Shown piece by piece: positions 1 to 53,503 of a stretch of DNA of 53,503 nt. The position numbers were made by a program, and so were the translations under genes. Every line of letters begins with the position of its first letter. Position 1 is the stretch's first letter. Under the pieces are notes generated by a model, which saw nothing but the letters and a program-made list of their open reading frames with translations, had not been told where the DNA came from and made no database searches. The stretch comes from Desulfobacteraceae bacterium (GTDB lineage Bacteria > Desulfobacterota > Desulfobacteria > Desulfobacterales > Desulfosalsimonadaceae): the NCBI GenBank assembly GCA_003599885.1, contig QZKW01000068.1:1-53503 (forward strand), read 5' to 3'.

Positions 1-2
1 TA

Positions 3-113
3 TCGTTCAAGCAGACCTGTCAAATGAGATCACTGGCATCCTTCCCATTGCTCGTAGATGCGATCGATGCTTATTTCAAAGAACAAAAACCAAATTTATA
101 CTGGCTTGAGTAG
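3..113 (+). CDS. possible 3' end of a gene cut by the window edge
   Basis: An open frame enters from the left edge and stops with TAG. The 36 visible codons have protein-like composition, ending DAIDAYFKEQKPNLYWLE. I do not recognise the family. The other plus frames stop at similar places, so the assignment is weak. After it, about 160 nt to the rpsF promoter hold nothing I can identify. Confidence 0.3.
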   Translation, partial: SFKQTCQMRSLASFPLLVDAIDAYFKEQKPNLYWLE

Positions 114-279
114 GGGGAATTTTTTAATCCCTGAACGTGTACTCCAATAATACATTTTCTAATCCTTTGCAAATGCGGGTTGAAAACTAATCAGGATTTT
201 CGATTCAGAAACCGATTAGGAGTTCAATGAGCTTAAAGATATAAGAATATCCCTCCAAAACGCAATCAATCAAAACTGC

Positions 280-308
280 TTGACAGTTATTGTGGCAGTT
301 GTTAAAAG
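280..308 (+). promoter_or_regulatory. candidate sigma-70 promoter of the rpsF operon
   Basis: TTGACA (280-285), a 17-nt spacer and TAAAAG (303-308) form a plausible promoter about 80 nt upstream of rpsF. The -35 is perfect, the -10 is moderate. No other good candidate lies between it and the gene. Confidence 0.5.
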
Positions 309-349
309 GAAAAGTTTTTATAGGAAGAAATAATGTTATTTTTATCCTT

Positions 350-368
350 GCTCTGGTTTTGCCAGGGC
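350..368 (+). promoter_or_regulatory. small hairpin in the rpsF leader
   Basis: GCTCTGG and CCAGGGC can pair (7 bp, one G-U) around a TTTTG loop just before the AAGGAGG ribosome-binding site. S6 operons often carry a leader bound by the S6:S18 complex. The diagnostic CCG bulge of that motif is not seen here, so this is only a possible translational control element. Confidence 0.25.
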
Positions 369-390
369 TTCACAGCCAAAAGGAGGACGC

Positions 391-834
391 ATGAACCATT
401 ACGAGACAATATTTATTGTCGATCCTGACACGCCGGGAACGGACCAGGATACCATTTTTGAAAAAGTGAAAACCATGATCGACCGGGACGGCAAACTGCT
501 CATGTTTGACGACTGGGGAAACAGAAGACTGGCCTATGAGATCAAGAAAAAGAAACAGGGCCGGTATGTCCGGTTGGATTATTGCGGAAACGGCACCCTT
601 GTGGATGAATTGGAACGGACCTTCCGGTTGGATTTCAGAATCCTCAAGTTTATGACCATCCTGATTGCCAGGGACGTTGATCCTGAGGCACTGATGCCTG
701 TGGCTGAAGAAGCGCCTGCTGAACCAGCGGCGGACCAGATCGCAAGCAAAGAGGATGCGCCTGAATCAGAGGAAACTCCTGACGAAGCCGTTCTATCCGA
801 AACCCCAGAACCTGAAACAGATACGGAGGAATAA
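391..834 (+). CDS. rpsF: 30S ribosomal protein S6
   Basis: S6 binds 16S rRNA with S18 in the platform of the small subunit. The N-terminal ~95 residues show the S6 fold signature: the opening NHYETIFIVDP, then WGNRRLAYEIKKKKQGRYV. The remaining ~50 residues are an acidic Ala/Glu/Pro-rich tail, longer than in E. coli and common in this phylum. The start follows a strong AAGGAGG at 380-386. It is first in an operon with rpsR (3-nt gap), a DUF2232 gene, rplI and dnaB. Confidence 0.97.
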   Translation: MNHYETIFIVDPDTPGTDQDTIFEKVKTMIDRDGKLLMFDDWGNRRLAYEIKKKKQGRYVRLDYCGNGTLVDELERTFRLDFRILKFMTILIARDVDPEALMPVAEEAPAEPAADQIASKEDAPESEETPDEAVLSETPEPETDTEE

Positions 835-837
835 TCC

Positions 838-1083
838 ATGCCTGGACCGCAAAAAAAGAGATTTTTTCACCGGCGGAAAGTCTGCCGTTTTTGTGCTGAC
901 AGCACTCTTGTGATCAATTATAAAGACGTCAATATGCTGAGATACTTTATTTCGGAACGCGCCAAAATCATTCCGAGACGGATTTCCGGAACCTGCGCAA
1001 ATCATCAGCGGGAACTGGCCAGAGCGATTAAGCAAAGCAGAACCATAGCGCTTCTGCCTTATGTCGGTACGCTGGATACCTAA
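838..1083 (+). CDS. rpsR: 30S ribosomal protein S18
   Basis: An 81-aa S18 of normal length. The N-terminus holds a CRFC pair (C16, C19) and a later TCANHQ, which together look like the zinc-ribbon (C+) form of S18. The core shows the conserved [22 protein letters not shown] and the family end [16 protein letters not shown]. It partners S6 in the 30S platform. It begins 3 nt after the rpsF stop, so the two genes are probably translationally coupled. Confidence 0.97.
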
Positions 1084-1106
1084 ATACCTTCCCAGGGAGC
1101 AACCGG

Positions 1107-2081
1107 GTGGAAGCCGTGAATCAATCTGGAGACCATAAAACCCTATTCAGCGGTATAATGATTACCACCCTGATTGGCGCGCTTTCACTCTCGGTTCCGG
1201 TTCTTGGCTTTTTCTGTTTTCTGATGCTGCCGCTGCCGCCGATGGTCTACCGGCTCCGGCTGGACAGAAAAAAAAGCGCGATCATCGCTTGCAGCGCCTG
1301 GGGGTGTTTATGTATTTTTGCCGGCGGGCTGTCAGCCGATATATTTCTGGTTGCCGGGATGATGTCCCTTGGTTTTCTGATGGGGGAGTATCTCCAAAAA
1401 AATCTGCCGGTTGAGAAAACCGTCGCATTCGCCTGCGGGATTGTCTTACTGGCCGGGATATTCGGCCTGATATTATACGGCAATATATCAAACATTGGCC
1501 TGACGGCCATGGTTTCCGGCTATATCGACGCCAACCTTGAGCTGACCCTCATGTTATATAAAAACATGGGAATGCCGGAAGAAAATATCCAGGTGATTTC
1601 AGAGGCGATGGGGTCGATAAAGTATGTACTGATGAGGATTCTCCCTTCTCTTTTTGCTTCGGGCCTCCTGCTTTCAGCATGGATGAATTTGTTACTGGCA
1701 AAAATACTGCTGAAAAGGGGAAAAACAGGCTGTCAGGCGTTTGATCATTTAAATACCTGGAAAGCGCCGGAATATCTCGTCTGGGGAGTCATCGGATCGG
1801 CTTTGATGCTTGTGCTGCCGGTGGGTGCGTTCAAAATGCTGGGATTAAACGGAATGATCATTTTTCTGATCATCTACTTTTTCCAGGGGATCGCGGTGGT
1901 ATCATTTTATTTTGAAACAAAGAGGGTGCCTGTCGCGCTGAAAATTTTGCTGTATAGTATCATATTTATTCAGCAAATATTTCTACTTATCATCGCAGGA
2001 CTTGGTTTTTTTGACATATGGCTGAATTTCAGGCGACTTGGAATGGATAACAATAACAAACAAAGTCCTCTTGCTTTATAA
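1107..2081 (+). CDS. DUF2232 (YybS-like) multi-pass membrane protein
   Basis: A 324-aa very hydrophobic protein with about eight membrane segments, for example around residues 18-45, 60-100, 107-130, 170-195 and 225-310. Position between rpsR and rplI is typical of the DUF2232/YybS family in Desulfobacterota and Firmicutes. The biochemical function is unknown; a transporter-like (ECF S-component-like) fold has been suggested for the family. The start is GTG at 1107, after CAGGGAG. It is presumably in the inner membrane and co-transcribed with the ribosomal genes. Confidence 0.8.
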   Translation: MEAVNQSGDHKTLFSGIMITTLIGALSLSVPVLGFFCFLMLPLPPMVYRLRLDRKKSAIIACSAWGCLCIFAGGLSADIFLVAGMMSLGFLMGEYLQKNLPVEKTVAFACGIVLLAGIFGLILYGNISNIGLTAMVSGYIDANLELTLMLYKNMGMPEENIQVISEAMGSIKYVLMRILPSLFASGLLLSAWMNLLLAKILLKRGKTGCQAFDHLNTWKAPEYLVWGVIGSALMLVLPVGAFKMLGLNGMIIFLIIYFFQGIAVVSFYFETKRVPVALKILLYSIIFIQQIFLLIIAGLGFFDIWLNFRRLGMDNNNKQSPLAL

Positions 2082-2128
2082 TTTTTTAACAAAAAACGAA
2101 TGGCATATATACTCGTGGAGAATAAAAA

Positions 2129-2572
2129 ATGAAAGTAATACTCAAAGAAACAATTGAACTATTGGGCATCATTGGCTCGGAAGTGAAAGTTAAAGACGGA
2201 TATGCACGCAATTATCTGATCCCACAGGGAAAAGCCGTTACCGCCACCCAGCAGAACCGGAACGTCCTTGCACAGCAAAAAGCCAAGCTCGATCTTCAAA
2301 TCGCCAAAGAACGCGCTACAGCGGAAGAAATGGCCAAAAAAGTGGAGGGCGTCGTCTGCCGGTTAACGGCCAAAGTCGCTGATGAAGGCCGTTTATACGG
2401 ATCGATTACCGTTCGTGAAATTGAAGAAGCGCTGGCCGCTCAAGGCGTCGTGGTTGAAAAACGCATGATCCTGCTGAAGGAACCCATTAAAGGCATCGGC
2501 ACCTACTCGATTCCCATTCGTGTATACAGGGATATCGAACCCAAATTCACCCTTGAAGTGGCGGCAGAATAA
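2129..2572 (+). CDS. rplI: 50S ribosomal protein L9
   Basis: A 147-aa L9 of normal length. The N-terminal 23S rRNA-binding domain shows the signature KVILKETIELLGIIGSEVKV, then VKDGYARNYLIPQGKA. A connecting charged helix (about residues 45-75) and the C-terminal domain (LTAKVADEGRLYGSIT onward) follow. Start after GTGGAG at 2115-2120. It follows the DUF2232 gene by 47 nt and precedes dnaB, the usual order in this group. Confidence 0.97.
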   Translation: MKVILKETIELLGIIGSEVKVKDGYARNYLIPQGKAVTATQQNRNVLAQQKAKLDLQIAKERATAEEMAKKVEGVVCRLTAKVADEGRLYGSITVREIEEALAAQGVVVEKRMILLKEPIKGIGTYSIPIRVYRDIEPKFTLEVAAE

Positions 2573-2715
2573 ACCCGCTCCCTTCAAGAGAATTGACGTT
2601 TCATGTGACGGATTGGATCAAACGCTCAATCCGGCGATACCAGCGCGGAAATGCGTCACGGGTCCATTTTTTGAAAGAATCTAATGGTTGATTATATTTA
2701 TCAGCTGTTGATCAG

Positions 2716-2747
2716 GTTTTTAGATTTTCAGGTTTTTAAATTTTCAG
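2716..2747 (+). repeat. two tandem 16-bp units upstream of dnaB
   Basis: GTTTTTAGATTTTCAG (2716-2731) is followed directly by GTTTTTAAATTTTCAG (2732-2747), one mismatch in sixteen. The units lead straight into the hairpin at 2747-2784. Confidence 0.7.
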
Positions 2748-2784
2748 GCAGCGCAGAACCGCTTGGGCGGGATTCTGCGTTGCC
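2747..2784 (+). repeat. strong GC-rich hairpin between rplI and dnaB
   Basis: GGCAGCGCAGAA (2747-2758) pairs with TTCTGCGTTGCC (2773-2784), 12 bp with one G-U. An inner CCGC/GCGG stem closes a TTGG loop. No U-tract follows on the plus strand, so it is not a classic terminator for rplI. It could be a processing or attenuation structure or a dispersed palindromic element. Confidence 0.55.
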
Positions 2785-2879
2785 TGCCTTCAGCCGATAT
2801 ATCACAGAATCACCCCTTTTCTTTACTGCACTGACCTTATTATCTTCAAAACCGTTTTGCGCATGAGCCATATAATACA

Positions 2880-4265
2880 ATGAGCCAAGACAACAAGACC
2901 GTTATCAACAAATTGCCGCCGCAAAATATTGATGCGGAAGAATCCATCATCAGCGCCATACTCCTGGACAACTACACCCTGCTGAATGTCCTGGACATTC
3001 TTTCTCCGGAACATTTCTACCGCACCGCCCATCAAAAAATTTTCGCGGCGATGACCGAAATGTCCAATAAAGGGGAACCGGTTGATCTGGTAACTCTGGC
3101 CAATGTCCTGAAAAACAACAATCAGCTGGATGAAATCGGCGGGGCCGTTTATCTGGCCAAACTCATGGATACGGCGCCGATTCCCGCAAACGCCGTGCAA
3201 TATGCAAAAATCATCCGGGATAACGCCTCCTTGCGGCGAATGATCAAAACAGCCAGCGATATATCCAGCCGGTGCTTTGACAACACCGCCGATGTCGACG
3301 ATATTATCGATTATGCAGAAAGTATGCTGCTGGATATTGCCGAAAACAAATCCAAGCCGTCATACTATCATCTGAGTACGGCCATTGACACCAATATTGA
3401 CGCGCTGGTGGAACGCCGAGGCAACAAAGCCCTCATCAGCGGGGTGCCCACGGGATTCAAAAAACTGGATTCGCTGACCTCCGGGTTTCAAGGTTCCGAC
3501 CTGATTATTCTGGCGGCCCGGCCGGGGATGGGGAAAACCGCCCTGTCTTTGAATATCGCCCGCAATATCGCGGTGGAGGCCGATGTGCCGGTGCTGTTTT
3601 TTTCGCTTGAAATGTCCAAGGAACAGCTTTCCATGCGGCTCTTGTGCGCAGAAGCGCGGATCGATTCCTCCAATGTGCGGAGCGGCTTTTTCAGCGACGA
3701 AGAATGGAACAAATTGACGGATGCCGCCGATGTTTTATCCGAGGCCCCCATTTATCTGGATGATTCTTCTGAACTGACGTCTCTGGACATCAAAACCAAA
3801 GCCCGACGCCTGAAACTGGAAAAAAATATCGGCCTGATCGTGATCGACTATCTGCAGCTCATGAAACCCAGGATGTCCAAAGACCGCCGCGACCTGGAAA
3901 TATCCGAAATGTCCCGATCTCTCAAGTCCCTGGCAAAAGAATTGAATATCCCGATTATCGCTCTCTCCCAGTTGAACCGGCTCTTGGAACAAAGAAACGA
4001 CAAACGGCCGCAACTGTCGGACTTAAGAGAGTCCGGCGCTCTGGAGCAAGATGCGGATCTGGTGATGTTTATTTACCGGGATGAGGTATACAATAAAGAG
4101 GAAAACAATCCGAATAAAGGCGTTGCCGAGGTTCACATCGCCAAACACCGAAATGGACCTACCGGCATGGCCCCGCTCAGGTTTATGGACTCCTATACCC
4201 GGTTTGAAAACCTTGCATACGGTTTTGAGTCAAATGAAGCGCCCAATCTGAAGAATGCCCACTAA
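2880..4265 (+). CDS. dnaB: replicative DNA helicase DnaB
   Basis: DnaB is the hexameric 5'-3' helicase of the replication fork. The 461-aa protein has the usual two parts. The N-terminal primase-interacting domain (about 10-120) begins LPPQNIDAEESIISAILLD. The RecA-like ATPase domain (about 180-450) has Walker A AARPGMGKTAL near 211-221, Walker B IGLIVIDYLQLM and the late motif LSDLRESGALEQDADLVMFIYRD. Length is normal and no intein is present. The start at 2880 lies beside a duplicated ATGAGCCA; upstream ribosome-binding signal is weak. Confidence 0.97.
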   Translation: MSQDNKTVINKLPPQNIDAEESIISAILLDNYTLLNVLDILSPEHFYRTAHQKIFAAMTEMSNKGEPVDLVTLANVLKNNNQLDEIGGAVYLAKLMDTAPIPANAVQYAKIIRDNASLRRMIKTASDISSRCFDNTADVDDIIDYAESMLLDIAENKSKPSYYHLSTAIDTNIDALVERRGNKALISGVPTGFKKLDSLTSGFQGSDLIILAARPGMGKTALSLNIARNIAVEADVPVLFFSLEMSKEQLSMRLLCAEARIDSSNVRSGFFSDEEWNKLTDAADVLSEAPIYLDDSSELTSLDIKTKARRLKLEKNIGLIVIDYLQLMKPRMSKDRRDLEISEMSRSLKSLAKELNIPIIALSQLNRLLEQRNDKRPQLSDLRESGALEQDADLVMFIYRDEVYNKEENNPNKGVAEVHIAKHRNGPTGMAPLRFMDSYTRFENLAYGFESNEAPNLKNAH

Positions 4266-4298
4266 ATAACCGTCAACGCACGAAAAACAGACGCATCC

Positions 4299-5930
4299 AT
4301 GAAAAAAGTGTTTGGAAACACCAGCGGCCTTAAAGCGACCCAACTGCACGACATTGAAAACCTATACCGCTTCAAAATACCGCCCGAAACAGTGGCCTCC
4401 ATCCAGATTATCGAAGAACTCTGCCGTCTCTCACATGATATTCGCCGGCAGATCGGGATTCTGGTTGAACGATCCGGCAAAATCACATCCGTTGTGGTCG
4501 GAGACCACAAAAGCATCATGCTGCCGGACACCAGCGATTATACGGCCCCTCCCGGACGCCTGAAAGGGCTGCGATATCTGCATGTCCACCTCAAAGAAGA
4601 GCCCCTGACTCAGGATGACCTGACCGATCTCACGCTGCTGCGGCTGGATCTCATTGCCGCTATTACTCTGACAGCTGAAGGCAGCCCCGGCAAACTCTAC
4701 CTGGCAACACTGTCGCCAGATCCATCCCGGTCTGCGCCATGCCATATTTTTCGTGCCATGGAGCCTGGAAGCCTGGATATCAATTATCTTGAACTGATCA
4801 AATCCATAGAAACCGAGCTATCAAAAACAACCGCCCGCCATGATGTGGATTCAGGTGTTGAGCGGGCGATACTCATCAGCGTGACCGCCGGTTATAGAAA
4901 TCAGGCGGAGGCCTCCATCACGGAACTTAAGGAACTTGCCCGGTCCAGTGATATTCTGGTGCTGGATACGGTTATTCAGCACCGGAAAAAAATTGATCCC
5001 CGATTTCTTCTCGGAATCGGCAAACTCGAAGAATTAAGCATTCTGGCCATGCATCAGGGAGCGACACTCCTTGTTTTCGATCAGGAACTCAACCCATCCC
5101 AGGTCAAATCGATTACCAGCCGGGTTGACATAAAAGTCATCGACAGGACCCAGCTCATTCTGGATATTTTCGCCCGGCGCGCAAAAACCAGCGAAGGCAA
5201 ACTTCAGGTGGAACTGGCCCAGCTCCAGTACATGCTGCCCCGGCTGATTCAGCAAAATACCGCCTTGTCGCGGCTGGCCGGCGGCATTGGCGGCAGGGGG
5301 CCAGGAGAAACCAAGCTTGAAATGGACCGCCGCAGGATCCGCGACCGCATCACGCATATTGAGAAAGCGCTGGAACAGGTAAAAAAACAGCGCCACCTGC
5401 AAAAATCCAGACGGGAAAAAAAAGGACTGCCGGTGATTTCCATTATCGGTTATACAAATGCCGGGAAATCCACCCTTTTAAACACCCTGACCAAAAGCCA
5501 CGTGCTGGCGGAGAGCCGGCTGTTCGCCACTCTGGATCCGTCCAGTCGGCGTATGCGATTTCCCAGAGACATTGAAGTCATTATTACCGACACCGTAGGA
5601 TTTATCAAAAATCTGCCCAAGGAACTGCGGGTGGCATTCGGCGCGACCCTGGAAGAGCTGGAAAGCGCGGACCTCCTGATTCATGTGATCGACAGCAGCA
5701 ACCCGGATTATCGGTCGCAAATCCAGTCCGTCCAAAAAATTCTTGAAGACCTGAAAGTAGACCGCATTGAGACCATTCATGTGCTGAATAAAATAGATTT
5801 GATCGACCCGGACACCCTGGCAGGGCTCATGACAGAAACCGGGGGCATACCGGTTTCCGCAAAAAAAGCGTCGACATTACAACCGTTGATTGATAGGATG
5901 TTTGGCCTTATTCAGAAATCGCCGCTGTGA
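4299..5930 (+). CDS. hflX: ribosome-associated GTPase HflX
   Basis: HflX is a GTPase that splits stalled or hibernating ribosomes. The HflX N-domain appears at about residues 185-360 (LDTVIQHRKKIDPRFLLGIGKLEEL and the GGRGPGETKLEMDRRRI signature). The G domain follows, with G1 GYTNAGKST near 384-392, G3 DTVGFI and G4 NKID. At 543 aa it is longer than the E. coli protein because of an extra ~180-residue N-terminal region, a layout found in other members of this phylum. It follows dnaB by 33 nt. The start has no strong Shine-Dalgarno. Confidence 0.95.
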   Translation: MKKVFGNTSGLKATQLHDIENLYRFKIPPETVASIQIIEELCRLSHDIRRQIGILVERSGKITSVVVGDHKSIMLPDTSDYTAPPGRLKGLRYLHVHLKEEPLTQDDLTDLTLLRLDLIAAITLTAEGSPGKLYLATLSPDPSRSAPCHIFRAMEPGSLDINYLELIKSIETELSKTTARHDVDSGVERAILISVTAGYRNQAEASITELKELARSSDILVLDTVIQHRKKIDPRFLLGIGKLEELSILAMHQGATLLVFDQELNPSQVKSITSRVDIKVIDRTQLILDIFARRAKTSEGKLQVELAQLQYMLPRLIQQNTALSRLAGGIGGRGPGETKLEMDRRRIRDRITHIEKALEQVKKQRHLQKSRREKKGLPVISIIGYTNAGKSTLLNTLTKSHVLAESRLFATLDPSSRRMRFPRDIEVIITDTVGFIKNLPKELRVAFGATLEELESADLLIHVIDSSNPDYRSQIQSVQKILEDLKVDRIETIHVLNKIDLIDPDTLAGLMTETGGIPVSAKKASTLQPLIDRMFGLIQKSPL

Positions 5931-6009
5931 ACCGGAACAAAAGGTTATCACAGTCGGCACGGACTGAAGCCTGCTGACAATATAGAGACGCCTGATATAG
6001 GCATTTAAT

Positions 6010-6789
6010 ATGGACCTTGAAAGAATAAAACACACCGGCATCGGGGCGGCGTATAAAAGCGCCGCTGTGCTGAACCATTATCTGGGCAACCTGACAAACG
6101 TCAGGAAAAAAGGCCCGATCGACCTGGTCACCGAGGCGGACATTGAATCCGAAAAAGTAATTATTCAAACCGTTCGCACGCGGTATCCGGACCATGAATT
6201 TATGGCCGAGGAAAGCGGGCTCAGCAGAAGCGGGCCATCCGATTATCAATGGATTGTCGATCCCCTGGACGGGACCACCAATTTCACCCATCAGATTCCC
6301 CTTTTCTGCGTTTCCATTGCATTCGCCGTCAACGGTAAAGTGATGGTGGGCGTTGTTCTCAATCCGGTGAGTGGCGAACTCTTTACGGCCGTTCGCGAAA
6401 AAGGGGCCACTTTAAACGGCAACCCCATCCATGTCTCTGATGAAAAGAATATTTCCGAGAGCCTTCTGGTTACAGGATTCCCTTATAATATTGCTCAGGA
6501 CATTGAGCCGACCATGGGCCGTTTCAAAAACTGTCTTCACGCCGCCCAGGGAATCCGGCGCCTCGGATCCGCCGCTCTGGATTTGTGTTTTGTCGCCTGC
6601 GGGCGATTTGAAGGCTTCTGGGAAGAAAATCTGAAGCCCTGGGATACGGCTGCCGGTTACCTGATCGCAGAAGAAGCAGGTGCCCGGGTCACGGACTTTT
6701 CAGGTAACCCTTATACTATAGACCAAAAAGAAATCCTGGCAACCAACCGCCGGATTCATCAGGAAATGCAATCATTACTGGAGATATAA
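6010..6789 (+). CDS. suhB: inositol-1-monophosphatase family phosphatase (SuhB-like)
   Basis: A 259-aa member of the Li+-sensitive, Mg2+-dependent sugar phosphatase family. Metal ligands are visible: E68 in FMAEESG and D84/D87 in WIVDPLDGTTNF. The C-terminal signature is present (LGSAALDLCFVACGRFEGFW, then KPWDTAAG). It probably hydrolyses inositol monophosphate or a related sugar phosphate; SuhB also affects rRNA transcription in some bacteria, which cannot be judged here. It is 79 nt from hflX. Confidence 0.92.
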   Translation: MDLERIKHTGIGAAYKSAAVLNHYLGNLTNVRKKGPIDLVTEADIESEKVIIQTVRTRYPDHEFMAEESGLSRSGPSDYQWIVDPLDGTTNFTHQIPLFCVSIAFAVNGKVMVGVVLNPVSGELFTAVREKGATLNGNPIHVSDEKNISESLLVTGFPYNIAQDIEPTMGRFKNCLHAAQGIRRLGSAALDLCFVACGRFEGFWEENLKPWDTAAGYLIAEEAGARVTDFSGNPYTIDQKEILATNRRIHQEMQSLLEI

Positions 6790-6798
6790 ACATATATT

Positions 6799-6993
6799 AT
6801 GCGCGAACTTCTTAAAGACAAACTTGTTGATAACTATCTGGAATGTTTCGGAGACCTTGATCTTTCAGATACCATCTGCCGCAAATATTGCGCATTGCGG
6901 CTAAAATGCGCCATTGAACAAATGGAGCAACTGCGCATTGGACAAATTGAAGACCTGATCAATTTTCAGGAGGTGCCGCTGAAGGTTCAGTAG
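6799..6993 (+). CDS. small Cys-containing protein, function unknown
   Basis: A 64-aa soluble protein 9 nt after the suhB-like gene, so probably co-transcribed. It has a C-x3-C-x6-C cluster (CRKYCALRLKC, C33-C43) that could bind a metal or be redox active, flanked by helical segments. I do not recognise a named family. No signal peptide or membrane segment is visible. No strong ribosome-binding site precedes it, but spacing and composition support it being real. Confidence 0.6.
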   Translation: MRELLKDKLVDNYLECFGDLDLSDTICRKYCALRLKCAIEQMEQLRIGQIEDLINFQEVPLKVQ

Positions 6994-7023
6994 GAAAGGT
7001 TAACAGTCTGGATTCGCAGCCTT

Positions 7024-8403
7024 TCACATCAGCATTTTTCCGGGGTTTAAAATACCCGCCGGATCGAACGCGGACTTGATCCTTCTCATTAAGGCAAGGA
7101 ATTCGGGGCTGATTTCTTTTGTCATATAAGATGATTTGCTGGTGCCCACCCCATGCTCTCCGGATATGGTTCCACCGACAGACAGCGTATAATCGAAAAT
7201 TTCATCTATGGCCTGATGGGCTTTTTGAAGCTGCTCCGGCAACCGTTTGTCCAGCATGATATTAAAATGGATATTGCCGTCACCGGCATGTCCGAAACTG
7301 ACCATGGTCAGGCCGGTCTGACGGCTGAGTGCCTTGATTTTTTTAACCATATCCGGAATTCTGCTGCGGGGAACCACGATATCTTCATTGATTTTGTCCG
7401 GGCCATAGGCAAACAGGGCCGGGGAAACAGCTTTGCGGGCTTTCCAGAGTCCTTCCGTTTCCTGGCTGGTTGCGGCTGATTTAAATTCGCAGGCCCCTGA
7501 CGCCCTGCAGACCGCCTCAATCCGCTGCATCGAATGTTCTGTCTCACCGGCCGATCCATCCACCTCAATGATCAGAATCGCTTCGGCATCCACAGGCAAT
7601 CCTGCATGGATATAATTCTCCGCGCAACGGATGGACGCATTGTCCATATATTCAATAGCGCGCGGAACGATTCCCTGCCGGATAATTTCAGAAACAGCTT
7701 CCGCAGCGGTTTCCATCTGATCAAATACCGCAGTGGCTGTTTTCACCAAATCCGGCTTAGGCAAAAGCCTGAGGGTCAGGCGGGTGATCACCCCCAGCGT
7801 GCCTTCAGAACCCACCATCAGTCGCGTCACATCATAGCCCACCACCCCTTTGGCGGTCTGAACGCCCGTCCGGATTATTTCACCGGTGGGCAGCACCACT
7901 TCCAGGCCCAGCACGTAATCGCGCGTAACGCCATACTTGACGGCTTTCGGGCCACCGGCGCATTCAGCGGCATTGCCGCCCAGTGTGCAGAAATCGGAAC
8001 TGGATGGATCAGGGGGATAAAACAGGCCTTTTTGCGCCACCGCCCGGTGCAGATCACCGGTGATGACCCCCGGTTCCACCACAGCAATCAGATTATCAAC
8101 GTCAATATCGATAATCCGGTTGAGGCGGGTCATGACAAGAACCACCCCGCCCTTGACGGGCAGTGATCCGCCGGTCATTCCGGTGCCCGCCCCCCTGGGG
8201 GTGACGGCAAACTGGTATTGATTGGCAAGTTTTAAAACAGAAGAAACATCATCAGCATTTCTTGGGAAAACAACCGCATCCGGATAGACAGCTTCCGGCG
8301 TTGTATCATAGCTGTAACAAAGGCGTTCTTCCCTGTCAGCAGAGCAGTTTGCCTTTCCAACAATTGTTTCTATTTTTTTAAAAACCTGATGTGAAAAAGC
8401 CAT
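7024..8403 (-). CDS. glcD: FAD-binding oxidase, GlcD / D-lactate dehydrogenase type
   Basis: A 459-aa flavoprotein of the VAO/PCMH family that oxidises a 2-hydroxy acid such as glycolate or D-lactate. The FAD-binding domain (about 35-220) includes PRGAGTGMTGGSLPVKGG, DPSSSDFCTLGGNAAECAGG and GSEGTLGVITRLTL. The C-terminal cap (about 225-459) holds the FGHAGDGNIHFNIM and SGEHGVG motifs expected for metal and substrate binding. Length matches GlcD. No GlcE/GlcF-like or iron-sulfur partner is adjacent, so the electron acceptor and exact substrate are open. It lies convergent to the preceding small gene. Confidence 0.9.
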   Translation of the reverse strand: MAFSHQVFKKIETIVGKANCSADREERLCYSYDTTPEAVYPDAVVFPRNADDVSSVLKLANQYQFAVTPRGAGTGMTGGSLPVKGGVVLVMTRLNRIIDIDVDNLIAVVEPGVITGDLHRAVAQKGLFYPPDPSSSDFCTLGGNAAECAGGPKAVKYGVTRDYVLGLEVVLPTGEIIRTGVQTAKGVVGYDVTRLMVGSEGTLGVITRLTLRLLPKPDLVKTATAVFDQMETAAEAVSEIIRQGIVPRAIEYMDNASIRCAENYIHAGLPVDAEAILIIEVDGSAGETEHSMQRIEAVCRASGACEFKSAATSQETEGLWKARKAVSPALFAYGPDKINEDIVVPRSRIPDMVKKIKALSRQTGLTMVSFGHAGDGNIHFNIMLDKRLPEQLQKAHQAIDEIFDYTLSVGGTISGEHGVGTSKSSYMTKEISPEFLALMRRIKSAFDPAGILNPGKMLM

Positions 8404-8471
8404 AAAAGGATAGATGCGCCCATTAAGTTGATCTGTTTCGCTGACCTATCATCCAATGATAAACGGCCATT

Positions 8472-9827
8472 TTAAAAATTTCCGGACGTTAGTTTCCCCT
8501 CAATAATCGCCACCTGCTTTTGCACCGGACCTTTTGCTTTGATTTCTTTTTCCACCGCATTGATGGAATGAATCACCGTTGCATGGTAGCGGTTAAAATT
8601 AGTTCCAATGGACTGGATCGTCTGCTCAGTATAGCGGCGGGAAAGGAAAATGGCTATCTGCCGTGACCGGACGATGGCCTGTTTTCTTGAATCAGAGATC
8701 ATGTCATGGACGGAAATGCCGAATTCCTTGGACACAAGATTTTTGATCACATCAATGGTGATGTTTTTATGAGTTGTTTGAATATTTTTGATGACACTTG
8801 CCGCCAGGGCCAAATCAATGGGCATCCCCAAAAGACAGGATTTGGTCGTGACACCGATAAGCCCGCTTTCCAGTATCCTGACGTTCTGTTTTAATTCACT
8901 GGCCATAAATTCAATGACTTCTGACGGCACCCGCAGGGCCCTGTCCCTTGCCTTATGCCTGAGAATCTTGACCCGGGTCTGAAAATCCGGAGGCTCAATT
9001 TCAGAAATTAAACTTAAAGCGATGCGGGATTGAAGCTGATCGCTCATCTTGGGAATTTTGGACAAAGGGATACAGCTTGAATAAATAATTTTTTTACCGG
9101 TTTCATTCAAATAATCCAGGATTAACGCCAGTTCCTCCTGGGTGCGGGTGCGCCCTGACAATACATGAATGTCTTCTAAAAGCAGCACATCACAACAACT
9201 TCTGTATTTATCTTTAAACACATCAATGGAATTCCGCTTAAAGGCCATCACCATTTCATTGGTAAAGTCTTCCGCTGTGATATAAAATACCCGTTCATTG
9301 GGAAGGGCGCTTAGAATCTGATTGCCGGCGGCCTGGGCCAAATGGCTTTTGCCCATGCCGGGGGGGGAAAACAGCAGCAAGGAATTCTGGGCGGGCTTTT
9401 TCTGGGATGCCAAAGACAGCGCCGCCATATAAGCGAAATCATTGTTCTGGCCCACCACAAACCGGTCAAACGTAAAATCCCTTCTAAGCAGACGCCCGTT
9501 TTTGGGTGCAATGTTCACACCGGGAAGCGCCATCTGAGAAGTGGCGGTTTTGTCATCGTGATGTAACGGCTTATATGAGCCGCCGTCTCCCCGTGACACC
9601 TCCAGCAAAAAATTACACCTGTCCCCGGCGACCCGATTCAATTCGTTTTTCATCAGCTCACCGAAATTATCAAGGATCCTTTTTTTTAAAAAATTATTGG
9701 GACAGATCAGCACGATACTTTCGCCGGTTGCCTTCAGAAAATGGACCGGTTCGATCCACATTTGATAAACATGAGACGGGAGGGTTTCCTTGATCGTGCT
9801 CTTTACTTTTTGCCAGATTTTTTCCAT
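8472..9827 (-). CDS. divergent DnaA-family protein
   Basis: The domain layout is that of DnaA: domain I (1-75), linker, AAA+ domain (about 115-325) and C-terminal DNA-binding domain IV (about 355-450). Several hallmark positions differ. Walker A is SPPGMGKSHLAQA instead of GGxGLGKTHL. Walker B is LLLEDI instead of LLIDDI. The domain IV signature reads FNRYHATV where FGGRDHTTV is expected. The box VII Arg (LQSRI) and sensor-2 Arg (NVRILES) remain. No dnaN, recF or gyrB is adjacent and I find no canonical DnaA box upstream. It may be a second DnaA or a regulator derived from one. ATG 9827 is preferred over 9842 because AAAGAGA lies just before it. Confidence 0.85.
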   Translation of the reverse strand: MEKIWQKVKSTIKETLPSHVYQMWIEPVHFLKATGESIVLICPNNFLKKRILDNFGELMKNELNRVAGDRCNFLLEVSRGDGGSYKPLHHDDKTATSQMALPGVNIAPKNGRLLRRDFTFDRFVVGQNNDFAYMAALSLASQKKPAQNSLLLFSPPGMGKSHLAQAAGNQILSALPNERVFYITAEDFTNEMVMAFKRNSIDVFKDKYRSCCDVLLLEDIHVLSGRTRTQEELALILDYLNETGKKIIYSSCIPLSKIPKMSDQLQSRIALSLISEIEPPDFQTRVKILRHKARDRALRVPSEVIEFMASELKQNVRILESGLIGVTTKSCLLGMPIDLALAASVIKNIQTTHKNITIDVIKNLVSKEFGISVHDMISDSRKQAIVRSRQIAIFLSRRYTEQTIQSIGTNFNRYHATVIHSINAVEKEIKAKGPVQKQVAIIEGKLTSGNF

Positions 9828-10532
9828 AACATCTCTTTCCATGCCGGTTCAAAGGTAAACGTGGTTATAAATACTACTTGTTGAGGCCGCTCAAATCAGT
9901 TAAAAAGAAATGAATCATCCAACGTCAATGATCATTTGATATGTATCAATCGACAGGTTTCAATAAAAAAATGAAACGATCAATTATATATTTGAATGCA
10001 AATGAATTAAGGAATTTTTTGATCTGCCAAGAAAGTACCAGCAGGAAGTTGATCTCTCTTATAGGAGAAATGAACCGCAACGTCAAATTGCACTTGGAGC
10101 AAAATTTCCTTTTTTGTGAATTCACTTTTAAACAATGTATATTTATTTAATTCTAAAGAGGTTATACTGTCATCTTAGTACAACTATCCATAACTCCAGA
10201 CAATTCCTTTTTTTGACGTATCATCAGCAATATTAAGACCATTAGCCGCCTTCTGCATTTTTATGAACAGCCCATGATCTTTAAAAATCTTTTGTATTCT
10301 TTAAAATTCGATGATTTTTAAAAAAATATAAACAAAAGGGAAGCCATGAAATCCATCCTGCCTTGAGGATTTAAATTTATAGAAGGATTCGGACAGTTGC
10401 AGTGACACTCACCCATTACAGCTTTGGATCACCGTTTTTTAAATCATCAGCTGTTCATCCATTGACGGCAGCGGTGATCAGAAGAACACCCGGCATTTCA
10501 AATCGATTTTTTAGGAAAAGGACGTCAATTAT
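9828..10532. other. AT-rich 0.7-kb intergenic region between the DnaA-like gene and the DUF1343 gene
   Basis: No convincing gene is present. The frame at 9941-10150 has no ribosome-binding site and poor protein character. I searched by eye for TTATCCACA/TTWTNCACA and found none; the nearest string is CTATCCATA near 10186. A 10-bp inverted repeat lies at 10280-10322. The region should hold promoters for both divergent genes, but I cannot assign a clear one. Confidence 0.5.
10280..10322. repeat. 10-bp inverted repeat in the AT-rich region
   Basis: TTTAAAAATC (10280-10289) and GATTTTTAAA (10313-10322) are perfect reverse complements separated by 23 nt. The region is strongly AT-rich, so chance is possible. 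Confidence 0.35.
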
Positions 10533-11708
10533 ATGGCAAAAGTAATTCCAGGCCTTGAAAACCTGATCATTCACGGACATGACTGGACTCGGGACAACCG
10601 GATCGGTCTGCTCTGCAATCCGGCATCTGTTGACAGCCGATACCAGCATGCCAAACATCTGTTGAACCGGATTTTTCCGGAACAACTCACCGCCCTCTTT
10701 TCTCCGCAGCATGGCATTTTTGCCGAAAAACAGGACAATATGATCGAATCCCATCATTCCGTTGACCCGGAGCTAAAGATCCCGGTGTTCAGCTTGTATG
10801 GTGATACCCGGATTCCGACCCCGGAAATGTTTGAACACATTGACCTGTTAATCATTGATCTGCTTGATGTCGGCACCCGGGTATACACCTTCACCTCAAC
10901 CCTGTCCTATTGCCTTGAAACAGCGGCAAAACTGAACAAACGTGTGCTGGTTCTGGACCGGCCAAACCCCGTGGGCGGGATTCAAATCGAGGGGAACTGC
11001 CTTTCACCCCTTCTGGCGTCGTTTGTGGGGCGGTATCCGATCCCCATGCGCCACGGCCTCACCATGGGCGAGTATGCGGCATATATTAACGAGACGTTCC
11101 AAATCAATTGCCAGCTTGACATCATCCCCATGATGGGATGGGAGCGGCGCATGTATTTTCAGGATACCGGGCTTCCCTGGGTGCTGCCGTCGCCCAATCT
11201 GCCGACTCCGGATTCTGCGATTGTCTATCCCGGCCAGGTCATCTGGGAAGGGACCAATATTTCAGAAGGCCGGGGCACCACTCTACCGTTTGAACAATTC
11301 GGAGCGCCCTTTATCGATATCGATAAACTGATTTCTTTTATGGGGGGTGTTCATATTCCCGGAGCCATCCTCCGGCCCGTGGCGTTTGAGCCGACATCCA
11401 ACAAATGGGCCGGGCAGGTGTGCTATGGTTTTCAGATTCATGTCACGGACGCGCACCGGTTTTTACCATATCGGACCTCCTTAAAACTGCTGCAGGGAAT
11501 TCTCAATCACCACAAAGACCAGTTTCAATGGAAATCCCCCCCCTATGAATATGAATGGGAAAAACTTCCCATTGATATGATTATCGGCAATAGCGCCATC
11601 CGTCAGCAATTGGAAAATCTTATGGATTTGGCGTCCATTGAAAACGGGTGGGAGGAAGAAGCGGTTGAATACGCATCTGCGGCAAGAAAATTTCACCTTT
11701 ATAAATAA
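10533..11708 (+). CDS. DUF1343 protein, NamZ-like exo-N-acetylmuramidase family
   Basis: DUF1343 (GH171) contains NamZ, which releases N-acetylmuramic acid from the non-reducing end of peptidoglycan fragments. The 391-aa protein shows family motifs: IGLLCNPAS, ALFSPQHGIFAEKQDNMIES, LLIIDLLDVGTRVYTF, VLDRPNPVGG, YAAYINE and LPSPNLPTPDSAIVYPG. Where many NamZ sequences read PEHG this one reads PQHG, so activity should not be assumed. No signal peptide is visible, so it is probably cytoplasmic. Start after AGGAAAAGGA. A 6-nt gap links it to the RNase H gene. A MurNAc salvage fusion gene lies about 4 kb downstream. Confidence 0.88.
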   Translation: MAKVIPGLENLIIHGHDWTRDNRIGLLCNPASVDSRYQHAKHLLNRIFPEQLTALFSPQHGIFAEKQDNMIESHHSVDPELKIPVFSLYGDTRIPTPEMFEHIDLLIIDLLDVGTRVYTFTSTLSYCLETAAKLNKRVLVLDRPNPVGGIQIEGNCLSPLLASFVGRYPIPMRHGLTMGEYAAYINETFQINCQLDIIPMMGWERRMYFQDTGLPWVLPSPNLPTPDSAIVYPGQVIWEGTNISEGRGTTLPFEQFGAPFIDIDKLISFMGGVHIPGAILRPVAFEPTSNKWAGQVCYGFQIHVTDAHRFLPYRTSLKLLQGILNHHKDQFQWKSPPYEYEWEKLPIDMIIGNSAIRQQLENLMDLASIENGWEEEAVEYASAARKFHLYK

Positions 11709-11714
11709 GGACGA

Positions 11715-12410
11715 TTGAACTTGAAACCGGAAGATATCAACTGGGTTCGCAAACAATTTAAAAACAACAAAGTATGGATGGCGGCAGATATTAGCGGTCA
11801 GCCCATTGTTGAAAAAAATAAGGTACTCATTAAATATCAGCTCAATCAGGAGCATAAATACTGGGTAAATCTAAAGGATATCGTCGAGATCGCGCCGGAC
11901 AGCCTGAAACGGGCTACCCAAAAACCAGTCAAGGCAGCCGGGAACCGTTCTGTGCGGAAAAAAAATAAGGATGCGGACCAAGCGGTTGACGATGATCTAA
12001 ACGCCATCTCCATTTATACGGACGGCGCATCCTCCGGAAATCCGGGGCCCTCAGGAATCGGCGTTTTAATGCAATACGGAGATAAAGAGCGGGAAATATC
12101 AAAATACATCGGCATCGCAACAAACAACATCGCCGAACTGACAGCCGTTCAAACAGCCCTGATGTCACTTAAACGAAACGATCTGCCTGTTCGTATATAC
12201 ACGGACAGCAGTTACGTCTGCGGTTTATTGATATCCGGATGGAAAGCGCAAAAAAATGTGGCGCTGGTGCAGGCCATCAAAGAACTCATGACCCGTTTTA
12301 CGAATTTAAAGATTTTAAAAGTCAAAGGGCACAGCGGGATCAAGGGCAACGAAAAAGCCGATCAACTGGCAACAAGCGCCATCGTGTCTCACAAAGACCT
12401 TACAGAATAA
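11715..12410 (+). CDS. rnhA: RNase HI with an extra N-terminal domain
   Basis: RNase HI cleaves the RNA strand of RNA-DNA hybrids. The catalytic domain occupies about 97-225 with all four acidic residues: D103 (YTDGASSGNPGP), E141 (NNIAELTA), D164 (YTDSSYV) and D216 (NEKADQLA). Residues 1-85 form an additional unit (WVRKQFKNNKVWMAA and YQLNQEHKYWVNLKDI) followed by a basic linker; it is not the usual RHBD hybrid-binding domain as far as I can see. The start is uncertain: TTG 11715 or TTG 11721, both after AAGGA. It overlaps nothing and ends 1 nt before a terminator. Confidence 0.9.
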   Translation: MNLKPEDINWVRKQFKNNKVWMAADISGQPIVEKNKVLIKYQLNQEHKYWVNLKDIVEIAPDSLKRATQKPVKAAGNRSVRKKNKDADQAVDDDLNAISIYTDGASSGNPGPSGIGVLMQYGDKEREISKYIGIATNNIAELTAVQTALMSLKRNDLPVRIYTDSSYVCGLLISGWKAQKNVALVQAIKELMTRFTNLKILKVKGHSGIKGNEKADQLATSAIVSHKDLTE

Positions 12411-12439
12411 AAAACCCCGCATGAAGACAGCGGGGTTTT
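12411..12439 (+). terminator. bidirectional Rho-independent terminator
   Basis: AAAACCCCGC (12411-12420) pairs perfectly with GCGGGGTTTT (12430-12439) around the 9-nt loop ATGAAGACA. A T-run lies at the end on the plus strand and, by symmetry, on the minus strand. It sits between the convergent RNase H gene and the small membrane protein gene and can end both transcripts. Confidence 0.9.
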
Positions 12440-12486
12440 AAAAATCAATACGGGAGTTATCCGTAATCTATGGAAGAGGCGGTACT

Positions 12487-12759
12487 CTATTTTTTCAAAT
12501 TCTCGATCTCTTTTTTCAGATCTTCATTTTCTTTTTTAAATTTATCCAGATCGGCATCGGCAACGGCCGGGGCCACGCCATTTTCATTCTGCCAAGTGTC
12601 TTTGAGTTCGTCAAAACCCAGATAAAGTGCCAAACATCCGCCCAAGAGCAGCATAATCGGCATCGCGCCTGCAAGAAGACTTAAAAATTCGCTAAACCAG
12701 ATCGCCAAACCAATAACACCGATTACGGCTGCTATCGCGCCGCCTATTAATGTTTTCAT
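12487..12759 (-). CDS. small membrane protein with C-terminal coiled coil
   Basis: A 90-aa protein. Two hydrophobic segments (about 4-23 and 28-49) are joined by a short WFSEF turn. A linker with DELKDTWQNENG follows, and residues 68-90 are a Lys/Glu heptad-like helix (DKFKKENEDLKKEIENLKK). It should sit in the inner membrane with a cytoplasmic coiled coil that could recruit a partner. A strong GGAGGAG precedes the ATG. I do not recognise a family; the short two-helix build is vaguely like magnetosome MamI, but I cannot support that. Confidence 0.75.
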   Translation of the reverse strand: MKTLIGGAIAAVIGVIGLAIWFSEFLSLLAGAMPIMLLLGGCLALYLGFDELKDTWQNENGVAPAVADADLDKFKKENEDLKKEIENLKK

Positions 12760-13176
12760 AAAGCAGACTCCTCCTTTTTTTCTTTTTCTTAATGATTTAT
12801 TATTTCAATAATCTAAATAATTTTGGTTCGTTAGAATGCATTGACCGTTTAAAATATATTTTTTTTGTCTAACATGCCCTTTTTTTTAAATCAAGGTAAA
12901 AGTTCCTTATTTTTTGTAAAACCCAAGCCGGCCGGCAATGAACGCCTTAAGGTTATCATCATTAAAGATTATAGACTTGCAAAACCCATCATTCATTGTT
13001 AGATATTTTGCAAAAATTTTAAAGTGCCTTTTCTCATAATAGCGTTCTCCGCGCGCTGTTATGCCTGTTGTTGTGAAGTCGAATTTCTCCGTCACACATC
13101 AATTGATGATTTTATTACCAGTGATGTTAATAATAATAATAATAATATTTTAAACAACGCAAGTATCTGTAAAAAA
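12760..13176. other. AT-rich 417-bp region upstream of plsB
   Basis: No credible gene is seen. The plus frame that runs into plsB from 13024 contains the TAA microsatellite and a Cys/Asn-rich stretch unlike PlsB, so I treat it as leader. The minus frame at 12907-13095 lacks a ribosome-binding site. Promoters for plsB and the small membrane protein are probably here but none is clear. Confidence 0.5.
13128..13146 (+). repeat. TAA trinucleotide microsatellite
   Basis: Six perfect TAA units (13128-13145) lie about 30 nt upstream of the preferred plsB start. Repeat-length change here could alter spacing within the leader. Confidence 0.85.
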
Positions 13177-15792
13177 ATGAAAAATTTTATCACCCGATGG
13201 CTCAGTCATCTGAGATCAGGGGCCCATAATCATTTCGTGTGTTATCTTCCGCCAAGCACCGGGCTCATATCCCGGCTGATTTTCAAATTATTTTTCGCCA
13301 ACATCAACATCCCGAAATCCTATTTAAATTCCGTCCGCGAACTTGAAAAAACCGGCATTGTCATCCTTGTTAATAAATACAAGAGTTATTTTGAGTACTT
13401 ATTTTATCATGACCTGTATCAAAATGAAAGGATTGCCTATCCGGGTATCGGGTTTGATTACAGAGTGCTGTTGTGGCAGCCGGTGTTCCGGATTATCAAA
13501 ATTATCATTACCCATATCCAGCATCTGGCGAAGCACTTGGCTCTTCAGGATCCTTACAAAAGCGGATATATTCAGGAAAAACTTTTTGCCGGAGAAACCG
13601 CAATGCTTTCTCTGGTCGAAAAAAAAGGGTTTTACCGGAGATTTGTCAGGTCAAAAGCCGATCCGCTTCATTATCTGATCGAAATACAGAAAAACACCGA
13701 TCGACCGATTATTTTTCTCCCGCACCTGATGTTCTTCAGCAAGGCGCCTGTATCCCGCCAACTGACGTTTATCGATATGGTTTTCGGCACCAGGGAAAAT
13801 CCGGGCAGCCTCCGGCGACTGGTGACCCTGGTTAAAAATCCGAAAAAAATTTTTATTGAAACAGCCGATCCGGTTATTTTGAATCATTTTTTAACCCGCC
13901 CGGACATCATTAAGCTTAATTCCAAAGACCAGGCCGTGGCCCTGCGCCGGCATCTCATCACCCAAATCAACCGCCACCGGCAGGCAACTACTGGTCCGGC
14001 GCTAAAGACCCGACTGGAAATCCAGGAGGAACTGCTGACCAATCGCGAAGTCCAGAAAATCATCACCGACTATGCAGCGCAGGAAAACCTTGACATCCAT
14101 CAGGCCCATAAGCAGGCGGCGAATTTCCTTGATGAGATAGCGGCCAATTATAGTCTGAAATGGATCCGCCTGTATGACATCACCCTCCGGTGGATGTTTA
14201 AAAACATCTTTGAAGGCATGGTGATTGATTATCCAGGCCTTAACCGGATCAAACAGGTATCCAAAAAAGGCCCGCTCATCCTTGTGCCCTGCCACAAAAG
14301 CCATCTGGATTACCTGCTACTTTCCTGGGTATTTTTAAATAATAATATGCCCTGCCCGCTTATTGCCGCAGGAAAAAACCTGTCTTTCTGGCCTATGGGG
14401 ACGATATTTCGGGGCGGCGGCGCTTTTTTTCTCAGACGGACCTTTAAGGGTGAAGTGCTTTACCCAAAAATTTTCGCTGCATATATTAAAAAAGTGCTGG
14501 AAGAAGGGTTTCATATTGAATTTTTTGTGGAAGGCGGCCGAAGCCGCACCGGCAAGCTGCTGGCCCCCAAAGTCGGGCTTCTCTCGCTTTTGATGGACGC
14601 CTACTCCCAGAATCATTGGAAGGACATGACCTTTGTGCCCATTTATATCGGTTATGACCGGGTGCTGGAGGAGAGGGCCTATATCAATGAAATAGAAGGC
14701 GGGAAAAAAACACCTGAAAACTTACAAAATGTGATTAAAGCCAGAAAATTTTTAAAACGCAAATACGGCAAAATCTATATTAATTTTCACGAGCCGTTTT
14801 CGCTCAAAGAGTATCTCCATCAATACGAACAAAAGACGGCTGAAACCGAGGGCACCGAGTCGCGAAGTGTTTATCATGACTTTGGGAGAAAATTGATCGG
14901 GGCCATCAACCAGGTGACCTTAATCACCCCCCATGCCGTCATCGCCGCCGCGATACTCAACTGTTCCCAAAAACGGTTTTACTATCAGCAGCTCAAGTCC
15001 ATTGTGGACACTTATATGACTTATTTATTAGCTCAGAATGCCAGCCTGGCTGACACCCTCATTATCGACCGCGACGATACGTTCAACCAGGTGCTGGAAT
15101 CCTTTGTACAAAATAAGACCATTGAAAAAAGCGTTTCTGAATTTTCAACAACCCAGACGGCCAATCCGCTCTTTAAAATCAGCGAAAACAAACGCCCCGG
15201 TCTTGAATATTATAAAAACAACGGCATCATTGCTTTTATTCCTGCCGCCTTCACAGCCCTGTCCATTTTAAAGGCGGACGCCTTTCAGTTTCAAGCGGCT
15301 GATATTCACGCCAGCTATAAATTCCTGAAAGAATTTTTTGAAAACGAATTTTTCTCTGATACGGATCAGCCGGTGGAATATCTTGTCCGAAAAAATCTGA
15401 AGGCGTTTATTGACGACGCCATCATCATGCCCCATCCCACCCTGCCGGATACATACAACCTGACATCCCTGGGGTATCGGAAACTGAATCTGTTTGCCGC
15501 CTTTCTGGTGCCCTATTTCGAATCCTACTGGATTGTATTGAATTTTTACATGAAATACACCAAGCAATCCATTTTTGACACCAAAGATTATATTAAAAAA
15601 ATCCAGGCATTAGGCAATCGGATGTATCGGCGGAAGGAAGTGGAACGCAAAGAATCCCTTTCCAAAATCAACTATACCAATGCCGTCACCTTCTTCACCA
15701 GTCACGGCCTGAAGGAAGCTGAAAAAGACAAGGAAAAAATCGAATTTTATACCGAAATTATTCAAAAATACCGGAATCTCCTGTCACACTGA
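13177..15792 (+). CDS. plsB: glycerol-3-phosphate acyltransferase PlsB
   Basis: PlsB is the inner-membrane enzyme that acylates the sn-1 position of glycerol-3-phosphate, the first step of phospholipid synthesis. Acyltransferase motifs are visible: the HX4D box CHKSHLDYLLLSW near residue 373, GAFFLRRTF near 415, and FFVEGGRSRTGKLL near 449, then FVPIYIGYD. The open frame extends upstream to 13024, but ATG 13177 (MKNFITRWL) gives 871 aa, nearer the family's 800-850, and excludes an Asn run coded by the microsatellite. The MurU-AmgK gene follows after 13 nt, so it appears to lead that operon. Confidence 0.93.
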   Translation: MKNFITRWLSHLRSGAHNHFVCYLPPSTGLISRLIFKLFFANINIPKSYLNSVRELEKTGIVILVNKYKSYFEYLFYHDLYQNERIAYPGIGFDYRVLLWQPVFRIIKIIITHIQHLAKHLALQDPYKSGYIQEKLFAGETAMLSLVEKKGFYRRFVRSKADPLHYLIEIQKNTDRPIIFLPHLMFFSKAPVSRQLTFIDMVFGTRENPGSLRRLVTLVKNPKKIFIETADPVILNHFLTRPDIIKLNSKDQAVALRRHLITQINRHRQATTGPALKTRLEIQEELLTNREVQKIITDYAAQENLDIHQAHKQAANFLDEIAANYSLKWIRLYDITLRWMFKNIFEGMVIDYPGLNRIKQVSKKGPLILVPCHKSHLDYLLLSWVFLNNNMPCPLIAAGKNLSFWPMGTIFRGGGAFFLRRTFKGEVLYPKIFAAYIKKVLEEGFHIEFFVEGGRSRTGKLLAPKVGLLSLLMDAYSQNHWKDMTFVPIYIGYDRVLEERAYINEIEGGKKTPENLQNVIKARKFLKRKYGKIYINFHEPFSLKEYLHQYEQKTAETEGTESRSVYHDFGRKLIGAINQVTLITPHAVIAAAILNCSQKRFYYQQLKSIVDTYMTYLLAQNASLADTLIIDRDDTFNQVLESFVQNKTIEKSVSEFSTTQTANPLFKISENKRPGLEYYKNNGIIAFIPAAFTALSILKADAFQFQAADIHASYKFLKEFFENEFFSDTDQPVEYLVRKNLKAFIDDAIIMPHPTLPDTYNLTSLGYRKLNLFAAFLVPYFESYWIVLNFYMKYTKQSIFDTKDYIKKIQALGNRMYRRKEVERKESLSKINYTNAVTFFTSHGLKEAEKDKEKIEFYTEIIQKYRNLLSH

Positions 15793-15805
15793 TAAAACAC
15801 ATGAT

Positions 15806-17551
15806 ATGAAACCATCTTCCATGAAAGCGCTGATTCTGGCAGCCGGTTTGGGCACCCGGCTCTTACCGTATACGGAACGCCTGCCCAAGCCTCTGTTTCC
15901 CATCGATGGCCGGCCGATTCTGGACATCACCATCCACCGTCTGATAGATGCAAGGATTGACGGGATTGTCGTGAATACTTTCCACCTGCAGCAGCAAGTC
16001 ACCGACTTCATCAAGAGCCGAAACTATCCCGTCCCGGTTGTAACCCGAAATGAGAAAACCATCCTCGGCACCGGCGGGGCCATCAAAAATGTGGCGGATT
16101 TTTTGGGCAACCAGCCCTTTCTGGTCATCAATAGCGACATTCTCACCGATATTGACTTTCAGGCCGTTATGGCATTTCATCAAACCCACCCCCATCCGTC
16201 AACGATGGTCATGCACGATTATCCGGAATTCAACAGCGTATGGGTCGACAATAAAGGATTTGTCACCCGGTTTGCCGGTTCCGGGAACCCCACGGTGACA
16301 GACTCTTCCAATTCACTTGTATGCAGAGCATTTACGGGGATTCACGTTCTTGATCCATCTATTATGGATTGGATTCCGGAAAACCGGTTTGTCTCCATTA
16401 TAGACGTATACCGATCCATGCTGCAATCCGGCCTCAAAATAATGGCATATAGCGTCTCCGGGCATCGCTGGCGGGATATGGGTACGCCGGAGAGTTTTTT
16501 CGAGGCGGCCTATGAAGCCACGGGGCCGATGGCCTTCTCAAAAGCATTTGGGCCGGCACCCCACATGCCCCTCACCCGCACCCGACTCTCCGGTGACGGA
16601 TCTGACCGCAGATGGTTCCGAATTCATTCAAAAGACCAGTCAATCATTATGGCGGATCACGGGATCCGTTTGGAGGTTCCGGATCAACCGGCTGAAGCCG
16701 ATGCGTTTATCCATATCGGACAGCACCTGTATCATCAGGGGATACCGGTCCCAAAGATATATTTTTCAGATCCGTTTTCCGGCCTGGTGTATGTGGAGGA
16801 TCTTGGGGACACCCATCTCCAGAGCGTCATACAGGACGAAACCGATACCCGAAAAATCATCGGGCTTTATCAACAAGTGATCGACCAACTCATCCGCATG
16901 TCCGTGGATGGGGGAAGGTCATTTGACCCGCGCTGGACCTGGCAGACCCCGGCCTATGACAAACATCTGATCCTTGAACGGGAATGCCGGTATTTTATGG
17001 ATGCGCTATTAAACGGATATCTCGGCATAGAGATATCTTTTGATGATCTGGCCGACGCGTTTTCCCTCATTGCCGATCAAGCCCTCACACATGCGGTGAC
17101 GGGATTCATGCACCGGGATTTTCAATCACGAAACATTATGGTGTCCGGCGAAAAAATCTATTTTATTGACTTTCAAGGGGGCCGGATGGGCCCTCTCCAG
17201 TATGACCTGGCTTCTCTGCTTACCGACCCGTATGTAAATCTCACGCCGGAAGTCCAGAATGATTTGCTGGCGTACGGCATTGCCCGGTTAAGTCAACGAA
17301 TGACTGTGGACCGGGAGCAATTTGAATCCAGCTATAATGGCTGCGCCATTGCGCGAACACTTCAATCCCTCGGCGCATTTGGGCATCTGACACGGGTCAA
17401 ACGCAAACTTTTTTTTGAACCTTACATTCCCATCGCCCTTCACAATCTGGGCCGCAGACTTATGAAGAATCAGGAATCCAGGTTTCAACCCCTGGCGGAT
17501 GCCGTTAACAAGGCATTGATTGTATTAAATTCAAAAGGAAAGGTTTTATAA
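15806..17551 (+). CDS. MurU-AmgK fusion: nucleotidyltransferase plus anomeric sugar kinase
   Basis: Residues 1-245 are a sugar-1-phosphate nucleotidyltransferase like MurU (LAAGLGTRLLPYTERLPKP, GTGGAI, INSDILTDID, WRDMGTPESFF). Residues 255-581 are an aminoglycoside-phosphotransferase-fold kinase like AmgK (GDGSDRRWFRI, catalytic HRDFQSRNIMV, metal-binding IDFQGGRMGPLQYDLASLL). In Pseudomonas, AmgK phosphorylates MurNAc/GlcNAc at C1 and MurU makes UDP-MurNAc, a recycling route that bypasses de novo synthesis. Here the two steps are joined in one 581-aa chain, in the order transferase then kinase. The stop overlaps the dapB ATG by one base. Substrate is inferred from the families and from cell-wall neighbours. 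Confidence 0.85.
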   Translation: MKPSSMKALILAAGLGTRLLPYTERLPKPLFPIDGRPILDITIHRLIDARIDGIVVNTFHLQQQVTDFIKSRNYPVPVVTRNEKTILGTGGAIKNVADFLGNQPFLVINSDILTDIDFQAVMAFHQTHPHPSTMVMHDYPEFNSVWVDNKGFVTRFAGSGNPTVTDSSNSLVCRAFTGIHVLDPSIMDWIPENRFVSIIDVYRSMLQSGLKIMAYSVSGHRWRDMGTPESFFEAAYEATGPMAFSKAFGPAPHMPLTRTRLSGDGSDRRWFRIHSKDQSIIMADHGIRLEVPDQPAEADAFIHIGQHLYHQGIPVPKIYFSDPFSGLVYVEDLGDTHLQSVIQDETDTRKIIGLYQQVIDQLIRMSVDGGRSFDPRWTWQTPAYDKHLILERECRYFMDALLNGYLGIEISFDDLADAFSLIADQALTHAVTGFMHRDFQSRNIMVSGEKIYFIDFQGGRMGPLQYDLASLLTDPYVNLTPEVQNDLLAYGIARLSQRMTVDREQFESSYNGCAIARTLQSLGAFGHLTRVKRKLFFEPYIPIALHNLGRRLMKNQESRFQPLADAVNKALIVLNSKGKVL

Positions 17552-18387
17552 TGCAGCCCATTAAAGTCATGGTCAACGGCATACCCGGAAAAGTCGCGGC
17601 CAACATCGCCAAGCATTTTCTTGAAGACAGCCGGTTTACACTGCTTTATCATTCTCTCACCGGCGCCGAGGTGGAGCCTGCTGAATATCCAATCGGCCCG
17701 GTCTCCATTGGACTGATCAAACCGGATGTCCGGGACCAAAAAATACAAGACATCAAAAGCACTGAAGGCCCGTTTATCATGGTGGATTTTACGCTGCCTT
17801 CTGCGGTGAACGACAATGCAGATTTCTATTGCCGCCACCAGGTGCCCTTTGTCATGGGCACCACCGGTGGTGATAGGGAAGCGCTGCAACAAAGTGTCCT
17901 TGATTCGCCCGTATGCGCGGTGATCGCGCCCAACATGGCCAAACAGATTGTGGGGTTTCAGGCCATGATGGCTTATGCATCTGAAAATTTCCCCGGCCTT
18001 TTCAGCGGCTATTCCTTAGAAATCAAGGAAAGCCACCAATCCACAAAAGTCGACACCAGCGGCACGGCCAAGGCCATGGTCCATTACTTCAACCGGTTCG
18101 GGATTGAATTTTCAGAAAACGACATCATTAAAATCCGTGATCCGGAAACCCAAAAAAACGAATGGGGCATTCCCGACACATACCTTAACGGCCATGCCTG
18201 GCATACCTATACCCTTGTATCTCCCGATGGAACCGCCCGATTTCAATTCTCCCACAATATCAATGGCCGGGACATATACTCCTGGGGGACCTTTGACGCC
18301 GTCCTGTTTTTACAGCAAAAAATCCATTCCGGCGAAAGCGGCAGGGTATACACCATGATCGATGTGTTGAAAGGAGACGCATCATAG
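17551..18387 (+). CDS. dapB: 4-hydroxy-tetrahydrodipicolinate reductase, plant-type
   Basis: DapB reduces the dihydrodipicolinate precursor with NAD(P)H on the way to diaminopimelate and lysine. The 278-aa sequence shows the nucleotide-binding MVNGIPGK, VDFTLPSAVNDNA, VPFVMGTTGGDR, the catalytic ESHQSTKVDTSGTAKA and IRDPETQ. The pattern PSAVNDNA...VPFVMGTTGGDR, GHAWHTYTL and HNINGRDIYSWGT matches the plant-type reductase as I remember it rather than the E. coli type. It overlaps the upstream fusion gene by 1 nt and abuts the next gene (0-nt gap), so the three are one transcription unit. Confidence 0.92.
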   Translation: MQPIKVMVNGIPGKVAANIAKHFLEDSRFTLLYHSLTGAEVEPAEYPIGPVSIGLIKPDVRDQKIQDIKSTEGPFIMVDFTLPSAVNDNADFYCRHQVPFVMGTTGGDREALQQSVLDSPVCAVIAPNMAKQIVGFQAMMAYASENFPGLFSGYSLEIKESHQSTKVDTSGTAKAMVHYFNRFGIEFSENDIIKIRDPETQKNEWGIPDTYLNGHAWHTYTLVSPDGTARFQFSHNINGRDIYSWGTFDAVLFLQQKIHSGESGRVYTMIDVLKGDAS

Positions 18388-20178
18388 ATGAATCGTTTGT
18401 CTAAAATCTTAACCATCCTGTTTTGCCTGTTCTTGACCACCGCTTCAACGACTTTCGGAGAGGAATCCTTCCCGAAATCCGGCTGGCAGGACCGGCCCGA
18501 TCCCCTTGCCGACCCCAATGCCCAGATTGGCGGAGAACTCGCTGTATTCGGTGGACAATACCCAAAAAGTTTAAATTATTATCTGGACAGCAACACCCTT
18601 TCCGCAGAAATCTTCGGCGCTCTGTTTGAATCCCTGCTGACCATGAACCCCATCACCATGGACTATGAACCGGGACTTGCCGACAGATGGGAAATATCCG
18701 ATGATAAAAAGACATTCACTTTTCATATCAATCCCAAGGCCCGATGGAGCAACGGGACACCTGTGACGGCGGCGGATGTGAAATGGACCTATGATACGAT
18801 TCTGAATCCGAAAAACATGACCGGTTCCCACAAAATCAGCATGGAACGGTTTCATACGCCTGAGATCGTCGACAACCTGACGATTCGCTTTACTGCCAAG
18901 AAAATCCACTGGCAGAACCTTTTGGCTGCCGGCGGATTTCAGATTTTAAGCAAAACCGCCTATCAAAAACTGGATTTCAACACCATTAATTTTGAAATAC
19001 CGGTGGTATCCGGCCCTTACCAGCTCGGCGCCATTGATGAAGGGGTATCATTAAAACTCAAGCGCCGCAGCGACTGGTGGCACAAAGACGCCCCATCCTC
19101 CCGTCACAAGGGAAATTTTGACACCATGACATATAAATTTTTCGGTGAGCAGACCAATGCGTTTGAAGCCTTTAAAAAAGGAGCCATTGATCTGTTTCCG
19201 GTGTATATGTCCCGTATCTGGATGGATGAAACCGGCGGTGATGTTTTTTCAAAAAATCATATCATCAAGCAAAAAGTCCATAATCAGAAACCGGTCGGAT
19301 TTCAGGGGTTTGCCATGAATATGCGCAAACCGCCGTTTGATGACGTAAAAACCCGAAAAGCCATGGCGTTTTTGCTGGACCGCAAAAAAATGAACCAGAC
19401 GCTGATGTACAATCAGTATTTTCTCCACCGTTCCTATTTTGAAGACCTGTACTCGCAGGCGATTCCCTGTCCCAACCCCTTGATGGAATTGGATAAAAAG
19501 CAGGCCCGCGATCTGCTTCGTCAGGCCGGATGGATCGTGAACCCGGCAACCGGCTTTCTCCAGAAAAACGGCCAGCCCTTCACCTTTAAATTTTTGACCC
19601 GGGATGCTTCATCGGAGAAATTTCTTTCCATCTATGCGGAAGACTTAAAAGATGTGGGCATCCACATGCTCATAGACAAAAAGGACTGGGCCGCCTGGGC
19701 CAGGGACATGGAGGAATTTAATTTTCAGATGACCTGGGCGGCATGGAGTTCCGGGATGTTTAAGGATCCGGAAAGCATGTGGCTGTCCACGGAAGCGGAC
19801 CGGCCCAGCGGCAACAACATTACCGGGTTTAAAAACAAGGCGGTGGATCAGCTCATCGAAAAACAAAAAACCGTTTTTAACCTGGAAGAACGCAACACCA
19901 TTTGCCGGGCCATCGATGGGTTGATATACGAAGCGTACCCTTATGTCCTTTTGTGGAATATCGATTACACCCGTCTGCTCTATTGGAACAAATTCGGAAT
20001 GCCGGACACGGTGCTCTCAAAATTCGGTGATGAAAGCAGCGCCATATGGTACTGGTGGCTGGACCCGGATTCCGAGGCCGCGCTTCAGGATGCGGTTCGG
20101 ATGAACCGGCCTTTGCCGCCAAAACCGTCGGCGGTTCGGTTTGATGAGGTATTTGGCGGGAAAAAAATCACAAACTGA
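18388..20178 (+). CDS. family 5 extracellular solute-binding protein, YejA-like
   Basis: A 596-aa periplasmic binding protein of an oligopeptide-type ABC importer. It has an N-terminal signal peptide (about 1-25, MNRLSKILTILFCLF). The SBP_bac_5 pattern follows: LNYYLDSNTLSAEIFGALFE, EPGLADRWEISDDKKTFTF, ARWSNGTPVTAADVKW, then KAMAFLLDRKKMNQ. The opening PDPLADPNA and overall length recall YejA, whose relatives import microcin C or muropeptides. No permease or ATPase gene is adjacent, so it is an orphan subunit here. Its contact with dapB and the MurU-AmgK gene suggests a murein-peptide ligand; this is inference. Confidence 0.85.
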   Translation: MNRLSKILTILFCLFLTTASTTFGEESFPKSGWQDRPDPLADPNAQIGGELAVFGGQYPKSLNYYLDSNTLSAEIFGALFESLLTMNPITMDYEPGLADRWEISDDKKTFTFHINPKARWSNGTPVTAADVKWTYDTILNPKNMTGSHKISMERFHTPEIVDNLTIRFTAKKIHWQNLLAAGGFQILSKTAYQKLDFNTINFEIPVVSGPYQLGAIDEGVSLKLKRRSDWWHKDAPSSRHKGNFDTMTYKFFGEQTNAFEAFKKGAIDLFPVYMSRIWMDETGGDVFSKNHIIKQKVHNQKPVGFQGFAMNMRKPPFDDVKTRKAMAFLLDRKKMNQTLMYNQYFLHRSYFEDLYSQAIPCPNPLMELDKKQARDLLRQAGWIVNPATGFLQKNGQPFTFKFLTRDASSEKFLSIYAEDLKDVGIHMLIDKKDWAAWARDMEEFNFQMTWAAWSSGMFKDPESMWLSTEADRPSGNNITGFKNKAVDQLIEKQKTVFNLEERNTICRAIDGLIYEAYPYVLLWNIDYTRLLYWNKFGMPDTVLSKFGDESSAIWYWWLDPDSEAALQDAVRMNRPLPPKPSAVRFDEVFGGKKITN

Positions 20179-20217
20179 AGGTCAGGGAGACAGTCAGAAT
20201 CTGTTCAAAAAATAATT

Positions 20218-20292
20218 CCCGCAGAGACGCTGGGGCGCTGGGGATAATGTTCTCAAGACATTCCTTCCTCTGCGTCCCAGCGCCTCTGCGGG
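20218..20292. repeat. inverted repeat between convergent genes
   Basis: CCCGCAGAGACGCTGGG (20218-20234) and CCCAGCGCCTCTGCGGG (20276-20292) pair along 17 bp with one mismatch across a 41-nt spacer. A third related string, CCTCTGCGTCCCAG, lies inside. CGCAGAG/GCGCTGGG strings of this kind form dispersed palindromic elements in genomes of this phylum. It sits between the convergent solute-binding protein and alaS genes and may also help terminate transcripts. Confidence 0.7.
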
Positions 20293-20359
20293 AGACATAA
20301 AACAGCTCTGTGGCCTCTGTGGTGTTTTTTTATTTTTGGGGATGAAGCAATGGTTTTGT

Positions 20360-22990
20360 TCAGGCTGTTTCCACCAGCCCATACACCTTTTCCATGGCGG
20401 AATCGAGATGCTCGGGTTTCGAGCCGCCAGCCTGGGCCATATCCGGCCGTCCACCGCCGCCGCCGCCCACCTCATTGGCAACAGCCTTGATAATATTGCC
20501 CGCGTGAAGTTTGCCCAGCAAATCCTTGGTGACAATGGCGATGAGCAGGGCTTTGCCGTCCTTTTCAGCGCCCAGCACCACAACACCTGACCCTATTTTA
20601 TCCTTGAATTTATCCGCCAGATCCCGCAAAGCCGCCGGGGTTTCCACTTCGACCTTTTTGGCAACGACCTTAATGTTGTTGACCATCCGGATATCCTCAT
20701 CCAGATTATCCGCAGACCGGGCCGCAAGCTGGGATTTGATTTTCTCCAGCTCCTTTTCCAGGGCTTTTTGACCGGTCAATAACGCGCTGATCCGCCCGAT
20801 TATCCCCTCCGGCCGCTCTTTCACTAAATTGGATGCGTCATGCAAAATTTTGTCGACCGTTTGCATATGGCGCAATGCAGCCGCTCCGGTCAGGGCCTCA
20901 ATTCTTCGAACGCCGGAGGCCACGCTCGATTCACTCAGGATCTTGAACAATCCAATGTTTCCGGTAAGTCCGGTATGGGTTCCGCCGCATAACTCCCTGC
21001 TGAAGGTATCCAACGTGATGACCCGCACAACATCTCCATATTTTTCTTCAAACAAGGCCATAGCGCCGCTTTTAAACGCCTCATCCGCCGCCATTTCAGC
21101 AATGGACACAGGAATATTTTCCCGAATCCGGTCGTTGACCATAAGTTCCACCTGATTCAGCGTTTCTGCATCCGCCCCTGAAAAATGGGTGAAGTCAAAC
21201 CGCAGCCGGTCCGGGGACACATGAGAACCGGCCTGGCGCACATGGTCACCCAGGATTTGCCGCAAGGCGGCATGCAGCAGATGGGTTGCTGTGTGATTGG
21301 CTTCTGTGGCTCGCCTTTTTTCCTGATCCACTGAAAGTGAAACCATTGCCCCTTGCCGGGCCGTGCCTTCGAGCACCCGGCCTTTATGGATAATGAGTCC
21401 CGTGGGATCTTTAATGGTGTTTTCGATTTCGATGGCAAAACCCTGGCCGGTGATGCGTCCGGCATCTCCCACCTGCCCCCCGGACTCTGCGTAAAACGGG
21501 GTCTGATCCGTGACCACATCCAGCTTTTGCCCTGCCCCGGCTGCCTCAACGGCCAGGCCGTCAACAACCATCAAAAGAACACCCGCATCGCATTCCAGCC
21601 GGTCGTAGCCGACAAACACCGGCATGCTGGCAAGGGTTGCCGTAAAATTTTTATAGGCGTCGCTAACGGTTGAAAAGGAAATCACAGACCGGGATTTTTC
21701 CCGCTGATCGGCCATGGCCCTGTCAAACCCGTCCATATCCAGATTCAGACCCTGGTCCCTGACCACATCTTTGACGATATCCACAGGAAAACCAAAGGTA
21801 TCATAGAGCTTGAAGATAACATCCCCGGGAACAATCACGCATCCGGCATCCTTCATCTCTGAAATGGTCTCATTCAAAAGCTTGAGACCATTGTCCAGAG
21901 TTTCGGAAAACCGTGTTTCTTCATTTTTAATCACGCTGGTGATAAAGGCTTTTTCTTCTGTCAATTCTGGATAGGCGACGCTCATTACATCAAACACGGC
22001 GGCCACGGTTTCATGAAGAAAGGGCTTGGTCAGATTGATATTCCGGCCATAGCGAATGGCCCTTCGAAGGATACGGCGAAGCACATAGCCCGGGCCTTCG
22101 TTGGAGGGGAGCACGCCGTCCCCGACCATAAATGCACCCGCCCGGCTGTGATCCGCGATGACTTTCATGGCCACATCAGCAACCGGATTTTCACCCATTT
22201 TCTTCCCGCAAAGGGATTCGATCTTCCGGATGATGGGCGCAAACAGGTCGGTACCATAATTGGTGGGCACATCCTGAATCACCGATGCAATCCGTTCCAG
22301 CCCCATGCCGGTATCAATGCTGGGTTTTGGCAGCGGCGTCAATTTTCCGGATTCATCCCGGTTAAACTGCATAAACACCAGATTCCAGATTTCCAGATAC
22401 CGGTCGCAATCACATCCCGGGGCACAATCCGCGCTGTCGCACCCGAACGCCTCGCCACGGTCGATCAGGATTTCCGAACACGGACCACAGGGTCCCGTAT
22501 CTCCCATGGACCAGAAATTGTCCTTTTCCCCCAGCCGGACAATCCGGTCTGCCGGCAGACCCGGCTGTTTTCGCCAGATATCAAAAGCCTCATCATCATC
22601 CAAAAATACCGACACCCATAATTTTTCCGCCGGAAGATGGTATTCATTGACCAGCAGATCCCAGGCGAACCGGATGGCGTCTTCCTTAAAATAATCCCCG
22701 AAGGAAAAATTTCCCAGCATTTCAAAAAACGTATGGTGCCGGGCCGTATACCCGACGTTTTCCAGATCGTTATGCTTGCCGCCGGCCCGCACGCACTTCT
22801 GGGAAGTCACGGCCCTTTTGTATTCCCGCTTTTCCTCGCCGAGAAATACCCGCTTAAACTGCACCATTCCGGCATTGGTGAACAGCAGGGTCGGATCATC
22901 CTGCGGCACCACAGACGAACTCCGGACCACCTGGTGATGCTGGCGCTTAAAATAATCAAAAAATTTCCTGCGTATTTCGTCTCCCGTCAT
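20360..22990 (-). CDS. alaS: alanyl-tRNA synthetase
   Basis: Class II synthetase charging tRNA-Ala. The N-terminal catalytic core begins TGDEIRRKFFDYFKRQHHQVV and includes TNAGMVQFKRVFLGEE. The editing domain shows the zinc ligands HTATHLLHAAL and CGGTH. The C-terminal DHHA1-type Gly-rich end reads VGGGGGGRPDMAQAGG. ATG 22990 gives 876 aa, the normal length; the open frame extends 28 codons further but would overlap recA. It lies 13 nt downstream of recA in the same direction. Confidence 0.97.
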   Translation of the reverse strand: MTGDEIRRKFFDYFKRQHHQVVRSSSVVPQDDPTLLFTNAGMVQFKRVFLGEEKREYKRAVTSQKCVRAGGKHNDLENVGYTARHHTFFEMLGNFSFGDYFKEDAIRFAWDLLVNEYHLPAEKLWVSVFLDDDEAFDIWRKQPGLPADRIVRLGEKDNFWSMGDTGPCGPCSEILIDRGEAFGCDSADCAPGCDCDRYLEIWNLVFMQFNRDESGKLTPLPKPSIDTGMGLERIASVIQDVPTNYGTDLFAPIIRKIESLCGKKMGENPVADVAMKVIADHSRAGAFMVGDGVLPSNEGPGYVLRRILRRAIRYGRNINLTKPFLHETVAAVFDVMSVAYPELTEEKAFITSVIKNEETRFSETLDNGLKLLNETISEMKDAGCVIVPGDVIFKLYDTFGFPVDIVKDVVRDQGLNLDMDGFDRAMADQREKSRSVISFSTVSDAYKNFTATLASMPVFVGYDRLECDAGVLLMVVDGLAVEAAGAGQKLDVVTDQTPFYAESGGQVGDAGRITGQGFAIEIENTIKDPTGLIIHKGRVLEGTARQGAMVSLSVDQEKRRATEANHTATHLLHAALRQILGDHVRQAGSHVSPDRLRFDFTHFSGADAETLNQVELMVNDRIRENIPVSIAEMAADEAFKSGAMALFEEKYGDVVRVITLDTFSRELCGGTHTGLTGNIGLFKILSESSVASGVRRIEALTGAAALRHMQTVDKILHDASNLVKERPEGIIGRISALLTGQKALEKELEKIKSQLAARSADNLDEDIRMVNNIKVVAKKVEVETPAALRDLADKFKDKIGSGVVVLGAEKDGKALLIAIVTKDLLGKLHAGNIIKAVANEVGGGGGGRPDMAQAGGSKPEHLDSAMEKVYGLVETA

Positions 22991-23003
22991 CACGCCCCCG
23001 TCA

Positions 23004-24056
23004 TCAAACTTCCGGTTCAATATTTTTTGGTTCTTTGACCTGACCGGTTCCTTCCGCAACACCTGCCAGTCCAATCGCCTCTTTTACCTTGACCATTACC
23101 CGGGTATACAACTCCTGATTTTCCTTAAAGAATTTTTTGGCATTCTCACGGCCCTGACCGATGCGTTCCCCGTCATAGGAGTACCATGACCCGCTTTTTT
23201 CAATCACGCCCGCATCAACGCCCAGATCCAGGAGCTCTCCGGTAGAGGATATGCCTTCCCCGTACATAATATCAAACTCCGCCTCTTTAAACGGCGGGGC
23301 CATTTTATTTTTCACCACTTTGGCTTTGGTCCGGTTGCCGACCGTATCCTGCCCTTCTTTAATGGCAGCGGATCTGCGGATGTCAATCCTGACGGAAGCG
23401 TAGAACTTGAGTGCATTGCCACCAGTGGTGGTTTCCGGATTGCCGAACATTACCCCGATTTTCATCCGGATCTGGTTGATGAAAATCACTGATGTCATGG
23501 TTTTGCTGATGGTTCCGGTGAGTTTTCGCAAGGCCTGGGACATGAGCCTTGCCTGAAGCCCCATATGGGAATCGCCCATTTCCCCTTCAATTTCAGCCCT
23601 CGGCACAAGGGCAGCCACAGAGTCAATCACCAGAACATCAATGGCGCCGCTGCGAACCAGCATGTCGGCAATTTCCAGCGCCTGCTCGCCGGTATCCGGC
23701 TGGGAAACCAGGAGCTCATCACAATTAACACCCAGTTTTTTAGCATAGGATATATCCAACGCATGTTCGGCATCGATGAAAGCGGCAATCCCCCCCTGTT
23801 TCTGGGCTTCGGCCACCACATGCAGGGCCAGGGTCGTTTTACCGGAAGATTCCGGGCCGTAAATTTCACATACCCGTCCCCGGGGAATCCCGCCGATACC
23901 GAGGGCCTTGTCGAGAGCAAGAGATCCTGTCGGGATCGCGGGTATATCGACGACAACCTTCCCGCCAAGTTTCATAATGGAACCTTTGCCGAACTGCCGC
24001 TCAATCTGGCTGATGGCGGTTTCCACAGCCTTTTCCTTATCCGGGGTTTTGCTCAT
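23004..24056 (-). CDS. recA: recombinase RecA
   Basis: A 350-aa RecA of normal length. It forms filaments on single-stranded DNA for homologous recombination and SOS induction. Walker A is GPESSGKTT at residues 67-75. Other signatures are [29 protein letters not shown] (read here in parts), [21 protein letters not shown], and ALKFYASVR. The C-terminus is mildly acidic. No recX follows; alaS comes next. GAGGAGG precedes the start. I could not assign a LexA box upstream. Confidence 0.98.
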
Positions 24057-24105
24057 ACGGCCTCCTCGTTAAATTAAACAGTTTTTTCCACAATCGAATT
24101 CATTT

Positions 24106-24783
24106 TTAAGACAGACGTTCAACCCCACCAGCCAACCGGACAGTTGAGAGGTTTGTATAAATCGGGCCTTTAGGTGTCAAATCACTTTTAAACACATGAA
24201 TTGCATCCGCCAGAAATGGCGAGGATGCGATGCTTTGATATTTTTTCATAATCTCTATTAATAATTCGGGTATTGATTCCGCGCCCCGGCCATGCGGACG
24301 CCGGTCGGTTTTAAACCGTCCAATGGTCAGATGGCCGGTAAACGCCCGCTCATCTTTTGGAAAACCAAAGGCATGCAGGGCCGCGTCCATGTTCTGATGC
24401 AAATCGCCAAGCAGGTCTGTCCGGCCTGAAATGCCGGTCCACAATACTCGGGGACGTTTAACGCCGGGAAAAACGCCAATGCCTTTGGCAAAAATCTCCA
24501 GGGGACCAACGTTTCCTGCAGATGCGCCAACCGCCTGACAGACCCCCGCTATATCTTGCGCAGGGATCTCCCCTAAAAATTTAAGCGTCAAATGGATATT
24601 GCCGGTTCGGGTCCATTGAACCGGCAACCCGCAAGCCTTTAATTCTTCCTGGATTTCAGACAGCCAGCAGGCGACATGGTCCGGCAGGGTAACGGCGATA
24701 AAAATCCGGATATTGTCCTGTCTGGATTCGTTTCTGTTCCCCTGCGGGAAACGCGCATCCGGTGCATTCATCACAACACCCAT
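24106..24783 (-). CDS. thpR: RNA 2',3'-cyclic phosphodiesterase (LigT/ThpR)
   Basis: A 2H-phosphoesterase family protein, 225 aa. Both catalytic HxT motifs are present: HLTL at H64 and HLTI at H151, with IRIFIAVTLPD near the start of the fold. The enzyme opens 2',3'-cyclic phosphates on RNA to 2'-phosphates. The first ~24 residues are outside the family core, and ATG 24771 is an alternative start. Gaps of 8 nt to pgpA and 49 nt to recA place it in the same operon. Confidence 0.93.
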   Translation of the reverse strand: MGVVMNAPDARFPQGNRNESRQDNIRIFIAVTLPDHVACWLSEIQEELKACGLPVQWTRTGNIHLTLKFLGEIPAQDIAGVCQAVGASAGNVGPLEIFAKGIGVFPGVKRPRVLWTGISGRTDLLGDLHQNMDAALHAFGFPKDERAFTGHLTIGRFKTDRRPHGRGAESIPELLIEIMKKYQSIASSPFLADAIHVFKSDLTPKGPIYTNLSTVRLAGGVERLS

Positions 24784-24791
24784 ACCGCCGG

Positions 24792-25262
24792 TTAATGTGT
24801 CAACTTCCAGGCATAAAAAAGGACATGCAATACCAGGTTGCTGAGAACCCCCGCCGCCACATCGTCCATGACAATCCCGACACCGCCTTTCAGGTTTTTG
24901 TCGAGATAACCGACGGGAAACGGTTTTAAAATGTCAAAAACCCGGAAAAGGATAAACCCGGCGATGCCAAGATAGATATTGAGCGGCAACGCAAAAAATG
25001 TCACTGCCATTCCCGCGATTTCGTCAATAACGATACACCCCGGATCTTTGGCCTCGAACGACCGCTGTGCTTTTCCGGCGATCCAAATGGCCGTCAAAAT
25101 AAATCCGGTAATGAGACAAGCGGCTGCTGGCGGACTCAGGCGGGACATTAAAAAATAGAATAAAAGCCCCGGGATGGAACCAAAGGTTCCCGGCGCAAAA
25201 GCAATTCTCCCGACAAAGCCGCAGGTCGCGATATTGACAACAAATGATGAACCTAGTTTCAT
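24792..25262 (-). CDS. pgpA: phosphatidylglycerophosphatase A
   Basis: PgpA dephosphorylates phosphatidylglycerophosphate to phosphatidylglycerol at the inner membrane. The 156-aa sequence has the family opening (FVGRIAFAPGTFGSIPGLLFY), the acidic motif DPGCIVIDEIAGM, FRVFDILKPFPVGYLD and GGVGIVMDDVAAG, plus about four membrane segments. Length is normal. It lies in the larC-pgpA-thpR-recA run. Confidence 0.95.
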   Translation of the reverse strand: MKLGSSFVVNIATCGFVGRIAFAPGTFGSIPGLLFYFLMSRLSPPAAACLITGFILTAIWIAGKAQRSFEAKDPGCIVIDEIAGMAVTFFALPLNIYLGIAGFILFRVFDILKPFPVGYLDKNLKGGVGIVMDDVAAGVLSNLVLHVLFYAWKLTH

Positions 25263-25322
25263 CCAGCGTTATGTATATTTTGAAGCGGTTCCTGTCAAGG
25301 GATTGTTCAGGGGGAAGGCCGG

Positions 25323-26483
25323 TTATTTAATTAGATTTTCAACGTGTTGAACTATCTTTTCATACACTACGCGGATCGGGATATTATTTTTTTGCGCGAT
25401 TTCACGGCAGGCCTCATACTCCGGCACGACACGGAAAGCACCATCCGGTGTTTTGACTTTCTTGGCTTTCACAGGGCCATAGCCGGTTTCCAGAGTCACT
25501 GCTTCACGGGCCAGCAGACGTCTTTCTACTGTATAATACCGGACACCCAGAGTCGTTGTCTCGGTTAAAATGATGCGAATAAGAGCTTCTCTGGCCTGTT
25601 GATGGCATAATACCTGAAGCAGGGTACCGGGCCTGTTTTTTTTCATAAAAACTGGAATAAGGTTCACATCCAGGGCATCTCCCGCAAACAGCCGTTCCAT
25701 CAGATAACCGTAGATTTCGGGATTCATGTCATCAATGGATGTCTCAATGATGGTAACGGTATCTGATGCCTGTGGGGAGGCGCCTGCGATAACACGCAGC
25801 AGGTTCGGGATCGTTTCCAGATGGCGGGTTCCGCTGCCATAGCCAATCTTTGACACGACCATGTCCGGCATGGGACCGAACCCTTCGGCCAGGGTTGCGA
25901 TAATCGCCGCACCGGTGGGGGTCACCAGTTCAAACGGAATGTTCGTGCCGTATACCGGCACATCCTTTAATATGGCCAGTGTCGCAGGCGCGGGAACCGG
26001 CAAACGCCCGTGGGCGCAATCGACAAACCCGCTTCCCAAAGGAATTTTTGAGGCCGTAATTTTTTCAAGACCCAGATATTCGACACAAAGGCAAGTGCCC
26101 ACAATATCCACAATAGCGTCTACTCCGCCCAGCTCATGGAAATGCACATGGTCCTTGGGGCATCCGTGGATTTTCGACTCGGCGGCCGCCAGTTTTTCAA
26201 ATATCGCAAGACTGAGGGATTTAACCTTAGGAGAAAGGGAACAGCTTTCAATCATTCGGCAAATGGCCGCATAATCTCTTTCGATCTGGCTTTTTGCCGC
26301 CACCTCCACATATTGGGCGGCAATGCCCATCCGGGAGGTTGCGGTTATCATCAAATCAAAATCATTCAGCAGATGGGCTTTGAGTGTCGCCTCAAGCCAG
26401 TCGCCCGGAACGCCCAGATCCAGCAGCGCTCCAAGGGTCATATTGCCGCTGATGCCTGAAAAACAGTCAAAATGGGCATTCAT
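25323..26483 (-). CDS. larC: LarC family nickel-insertion protein (DUF111)
   Basis: LarC is the cyclometallase that puts nickel into the pyridinium cofactor of lactate racemase and related enzymes. The 386-aa protein begins with the signature HFDCFSGISGNMTLGALLDLG. It has the metal-site HVHFHELGGVDAIVDIVG near residue 110, LVTPTGAAI, and ETSIDDMNPEIYGYLMERL. It is a single undivided chain. LarB, LarE and LarA are not in the window. It overlaps the upstream peptidase gene by 4 nt. Confidence 0.92.
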   Translation of the reverse strand: MNAHFDCFSGISGNMTLGALLDLGVPGDWLEATLKAHLLNDFDLMITATSRMGIAAQYVEVAAKSQIERDYAAICRMIESCSLSPKVKSLSLAIFEKLAAAESKIHGCPKDHVHFHELGGVDAIVDIVGTCLCVEYLGLEKITASKIPLGSGFVDCAHGRLPVPAPATLAILKDVPVYGTNIPFELVTPTGAAIIATLAEGFGPMPDMVVSKIGYGSGTRHLETIPNLLRVIAGASPQASDTVTIIETSIDDMNPEIYGYLMERLFAGDALDVNLIPVFMKKNRPGTLLQVLCHQQAREALIRIILTETTTLGVRYYTVERRLLAREAVTLETGYGPVKAKKVKTPDGAFRVVPEYEACREIAQKNNIPIRVVYEKIVQHVENLIK

Positions 26484-27631
26484 GAACGATGGGACCCTTT
26501 AGAATGCAGATCAATGATTTCCAGAAGAAGTTCGGCAGTTTTGACCATATCGTCCAGTCGAATGGATTCACGGACCGTGTGGATGTCGCGCATGCCCGTG
26601 CCAATGACGCCGGTGATGATGCCTTTTTGGAAAAATACATTGGCGTCGGCCCCGCCGCCGGTGGTTTTCGAAGCGAGCGTCCTTCCAAGATTGGCCGCGG
26701 CCTGTCTGGCCAGAACAACCACCGGGTGATCCTCCGGAATATGGGTCCGGCGGAAATCGTTTTCAATATGCACGTCAACGCGGGGTAGCGGACCATCCCC
26801 ATGAATTTGCTTATAATCGGCAATCGCCCCCTCAAAGGCGGCGGCCATGTTCCGGGTCACGGTTTCCAGCTTGGCGTCATCATGACTTCGGGCCTCACCT
26901 TTTATCTGCACCAGATTCGGGACGATATTGGAGGCACCCCTTCCTTCAATCACTCCGATATTACAGGTGGTTTCATGGTCAATCCGGCCAAGCGCGAGCC
27001 CTGCGATGGCCTTGCTTGCCAGAAGAATGGCGTTGATCCCTTTTTCAGGGTCGGCTCCCGCGTGGGCGTCTCTCCCATGCACCAAAAACTCCATCCGATT
27101 GGCTGAGGGCGCTCTGGTGACAATGACTTCCGTATCCGCCGTATCCAGTGCATACCCGTATTTCGCGGAAATCAGACCAAAATCCAGATTTTTTGCGCCC
27201 ATAAGCCCGATCTCTTCGCAGATAGTGAATACCAGTTCAACAGGACCGTGGGGCAGGTTGTTTTCATGAAGCAGCTGCGCCACCTCTATGATAACCGCCA
27301 CCGCGCTTTTGTCATCCGCCCCAAGAACCGTAGTGCCGTCACTGGTGAACACCCCATTTTCAAACCGGGGCCGGATGCCTTTTCCCGGCGTCACCGTATC
27401 CATGTGGGCATTAAGCATAAGGGGCGGCACCTTTGTATTCCCCTGTATTTTGACAATGAGATTTCCGGTGTTGCCGCCGACTTTTTCTCCAGCTTTGTCG
27501 ATATGCATTTCAAAAGCAACGGGTGACAGCATTTGCCGGATTTCATCGGATATGCCGCTTTCCTCCCTGGATTCACTGTCAATCGCCACAAGCGCCATAA
27601 ATGTTTCGGCCAGCCGCTGTCTGTTAATCAT
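26480..27631 (-). CDS. M20 family metallopeptidase, peptidase T-like
   Basis: A di-zinc aminopeptidase/deacylase of the M20 family. Metal-binding motifs are visible: HMDTV, GADDKSAVA, ICEEIGLMGA and DTAD, with the terminal HTVRESI. The best likeness is to PepT-like tripeptidases; the substrate is not determined. ATG 27631 (MINRQRLAETFM) gives 383 aa, the usual length; the open frame continues 16 codons upstream. The stop overlaps the larC start (ATGA). It is the first gene of the peptidase-larC-pgpA-thpR-recA-alaS run. Confidence 0.9.
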   Translation of the reverse strand: MINRQRLAETFMALVAIDSESREESGISDEIRQMLSPVAFEMHIDKAGEKVGGNTGNLIVKIQGNTKVPPLMLNAHMDTVTPGKGIRPRFENGVFTSDGTTVLGADDKSAVAVIIEVAQLLHENNLPHGPVELVFTICEEIGLMGAKNLDFGLISAKYGYALDTADTEVIVTRAPSANRMEFLVHGRDAHAGADPEKGINAILLASKAIAGLALGRIDHETTCNIGVIEGRGASNIVPNLVQIKGEARSHDDAKLETVTRNMAAAFEGAIADYKQIHGDGPLPRVDVHIENDFRRTHIPEDHPVVVLARQAAANLGRTLASKTTGGGADANVFFQKGIITGVIGTGMRDIHTVRESIRLDDMVKTAELLLEIIDLHSKGSHRS

Positions 27632-27743
27632 GGATTTCTTCTTTTGTTGGTTGTCGGGATTTGTAAAATATATTGACAAAATTCAGGAGATATTATTGTC
27701 TGAAGCAATTCTTCCATCTGCATCATGTTTTCTTCATTCAAAT

Positions 27744-27841
27744 GGAAGTGCGCAGCTCACTGGTGGGGCTCCCGGACTTCAAATCCGGTGTGAGGCGCTA
27801 ATAACGTCTCGGGTGGGTTCGATTCCCATGCACTTCCGCCA
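27744..27841 (+). tRNA. selC: tRNA-Sec (anticodon TCA)
   Basis: This 98-nt tRNA has the traits of bacterial selenocysteine tRNA. The acceptor stem is 8 bp: GGAAGTGC (27744-27751) with GCACTTCC (27830-27837). The discriminator is G and CCA is encoded (27839-27841). The anticodon stem is CCGGA/TCCGG (27772-27776, 27784-27788) around CTTCAAA with anticodon TCA at 27779-27781. A long variable arm and GGTTCGATTCC T-arm follow. It reads UGA as selenocysteine, so the organism should encode selenoproteins and SelA/SelB/SelD elsewhere. Confidence 0.96.
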
Positions 27842-27842
27842 T

Positions 27843-27854
27843 CCTATCGATAGG
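27843..27854. repeat. 12-bp perfect palindrome just past selC
   Basis: CCTATCGATAGG begins 2 nt after the tRNA's CCA. It is perfectly self-complementary without a spacer. No U-run follows, so it is not a clear terminator. Confidence 0.6.
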
Positions 27855-27900
27855 CAATTCGACAGAATCCGCTTTTGCAGAAAAACCATCGGCAACCGCT

Positions 27901-28251
27901 TTATTTTTTCCATTCCCATTTGGCAATTCGCTCATGCACGTCATTTGGAACTTTAATGATGCCCACCAGCACTTTGGTCTGGCCGGTTTTAATCGACCCG
28001 TTAACGGTAATTTTTTCAAGCTCAAAGCCCTCGCCGTCTAACGCAACCACCCCCACCGCGACATCTGCGGGATCGCCGTTGTTTTTGACAAACACCTTAA
28101 CGGTCAGCGAAACCGTATCACTGCCTTTTTCCATCATTAATGTTTCAATTTTCAATACCTCAACATTGTCGGCAGCAACCCCGGCAGCAGGCCATAGCAG
28201 TATTCCGGTCGCAAAAACTAATGTAAATAAGACGTTTGTTATAGATTTCAT
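27901..28251 (-). CDS. secreted small beta-rich protein, function unknown
   Basis: About 116 aa with a cleavable signal peptide (ITNVLFTLVFATGILLWPAAGVAA, about residues 3-26). The mature ~90 residues look like a single beta-sandwich: alternating hydrophobics in VSLTVKVFVKNNGDPADVAVGVVALDG and GSIKTGQTKVLVGIIKVP. This resembles FxLYD-type or similar domains in general pattern; I cannot assign a family. AGGAAGAGG before ATG 28251 favours that start over 28257. Its terminator side meets selC. Confidence 0.7.
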   Translation of the reverse strand: MKSITNVLFTLVFATGILLWPAAGVAADNVEVLKIETLMMEKGSDTVSLTVKVFVKNNGDPADVAVGVVALDGEGFELEKITVNGSIKTGQTKVLVGIIKVPNDVHERIAKWEWKK

Positions 28252-28484
28252 TGGCATCCTCTTCCTGCTTTATGTTAAAAATTTCTAAAGAAAATACACC
28301 GCCCCTGCGGAATTGAATAATTGTATTTTCACATTTTTCTTGGCTTTTATCATCAGGTAACCATTGTATTTCAATGATTGTTAAGATAATTCATACACTA
28401 TATTCTTTTTATTTTCCGACAACAAGTAATTTTCAGCACCTGCGCACATAACGTTTTCAAAAACACGGGGATAAGGGACTTTCA

Positions 28485-29615
28485 GTGACACATCCCATCT
28501 CTATCATCGGCGGAAACATCAGTGGACTTTCGGCGGCCTGGCATCTGGCCCAAAAAGGATGCCCGGTCACTGTGTATGAAACCAGACTCTGGGACAAACC
28601 CTGCGGCGGGGGTATCAGCATAGGCTTTGCCAGACATTTATCCCGCCTGCTCAATGTGGACATTCCGGCGCTCAACCAATCCATCCCCAAAATTCGTTGC
28701 TGTTTTTCCTCTCTCCGCTGCATTGAAATAGACCCCTTGTTCGTTATTGTATCCCGGTATGATCTCCAGAAGCAACTAATCAGCAGGCTCACCTCCGAAC
28801 CCAATATTAATATTATTTTCAAGAAGATATCGCCAACAGAGTTGGCCCTGCTGTCTCCCCAGACAGTTCTGGCAACAGGTTTCAGTGGATTTACCCGGCA
28901 GATCATTCAAAATCACTGGCACGATCGTGAATATGCGCTTACCTTAAAAACTGTGGGAACATTCCATACCCAGCCCCGACAACCTGCCCATTTATTATTC
29001 TTTGACAGCCGGTTAAAAGGGTATGGATGGTTGTTTCTTAAAGGCAACAACCAGTTCAACTGCGGTATCGGTGGGTTGGTCGATAAAAAAAACCTTGATG
29101 CGCGTTACGACGCATTTATCGATCTGCTCAACAACCGGTTCGGTTACCCGCTTCACCCGGAGAAACCGCCCAGTATTTGGAAAATACCCATTACGATGGA
29201 TCTTGCCCGCGCACCGGTATCTTTTTTTAGGAACAACATCGAATTTATCGGCGCAGGCGACGCACTCGGCCTGGCTCACCCGGTGATGGCGGCAGGTATT
29301 GAACCCGCATGGCAATCCGGCTGGCTGATAGGGGAAAGTTATGATCCGGGTACAGGATTGATAAATACCGAACGATACCGGAACCTGCTCAAGAAAAATC
29401 TGAAAATGACGAGCAGAAGCCCGTTTAATGCCCTGGTTTCAAGGGCTCTACGGGTTCCCGGTCTGCCTTTAAAAGACACTGTGGCTTATGGGTTAATGAA
29501 ATATTTCAACCAGCCCATTGCCCGGCATATCCTCAACAACCCATGGTTCGCCCTGATGCATGACGGGCATGCCGGAACAGAATTCAGGCAACATAATGAT
29601 GACTTATTTAAATGA
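28485..29615 (+). CDS. FAD-dependent oxidoreductase, geranylgeranyl-reductase-like
   Basis: A 376-aa flavoprotein. The N-terminal dinucleotide-binding motif is IIGGNISGLSAAWHLAQKG, followed by an acidic residue (YETR) for the FAD ribose. WDKPCGGGIS matches the CGG-type motif of geranylgeranyl reductases. The second FAD motif FIGAGDALGLAHPVMAAGIEPAW is near residue 255. The substrate may be an isoprenoid chain of lipid or quinone; not determined. The start is GTG 28485 after AAGGGA. Its 3' end overlaps the adenine deaminase start. Confidence 0.78.
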   Translation: MTHPISIIGGNISGLSAAWHLAQKGCPVTVYETRLWDKPCGGGISIGFARHLSRLLNVDIPALNQSIPKIRCCFSSLRCIEIDPLFVIVSRYDLQKQLISRLTSEPNINIIFKKISPTELALLSPQTVLATGFSGFTRQIIQNHWHDREYALTLKTVGTFHTQPRQPAHLLFFDSRLKGYGWLFLKGNNQFNCGIGGLVDKKNLDARYDAFIDLLNNRFGYPLHPEKPPSIWKIPITMDLARAPVSFFRNNIEFIGAGDALGLAHPVMAAGIEPAWQSGWLIGESYDPGTGLINTERYRNLLKKNLKMTSRSPFNALVSRALRVPGLPLKDTVAYGLMKYFNQPIARHILNNPWFALMHDGHAGTEFRQHNDDLFK

Positions 29616-31359
29616 CACCAAATCAATCATAAACGTGGCATCAGGCTTTGAACCCGCTGATATGGTGATTACCGGGGGCCGGATATTCAATGTGTTTACC
29701 GGCGAACTGCTGGATGGATTCTCCGTGGCTATTAAACACGGGCGCATCGCATATGTCGGCACCGACCCTGAAAACGGTATCGGACCGGACACAATGGTGA
29801 TGGATGCGGATGGGAAAACCCTGATTCCGGGCCTGATTGACGGCCATACCCATATGGCGTGGATGAACACCCCGGAAGAATTCCTGAAACTGGCCATGAG
29901 TGGCGGGACGACGACCATCATCACCGAAATATTCGAGCCCTGCCCGGTGGCCGGGATTGCAGGAATTCTTGAACTGCTGGACGCCATGCAGGATCAGCCG
30001 GTTAAGATTTTCGCCACGGCTCCGGCCATGGTGTCCATCAGCCAGCGAACCAGGGGGATATCCGCAAAGGATTTGGACACACTGCTCCTTCGGCCTGACG
30101 TACTGGGCCTTGGCGAATCATACTGGCAGGGGGTTTTGCAGGAGCCGGACATCTATCTGCCGCAATTTGAAAAAACGCTGGCCTTCCGGAAAACCCTTGA
30201 GGGCCATTCGGCCGGAGCAAACGAAAAAAGACTGAATGCCTATGCGGCCACAGGGATTTCTTCCTGCCACGAGCCGATTAAAGCGGATGAAGCGCTGGAC
30301 CGGCTGCGTCTCGGCATGGTTGTCATGGTGCGGGAAGGCAGTGTGCGCCGGGAGCTTGAAGCCATCTCAGAAATCCAAACCACCGGCATCGACCTGCGCC
30401 GGATGATTCTGGTGTCCGACGGTATTTCAGCGGTGGATTTAAAAAAATACGGATATATGGAATCAATTGTTCAAAAGGCGATCAACCTGGGATTTAAGCC
30501 GGAAGACGCCATCCGCATGGCCACATTAAACGTGGCGGAACATTTTTCCCTGGACGGCCAGATCGGGGCCATCGCGCCGGGCCGGTATGCGGATATCCTT
30601 ATAATCCCTAACATAAAGACTATCCGGCCGGAAATTGTCATCAGCAATGGCGTCATTATTTCCCAAAATGGTTATGCGCTTGCGAAACCGAGGCCTCATC
30701 AATTTTCTCAAAAAAGCCGAACGAGCGTCCAATTACCAAGGACTTTCACTTCAGGAGATTTTGCCGTTACCGTGTCAGGCGGCCAGTCTTCCCGAAAAAT
30801 CCACCTGATTGAGATGGTGACGGATTTGGTCACGCGGGAGTGGATCAAGGAAATGCCAGTGATTCATCAACAACTCCGGGCCGATGTCAGCCAGGACATT
30901 TTAAAAATCACGGCCATTGACCGGGCCATTGTTCCCGGCGACCTGTTTACCGGATTTATCCGGGGATTCGGGCTGAGATCCGGAGCCATGGCCGTCAGCG
31001 CCACCTGGGATTCAGCAGATATTATCGTCATTGGCGCGAATGATGCGGATATGGCGACTGCCGTCAACCGCCTTCATGAACTTCAGGGGGGCGTTGTGGT
31101 CTGCGAAAACGGAAAAATAAGGGCCGAACTGGGGCTGCCGATATTTGGCGTGATTTCAGACTTGCCGGTGGATACAGTTGCAGAAGCAGTTGAAGACATT
31201 ACAAAAACATTGACAGTCATGGGCGTTCCGCACCCGGACCCCATTAAAACATCGGCAACGCTGACTTCGGCGGCCATTCCATTTTTCAAGATCTGCGAGG
31301 AAGGGTATGTGCGTATGAAAGACGGGGCCACTTTAGGCCTGTTCGCGGATAAAAACTAA
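29596..31359 (+). CDS. ade: adenine deaminase
   Basis: Amidohydrolase-superfamily enzyme converting adenine to hypoxanthine for purine salvage. Motifs of the Ade family are present: metal-binding GLIDGHTHMAW, SGGTTTIITE, GHSAGA, SCHEP, MVREGS and VSDG. The C-terminal Ade domain holds the family pattern FIRGFGLRSGAMA and PIFGVISDLPVD. ATG 29596 gives 587 aa; 29599 is equally possible. The gene overlaps the flavoprotein gene by about 20 nt and overlaps the convergent hydrolase gene by 4 nt. Confidence 0.92.
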   Translation: MMTYLNDTKSIINVASGFEPADMVITGGRIFNVFTGELLDGFSVAIKHGRIAYVGTDPENGIGPDTMVMDADGKTLIPGLIDGHTHMAWMNTPEEFLKLAMSGGTTTIITEIFEPCPVAGIAGILELLDAMQDQPVKIFATAPAMVSISQRTRGISAKDLDTLLLRPDVLGLGESYWQGVLQEPDIYLPQFEKTLAFRKTLEGHSAGANEKRLNAYAATGISSCHEPIKADEALDRLRLGMVVMVREGSVRRELEAISEIQTTGIDLRRMILVSDGISAVDLKKYGYMESIVQKAINLGFKPEDAIRMATLNVAEHFSLDGQIGAIAPGRYADILIIPNIKTIRPEIVISNGVIISQNGYALAKPRPHQFSQKSRTSVQLPRTFTSGDFAVTVSGGQSSRKIHLIEMVTDLVTREWIKEMPVIHQQLRADVSQDILKITAIDRAIVPGDLFTGFIRGFGLRSGAMAVSATWDSADIIVIGANDADMATAVNRLHELQGGVVVCENGKIRAELGLPIFGVISDLPVDTVAEAVEDITKTLTVMGVPHPDPIKTSATLTSAAIPFFKICEEGYVRMKDGATLGLFADKN

Positions 31360-32114
31360 TAATCAAGGTCCGCCACATAGGGAAAATGGTCTGACGGATA
31401 CCGGCCATCTGAATGATCATGAACAATCCGGGCGTCCCTCACCTTAAAACACGGGTCCGCGAGAATCCAGTCCAGACGCGCCACCTGGGGAATTCCGTCA
31501 AACCGGTGGCGGGTAAAACTCGATGGTCCGTCATTCTTGTCCATCGCCCACCAGGTATCCCGCAAGCGATCACAGATAAGGACGGTATGGGCGGGGGATG
31601 CGGGGGCGTCATTGAAATCACCCATTAAAACAATTGGGGCACTTTGCCGGACAGACCAGGCCGCGATCATTTGCGCCTGTTCCTGCCGGGCCAGGGCTCC
31701 CATGTGATCCAGATGGGTGACCGCGCTGATGATTGGAAAAGCACAATTCTTCACCCGGACCTCGGCCCAGCTTATCATCCGGGGGAAGGCGCTGTCCCAG
31801 CTTTTGCTCAAACGAACATCAGGTGTTTCGGAAAGCCAGAATTCTCCGCCGTTTAAAATAACAACCGCCTGTTTTCGAAAAAACAGAGTGGGGCATTGAA
31901 TCACCGGGTCCGGCTCCCGCCCCGGCAAAAACGGCACATAACCTGGTAATTGTTCGGCAAGATACGATATCTGTGACCATTTGCCTTCCTGGGTGCCGAG
32001 AATATCGGGCTGATATTTTTTGATAATCTCAACCACCATTTCCCGGCGGCAGTGCCAGGCATTATCACCGTCATCTTCATTTTCAAATCTCAGATTAAAA
32101 GTCATCACGCGCAT
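31356..32114 (-). CDS. endonuclease/exonuclease/phosphatase (EEP) family hydrolase
   Basis: A 252-aa Mg2+-dependent phosphodiesterase fold. Conserved positions are visible: N in MTFNLRFEN, E in GTQEG, the GDFNDAPASPAHT box, and the terminal SDHFPYVADL with the catalytic His. No signal peptide is seen, so it acts in the cytoplasm. The family covers nucleases, sphingomyelinases and sugar-phosphate phosphatases; the substrate is unknown. It is divergent from the next small gene. Confidence 0.85.
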   Translation of the reverse strand: MRVMTFNLRFENEDDGDNAWHCRREMVVEIIKKYQPDILGTQEGKWSQISYLAEQLPGYVPFLPGREPDPVIQCPTLFFRKQAVVILNGGEFWLSETPDVRLSKSWDSAFPRMISWAEVRVKNCAFPIISAVTHLDHMGALARQEQAQMIAAWSVRQSAPIVLMGDFNDAPASPAHTVLICDRLRDTWWAMDKNDGPSSFTRHRFDGIPQVARLDWILADPCFKVRDARIVHDHSDGRYPSDHFPYVADLDY

Positions 32115-32273
32115 ACGGGGTCACTTTCTCCGGCTGGCAAACAGGTCAATAATCTGCTAAAGACAATGGCAAAATTTTCCCTGATTGACAACCCCAAAAG
32201 GGTATCATACCTTTCTGCTAACCAGTGCGTCATTCGGTGGCTGAATAAACACAAACAAAAACAAGGATTCGAT

Positions 32274-32477
32274 ATGGAATGTAAAAAAGAGCAAAACCTC
32301 AAGAACTGCAACTGCAGCTATGACCCCTGCGCCCGAAAAGGTGCTTGCTGCGACTGCATCCGGTATCACGTAAAAAGCCGACAGCTTCCGGCCTGCTGTT
32401 TTCCCAAAGGTGCTGAAGCCACATTTGACCGTTCTTTCGAGCATTTCGCCCGGCTGGTCCAGGAAAAGAAAACCTAA
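32274..32477 (+). CDS. small Cys-rich protein, DUF6485-like
   Basis: A 67-aa protein with nine Cys among the first 42 residues in spaced pairs (NCNCSYDPCARKGACCDC, then ACC). The pattern suggests a zinc or iron-sulfur site. It resembles the DUF6485 family, which is common in anaerobes; function unknown. ATG 32274 follows AAGGA with good spacing; the frame is open upstream but that part looks non-coding. It precedes bioB by 26 nt and may share its transcript. Confidence 0.8.
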   Translation: MECKKEQNLKNCNCSYDPCARKGACCDCIRYHVKSRQLPACCFPKGAEATFDRSFEHFARLVQEKKT

Positions 32478-32503
32478 AAACAGAAGAAGAAAGCGTAAAG
32501 ATT

Positions 32504-33493
32504 ATGGCAATAAATCCATTCCTCCAGTCATTGACTGAAAAAATACTGGAGACTCCTACCACTCCGATTTCCATGAAAGACGCCCTGGCGCTGACCCGTG
32601 TTTCCGGCAACGACATCCCTGATCTGCTGGCCTGCGCCCATAAAATTACGGCGGCAAATCTGCCGAAAGACATTTTCACCTGCACCATCATCAACGCAAA
32701 ATCAGGCATGTGTTCTCAGGATTGCGCATTCTGCGCCCAATCGGCCCACCACAGGACCAATGTCCAGATTTATCCCCTGATGGGTGAAAAAGAGATGGTG
32801 GAACAGGCAATAGCAATGGCGGCTGCTGGCGCAACGTATTTTTCCATGGTGACCAGCGGCGAGCGGCTGACAGACCATGAAATTGACACCATCTGTGCCG
32901 CCACATCAGAGATAAAAAGTAAAGCGTCTCTCACGGTGTGCGGGTCTTTGGGGCTGCTGACCCAGGCGCAGGCGGAAAGGCTTAGAGAGAGCGGCATGAG
33001 CAATTACCACCACAATCTGGAAACAGCGGAAAGTTTTTTCCCCCGTATCTGCACCACCCACACCTATGCGGAAGACATCGAAACCCTGAAAGCTGCCACC
33101 TCTTCGGGTATGAACGCATGTTCCGGCGGCATTCTCGGACTTGGCGAATCCTGGGAGCAGCGGGTGGAACTGGCATTTACGCTCAAAACCATCGGCGTCA
33201 AAAGGATTCCCATCAATTTTCTGCATCCCATCCCGGGCACCCGGCTTGAACACCAGCGCCCTCTTTCCCCCATGGACGCCCTGAAAGCCATCGCCCTGTT
33301 CCGATTCATCCATCCTCAAACCGACATTACTATCTGCGGCGGTCGCGAGCATACGCTGAAGGATTATCAGTCATGGATTTTCATGGCGGGTGCCAATGGC
33401 GTCATGATCGGGAACTACCTCACCACCCGAGGCAGGGATATGGGCATGGACCTGGAAATGATCGACACCTGGCAGCGGCTGCGCCGACCATAA
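32504..33493 (+). CDS. bioB: biotin synthase
   Basis: Radical-SAM enzyme that inserts sulfur into dethiobiotin. The 4Fe-4S ligands are C70, C74 and C77 (MCSQDCAFCAQS). Other BioB signatures are NYHHNLETAESFFPRIC, SGGILGLGESWEQRVELAF and the late ICGGREHTLKD. The 329-aa length is normal. No other biotin genes are next to it. Confidence 0.95.
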   Translation: MAINPFLQSLTEKILETPTTPISMKDALALTRVSGNDIPDLLACAHKITAANLPKDIFTCTIINAKSGMCSQDCAFCAQSAHHRTNVQIYPLMGEKEMVEQAIAMAAAGATYFSMVTSGERLTDHEIDTICAATSEIKSKASLTVCGSLGLLTQAQAERLRESGMSNYHHNLETAESFFPRICTTHTYAEDIETLKAATSSGMNACSGGILGLGESWEQRVELAFTLKTIGVKRIPINFLHPIPGTRLEHQRPLSPMDALKAIALFRFIHPQTDITICGGREHTLKDYQSWIFMAGANGVMIGNYLTTRGRDMGMDLEMIDTWQRLRRP

Positions 33494-33547
33494 CCGTTCG
33501 GCTTTTCAGGTCACAAAAGGTATGAAATAACAACGCGCTTCGAAAGG

Positions 33548-35785
33548 TTATTCTGCAGGCATACCCTTCTGGAGGACCCCCTTTATTTTATCCAGAACCG
33601 TGGATTCTTCCGGTTTGGGTTCCCGGCCGGTAAGTTTTATGGCTTTATTCATCAATGACAGTGCCTCCCGCCGCTTTTTGGGGGTTGATAACAATTGAGG
33701 CAAGGTATTAATGGCCATATCCGTATCGGTCTGCAAAAGACGCGCCTGGGAATGCACCATTTGTTTCAGGTCCCTGATGCGAATATCTTTCAATTCTTTG
33801 TTTTCTTCGATCAGCCGAGTCATCAATTCATAGCCTTTTCGCCCGACTTTCTGGTCGGCCAGGCCCACCGCCAGAAGGATCCGGATAACGGCTTCCGGAA
33901 AATCGCCTTTGCCCATCTGCTCCCGCCACAGCACCGCGTCCTGATGCATAAGCTCTTTTTGGCGGGCATTGGCTGCATTTGTTTCTTCCAGTGAAACGTA
34001 AGGCTGAAAAATTTCCATCCATGGTGTTTCATACATGAACTTAAACGTCGTCTCCAAAAAACTGTCCCGCATTTTCCGGTAGACATTCAATCGATCAGTT
34101 ATGAAATCGGACACATATTTTTCAGCTTGATAAAATATATTGTCTTCGGACACCGGATGCCTGTTGTCACCTTCTTTGATCATACTTGCCCCGAAAGCCA
34201 GGGGCAGAAGCCAGGGGTTCAGATCGGAAACCAGATAACGCTGAGTCCGCATGGGGTGCATCTGGCGCAGGGTTTCGGCAGTGAATTCATTGGAGGCCAG
34301 TTTAACCCAGGGTGAAAGCGTCAGCCGATAAACGGTATCATTAATTGTTGACAGCGTCCTGACGGGATAAAATGCTTTTTCATCCCCAAACCCATCATCA
34401 AACGTCATAATGTCTTTCATTTGCTTTTCAAAATAACTCACCTTGTATTCACCGGGCTCCTTGGGATCTTCTTCGATGGCCATCTGGTAAAGCCCCGGCG
34501 GCAGCCAGTCCAGCATATCAAAGCTGGCAATAATTTCCTTGTGTTCCTTTCGGGCGATCTTTGCGGAAACAAAGATGCCGAGGTGGCCGATTTCTTCATG
34601 TTCGATACAGACAATCACCTGGCCGCGGCGTTTGATTTCATCTACTGTGCCGTAAGTTTTGATGATCCAGTTAAAAGCCTGCTGAGGCGGTGTGATGTTA
34701 TCGCCAAAAGACGCAAAAATGACCACCGGGTTGTTATTATGTTTAAGATCGACGGTGCGGCCCTCGTCCAGTTCAAATTTACCCTGCTCCAGTTTATTGC
34801 CCACAAAAAGTCCGTCCACAATGGTGTGGATTTCTTCTCCCGACAGCGAAAAAAAACCGCCCCACCATCTTTCAAAATCAAGGTATCGTTTTTCTTCGGT
34901 ATCAATTTTAGCATACAGGTTATACTGCTTTTCCCAGAGGGTATTGGCCGGATTCAGGTTTTCAAAGTTGGCCACCAGGTTGGCGCCGTCAAATTTGTTG
35001 TTACCCAGATCACTTAAAAAGGAATTGATCCAGACACCGCCCCACAGCCCGCCAAGATACCGCATGGGATGGACCCCTTCAATCCCGCCCCAGTAAGACA
35101 GAGGAGATCCGTTAAACACCATGGGGCCAACAAGATCGGGCCGTTCCGCACCGATGAGCGCAGCGGCCCACCCGCCCTGGCAGTTACCGATAATGGCAGG
35201 CTTCGGGGCTTTGGGATGAAGCTCCCGGATTTTTTCAACAAATTTGATCTGGGCATTGCGCACATCCGTCAGCGTCTGGCCCGGGACAGGATCTGTGTAA
35301 AAAATCATGAAATATACCGGATGACCGGCATCAAGCGCCATGCCGATTTGAGAATCCTGCTTGGAACCGCCAATCCCAGGCCCATGACCGGCCCGGGGGT
35401 CAATGATCACAATAGGACGGGAGGTGGAATACGGCGACTTTTCAGAGACTAAGGCTTTATGCCGCCGGATGTGGTCAGAATCTCTATGATCAATGTCCGT
35501 TTGCTCCGCTGTCTTAATTTTTTGTCGACGATCCTGACTTTCTTCATGCCGCCGGTCAAGGATACGCACCAAGGCATAATTGACCGGCCGGTCAAAATCC
35601 CGGCCATCTTCGATCATCTCATGGTCAAAGACAAGCACCGGCGGCTGTTCATCTCTGAGATGCTCCAGATAAATGTTGCCGCGTTTGCGCATCGCATCCC
35701 AAAAAAGGACCGTTCGTTCGGCGGAATCACGCCAGTATTCGTAAGCATCGCTGCCCCATTTTAAAGTTTCAGCTGCCAGCATCAT
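33548..35785 (-). CDS. DUF3141 protein, PHA-synthase-like alpha/beta hydrolase
   Basis: A 745-aa protein of the DUF3141 family. An alpha/beta hydrolase core lies at about 120-420 with a Cys nucleophile box IIGNCQGGWAA (C202), a likely acid in FGDNITPP (D362) and the His box EIGHLGIFVSAK (H401). The His box is strikingly like that of class III PhaC (TGHIGIYVSS). The N-terminal ~115 and C-terminal ~320 residues are helical and not recognised. It is co-transcribed with a large PhaC-like gene (4-nt overlap, strong GGAGAGAG) and a phasin. It probably acts on acyl-CoA or polyester; synthase, depolymerase or acyltransferase cannot be separated by eye. Confidence 0.8.
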   Translation of the reverse strand: MMLAAETLKWGSDAYEYWRDSAERTVLFWDAMRKRGNIYLEHLRDEQPPVLVFDHEMIEDGRDFDRPVNYALVRILDRRHEESQDRRQKIKTAEQTDIDHRDSDHIRRHKALVSEKSPYSTSRPIVIIDPRAGHGPGIGGSKQDSQIGMALDAGHPVYFMIFYTDPVPGQTLTDVRNAQIKFVEKIRELHPKAPKPAIIGNCQGGWAAALIGAERPDLVGPMVFNGSPLSYWGGIEGVHPMRYLGGLWGGVWINSFLSDLGNNKFDGANLVANFENLNPANTLWEKQYNLYAKIDTEEKRYLDFERWWGGFFSLSGEEIHTIVDGLFVGNKLEQGKFELDEGRTVDLKHNNNPVVIFASFGDNITPPQQAFNWIIKTYGTVDEIKRRGQVIVCIEHEEIGHLGIFVSAKIARKEHKEIIASFDMLDWLPPGLYQMAIEEDPKEPGEYKVSYFEKQMKDIMTFDDGFGDEKAFYPVRTLSTINDTVYRLTLSPWVKLASNEFTAETLRQMHPMRTQRYLVSDLNPWLLPLAFGASMIKEGDNRHPVSEDNIFYQAEKYVSDFITDRLNVYRKMRDSFLETTFKFMYETPWMEIFQPYVSLEETNAANARQKELMHQDAVLWREQMGKGDFPEAVIRILLAVGLADQKVGRKGYELMTRLIEENKELKDIRIRDLKQMVHSQARLLQTDTDMAINTLPQLLSTPKKRREALSLMNKAIKLTGREPKPEESTVLDKIKGVLQKGMPAE

Positions 35786-37503
35786 TTCTCTCTCCTATTT
35801 CCTGTTTTCGACGGTGATGTAGTTTTTAATTTTTTGGCCATGGTGCCTGAACCTGGTTTAGCCGATTTAGCAGACGTTAAAAGATCTGGTCCGGAAGCTT
35901 TCCGGGAAGCCGATGATTTTCGGGCGACTGGAACTGATTTGCCGGATTTCTCCAGCGCATCGTCCAAGTCCAGTTGAAATCTTACCGGGCCCCGATAATT
36001 ATTTTTTCCGAATCGTTTATGAAGCGCGCATTCGGATTCCGGGTGCGACCATGACGTGGCAATTGCCACATGCCCTTTTGGAAACGGTGTAACTTCCGCG
36101 TCAACATAATCCAGAGGGGCCAAAGCCGTTTCTTTCTCCACCAGATCGTCACTTTCTCCATAGCAGATGAGCCATGGAATTTTTTTATCCCTGATTCCCT
36201 TAAAATTGAGCTTTCTGGCGAACATTTTCACCGGCAGCGTGCCGTCATCCGTCACCGGGATATTATAGGAAGCGAAGCTCATTTTTGTTATTGAAAGCGG
36301 AAGATCCGATCGCTCATTTTGGAGCCAGTAATGCAAAGCGGCGGCGGTCTTGCTGATTTGCGGAGACTGGCCGTTGCCGGCGGCAACCATTGAAAGATCC
36401 CGAAAAAAACTGACCATGGGCGCTTCATTTTCAATGCTTTTTAGTTTATAAACCCACCCCATCAGGTTTCCATCAGCCACCTTGTTCCCATTGGCAAGTG
36501 TTTTGGTCCCGTAAATCAGGTCATTGAATCTGGGCGGCAGGGTTTTCAGGAAATTCCCAAGTCCTGTGCTTCTTGTACCGTCCATGGGTGAAACGCAGGT
36601 GATCAGCGCATCCACCAGCCCGTCCAGTTCACCGGAAAGAACATTGCAGACCGCCGTATATCCACCCTGGCAATACCCATTGAGCGTCACCATTTTCCCG
36701 TGGCGTTCCTTGATTTTTTCGCAAAAGAGCCTTGTATCACGGGCATCGTCCTCCGGGGTCATCATCTGGAAAGCGGGGGTGGTTTTTATGTCCTTCATGA
36801 TCCGGATATAGGTCGGCACACCCTGATTGGCAAAACTGTGGGCATAACTCCTTTTTTCACCGGGCAGAAATGCAAGGATGTTGCTCCCGAGTACAAACGG
36901 GGGGATAATCATCACCGGCTTGCGCTCTTCACGGATTTTGACTTTAGAATCCGTGGGCATAATCTGATACAGAAAAAACCGATCGGTTTCCGCAAACCGG
37001 ATATTTTTCCCTCTTTCAAAGTGAAAACCATATTCCGGTTCTATGTCGGATATCGCCTGGGGAAGTTTTCTTGTAACATTTCTCACCATCTCCGCCTGAC
37101 GGGTGAAAAATTCTTCCAGTTTTTCACCTTTGAGATTAAACATGCTGTTATACAATGCTGTTACATAATGCTTCAATTCCTTGCGATTATAGGCATCAAT
37201 CGCTCTTAAACTGCTGTCCAGATATCTGGATAAAAGATCCAGGTTGAACTCAAGAAGCCCCATATATGACTGGAACCGGCTCGGAGAATAACTTTCAAAA
37301 GAGGATGCTTCGGCATTATTGAAATAAATACTGGAAACAAGAAAGGGGGTTACAAAATCGCTATGGTATTTTAGAAGTCCTGTTAACAGGCTCTGCGCGG
37401 CATCCGCATGATCAACAACCGTCAATGAACGTGAAACCACGTCCTGGAACAGATTGTCCATAAAATGTTTATTTAGGTCGCCAAGCGCATGAATCATAGC
37501 CAT
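35782..37503 (-). CDS. large PhaC-like protein with a basic C-terminal tail
   Basis: A 573-aa alpha/beta hydrolase of the polyhydroxyalkanoate synthase superfamily, close in length to class I PhaC. From ATG 37503 the nucleophile box is TLNGYCQGGYTAV (C278), the acid is in YGESDDL (D452/D453) and the His in PKGHVA (H478). The first ~190 residues are mostly helical. The last ~60 residues are rich in Lys, Arg, Ser and Ala (for example ARKSSASRKASGP, MAKKLKTTSPSK), like histone-type tails of granule proteins such as PhaF or PhaM. The neighbours are a phasin and DUF3141. An alternative TTG start is 37512. Confidence 0.78.
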   Translation of the reverse strand: MAMIHALGDLNKHFMDNLFQDVVSRSLTVVDHADAAQSLLTGLLKYHSDFVTPFLVSSIYFNNAEASSFESYSPSRFQSYMGLLEFNLDLLSRYLDSSLRAIDAYNRKELKHYVTALYNSMFNLKGEKLEEFFTRQAEMVRNVTRKLPQAISDIEPEYGFHFERGKNIRFAETDRFFLYQIMPTDSKVKIREERKPVMIIPPFVLGSNILAFLPGEKRSYAHSFANQGVPTYIRIMKDIKTTPAFQMMTPEDDARDTRLFCEKIKERHGKMVTLNGYCQGGYTAVCNVLSGELDGLVDALITCVSPMDGTRSTGLGNFLKTLPPRFNDLIYGTKTLANGNKVADGNLMGWVYKLKSIENEAPMVSFFRDLSMVAAGNGQSPQISKTAAALHYWLQNERSDLPLSITKMSFASYNIPVTDDGTLPVKMFARKLNFKGIRDKKIPWLICYGESDDLVEKETALAPLDYVDAEVTPFPKGHVAIATSWSHPESECALHKRFGKNNYRGPVRFQLDLDDALEKSGKSVPVARKSSASRKASGPDLLTSAKSAKPGSGTMAKKLKTTSPSKTGNRREK

Positions 37504-37564
37504 TGCCCCCAAAAATTATAAAACCCAACTTAACACCTGCGGCCGTGCAGATTTTTAAAGTTTT

Positions 37565-37825
37565 CTATTTTGCTTCATACAGATCTTCCATTCTGGTGTA
37601 ACCATCATCCACGGCTTTTTTAAAATCATCCCTTGCTTTTTTGGTGAAGTTCAGGGTGTCATTCCATGTTTTTTTCCCATCCTTGGTGATCCATGGGAAC
37701 TGGTTCAGAAATCCGTTGAACACATTTTCAGTTTGATCCTGAACAATGACCATGGCATTAAATGTGTTGTCAAAAAAAGTTTTCTGAAATCCGATCATTT
37801 GTTTGGCAATTTTGGCTGCTTCCAT
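37565..37825 (-). CDS. small phasin-like protein 1
   Basis: An 86-aa amphipathic, all-helical protein. It aligns without gaps over its whole length with the 86-aa protein at 43575-43835, sharing I-x-F-x-KT-x2-DN-x-F-x-AM, then PWI/SWI and GKK, and a C-terminal F-K-x2-VD-x2-Y-x3-ED. The clustering with PHA synthase genes and the size argue for a granule-coating phasin. AAAGGAG precedes ATG. It heads the operon that includes the PhaC-like and DUF3141 genes and has its own strong promoter (37945-37972). Confidence 0.75.
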   Translation of the reverse strand: MEAAKIAKQMIGFQKTFFDNTFNAMVIVQDQTENVFNGFLNQFPWITKDGKKTWNDTLNFTKKARDDFKKAVDDGYTRMEDLYEAK

Positions 37826-37944
37826 GTTGAAATCTCCTTTTGTTTAAAAAATTAAGCAAATTACATTGAAATCAACGGAGTAATTCATCTGCCCCGATTA
37901 AAAACTCCCGGATCTCAATCCACATTGTTTCATGTGTGTCAAAA

Positions 37945-37972
37945 ATATTAGACCCCCCGAACGCTTTGTCAA
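37945..37972 (-). promoter_or_regulatory. sigma-70 promoter of phasin 1
   Basis: On the minus strand TTGACA (37972-37967), a 16-nt spacer and TAATAT (37950-37945) form a near-consensus promoter about 120 nt upstream of the phasin start. The TGC-type operator at 37984-37993 lies just upstream of its -35. Confidence 0.75.
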
Positions 37973-37983
37973 GGGAAAAATAC

Positions 37984-37993
37984 TGCGTTGCAC
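37984..37993 (-). promoter_or_regulatory. candidate PhaR operator at the phasin 1 promoter
   Basis: On the minus strand the site reads GTGCAACGCA, followed by GTA. Its GTGCA is exactly 16 nt from the -35 TTGACA. The phasin 2 promoter carries GTGCATTGCA followed by ATA at the same distance. PhaR proteins are known to bind TGC-rich sites near phasin genes. Confidence 0.55.
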
Positions 37994-38084
37994 ATAAGCC
38001 TTTAGCTTTTTAAAAAATAAATATAATATTGTATTAATTGATAAATAAATTTTTTTTTAAAATTTTAATGAGTTAAAATTGACG

Positions 38085-38113
38085 TTGACATAAAAATTGC
38101 TGCACTGTAGCAT
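38085..38113 (+). promoter_or_regulatory. candidate sigma-70 promoter of phaR1
   Basis: TTGACA (38085-38090), a 17-nt spacer and TAGCAT (38108-38113). The spacer and -10 contain TGCTGCACTGTAGCA (38098-38112), whose TGCT and AGCA ends are inverted. A repressor of the TGC-binding type placed here would block the promoter, consistent with autoregulation. Confidence 0.5.
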
Positions 38114-38168
38114 CAATTTTCAGCTCATTTGGACCCTCATTATTTCTCTCAGAAAAAGGAACCTCTTC

Positions 38169-38609
38169 ATGTCCGACAAAATAACGATTAAAAAATACCC
38201 CAACAGAAGATTGTATGATGCAACAAACAGCATTTACGTCAGCTTAAATGACGTTTCAGATGCAATCAAAAAAGGCTCCCGCGTTGAAGTGATTGATGTC
38301 AAAACCGGCCAGGATGTGACCGCTTTTATCTTGACCCAGATCATCATGAACAAGGCAAAAGAAGAGACAGCCCCCCTGCCCGTTTCACTGCTTCACCTCA
38401 TCATTCAGTATGGCGAAAGCCTCCTTCACGAATTTTTTGAAGTATACCTTGAAAAGACAATAGAAAATTATCTTGAATACAAGAAACGCATGGATGATCA
38501 GATAAAAACGTTTCTTGAAATGGGAATGGATTTTTCCAGCCTGGCCGGAAAAACATTCAAAGACATTGATCCGATGATGTTTTTTTCAAAACCGAAAAAA
38601 GAAGAATAA
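38169..38609 (+). CDS. phaR: PHA synthesis repressor PhaR, copy 1
   Basis: PhaR represses phasin and synthase genes and binds PHA granules, which relieves repression. The 146-aa protein has the N-terminal DNA-binding domain signature (KKYPNRRLYDATNSIYVSLNDV, about 6-65) and the PHB_acc domain (VTAFILTQIIM, LLHLIIQYGESLL, about 55-115), then a short C-terminus. ATG 38169 (MSDKITIKKYP) matches the family start; the frame is open upstream. It is divergent from phasin 1 and upstream of phaE1. Confidence 0.9.
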   Translation: MSDKITIKKYPNRRLYDATNSIYVSLNDVSDAIKKGSRVEVIDVKTGQDVTAFILTQIIMNKAKEETAPLPVSLLHLIIQYGESLLHEFFEVYLEKTIENYLEYKKRMDDQIKTFLEMGMDFSSLAGKTFKDIDPMMFFSKPKKEE

Positions 38610-38868
38610 TTGTGTAATAAAAAATATTCACCACAGGATTTCAGCGCAGGCTGATTTCCCCAACAGCAAAAATAATTAAAATGGAAAAATAATTATTGCA
38701 CTTGTCAGAGCAGCCATTTAAATATTGAACAGGCTCTAAAATTCATACACACCCCCTTCTTTTTTCAGATTGTACGTTAACACCCCTCAGCTGCACCGAA
38801 TCCTGTATTTCCGGCACACTAAGAACAATAATAAAAGCATCTTTATTTGCATTATTGGGTGAAACCGG
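38610..38868. other. phaR1-phaE1 spacer
   Basis: A 259-nt spacer without a gene. It contains TGCA-bearing strings (TTATTGCACTTG near 38691 and TTATTTGCATTATTG near 38842) similar to those at the phasin 2 promoter. I cannot point to a good -35/-10 pair, so whether phaE1 has its own promoter is open. Confidence 0.35.
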
Positions 38869-39789
38869 ATGGAAAAGCCCACAACTGCGGAAAGAAAACC
38901 AGAACTCCCGACTTTTTCATGGCTTGAACTGACTACGGGATTCTGGGAGGAATTTTCAAGGATCCTCAATGAAACCCGAACCGAACCGGATACAACAGCA
39001 CCCTGTTCTTCAGAAGAGAGCCCGCTTAAAGACAAGCACCGGACATACCAAGCCTGGAAAACCGGTTTAAAGAGCCTGAACTCTTTTATTCAGATGGTAT
39101 CCCGGCACGACAACCAGGAATCGGTTTCCGGCTCCATGGTAACATTTTTCGAGTTATTCACCCAGATCATCGGTGATTCATCAGAAAATTTACTGGAATT
39201 TCAAAGCCAGCTCTTAAACAGCATTTCAAAAATCGGAGAACATACAAAGGCTTACAATTTTGATGATATGGATCAGCGCATTTTTGAATCATTCAGGCAT
39301 CTTTATGAAAACGAGTTTAAAAAATATCTTTATATCCCCAAACTCGGCCTGTCGAGATTCCATCTTGAGCGCATCAGCCTTCTTATTGACAAGTTCAACA
39401 TATATCACTCACACCTCAATGAACTGATCTACCTCTTCTTCATACCGCTTGAAAAAACCAACCGGATCATGCAGGCAAAAATTGATGAGTTAATGAAACA
39501 GAAAGACTTTATCGAGGATTCGGGTGCGCTCTATAACGAGTGGATTAAAATGCTGGAAGGTCACTACATGCACCTGCTCCAGTCCGCCGAATATATCCGG
39601 ATACTTAACAACACGATCGATTCCCTGACAGACTATCGAAATTCAAAAAACGAAGTGCTATGCCTGTTATTAAAAGAGCTTCCGATACCGACTAATAATG
39701 AAATGGATGATGTTTATAAAGAACTCTATATGATGAAAAAAGAAATCAAGAGACTTACGACTCAGTTGAATCTTATGAATAACCGATAA
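38869..39789 (+). CDS. phaE: class III PHA synthase subunit PhaE, copy 1
   Basis: PhaE is the non-catalytic partner that stabilises and activates class III PhaC. The 306-aa protein is mostly helical. The family core is visible in FKKYLYIPKLGLSRFHLER, YHSHLNELIYLFFIPLEK and the stretch EWIKMLEGHYMHLLQSAEYI. The C-terminus ends in a short coiled-coil (YKELYMMKKEIKRL). The N-terminal ~40 residues are variable. The ribosome-binding site is weak. It is followed by phaC1 after 52 nt. Confidence 0.88.
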   Translation: MEKPTTAERKPELPTFSWLELTTGFWEEFSRILNETRTEPDTTAPCSSEESPLKDKHRTYQAWKTGLKSLNSFIQMVSRHDNQESVSGSMVTFFELFTQIIGDSSENLLEFQSQLLNSISKIGEHTKAYNFDDMDQRIFESFRHLYENEFKKYLYIPKLGLSRFHLERISLLIDKFNIYHSHLNELIYLFFIPLEKTNRIMQAKIDELMKQKDFIEDSGALYNEWIKMLEGHYMHLLQSAEYIRILNNTIDSLTDYRNSKNEVLCLLLKELPIPTNNEMDDVYKELYMMKKEIKRLTTQLNLMNNR

Positions 39790-39841
39790 TCCATGATCCA
39801 AACTTTCAGGTTTTTTCAAATCATTTAAAAAGAGGCAGGAA

Positions 39842-40927
39842 ATGACCAGACCCCAAATTCCGGTTGACCTGATTTTAAAAAATCTGGCGGAAGAACAAAA
39901 AAACACCAAAACGCGCATCAGGAAAGCCGTCGATATCTTAACCCATAAACTTGAGACAAACATTTCCACCACAACTTACGAAATTGTTTACCAGGAAGAC
40001 CGGGTCAGGCTCAAACATTATCAGCCCGAACATATGGATATCAAAACACCCCTGCTGATTGTTTATGCGCTCATTAACCGGGAGACCATGCTGGATCTCC
40101 ACCCGGACAGAAGTGTTGTTCGAACCCTGTTAAAAAACGGAATTGACCTTTTCATGATTGACTGGGGATACCCGACACGCAAAGATCAGTACCTGACCAT
40201 CGGTGATCATGTGAATGGATATATTCACAATATCGTAGAGTTCCTGTGTGAAAAATATAACCTGCCGCAGATCAATCTGATGGGCATCTGTATGGGGGGA
40301 ACTTTTTGCGTGATCTATTCTGCCCTTCATCCTGAAAAAATCAAAAACCTGGTCCTGACAGTCACCCCCACCAATTTCGACACCGATAAAGGCCTGCTTA
40401 ATATCTGGATGAAAAACACGGACGCCGGTCAGCTGGGGGATACATACGGCAATATGCCGGGCGACCTGATGAATCTTGGCTTCCTGCTCTTAAATCCTGC
40501 AAGACTGATGATCGACAAATATTTCGGATTTTTTAAAAATATGGATGACAAAGAGTTTGTGGAAAACTTTGTCAGAATGGAAAAATGGATTTTTGACAGT
40601 CCGGATGTTCCGGCCGCCACTTTTAAGCAATTTATCAATGACTGCTACAAGAAAAACCTCCTGATACAGAGCAAACTGGAAATTGATGGAAAAATCGTCG
40701 ATCTAAAAAACATAACCATGCCGGTAATAAATTTTTACGGGAAATACGATCATCTGGTCCCCCCGGAATCCTGCGAACTCATAACCCAAAAAGTGGGTTC
40801 GACGGACACCCGGGATGTCTGTTTCAATACCGGACATATCGGCATCTATGTCAGTTCAAAGTGCCAGAAGGAATTTGCGCCCCAGATTGCCGGATGGCTG
40901 AAGGAAAGAGAGGGTTCATTTTTGTAA
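39842..40927 (+). CDS. phaC: class III poly(3-hydroxyalkanoate) synthase PhaC, copy 1
   Basis: PhaC polymerises (R)-3-hydroxyacyl-CoA into PHA. The 361-aa length is that of class III. The nucleophile is C150 (MGICMGGTFCVIYS), the general acid D303 (YGKYDHLVPP) and the base H332 (TGHIGIYVSS); spacing equals that of the Allochromatium enzyme. Other family blocks are FMIDWGYPTRKDQYLTI and TPTNFDTDKGLLNIW. AGGCAGGA precedes the ATG. It lies between phaE1 and the tandem-GAF gene, 23 nt before the latter. Confidence 0.96.
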   Translation: MTRPQIPVDLILKNLAEEQKNTKTRIRKAVDILTHKLETNISTTTYEIVYQEDRVRLKHYQPEHMDIKTPLLIVYALINRETMLDLHPDRSVVRTLLKNGIDLFMIDWGYPTRKDQYLTIGDHVNGYIHNIVEFLCEKYNLPQINLMGICMGGTFCVIYSALHPEKIKNLVLTVTPTNFDTDKGLLNIWMKNTDAGQLGDTYGNMPGDLMNLGFLLLNPARLMIDKYFGFFKNMDDKEFVENFVRMEKWIFDSPDVPAATFKQFINDCYKKNLLIQSKLEIDGKIVDLKNITMPVINFYGKYDHLVPPESCELITQKVGSTDTRDVCFNTGHIGIYVSSKCQKEFAPQIAGWLKEREGSFL

Positions 40928-40950
40928 ACATTCAGAAACGGAATGAGGCC

Positions 40951-41994
40951 ATGACGAATTGCCAAGGATATTTTAAAACATTCTGCAGGATCAGCCGATT
41001 AATTCAAAGAACCTTTGAAATGGAAGAAATCCTCCAGCTGATTGTTGAAAGCGCGGTGGATGCCATGAATGGAAAAGCCTGTGCGTTGTTTCTGAAAAGC
41101 GACGATGGAGATTTTTTCGTGCCTGCCGCGCAAAAGGGACTATCGGATAACTATATCCATGCCGAGCCTCTGGGCGCCAGAAACGTCATAAAAAAAATCC
41201 TGAAGGATGGCGGCTATCTCGCCATCAGGGATGCGACAACCGACCGGAGAATTCAAAATCATGAAGTCAAAAAAGCAGAAGGAATCGCTTCAATTCTGGA
41301 TGTACCGGTCATGGCGGATGACCAACCGATTGGAATTCTGGCACTTTACACGGACAAACCAAGAGAGTTCTCTGCGCAGGAGATTGAATTTTTAGGAGGT
41401 CTTGCGGATCAGGGGGGCATGGCTATCCAGAAGGCGCGCTTTATCAGGAGAAAAAAACAAAATGCCGAACTGCTTCTCTCCATTACCGAAAAGCTGAACT
41501 CCTCTCTGGATATCATAAAAATTCTCAATATCATGTCGGCTGAAATCGCAGAAGCCTTTAATGTCAAAGGGATCACCATCCGGCTGATGGATGAAAAACA
41601 AAAAGAGCTGAAACTGGTTGCCAGCTATGGTTTGAGTGAAAAATACATTAACAAGGGGCCGGTCTCCGCCAGCCAGCTTGAAAAATTTCTCAAAAACCAA
41701 TGGGAAATATTAAAAGATGTAAACCCTGGTGATATTGACTATTTTGATGAAAAAACTGAGGAAGGCATCGCCACCATCCTAAGCCTTCCCATAACCATCA
41801 GGGAAAAAGCTATCGGCATCATGCGCGTCTACTGCGATCAGGAAAGGAAATTTCCGGAAGATACCGTCAGCCTGATGCGGTCTCTTGCCCGGCTGGGAGG
41901 GCTGGCTATCCAGAATGCGTCTATTTATCTTCAGCTGAAACATGACAAGGAGGACCTTGAAAAGGAAATCTGGACACATAAATCCTGGTTTTAA
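40951..41994 (+). CDS. tandem-GAF protein of PHA module 1
   Basis: A 347-aa soluble protein with two GAF domains (about 12-165 and 180-325) and no recognisable output domain. The first GAF shows AVDAMNGKACALFLKS and EGIASILDVPVMADDQPIGIL; the second shows EGIATILSLPITIREKAIGIM. The last residues are a predicted helix ending EIWTHKSWF. The paralogue at 46015-47058 has the same length and tail and the same place after phaC. GAF domains usually bind small molecules or mediate dimerisation; here a sensor tied to PHA synthase is inferred. ATG 40951 follows GAGG; the frame overlaps phaC1 if read from 40861. Confidence 0.85.
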   Translation: MTNCQGYFKTFCRISRLIQRTFEMEEILQLIVESAVDAMNGKACALFLKSDDGDFFVPAAQKGLSDNYIHAEPLGARNVIKKILKDGGYLAIRDATTDRRIQNHEVKKAEGIASILDVPVMADDQPIGILALYTDKPREFSAQEIEFLGGLADQGGMAIQKARFIRRKKQNAELLLSITEKLNSSLDIIKILNIMSAEIAEAFNVKGITIRLMDEKQKELKLVASYGLSEKYINKGPVSASQLEKFLKNQWEILKDVNPGDIDYFDEKTEEGIATILSLPITIREKAIGIMRVYCDQERKFPEDTVSLMRSLARLGGLAIQNASIYLQLKHDKEDLEKEIWTHKSWF

Positions 41995-42009
41995 ACCGTT
42001 TGTCTGTCA

Positions 42010-42192
42010 TCACACAAAAAGCTTATCGCCATCGCGCCGGCATTGCTCCCGTCGGCAAATCCAGCCCACCGTGGTAATATAAGCAAATCCGTCACTTTCC
42101 ATCTCACGCCGTTCACCTTGGCGCCGCTCGTTTCCATTTGTATTCGGCTCGGGTGGTGACATTCGATAAGCCCCATGTTGCTTTGTCTCCAT
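42010..42192 (-). CDS. small Arg-rich protein, function unknown
   Basis: A possible 60-aa protein between the two PHA modules. It has an Arg/Glu-rich stretch (NERRQGERREMES), then ITTVGWICRREQCRRDG. GAGGTG lies 4 nt before ATG 42192. ERR-x-x-ERR strings occur in small proteins of this phylum, but I cannot name the family. Its frame and the ribosome-binding site are the main support. Confidence 0.5.
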   Translation of the reverse strand: METKQHGAYRMSPPEPNTNGNERRQGERREMESDGFAYITTVGWICRREQCRRDGDKLFV

Positions 42193-42370
42193 GGTACACC
42201 TCATATGTATTCTTTGACTTTTTGCCTTATCTCAAATTCAGGAAACAAGAAGGCGCATTGAATATAAAACAAAAATATATAAAATTCAGATGGATAACAG
42301 GAGGCATTCAACCTGAGCATGTACAGGGTTTCAAATATAAAAACAATATAAGACCGGATTCAGGGGGGCG

Positions 42371-42405
42371 CAATAAGTATTTCATACTTATTGATTTGAT
42401 TTTTT
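42371..42405 (+). terminator. hairpin plus T-run, possible terminator
   Basis: CAATAAGTAT (42371-42380) pairs perfectly with ATACTTATTG (42384-42393) around TTC, followed by ATTTGATTTTTT. It could end transcripts from module 1 on the plus strand. The CAATAA/TTATTG ends also resemble the palindrome at 43082-43100, so a protein site is the alternative. Confidence 0.45.
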
Positions 42406-42455
42406 ACCGGCGTATTTCATTTTAATTATTATATATCACTAAACTAATAAAACTT

Positions 42456-42965
42456 TTATTCAGCATCCTTACTTGAAGATTCACTCTCCTGTCCTTTATC
42501 ATCCGATATATCGGACTCAGACGGGAAAAATTGTTTAAAGAAAGATTGAAGCGGGTTTGCCGGATCAAAAGGCCGGCTTCCCTTGGCAGTCAGCCCTGCC
42601 CCCATTTCCAGCCACTGATTGAACTGTTCGTCCACCACCTCTTTATAAGTCAGATAACTCCTGACCATTTTCTCAAGATGCTTGCCGAAAAAATCCACCA
42701 GAATTGTTTCACCATAACGGATAATCAGGTGAAGCAGCGGAACCGGCAAAAGGGCGTTCTTCTTTTTGGCTGCTTCCATTACGATCTGGGTCAGTATGAA
42801 CGCTGTCACATCCTCCCCGGAATCGACGTCTGTCACCGCCACCCAACGCCCCTGCTTTATCATTTCCGAGACTTCGGCCAGGGTCACATAAACGCTTTTT
42901 TCCGTATCATAAAGCCGCCGATTGGCGTATTTTTTCAAATGAACCAACTTTTCTGAATCCGACAT
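42456..42965 (-). CDS. phaR: PHA synthesis repressor PhaR, copy 2
   Basis: A 169-aa paralogue of the PhaR at 38169. The DNA-binding signature is LKKYANRRLYDTEKSVYVTLAEV (read in parts) and the PHB_acc part has VTAFILTQIVM and LLHLIIRYGETIL. The C-terminal ~50 residues differ from copy 1: a Pro/Phe segment (NPLQSFFKQFFPSES) and a Ser/Glu/Asp tail. It is divergent from phasin 2 and shares the intergenic region with its operator-like repeats. Confidence 0.9.
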   Translation of the reverse strand: MSDSEKLVHLKKYANRRLYDTEKSVYVTLAEVSEMIKQGRWVAVTDVDSGEDVTAFILTQIVMEAAKKKNALLPVPLLHLIIRYGETILVDFFGKHLEKMVRSYLTYKEVVDEQFNQWLEMGAGLTAKGSRPFDPANPLQSFFKQFFPSESDISDDKGQESESSSKDAE

Positions 42966-42998
42966 CCATCACCTCAGCTTCTCAATTTTTGATACATC

Positions 42999-43115
42999 GC
43001 AATAAAAAAACATAAATTCAAATTAAAAATTAACTATATAATCTATAAATACATGAAATATGTATAAATAAATACCAACCGCAATAAAATTATTTTATTG
43101 TGCATTGCAATAAAA
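42999..43115. repeat. array of GCAATAAAA half-sites between phaR2 and phasin 2
   Basis: GCAATAAAA occurs in direct orientation at 42999, 43081 and 43107. An inverted copy TTTTATTG lies at 43093-43100. The middle pair forms the perfect palindrome CAATAAAATTATTTTATTG (43082-43100, 9-1-9). The array ends just upstream of the phasin 2 -35 box. Confidence 0.7.
43100..43109 (+). promoter_or_regulatory. candidate PhaR operator at the phasin 2 promoter
   Basis: GTGCATTGCA followed by ATA. Its GTGCA is 16 nt upstream of the -35 TTGACA, the same spacing and pattern as at the phasin 1 promoter (GTGCAACGCA then GTA). Confidence 0.55.
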
Positions 43116-43120
43116 ATAAC

Positions 43121-43148
43121 TTGACAGCCAGCACACCTGTTTTATATT
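43121..43148 (+). promoter_or_regulatory. sigma-70 promoter of phasin 2
   Basis: TTGACA (43121-43126), a 16-nt spacer and TATATT (43143-43148), about 100 nt upstream of the start codon. It probably drives the run phasin 2 - phasin 3 - phaE2 - phaC2 - GAF - phaJ. Confidence 0.75.
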
Positions 43149-43247
43149 CAAGGTAAACAAAAATTCATTGCCTTTCGGAAATGGATTTAAAGGTAAAGTA
43201 ACAGATCCAACCCGACAATTAAAGCATATATAAATGGAGGTAGCGAT

Positions 43248-43511
43248 ATGACAACAAAAGAAATCATAAAAGAGGCATTCGTGGATTCGATTAAAAACAT
43301 CCATAATTTCAACTTCAACGCCTTTGCTGCGGTGGAAACTCAGACCGAAAAGGCAATACATGCCGTTCTGGACAAAACCCCCTGGGTCAACGATGACGCA
43401 CGTAAAGCGGCAGACACATGGATTGATGCAGCCAGACAGGGGCGCAACCATGTAAAGGGGATATTGGATGAACAGATTAAAACCTTTGAAAATTTTACAG
43501 CAGCATTGTAG
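43248..43511 (+). CDS. small phasin-like protein 2
   Basis: An 87-aa helical protein with a strong GGAGGT ribosome-binding site. It shares the general pattern of the other two small phasins: an amphipathic N-terminal helix (SIKNIHNFNFNAFAAVETQTEK), a PWV turn near residue 45, and a C-terminal amphipathic helix ending ILDEQIKTFENF. Its first part is less similar to phasins 1 and 3. Its position after a PhaR-type regulatory region supports a granule-surface role. Confidence 0.7.
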   Translation: MTTKEIIKEAFVDSIKNIHNFNFNAFAAVETQTEKAIHAVLDKTPWVNDDARKAADTWIDAARQGRNHVKGILDEQIKTFENFTAAL

Positions 43512-43574
43512 CATAGAACCAGTATTTGTTTTACGAACCTAAACCAACAACTCAGAATCAAAGGAGACATGGAC

Positions 43575-43835
43575 ATGGATAACAAACAACTCATGAACCA
43601 GGTGATCAAATTCAATAAAACCATCCTTGACAATGCATTCAAGGCCATGACCATGGCCCAGGAACAGGGCGAAAAAATGATTACATCCACCCTGGATCAG
43701 GCATCCTGGATACCTGAAGAAGGGAAGAAAGCGATAGTGAACTGGGTCAAAGCATACCAGAAAGGCTCCGAAACATTCAAAGCCACTGTTGACGAACAGT
43801 ATAAAAAAGTTGAAGATTACTTCTCAAAATCGTGA
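43575..43835 (+). CDS. small phasin-like protein 3
   Basis: An 86-aa helical protein, co-linear with phasin 1 without gaps (MDNKQLMNQVIKFNKTILDN against MEAAKIAKQMIGFQKTFFDN). This alignment and the spacing of AGGAG fix the start at 43575 rather than 43569. It lies 63 nt after phasin 2 and before a hairpin at 43893-43934. Confidence 0.75.
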   Translation: MDNKQLMNQVIKFNKTILDNAFKAMTMAQEQGEKMITSTLDQASWIPEEGKKAIVNWVKAYQKGSETFKATVDEQYKKVEDYFSKS

Positions 43836-43892
43836 CCTGAGGCGCATCTGAAGCGTCTTCACTTTAATTAAAAAACCCCCATTATTTTCTGA

Positions 43893-43934
43893 AGAGCGGA
43901 AGCCCCATAAATTGTTCTAAGCGGCTTTCGCTCT
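43893..43934 (+). terminator. hairpin after the phasin pair
   Basis: AGAGCGGAAGCC (43893-43904) pairs with GGCTTTCGCTCT (43923-43934), 12 bp with one G-U, across an 18-nt loop. Only a short TTT follows. A leaky terminator or an mRNA-stabilising structure here would let phasins be made in excess over the synthase genes downstream. Confidence 0.5.
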
Positions 43935-44006
43935 TTGCAGAACCAATAACGGCCTTAAATTCTTTTTTCCGATTAAATATAGAATTGAGCCTGTGGAGAA
44001 AGTGTT

Positions 44007-44897
44007 ATGGATGAATCTTCCGGCAAATCATTGGACCCGGCGGCATGGTTCAACCTGTGGATGAAATCTGCAAGTGAGGCGTGGTCCGCCATGCCGCAAG
44101 CCATTCCGACAGGGTTTACAGTACCAAAATCCGAAGGCAACGATTCTGCACTGCCCAAATGGGCAGAAGACCAGGTCCTTAGCTGGCAGTCCCTGGTATC
44201 CCTGATGGGTCATCCAAATACACTGGCTGCCTCGTTGCAAGATATCTCCCGAATGCCGGAATCCTTTTTCAGTCTGATTTTTCCCATGCTGACAAGCGCT
44301 GCCGAAATACACCAGAAACACATGGGTCAGATGGGTAAAGCCGGTGACTTTCTTTCGTCTTTTAATTTTAAGGATCCCGAAAAACTTGCCCTGGATCAAT
44401 GGAGCGCCCTCTACGATCAGGAATTCAGGAAATTCCTGAATATTCCACAGCTCGGACTCACCCGCCAATATCAGGAAAAAACAAACCGGCTCATGGACCG
44501 GTTTAACCTGCTCCAGGCCGCTTTGGCTGATTTTCTTCGCTTGCTATACCTGCCGTTTGAAAAAACCCAAGCCGATTTTTCGCAAAAACTGGTCGAAGCT
44601 GCCGAAAAAAATGAAATTCCAAAAGATCCCAAAGCCCAGTACATGATCTGGCTGAAAATGCTGGAAGGCCATTACATGACGCTGTTTAAAACCCCCGAAT
44701 ACTTAGCGTGCTTAAGCAAAACCATCAGCGCTTCTGCGGAATATTCTATGGCCAAAAAATCATTGATGGATGATCTGCTGAAAACCATGTCGATCCCCTC
44801 GTCAGATGCCATCGAGGGGGTTTACAAGGAAATGTACGACATGAAAAAGCGGATCAAGGATCTGGAAAAAATTGTCAAAACGCTAATTCAAAGGTGA
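44007..44897 (+). CDS. phaE: class III PHA synthase subunit PhaE, copy 2
   Basis: A 296-aa paralogue of the PhaE at 38869. Shared blocks include FRKFLNIPQLGLTRQYQEK, QAALADFLRLLYLPFEKTQ, IWLKMLEGHYMTLFKTPEYL and the C-terminal coiled coil (YKEMYDMKKRIKDLE). The N-terminal ~90 residues differ (PAAWFNLWMKSASEAWSAM). GGAGAAAG precedes the ATG. It ends 4 nt before phaC2. Confidence 0.9.
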   Translation: MDESSGKSLDPAAWFNLWMKSASEAWSAMPQAIPTGFTVPKSEGNDSALPKWAEDQVLSWQSLVSLMGHPNTLAASLQDISRMPESFFSLIFPMLTSAAEIHQKHMGQMGKAGDFLSSFNFKDPEKLALDQWSALYDQEFRKFLNIPQLGLTRQYQEKTNRLMDRFNLLQAALADFLRLLYLPFEKTQADFSQKLVEAAEKNEIPKDPKAQYMIWLKMLEGHYMTLFKTPEYLACLSKTISASAEYSMAKKSLMDDLLKTMSIPSSDAIEGVYKEMYDMKKRIKDLEKIVKTLIQR

Positions 44898-44901
44898 TAC
44901 C

Positions 44902-45987
44902 ATGACCCCGTCAGGCGTTCCGGTCGATCTGATTTTATCAAAACTGGCTGAAAGTACAGAGAAAACTCATACCCGCGCATCGGATGTATTGCTGGGCCCC
45001 ATTGCTACCGAAATCGCACAGACCCCTTATGATGTGGTCTATAAAGAAGACCGGGTGAAACTAAAATATTACCACCCGGAGAATCGCCCCAATAGCCACG
45101 TTCAGACGCCTCTTTTAATCATTTACGCACTGATAAACAGAGAAACCATGCTGGACCTTCAACCCGGAAGAAGTGTGGTCCAGAACTTTCTCGACAATGG
45201 AATTGATGTATACATGATCGACTGGGGCTATCCTTCTCAAAAAGACAAATACATTACCCTCGATGACCATGTAAACGGTTACATCCACAACGCGGTTGAC
45301 ACCATAAGGGGCCGGCACAGCGTCAGCAGTATCAACATCATGGGCATCTGCATGGGCGGTTCCATGAGTGTGATGTTTGCGTCCCTGCACCCGGACAAAG
45401 TCAAAAACCTGATCACCACGGTCACTCCGTCCAATTTCGACACCGATAAGGGCCTGCTGCATGTGTGGATGAAACACATTGACGCAGACCAGCTGGTGGA
45501 TACGTATGGAAATATCTCCGGCGACTTCATGAATTTCGGGTTTCTGCTCCTTAACCCTGCCCGGCTCATGCTCGACAAATACGTCGGTTTTATGGAAAAC
45601 ATGGAGGATCGGGAATTTGTAGAAAATTTCGTACGCATGGAAAAATGGATTTTTGACAGTCCGGATGTGCCGGGCGAAACCTTTCGTCAGTTTGTCAAGG
45701 ATTGTTACCAGAAAAACTTGCTGATCCAGAGTCGGCTGGAACTTGGCGGAAAAATTGTAGACTTGAAGAACCTCACCATGCCGCTGCTTAATATTTACGG
45801 CAAATATGATCATCTGGTGCCGCCGGAAGCTTGTGAATTACTGACCAGCCGCGTCGGAAGCACGGATACGGAAGATGTCTGCCTTGACACCGGTCATATC
45901 GGCATCTATGTCAGCTCGAAAACAAGAAAAGAATTTGTCCCCAAAATCGTCAAGTGGTTAAAACAGCGGGACGCGGAATCAGACTAA
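44902..45987 (+). CDS. phaC: class III poly(3-hydroxyalkanoate) synthase PhaC, copy 2
   Basis: A second 361-aa class III synthase with the triad at C150 (MGICMGGSMSVMFA), D303 (YGKYDHLVPP) and H332 (TGHIGIYVSS), identical in position to copy 1. Large blocks are the same as copy 1 (for example FVENFVRMEKWIFDSPDVP), so the pair arose by duplication. Both look fully active. It follows phaE2 by 4 nt (AAGGTGA) and precedes the second tandem-GAF gene by 27 nt. Confidence 0.96.
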   Translation: MTPSGVPVDLILSKLAESTEKTHTRASDVLLGPIATEIAQTPYDVVYKEDRVKLKYYHPENRPNSHVQTPLLIIYALINRETMLDLQPGRSVVQNFLDNGIDVYMIDWGYPSQKDKYITLDDHVNGYIHNAVDTIRGRHSVSSINIMGICMGGSMSVMFASLHPDKVKNLITTVTPSNFDTDKGLLHVWMKHIDADQLVDTYGNISGDFMNFGFLLLNPARLMLDKYVGFMENMEDREFVENFVRMEKWIFDSPDVPGETFRQFVKDCYQKNLLIQSRLELGGKIVDLKNLTMPLLNIYGKYDHLVPPEACELLTSRVGSTDTEDVCLDTGHIGIYVSSKTRKEFVPKIVKWLKQRDAESD

Positions 45988-46014
45988 TACCCGATTGGCG
46001 CAAGGAGTCTATCT

Positions 46015-47058
46015 ATGGCAAAAAATATGGATTATTTTAACAGCATTTGTAGGGTCAGCCGGGCATTCGGCACCACTTTAAAAAAGGCGGAACTGCTTGA
46101 TCTGATTGTCAATACGGCGATCAATACCATGAACGGAAAAGCTGCCTGCCTGTTCCTGGCGGACAGGGAAAAAGATATTTTCGTACCGGTCGCCCAGAAA
46201 GGGCTTTCTAAAAACTATCTGCATTCTTCCCCGGAAAGCGCCCGAAAATCCGTCAAAACCCTCCTGAAAAAAGGGTATCTGTCCATTTATGACGCCACCA
46301 CCGACGAAGCGTCCGAACATCAGGAAGCCAAAAAAACGGAAGGCATTGCCTCCATTCTGGTGGTGCCGGTCATCGTGCACGATGAGGCCATTGGCGTTCT
46401 GACCCTTTATACAGAAACCCCACGGAAATTCAGCAAAGACGAAATTTCCTTCCTTCGGGCGCTGGCGGAACAGGGCGGCATTGCCATTGACCGGGCAAGA
46501 CTCATTGAGCATATCCATCGAAATACAAAACTGTTCCACGACCTGTCCGTCGGCATTAATGCGTCGCTTGACCTGCGGCATATCATGAAAACGCTGACCG
46601 TCGATCTGGCCCGCTCATTCAAGGCCAAAGGGGTATTGGTTCGGCTCGTTGACGCGGATAGCAAGGCCCTGAAACTGGTGGCCAGTGAAGGATTAAGCGA
46701 CGCTTTTTTAAACCAGGATTCCGGCGAGGATGCCATCACCCGAAACACCTTAAGCGGCAAAACGATCCTGATCATGAACGCAGCTGCCGACTTAACGGTC
46801 CTGAACAAACAACTGTTTCAAGAAGAAGGTATTGTCTCTTTTCTGAGCGCACCCATCATCTCCGGCAAGGAAACCATCGGGGTACTCCGCTTGTTTTTCA
46901 GCTCTGAACGAGGCTTTTATGATGATGAAATCATGATGATCAATGCATTTGCGCATCAGGCCGGACTGGCGATCCAAAACTCCAGTTGCTTTATTTCTCT
47001 GGAAAATAACTACAAAGATCTGAAAGATGATATCTGGAGCCACCGATCCTGGTTTTAA
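46015..47058 (+). CDS. tandem-GAF protein of PHA module 2
   Basis: A 347-aa paralogue of the protein at 40951, with the same length, two GAF domains (about 10-165 and 180-325) and the same type of tail (DDIWSHRSWF). Shared strings include NTMNGKAACLFL, FVPVAQKGLSKNYLH, TEGIASILVVPVIVHDEAIG and FAHQAGLAIQNSS. No output domain is present. AAGGAG precedes the ATG. Its retention after phaC in both modules suggests a physical or regulatory link with the synthase; the ligand is unknown. Confidence 0.87.
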   Translation: MAKNMDYFNSICRVSRAFGTTLKKAELLDLIVNTAINTMNGKAACLFLADREKDIFVPVAQKGLSKNYLHSSPESARKSVKTLLKKGYLSIYDATTDEASEHQEAKKTEGIASILVVPVIVHDEAIGVLTLYTETPRKFSKDEISFLRALAEQGGIAIDRARLIEHIHRNTKLFHDLSVGINASLDLRHIMKTLTVDLARSFKAKGVLVRLVDADSKALKLVASEGLSDAFLNQDSGEDAITRNTLSGKTILIMNAAADLTVLNKQLFQEEGIVSFLSAPIISGKETIGVLRLFFSSERGFYDDEIMMINAFAHQAGLAIQNSSCFISLENNYKDLKDDIWSHRSWF

Positions 47059-47110
47059 GGATCAGCCTCATAACCCTCTCAAACCTTTTAATAATAATAT
47101 CAGGTGACCT

Positions 47111-47533
47111 ATGCAAATCAAAACCATCGAACAGATACAGGTTGGCGACAGGGCCGAATTCGCCAAAACCGTTTCCGAAAGCGACATCTATCAATACGCC
47201 GGAGTGACCGGGGATTTTAACCCCGCCCATATCAATGAACATTACGCTGCCGGAACTTTTTTTAAGACCCGGATCGCTCACGGCATGCTTTCCGCCGGGT
47301 TCATATCCAATGTCGTCGGCAACCAGTTGCCCGGTCCGGGCGCTGTATACATCCGGCAGAATCTGAATTTTCTCGCGCCGGTCCGCATCGGCGACACCAT
47401 TACAGCGATTGCTGAAGTCACAACCGTCCAGTTGGAAAAAAACCGGGTCACCCTAAACACCCGGTGTATCAATCAGGCCGGGACTGTTGTTATCGATGGC
47501 GAGGCGGTCCTGAGCCCGGCCAAGAAGCGATAA
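47111..47533 (+). CDS. phaJ: (R)-specific enoyl-CoA hydratase, MaoC/PhaJ family
   Basis: A 140-aa single hot-dog domain. The hydratase motif is AGVTGDFNPAHINEHYA with catalytic D35 and H40, the same spacing as in Aeromonas PhaJ. GMLSAGFISNVVGNQLPGPG and the following FLAPVRIGDTI complete the signature. It turns trans-2-enoyl-CoA from beta-oxidation into (R)-3-hydroxyacyl-CoA, the substrate of PhaC. AGGTGA precedes the ATG. It is the last gene of PHA module 2. Confidence 0.92.
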   Translation: MQIKTIEQIQVGDRAEFAKTVSESDIYQYAGVTGDFNPAHINEHYAAGTFFKTRIAHGMLSAGFISNVVGNQLPGPGAVYIRQNLNFLAPVRIGDTITAIAEVTTVQLEKNRVTLNTRCINQAGTVVIDGEAVLSPAKKR

Positions 47534-47848
47534 TATTCTGAAGCCACCTGTCAGAACTACTTAAAATACTGGATTCTTAATTTACAGAGATGCGCCCCTC
47601 CTGTATGCCGGTCAAACATCGATCATAAAGCGCTTTTTTCTTGTTTTCGATATTCATTTAAAGCCTCTTTGAAGTGATTGACTTTTTGAATAAATATTTA
47701 TAAAATCAAAAAAAGTAAATTTTTGATTTTTTTTCTGAAATTTACGCTCTGCCGGTTAAAATAACAGTTATTCAATGTATAGTTTAACTTATACCTCTTA
47801 TAACCGATAACCAACAAAAAACGCATTTTCAATCCTGGAGGGGGAGCT
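47534..47848. other. 315-bp region between phaJ and the lipoprotein gene
   Basis: No gene is seen. It contains an AT-only hairpin (47702-47734) and is strongly AT-rich. A promoter for the lipoprotein gene should lie here, but several poor candidates exist and none stands out. Confidence 0.5.
47702..47734 (+). terminator. AT-only hairpin with T-run, weak terminator candidate
   Basis: AAAATCAAAAA (47702-47712) pairs perfectly with TTTTTGATTTT (47720-47730) around a 7-nt loop, followed by TTTT. The stem lacks G-C pairs apart from one, so it would be weak. It is the only candidate end for the phaJ transcript. Confidence 0.4.
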
Positions 47849-49882
47849 ATGTTTTATATGCATAAAAAGCGAACATTGTTATTCTTTTTAACAACGATAT
47901 TTTTATGGGGCCTTCTTATCGGATGCAACGAAAGCAGCTCAAGCAAAAATAGCGGCTCTGAAATCACCGGATCTAAAGACGTTGAAAACACATGGTATAA
48001 AGATGCCGACGGAGACGGGTATGGCGATCTGGCGACACCTTTGCTTCAGACCGTTCAACCTGCAGGCTATGTCAGCAATTCTGGCGACTGCGCCGACTAT
48101 GACGCGACCATTTATCCCGGCGCTGCTGAACTGTGCGACGGGAAAGACAATAATTGCAACGGTGTTGTAGATGAAAACGCCTGCGAACCCGCAAATCAAA
48201 AAATATCCGGCCGGATAACCAATTTAAATGATGCCAAAGCATATATTACAGAAGCCTCTTTTCTTCAGATAGTGCCTTCTGACAGTCAAATGGTTTTCAC
48301 AACAGACGCTCAGGGCAGAAAAACGTATACCTCGAATCTTGCATTCATTGACATTCCGACAGACGGTTCTTTTGTTTTTGAAACATACGGTTTAGTCCCC
48401 GGCCGGTATGTTATCGCGGTTCAACTCCTTAAACCCTACGGACCGCAAAGCGATGAAATCCCTTTTCTTGCAACCGCAAAAGACCAGCTGGCGATCATCG
48501 TTATTCCGGAAAGTGGAGATACGCCATTCGAGATCGATCTTGGGAATGTGATTATACCGACACCTGAGCCTGCTGACGTTACTCAGACAGGATCAGTGCT
48601 TGCGGCACCTAACGGTGTATCTGCTACTGATGGTACATTTGAGGATAAAATCCGTGTGACATGGAACGTATCCCAAGGCGCGACCTCTTATGAAGTATAC
48701 CGGGCTGCTTCATTTGCCGGGCAGCAGGTCAAGGTTGCGACCACCTCCGCAACCTTTTATGACGACAAAGGCCTCCCGTGTGGTGTGGATTATTATTACT
48801 GGGTCAAAGCCAAAAACGCCTCCGGCGCCAGCGATTTGTTTTTTAATGATCTGGGATTTATCCGATGTCCAACCACTGAAGTCATTATACCTGACGAAGA
48901 CACCGGCGAACCCGGAACCGACCCGGATGTTCCTGACGTAACCGAACAGCCGGAAGTTCTGGTTGCCCCTACCGGCTTAGCAGCCACCGACGGATTGTAC
49001 CCTGAAAAAGTCACGATTACCTGGAACGAAGTAACCGGTGCGACATCTTATGAAGTATATCGGCACTCCGACTGTTGCGGGACAAGAACAAAAATCGGAA
49101 CAACATCAGCCACATCTTTTAATGACACCTTAGAAGACTCCCTTCTGCCTGCTAGCATTTATTATTATTGGGTTAAAGCCACCAACACAAAAACCACAAG
49201 TTCATACAGTGATCGTGATTCGGGATACAAATTGCTGAAGCCGCTTCGTCCCATCAATGTGGCTGCTTCTGATGGCACATATGTAGGCAGGATTCATGTG
49301 ACCTGGCAACCAGGCAAATATCCGGTCACTGACTTATCTTGCGACAATACCTGCGGCGGGCTGGCGAGGGTCGACAAAGTCAGTGAGTATGAAATTTACC
49401 GCTCTGATTGGGTTAAGGGAACCAAAACAAAAATTGGCACAACCACCAGCACCTGGTTTGACGATTATGATATCCCCTGTAGCACCTGCGAAAATATTTA
49501 CTATTACTGGATAGTGGCTAAAAACGCTGCCGGCACCAGTCAATATAGCGATGATGATACCGGATATGCCTACCGAACCCTTCCTGACCCGAATGACATC
49601 CGGGCAACAGACGGAACCATTCCTTATTGCGTGAAAATTTACTGGAGTTCTGTAGCCGGTGCAAAATCTTATGATATCTTCCGGTCGCCGTCTCTTGACG
49701 GAATCAAAACGAAAATAGGCTCGATTTTAGCTGACTGTGGCACCTGTGGCACGTATACTTATTTAGACACAAACCCTGTTTGTCCTGAAATCTATTATTA
49801 CTGGGTGAAGTCAGTAGACAGCAAAGGCTATACCGGCTGCAGGTTCTATTTTAATGATACTGGATACTGCGCAGGCGATTAG
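47849..49882 (+). CDS. lipoprotein with MopE-type and fibronectin-type repeats
   Basis: A 677-aa exported lipoprotein. The signal ends with the lipobox GLLIGC (lipidated C26). Residues 45-110 match the putative metal-binding MopE repeat (WYKDADGDGYGD, GDCADYDATIYPGA, CDGKDNNCNG). Residues 115-240 are a beta-rich region. Four fibronectin type III-like repeats start near 251, 372, 466 and 579, each with ATDG or ASDG, a W, SYEVYR/YEIYR/YDIFR and YYYWVK/YYYWIV. Several carry Cys pairs (DCCGT, CSTCEN, DCGTCGT) that may form disulfides or bind metal. Likely an envelope or adhesion protein. Strong GGAGGGGGAG before the ATG. Confidence 0.85.
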   Translation: MFYMHKKRTLLFFLTTIFLWGLLIGCNESSSSKNSGSEITGSKDVENTWYKDADGDGYGDLATPLLQTVQPAGYVSNSGDCADYDATIYPGAAELCDGKDNNCNGVVDENACEPANQKISGRITNLNDAKAYITEASFLQIVPSDSQMVFTTDAQGRKTYTSNLAFIDIPTDGSFVFETYGLVPGRYVIAVQLLKPYGPQSDEIPFLATAKDQLAIIVIPESGDTPFEIDLGNVIIPTPEPADVTQTGSVLAAPNGVSATDGTFEDKIRVTWNVSQGATSYEVYRAASFAGQQVKVATTSATFYDDKGLPCGVDYYYWVKAKNASGASDLFFNDLGFIRCPTTEVIIPDEDTGEPGTDPDVPDVTEQPEVLVAPTGLAATDGLYPEKVTITWNEVTGATSYEVYRHSDCCGTRTKIGTTSATSFNDTLEDSLLPASIYYYWVKATNTKTTSSYSDRDSGYKLLKPLRPINVAASDGTYVGRIHVTWQPGKYPVTDLSCDNTCGGLARVDKVSEYEIYRSDWVKGTKTKIGTTTSTWFDDYDIPCSTCENIYYYWIVAKNAAGTSQYSDDDTGYAYRTLPDPNDIRATDGTIPYCVKIYWSSVAGAKSYDIFRSPSLDGIKTKIGSILADCGTCGTYTYLDTNPVCPEIYYYWVKSVDSKGYTGCRFYFNDTGYCAGD

Positions 49883-49924
49883 GTTTTATAATTAATCGCA
49901 ACGCAATTGTTGAATAGTTTACTC

Positions 49925-49963
49925 ATAATCTCCATATGATAGTAATTATCATATGGAGATTAT
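49925..49963 (+). terminator. perfect 17-bp hairpin after the lipoprotein gene
   Basis: ATAATCTCCATATGATA (49925-49941) pairs perfectly with TATCATATGGAGATTAT (49947-49963) around GTAAT. It begins 43 nt after the stop codon. No long T-run follows, so it is either a terminator of low quality or a protein-binding palindrome for the next gene. Confidence 0.6.
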
Positions 49964-50065
49964 TGCTTTAAGTGTTACAAATGCCCAAAAAAATCAGATG
50001 CACCGTTCACTCCGGACATTATCACCATTTATGCATGTTACCGCGTATTGAGAGTTTCCTGATAA

Positions 50066-51106
50066 ATGAATTTCAAAGAATCCCGCTTCGAAGTAATCAA
50101 AAATATCAACTGCCCCCTGTATCAAACAGGCAATGAATTTAAAATCGTGGGCAGGGCCTTATCGCTCATGGGCAAACCCGTCTGCCTGACCTTAATGAAT
50201 GACTTGACAGCCGCACTTTCCGGCCCCCCTGAACGGGCACAGGCTTTCAACTGTAGCGGGGAACGGACAGGTTGCCGAGGAACCTTATGCCTTCGCCTTC
50301 TCACAGAAAACCCGTCCTCCGCTACCTTAAATGGAAAAATCAACAGCCACCTGCCCGACAATGTCCAGGAGTTGAATAATTTTTCAATTTTCAAAACCTT
50401 AGAATACAATGAAGTCGCTGAAATCGCTTCTTATTTTAAAGTCCAGGAATTTAAAACAGGCCAGATCGTTTTAAGAAAAGGCGACCGGGGTGAAAAATTA
50501 TTTATCGTTTTATCCGGAAGCGTCGAAATCATTGGGGATTACGGGACCCCCATCGCGGTTCTGGGTAAAGGGGAAATTTTTGGAGAAATGAGCCTGCTGA
50601 CAGGCAACCCCGTCAGCACCAAGGTCCGGGTGCTTGAAGACACAAAAGCCATGTATATTTCAGCCAGCCACTTTCGAATGATCATCAACCGGTATTCACC
50701 TCTTCAAATGTATTTCGCACGACTGCTGGTGCAGCGTCTTGCCAAATCAAATATCGAGCGTTCCAAGCAGGTCTCATCCGGGATGGCGGGCAGCCTTTCC
50801 GAGATCACCACCACGGAGTTGCTTCAGGCGTTAAACCTGTCCCAGAAGACAGGGGCTCTAATCCTGAACTTTCCCAAAGGCGAGGCCCGGATTTCTTTAA
50901 GAGAAGGGGATATTATTCATGCGGAGTTTAAAGACCAGACCGGAGAAAAAGCTTTTTTTGAAATCATTAAACAAAAACGGGGAAAATTCCAATTTAAACC
51001 GATTTTGACTACTCAAGAAATAACTGCCCCAAAAATAGGGGAGTTTATGTATCTCATGATGGAAGCCATGAACCAGATTGATGATGCGGCTGATTCAGAG
51101 GAATAA
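50066..51106 (+). CDS. CNB-domain protein with C-terminal DUF4388
   Basis: A 346-aa soluble protein in three parts. Residues 1-90 hold five Cys (16, 40, 63, 70, 75) that could form a metal site. Residues 108-225 are a cyclic nucleotide-binding fold (FKTGQIVLRKGDRGEKLFIV, LGKGEIFGEMSLLTG). The Arg that contacts the phosphate in true cAMP binders is not found (NPVSTKVRV), so another ligand or none is likely. Residues 240-335 match DUF4388/PATAN (ITTTELLQALNLSQKTGAL, EGDIIHAEF). No DNA-binding motif is seen. Probably a signalling adaptor. Confidence 0.82.
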   Translation: MNFKESRFEVIKNINCPLYQTGNEFKIVGRALSLMGKPVCLTLMNDLTAALSGPPERAQAFNCSGERTGCRGTLCLRLLTENPSSATLNGKINSHLPDNVQELNNFSIFKTLEYNEVAEIASYFKVQEFKTGQIVLRKGDRGEKLFIVLSGSVEIIGDYGTPIAVLGKGEIFGEMSLLTGNPVSTKVRVLEDTKAMYISASHFRMIINRYSPLQMYFARLLVQRLAKSNIERSKQVSSGMAGSLSEITTTELLQALNLSQKTGALILNFPKGEARISLREGDIIHAEFKDQTGEKAFFEIIKQKRGKFQFKPILTTQEITAPKIGEFMYLMMEAMNQIDDAADSEE

Positions 51107-51176
51107 TCTGACCGACCTGACTGCCCGGGCCGGAACACCCCGCCAGCCATGGCTTACAGGCAGCCGTCTTTTCAGA

Positions 51177-51683
51177 TCATTTTTCTTCAGGCTCGTCCTT
51201 TTTTTCTGCGGATATGCCGTAAAACCCGGCCAGACTGTCCATCATTTTCAAAAAATGTTCATTCTGGGTTTTCAACATCTGATTTAGCGGTGCAATGCCC
51301 TCTTCCACATTCGGCGGATGGGTCTTAAACAGAAGCTTCAATTGCAAAATAACGGCTTCCAGATCCTCTGTTTTACGTTGTAACGCGAGATATTTTTTTT
51401 CAAGTTCCAGATAATCCTTCTTTGGCACCACATCCAACATCGAATAAAAATCCGTCATAGATTTTTTAAAATTCGCCATAGCGGATTTATACAGTTCTGA
51501 ATCCAGGGGATTATCCGTCGAATGATGCTCCAGCCCGTAATATTTTTTAAACATGGCCATGAGTTGCTCTGGGCAATCCCCACCCAGCCGCATCCAATCC
51601 GTAAATTCATTCGGGCGAATCTGACCGCTAACGGCCTGCGCCACCACATCACTCCAGAATTGATAAAATTTATGGTCCATCAT
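51177..51683 (-). CDS. orphan PhaE-like coiled-coil protein
   Basis: A 168-aa helical protein. The middle (LDVVPKKDYLELEKKYLALQ, then RKTEDLEAVILQL) resembles the C-terminal cap and coiled coil of the two PhaE proteins (MSIPSSDAIEGVYKEMYDMK, then KRIKDLEKIVKTL). The N-terminus (FYQFWSDVVAQAV) is also phasin/PhaE-like. The tail is charged (EKKDEPEEK). It lacks the LEGHYM block of full PhaE. It may be a granule-associated or synthase-modulating protein; this is inference. AGGGG precedes the ATG. Confidence 0.65.
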   Translation of the reverse strand: MMDHKFYQFWSDVVAQAVSGQIRPNEFTDWMRLGGDCPEQLMAMFKKYYGLEHHSTDNPLDSELYKSAMANFKKSMTDFYSMLDVVPKKDYLELEKKYLALQRKTEDLEAVILQLKLLFKTHPPNVEEGIAPLNQMLKTQNEHFLKMMDSLAGFYGISAEKKDEPEEK

Positions 51684-51830
51684 GCTAATTATCCCCTGAT
51701 GTTGTCGTTCATTAAAAAAATACCATATGTTTAACCCGACTATACTGAATCATCTATTCCGAAGACTGTACGGCCATCCTTATTTTGTACCCCCGTTCAT
51801 TTGCAAAGCATAAGGGGGGCTATTTACAGT

Positions 51831-53429
51831 CTACAATGGTACGCTTATGCTAACCATTGTCCCGGAACCGGGCGTGGACATAATCGATAAGCGTCCGCCC
51901 AGATGATTGATTTTTTCCCTCATATCAAACAAGCCATAGCCTCCTTGGCGATCTTTTTGGGTTTTATCAAAGCCCACCCCATTATCTTTAACATCCACAG
52001 TCAGGGCATTCCTGGTCTTTTTCATTTTAATATCAACCATATCTGCCTTGGCATGTTTTACTGCATTATGGATAACCTCTTTGATATTTCTGTAAAGAAT
52101 TATTTTCGTTTCATCATTGATATTATCCAGCTTTCCGGCAAAGTGCGTTTTCACTTTAAGATGATGTTTTGATTCAATCTCTTTTGCCAAAGACTCGATA
52201 GCCTCCCGAAACCCTAAATCAAATAATATCGGTGGACTGAGGTCAAAGGTCACCGTTCTTGTTTCTTTTATCGTTTTTAACAAATCCTGTTGAATCCGCT
52301 TGATCTCCTCAAGATGCTCCTCATCGCTGAAATATTTTTCAAGTTTCTTTAATCTTAAGTGCATCACAAATAATTCCTGGGTGACCCCATTATGAAGTTG
52401 AGAAGCTAAATGGCGCCGTTGATTTTCTTCCGACATGGACAATTGAATTGCAAGTCGTTTGAGTTTGGCCTGATACTCCAATAACTTGCTTTCGGTTTCT
52501 TTCAATTGATTGATATCTGTTAATATGACATTCACCTTCTGAGGCTGATGATCATGGCCGATAATGTTTGCATTAAGATAAATCCACTTTTCTTCATTAT
52601 TTTTGGTTTTTATTTGGCAAGCAAATCCAGGTAGCATTGAGTCCCCTGACTGCAACCGGGAAACGATCGTTGTAACCTGTTTTTTACCCTCTTCAGTCAA
52701 AAAATCCGTGGGATTCATTGTTAATATTTCTTGTCTGGCATGACCTGTGATGGCCAGCAAGGAATCATTCGCACTGATTGTCTTTCCTGTCCGAAAATCA
52801 AATTCCAAGATACCGGCATTCGCGTGCTCAACCAGTTGCCTGTATCTGTGTTCATTTTCCCTTAAAATTTTTTCCGCTGCATCCCTTTCCTGCATCAGGG
52901 TGTCAATTTCTGATTTAATAAAGCTGATGGCATCAAATGCTTTTCTGTAAGACGTATTCTCAAACAGGCTTCGTTTTTCCGGCAGAATGCTTGTTTTTTG
53001 CCAATCGATAGATTCAATATAGTCGATGAGTTCTTCAGAATACAGGTTTACCGGCGCACTACCGATTTGGTTTGCAAGACGAAAAACAGACAGCTTAAAT
53101 CCCTTTTTCACTTTCTTAAAAACAGGATTTAAAAACCCAAGCAATCCTCTGTCTTCAGATTGAATATCAGCCGCTTGTAAAGAAGTGGAAGCGTCTTGGT
53201 TTAAAGGATGGTCAAGGTCACTTTGATGATGTAATTTCAAAGCAAGCTCAATCGCCTGTGGATATTTATTAACAGCATGAGCATGATTATCATAAATGTG
53301 CAGTCTCTTTGAAATCGTAAAACTGATTTTAAACAAAGATGATAAATTATAAAAAATGCCGACGCTAAAAATACCGCTGTCCTTGAAATAGGCGATATAT
53401 TTTTGGGAGTATTCAAAATTCTGTGTCAC
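51831..53429 (-). CDS. PAS-domain sensor histidine kinase (HisKA_3 type)
   Basis: A 532-aa soluble kinase. Residues 1-180 are of unknown type, with no membrane segment. A coiled coil near 170-192 leads to a PAS domain (about 192-310, HANAGILEFDFRTGKTISAN). The HisKA_3 dimerisation domain has the phosphoacceptor H346 (RRHLASQLHNGVTQEL). The HATPase domain (about 425-532) shows NIKEVIHNAVKHA, VDVKDNGVGFD and GGYGLFDMREKI. Such NarX/DegS-type kinases pair with NarL-type regulators; none is in the window. The start is GTG 53429 with an in-frame stop close upstream, so the protein is complete. Confidence 0.88.
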   Translation of the reverse strand: MTQNFEYSQKYIAYFKDSGIFSVGIFYNLSSLFKISFTISKRLHIYDNHAHAVNKYPQAIELALKLHHQSDLDHPLNQDASTSLQAADIQSEDRGLLGFLNPVFKKVKKGFKLSVFRLANQIGSAPVNLYSEELIDYIESIDWQKTSILPEKRSLFENTSYRKAFDAISFIKSEIDTLMQERDAAEKILRENEHRYRQLVEHANAGILEFDFRTGKTISANDSLLAITGHARQEILTMNPTDFLTEEGKKQVTTIVSRLQSGDSMLPGFACQIKTKNNEEKWIYLNANIIGHDHQPQKVNVILTDINQLKETESKLLEYQAKLKRLAIQLSMSEENQRRHLASQLHNGVTQELFVMHLRLKKLEKYFSDEEHLEEIKRIQQDLLKTIKETRTVTFDLSPPILFDLGFREAIESLAKEIESKHHLKVKTHFAGKLDNINDETKIILYRNIKEVIHNAVKHAKADMVDIKMKKTRNALTVDVKDNGVGFDKTQKDRQGGYGLFDMREKINHLGGRLSIMSTPGSGTMVSISVPL

Positions 53430-53503
53430 GGTTCGTGATTCTCAATCTGCCCCGGTGATAGCGGAAGCTGATGCCAGCTCCGAGAATGGGCCTTCATTTT
53501 TGC

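Follow-up and report, generated by a model that had tools for sequence, protein, structure and literature searches.

Class III synthases of the storage polyester polyhydroxyalkanoate (PHA) are two-subunit enzymes of the Allochromatium vinosum type (PhaEC), and phaEC genes have also been reported from Desulfococcus multivorans. The locus described here, an island of two class III modules in a sulfate-reducer-like Desulfobacteraceae bacterium (Desulfobacterales, Desulfosalsimonadaceae), conforms to this type in that both of its PhaC proteins exceed the cut-off of the family model TIGR01836 and retain the Cys-Asp-His triad, and in that phaE lies immediately upstream of phaC. It departs from the type in three respects: two modules adjoin one another, the PhaE proteins match their family model only distantly, and a gene for a tandem-GAF protein comes directly after each phaC.

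The presence of several class III-type PhaC proteins in one genome has a parallel in Haloferax mediterranei, which possesses several phaC genes; the portion of the report that was available describes three extra phaC genes as lacking transcription in the wild type (PMC2939530). In contrast to what that portion describes, both copies of the island lie in one locus, and each has PhaE, PhaR and phasin-like genes to itself. With regard to regulation, the nearest described system is the PhaR-phasin autoregulation of Ralstonia eutropha which, as far as the accessible parts of the sources go (PMC12849132, PMC3570403), shares with the island the placement of PhaR beside phasin-like genes and a palindromic operator of the TGC-N3-GCA type in a divergent promoter. 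The island differs from it in encoding two PhaR proteins, whose genes have separate divergent promoters situated about 4.8 kb from each other.

Gene content of the two modules

The window, that is, the whole stretch of DNA analysed (53,503 nucleotides), is an entire contig (C26; QZKW01000068.1) of a draft assembly of 4.51 Mb in 90 contigs (GCA_003599885.1). Module 1 consists of DUF3141-PhaCL-phasin1 diverging from PhaR1-PhaE1-PhaC1-GAF1, and module 2 of PhaR2 diverging from phasin2-phasin3-PhaE2-PhaC2-GAF2-PhaJ (Table 1). The island probably represents two separately inherited class III PHA modules, each complete and now juxtaposed, in which the roles of PhaR, the phasins, GAF and PhaCL are predicted ones. 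All open reading frame positions given in the first-pass annotation were borne out, as were its four proteins with a PHA-synthase-like Cys box (GICMGG twice, GYCQGG and GNCQGG) and its two class III PhaC proteins of 361 residues with C150, D303 and H332. PhaR1 and GAF1 were analysed with one upstream codon (38166 and 40948) more than their true ATG starts would give; the start of PhaCL, listed as TTG at 37512, is uncertain, and its stop overlaps the start of the DUF3141 gene.

Table 1. Features of the PHA island, with positions in the window
Feature	Module	Position	Strand	Evidence or remark
DUF3141 alpha/beta-hydrolase-like protein, GNCQGG Cys box	1	33548..35785	-	PF11339
PhaCL, large PhaC-like protein, GYCQGG	1	35782..37512	-	576 aa as listed
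Phasin-like small protein 1	1	37565..37825	-	Position and similarity to other two
Divergent promoter region	1	37826..38168	.	Degenerate PhaR-type site TGCGTTGCA at 37984
PhaR1 regulator	1	38169..38609	+	PF07879, 87.4 bits; ATG 38169
PhaE1	1	38869..39789	+	PF09712, 74.4 bits
PhaC1, predicted class III PHA synthase subunit	1	39842..40927	+	TIGR01836, 413.5 bits; triad
GAF1, tandem-GAF, C-terminal WF	1	40951..41994	+	Two GAF domains; ATG 40951
PhaR2 regulator	2	42456..42965	-	PF07879, 89.9 bits
Divergent promoter	2	42966..43247	.	PhaR-type operator TTGTGCATTGCA at 43098-43109
Phasin-like small protein 2	2	43248..43511	+	Similarity to other phasin-like proteins
Phasin-like small protein 3	2	43569..43835	+	Similarity to other phasin-like proteins
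PhaE2	2	44007..44897	+	PF09712, 79.8 bits
PhaC2, predicted class III PHA synthase subunit	2	44902..45987	+	TIGR01836, 436.4 bits; triad
GAF2, tandem-GAF, C-terminal WF	2	46015..47058	+	Two GAF domains
PhaJ-like MaoC-fold (R)-enoyl-CoA hydratase	2	47111..47533	+	PF01575, 87.1 bits

By family model (TIGR01836 cut-off, 365.3 bits) and by their catalytic Cys-Asp-His residues, PhaC1 and PhaC2 are class III PHA synthase subunits, with polymerizing activity predicted. PhaE1 and PhaE2 are above the Pfam PF09712 cut-off, and the pair reaches 61.2 and 62.7 bits against the NCBIfam PhaE model TIGR01834, the cut-off of which is 154.95. The PhaJ-like protein has PRK08190 as its nearest NCBIfam model (141.3 bits, below the cut-off of 282). 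Three phasins had been claimed in the first reading of the island; the open reading frames stand, but a phasin family model does not back the name, as none of the three proteins matched a Pfam family and phasin-like protein 1, the only one of them run against NCBIfam, gave no match there. The label therefore reflects their size, their mutual identity of 27-35% and their context.

PhaR operators and the tandem-GAF protein

Both PhaR proteins carry the PHB_acc_N DNA-binding domain with scores above its cut-off of 25 bits (Table 1) and are 50% identical to each other; against the NCBIfam PhaR model TIGR01848, PhaR1 scores 91.7 bits, below the cut-off of 109.45. A predicted PhaR-type operator is kept in both modules, in degenerate form in module 1. 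Indeed, the exact sequence TTGTGCANTGCA occurs once in the 4.51-Mb genome, in the divergent promoter of module 2, and the module 1 promoter of the window contains a degenerate site that satisfies only the looser TGCN3GCA form. Among relatives, the motif TGCANTGCA was found in 35 of 47 divergent PhaR/phasin regions, compared with 0.79 in shuffled sequences; identical regions had been removed from this set, in which two entries (L002 and L007) seem to be one contig represented on both strands. The motif agrees with the R. eutropha PhaR palindrome, given as YTKNTGCRNYGCANMAR in the accessible part of its description (PMC12849132).

Of the 61 genomes of the order that have a class III PhaC, 41 carry the tandem-GAF gene at most 3 kb from PhaC. 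This count is based on 51 places that were kept; further fragments of split matches were discarded, as were matches that were weaker or had a single GAF domain. Three of the discarded matches score slightly above the weakest match kept and are located on other contigs or in a PhaC-less genome. A C-terminal Trp-Phe is present in 48 of the 49 copies that were fetched. In fold, the protein resembles the tandem GAF of PDE5A and the GAF-PHY region of phytochromes (3lfv, TM 0.64; 8w26, TM 0.59, both by query length) but, unlike these, it is devoid of a catalytic or DNA-binding output domain, ends in the fixed Trp-Phe and is encoded with PhaC. A literature survey, judged mostly from titles and abstract openings, yielded no recognizable report of a GAF protein from PHA operons. 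The GAF protein may be regarded as a candidate regulator through which a ligand would act directly on a PHA synthase.

PhaCL, DUF3141 and a possible working scheme

To judge from the models compared, PhaCL belongs to a conserved Cys-triad family that has no specific Pfam or NCBIfam model. The window protein has no Pfam match and, within NCBIfam, matches only TIGR01836, at 22.1 bits against the cut-off of 365.3; 27 of 28 members match the same model at E <= 0.01 (best 8.6e-11), and PhaCL falls below every synthase and depolymerase cut-off. Its earlier description as synthase-like holds for the triad, C281/D455/H481, which is invariant in 28 of 28 aligned members, and fails at the synthase family cut-offs. 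The genes of the supposed third, different synthase-like operon likewise exist, but nothing is odd about them: PhaCL occurs in 51 of 146 genomes of the order, in one of them (G140) as a fragment only, and all 51 also have a class III PhaC; the place lists behind these co-occurrence counts leave out one further piece of a split match. From this distribution, PhaCL belongs to the usual accompaniment of class III PHA modules. No match was found on plasmids, and no recognizable report of the protein emerged from the literature, again judged mostly from titles and abstract openings.

The N-terminal part of PhaCL is long and helical; a phasin-like or PhaE-like origin was considered and rejected, as hhalign detected no similarity to either (E 0.38 and 0.13). 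A search for solved relatives by sequence gave none that was credible (best E 0.41). By fold, the best PDB matches are class I PhaC synthases, in an alignment that extends into the N-terminal part without superposing there, followed by the PhaZ of B. thuringiensis, a serine enzyme; no Cys-type PhaZ is among the 50 fold matches listed. Depth-matched profiles scored against PhaCL gave medians of 67.7 for PhaC III, the closest, 47.5 for PhaC I, 38.6 for DUF3141 and 25.3 for PhaZ. PhaCL could be a granule-associated Cys acyltransferase from the PhaC side of the family and a partner of PhaEC, acting as an accessory synthase or as a chain-transfer enzyme.

That PhaCL is instead the intracellular PHA depolymerase of the order, a Cys-type hydrolase or thiolase mobilizing the granule, is plausible if doubtful. 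Its constant association with PhaC would suit such a role, as would the scarcity of the Cys-type PhaZ model TIGR01849, which is matched (E <= 1e-10) in only 10 of the 146 genomes, never above its cut-off and not at all in the genome of the window; those ten genomes, however, all have PhaCL as well, and mutual replacement of PhaZ and PhaCL is consequently unsupported at the level of the order. In two PhaCL-less genomes of the family (G025 and G005), module 2 does have a PhaZ-like gene as its neighbour. The Asp that follows the catalytic Asp in PhaCL recurs in three of six local PhaZ-like proteins, and the B. thuringiensis PhaZ comes next to the synthases in the fold list, but it is class I synthases that head this list, without a Cys-type PhaZ among the 50, and PhaZ gave the lowest profile median. 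TIGR01849 itself has no match to the window PhaCL at E <= 0.001 and is listed for none of the 28 members at E <= 0.01; the profile comparison gave E 0.058.

Still less probably, PhaCL acts as a third PHA synthase in the full sense and represents a new class of single-subunit enzymes that have a helical N-terminal part of their own. The intact triad, the class I synthases as best fold and the PhaC III profile as nearest are all compatible with this, but across the 146 genomes the protein never occurs without a class III PhaC, and it lies under all synthase cut-offs. Moreover, the residue after the catalytic Asp, which is His in 13 of 15 class III and seven of seven class I rows and may be diagnostic of synthases, is Asp in 25, Thr in two and Ser in one of the 28 PhaCL members. 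Whether as an unrecognized depolymerase of these bacteria or as a new acyltransferase, the latter being preferred here, PhaCL could add an activity of its own.

The DUF3141 protein scores 744.7 bits against PF11339 (cut-off 29.7), its residues C202, D362 and H401 are conserved without exception in the 11 members aligned, and its profile matches class III PhaC with E 1.3e-16. It resembles published DUF3141 proteins, as these appear in the accessible parts of the sources, in exceeding the cut-off and in being found with PHA genes; on two plasmids examined from outside the group, on the other hand, the DUF3141 gene lies beside fabI or phosphate acetyltransferase and not beside a PHA synthase. In the portions available, one source links DUF3141 to class III PHA synthase (PMC8601165) and another names a DUF3141 protein phaZ (PMC8050969), and the published names thus disagree on function.

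In the scheme proposed here, every biochemical role of which is inferred, PhaE and PhaC would form a synthase polymerizing (R)-3-hydroxyacyl-CoA, which PhaJ would supply from beta-oxidation, and the phasin-like proteins would coat the granule. Acting at the TGCANTGCA-type operator, PhaR would hold the divergent phasin/phaR promoter repressed up to the point at which a forming granule titrates the repressor away. The GAF protein, with two ligand-binding-type domains, no output domain and a Trp-Phe tail, would tune the synthase by direct contact. Tentatively, the order may thus possess an enlarged class III machine, composed of PhaEC, a ligand-gated GAF subunit docking via Trp-Phe and a PhaCL with its own granule reaction, PhaCL forming a branch of its own within the PhaC/PhaZ/DUF3141 superfamily; module 1 would be transferable and able to supplant a resident module, and the genome of the window would run both under distinct PhaR control.

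Separate descent of the modules and history of the locus

The two modules are of separate descent. Between them, protein identity is 66% for PhaC, 42% for GAF and 29% for PhaE, and in trees PhaC1 and PhaC2 are not each other's closest relatives: PhaC1 has same-genus module 1 PhaCs as neighbours, followed by a Desulfocapsaceae sequence and other families, and PhaC2 clusters with PhaCs of its own family. A tree in which the two groups are constrained to join is worse by 51 log-likelihood units (AU p 0.031, modestly below 0.05 and for groups named after the tree was seen); the careful PhaC tree comprises 55 of 83 rows, the other 28 having been left out as long, distant or redundant. The GAF, PhaE and PhaR trees likewise give modules 1 and 2 different relatives. 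A second module arising by recent or assembly duplication, which the first-pass annotation had named as fatal to its interpretation, is ruled out by these identities and trees.

Relatives lacking module 1 have module 2 at the bioB locus. One such locus (G029) comprises an exo/endo-phosphatase gene, bioB, two further genes and module 2, and no module 1 is present there; in another (G019), module 2 shares the locus with bioB, a PhaR and a DUF3141 gene. In the same-genus genome G035, bioB is accompanied by a decayed remnant of module 2, and a complete module 1 is found on another contig; not every relative, then, needs both. Module 2 would be the resident of the bioB locus, and module 1 another lineage of the same system that came to lie between bioB and module 2. 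Given the decay of module 2 in one relative with both, the pair in the window looks like a replacement caught part-way or, alternatively, like redundancy kept in the host species. The modules are apparently able to substitute for each other, which together with their separate inheritance argues against obligatory specialization, and the double island with the decayed copy in a relative offers a natural series for the study of storage-module replacement.

Local duplication in place, followed by divergence for different polymers or conditions, as first suggested for this island, is disfavoured by the sequences and improbable. The common gene order PhaE-PhaC-GAF, the tandem placement and the intact state of both modules in the window would be expected from it, and the lower identity of PhaE than of PhaC could reflect different partners or granules, but PhaC, PhaE, GAF and PhaR each have different outside relatives, and elsewhere module 2 stands alone at the locus with module 1 at another place, the decayed module 2 of G035 included. 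Two separately inherited modules explain the redundancy better than one locus duplicated for specialization. An assembly or binning artefact is very improbable, as the 90-contig draft state, a contamination of 2.4% and two gyrB genes with proteins 55% identical are outweighed by same-genus orthologues of both modules, by bioB-side and downstream neighbours of module 2 that are kept in relatives and by the lack of a border repeat that would favour misjoining.

With two separately inherited modules as the preferred reading, synonymous differences between the window and G035 are suggestive of a recent transfer of module 1: pS is 0.50-0.57 in seven of seven gene comparisons of module 1, against 0.62-0.89 in seven of seven comparisons at the bioB locus (six genes, PhaC2 as two pieces) and 0.69 for uvrA. 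A parE-like gene, however, has a pS of 0.43, below that of module 1, which leaves the recent transfer unproven. No flanking repeats were detected at the module borders within 31000-48200 at the settings used, so that no insertion mechanism is visible, and no mobile-element genes were present among the island proteins tested. Most module genes display low dN/dS against relatives; this does not extend to PhaE2, the synonymous sites of which are saturated.

Side-by-side modules were earlier described as unusual, and they are: among the 61 genomes of the order with a class III PhaC, eight have more than one copy, when four weak or partial matches of 27-46% identity are left out (G177, G079, G029 and G017), and three, that of the window included, have two within 20 kb, a number from draft contigs that may hide further cases.

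Composition and occurrence of the PHA island

The genes of the island were all found where the first-pass annotation had placed them. Both 361-residue PhaC proteins belong to class III (413.5 bits for PhaC1 and 436.4 bits for PhaC2, against a cut-off of 365.3) and have C150, D303 and H332 in common, and a Cys box is indeed present in four proteins (GICMGG twice, GYCQGG and GNCQGG). The three phasin-like proteins matched none of the family models tested, and for this reason their naming relies on context.

Coordinates of the features discussed
Feature	Sequence	Position	Strand
dnaB-like gene	window	2880-4265	
dnaA	window	8472-9842	
Module 1 (DUF3141-PhaCL-phasin1 facing PhaR1-PhaE1-PhaC1-GAF1)	window	33548-41994	-/+
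PhaCL	window	35782-37512	-
Module 2 (PhaR2 facing phasin2-phasin3-PhaE2-PhaC2-GAF2-PhaJ)	window	42456-47533	-/+
TTGTGCANTGCA, module 2 promoter	window	43098	
MopE metal-binding motif + fn3 protein, directly after module 2	window	47849-49882	
Paired PhaC	G140, L063	15381-16730	
Paired PhaC	G158, L070	11590-12648	
Module 2 remnant	G035, L114	8859-10305	
Third PHA locus	G035, L115	6126-10849	

The redundancy of PHA modules proved to be real and rare: class III PhaC occurs in 61 of the 146 genomes of an order-level draw, and two copies at most 20 kb apart in three of these 61. In each of the other two genomes (G140 and G158), one member of the pair is an ordinary PhaC and the other a distant one that shares 48-50% identity with PhaC2, so that these pairs are not the event seen in the window. 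In 41 of the 61 genomes, a tandem-GAF protein is encoded no more than 3 kb away from PhaC. The large PhaC-like protein (PhaCL) and DUF3141 are found in 51 and 52 of the 146 genomes, respectively; PhaC is present in all 51 PhaCL genomes, while ten PhaC genomes are devoid of PhaCL (Fisher p 1.2e-29, uncorrected for relatedness). The distance between PhaCL and PhaC is at most 8 kb in 31 of the 51, and a frequent layout has PhaCL-phasin(s) facing PhaR-PhaE-PhaC-GAF-PhaJ. In a family draw of 36 genomes, some of them shared with the order-level draw, the 12 with PhaC include all six with PhaCL; at the phylum level, PhaCL was detected in 18/297 genomes.

Separate descent and history of the modules

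A recent or in-place duplication as the source of the second module, considered in the first-pass annotation, is not borne out by paralogue identities (PhaC 66%, PhaR 50%, GAF 42% and PhaE 29%) or by the trees of PhaC and PhaE, as well as those of GAF and PhaR, each of which sets the two modules with different relatives. In the PhaC trees (83 and 55 rows), PhaC1 groups with the module 1 PhaCs of two genomes of the same genus (G031 and G035) and a contig labelled Desulfococcus sp. Ww167, followed outwards by a Desulfocapsaceae sequence and then by other families, and PhaC2 groups with G029, G019, G025, G005 and G001, all from its own family. Constraining the two groups, which were chosen after the tree was seen, to fall together lowered the log-likelihood by 51 (AU p 0.031; 55-row tree). 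GAF, PhaE and PhaR of module 1 always accompany their same-genus counterparts, beyond which the nearest kin depends on the gene (Desulfamplus for PhaR1, the Desulfocapsaceae sequence for the others). G031 and G032, also of this genus, each have a second PhaC and a second GAF that fall with G017 in a third lineage, and hence the genus has more than two such modules. The redundancy is best explained by the juxtaposition of two conserved modules.

Synteny across relatives was also compared. In G029, of the same genus, an exo/endo-phosphatase, bioB and two other genes precede module 2, which is followed, as in the window, by MopE/fn3 and cNMP-binding proteins; module 1 is absent. A MopE/fn3 homologue occupies the same place in G025. 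In G019, from another genus, bioB is followed by a PhaR, a DUF3141 gene and module 2. G035 carries a complete module 1, 68-93% identical, on a contig other than that of bioB, and next to bioB it has just a remnant of module 2, with an internal stop in PhaC2, PhaE2 cut to about its first 60 residues and GAF2 to its two ends. This stretch has no N, and the remnant may reflect decay or a draft error. None of four tested proteins between bioB and module 2 (G029 and G035) exceeded a Pfam cut-off. From these gene orders, module 1 appears to have come to lie between bioB and a module 2 already resident there; in a relative this resident would have decayed, which suggests that one of the two modules can be lost. 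The third PHA locus of G035 includes a class I synthase, scoring 521.9 bits against TIGR01838, with PhaE, class III PhaC and a phasin-like gene beside it.

When the window was compared with G035, pS was 0.50-0.57 in all seven comparisons of module 1 and 0.62-0.89 in all seven of bioB-locus genes, with 0.69 for uvrA but 0.43 for a parE-like gene; for PhaC1 it was 0.50 against G031 and 0.59 against G032 (uvrA, 0.71 and 0.66). This pattern suggests, and does not prove, that module 1 was transferred within the genus. Module 1 has a G+C content of 44.6%, as compared with 46.3% for module 2 and 49.1% for the upstream part, and no flanking repeats were seen at the module borders (31000-48200, at the settings used). 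Eight of ten comparisons of module genes gave dN/dS of 0.06-0.19, the other two (PhaE2; PhaC1 versus PhaC2) being saturated and the ratios for PhaC2 and GAF2 rough (dS > 2). The window contig carries dnaB-like and dnaA genes. The genome has two gyrB genes on contigs C88 and C9 (L152 and L156), with proteins 55% identical, representing either two gyrases or a contaminating contig.

Other proteins and the PhaR-type site

The window PhaCL has no Pfam match. Of its 28 relatives, six hit the general Abhydrolase_1 model (E <= 0.01) and 27 hit the class III PhaC model at that threshold (best 8.6e-11, far under its cut-off). C281, D455 and H481 are invariant in all 28. The AlphaFold model (mean pLDDT 79.5), with a long, helical N-terminal part, is nearest to class I PhaC structures and then to B. 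thuringiensis PhaZ, with an rmsd of about 20 A to full-length synthases and TM by target of 0.55-0.61 for catalytic domains. Depth-matched profile medians rank class III PhaC (67.7) over class I (47.5), DUF3141 (38.6) and Cys-type PhaZ (25.3); against the class III profile PhaCL scores 49-85 and class I PhaC, PhaZ and DUF3141 each 112-197, with other known-family pairs as low as 42. The residue after the catalytic Asp is Asp in 25/28 PhaCL and His in 13/15 class III and 7/7 class I PhaC. Profile and fold ranking, together with this residue, place PhaCL as a distant synthase-side branch with one depolymerase-like residue; its predicted role as an accessory acyltransferase or third synthase is a little ahead of that of depolymerase. 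The Cys-type PhaZ model matches 10/146 genomes at E <= 1e-10, the window genome not among them. PhaZ-like proteins adjoin PHA modules in some relatives (L066, L068, L073, L092, L120, L121 and L123), with scores of about 103-124 bits against TIGR01849 that fall short of its cut-off.

GAF1 and GAF2 each comprise two GAF domains, modelled (mean pLDDT 82.3) with a fold similar to the GAF modules of PDE5A and phytochromes, but lack an output domain. A Trp-Phe C-terminus ends 48/49 PhaC-adjacent copies in the fetched loci, the lone exception (L080) running into a contig end; we infer that the protein may contact the synthase directly and be ligand-sensitive. PhaC-adjacent GAF proteins of 512-514 residues (L057, L062, L069, L072 and L076) apparently contain a third GAF unit and keep the WF end.

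In divergent PhaR|phasin regions, TGCANTGCA occurs in 35/47 (shuffle mean 0.79) and TGCN3GCA in 44/47 (shuffle mean 3.66), in agreement with the palindrome of PhaR from R. eutropha, YTKNTGCRNYGCANMAR, as given in an excerpt of PMC12849132. The module 2 promoter contains the single copy of TTGTGCANTGCA present in the 4.51-Mb genome, and the module 1 promoter has a looser TGCGTTGCA, so that both modules retain a putative PhaR-type site.

Published names for DUF3141 are in conflict, at least in the excerpts concerned: it is linked to class III synthase in PMC8601165 and named phaZ in PMC8050969. C202/D362/H401 are kept in 11/11 DUF3141 proteins, whose profile aligns with that of class III PhaC at E 1.3e-16. 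DUF3141 is present in 4/85 genomes without PhaC, and on two plasmids examined it adjoins fabI or phosphate acetyltransferase.
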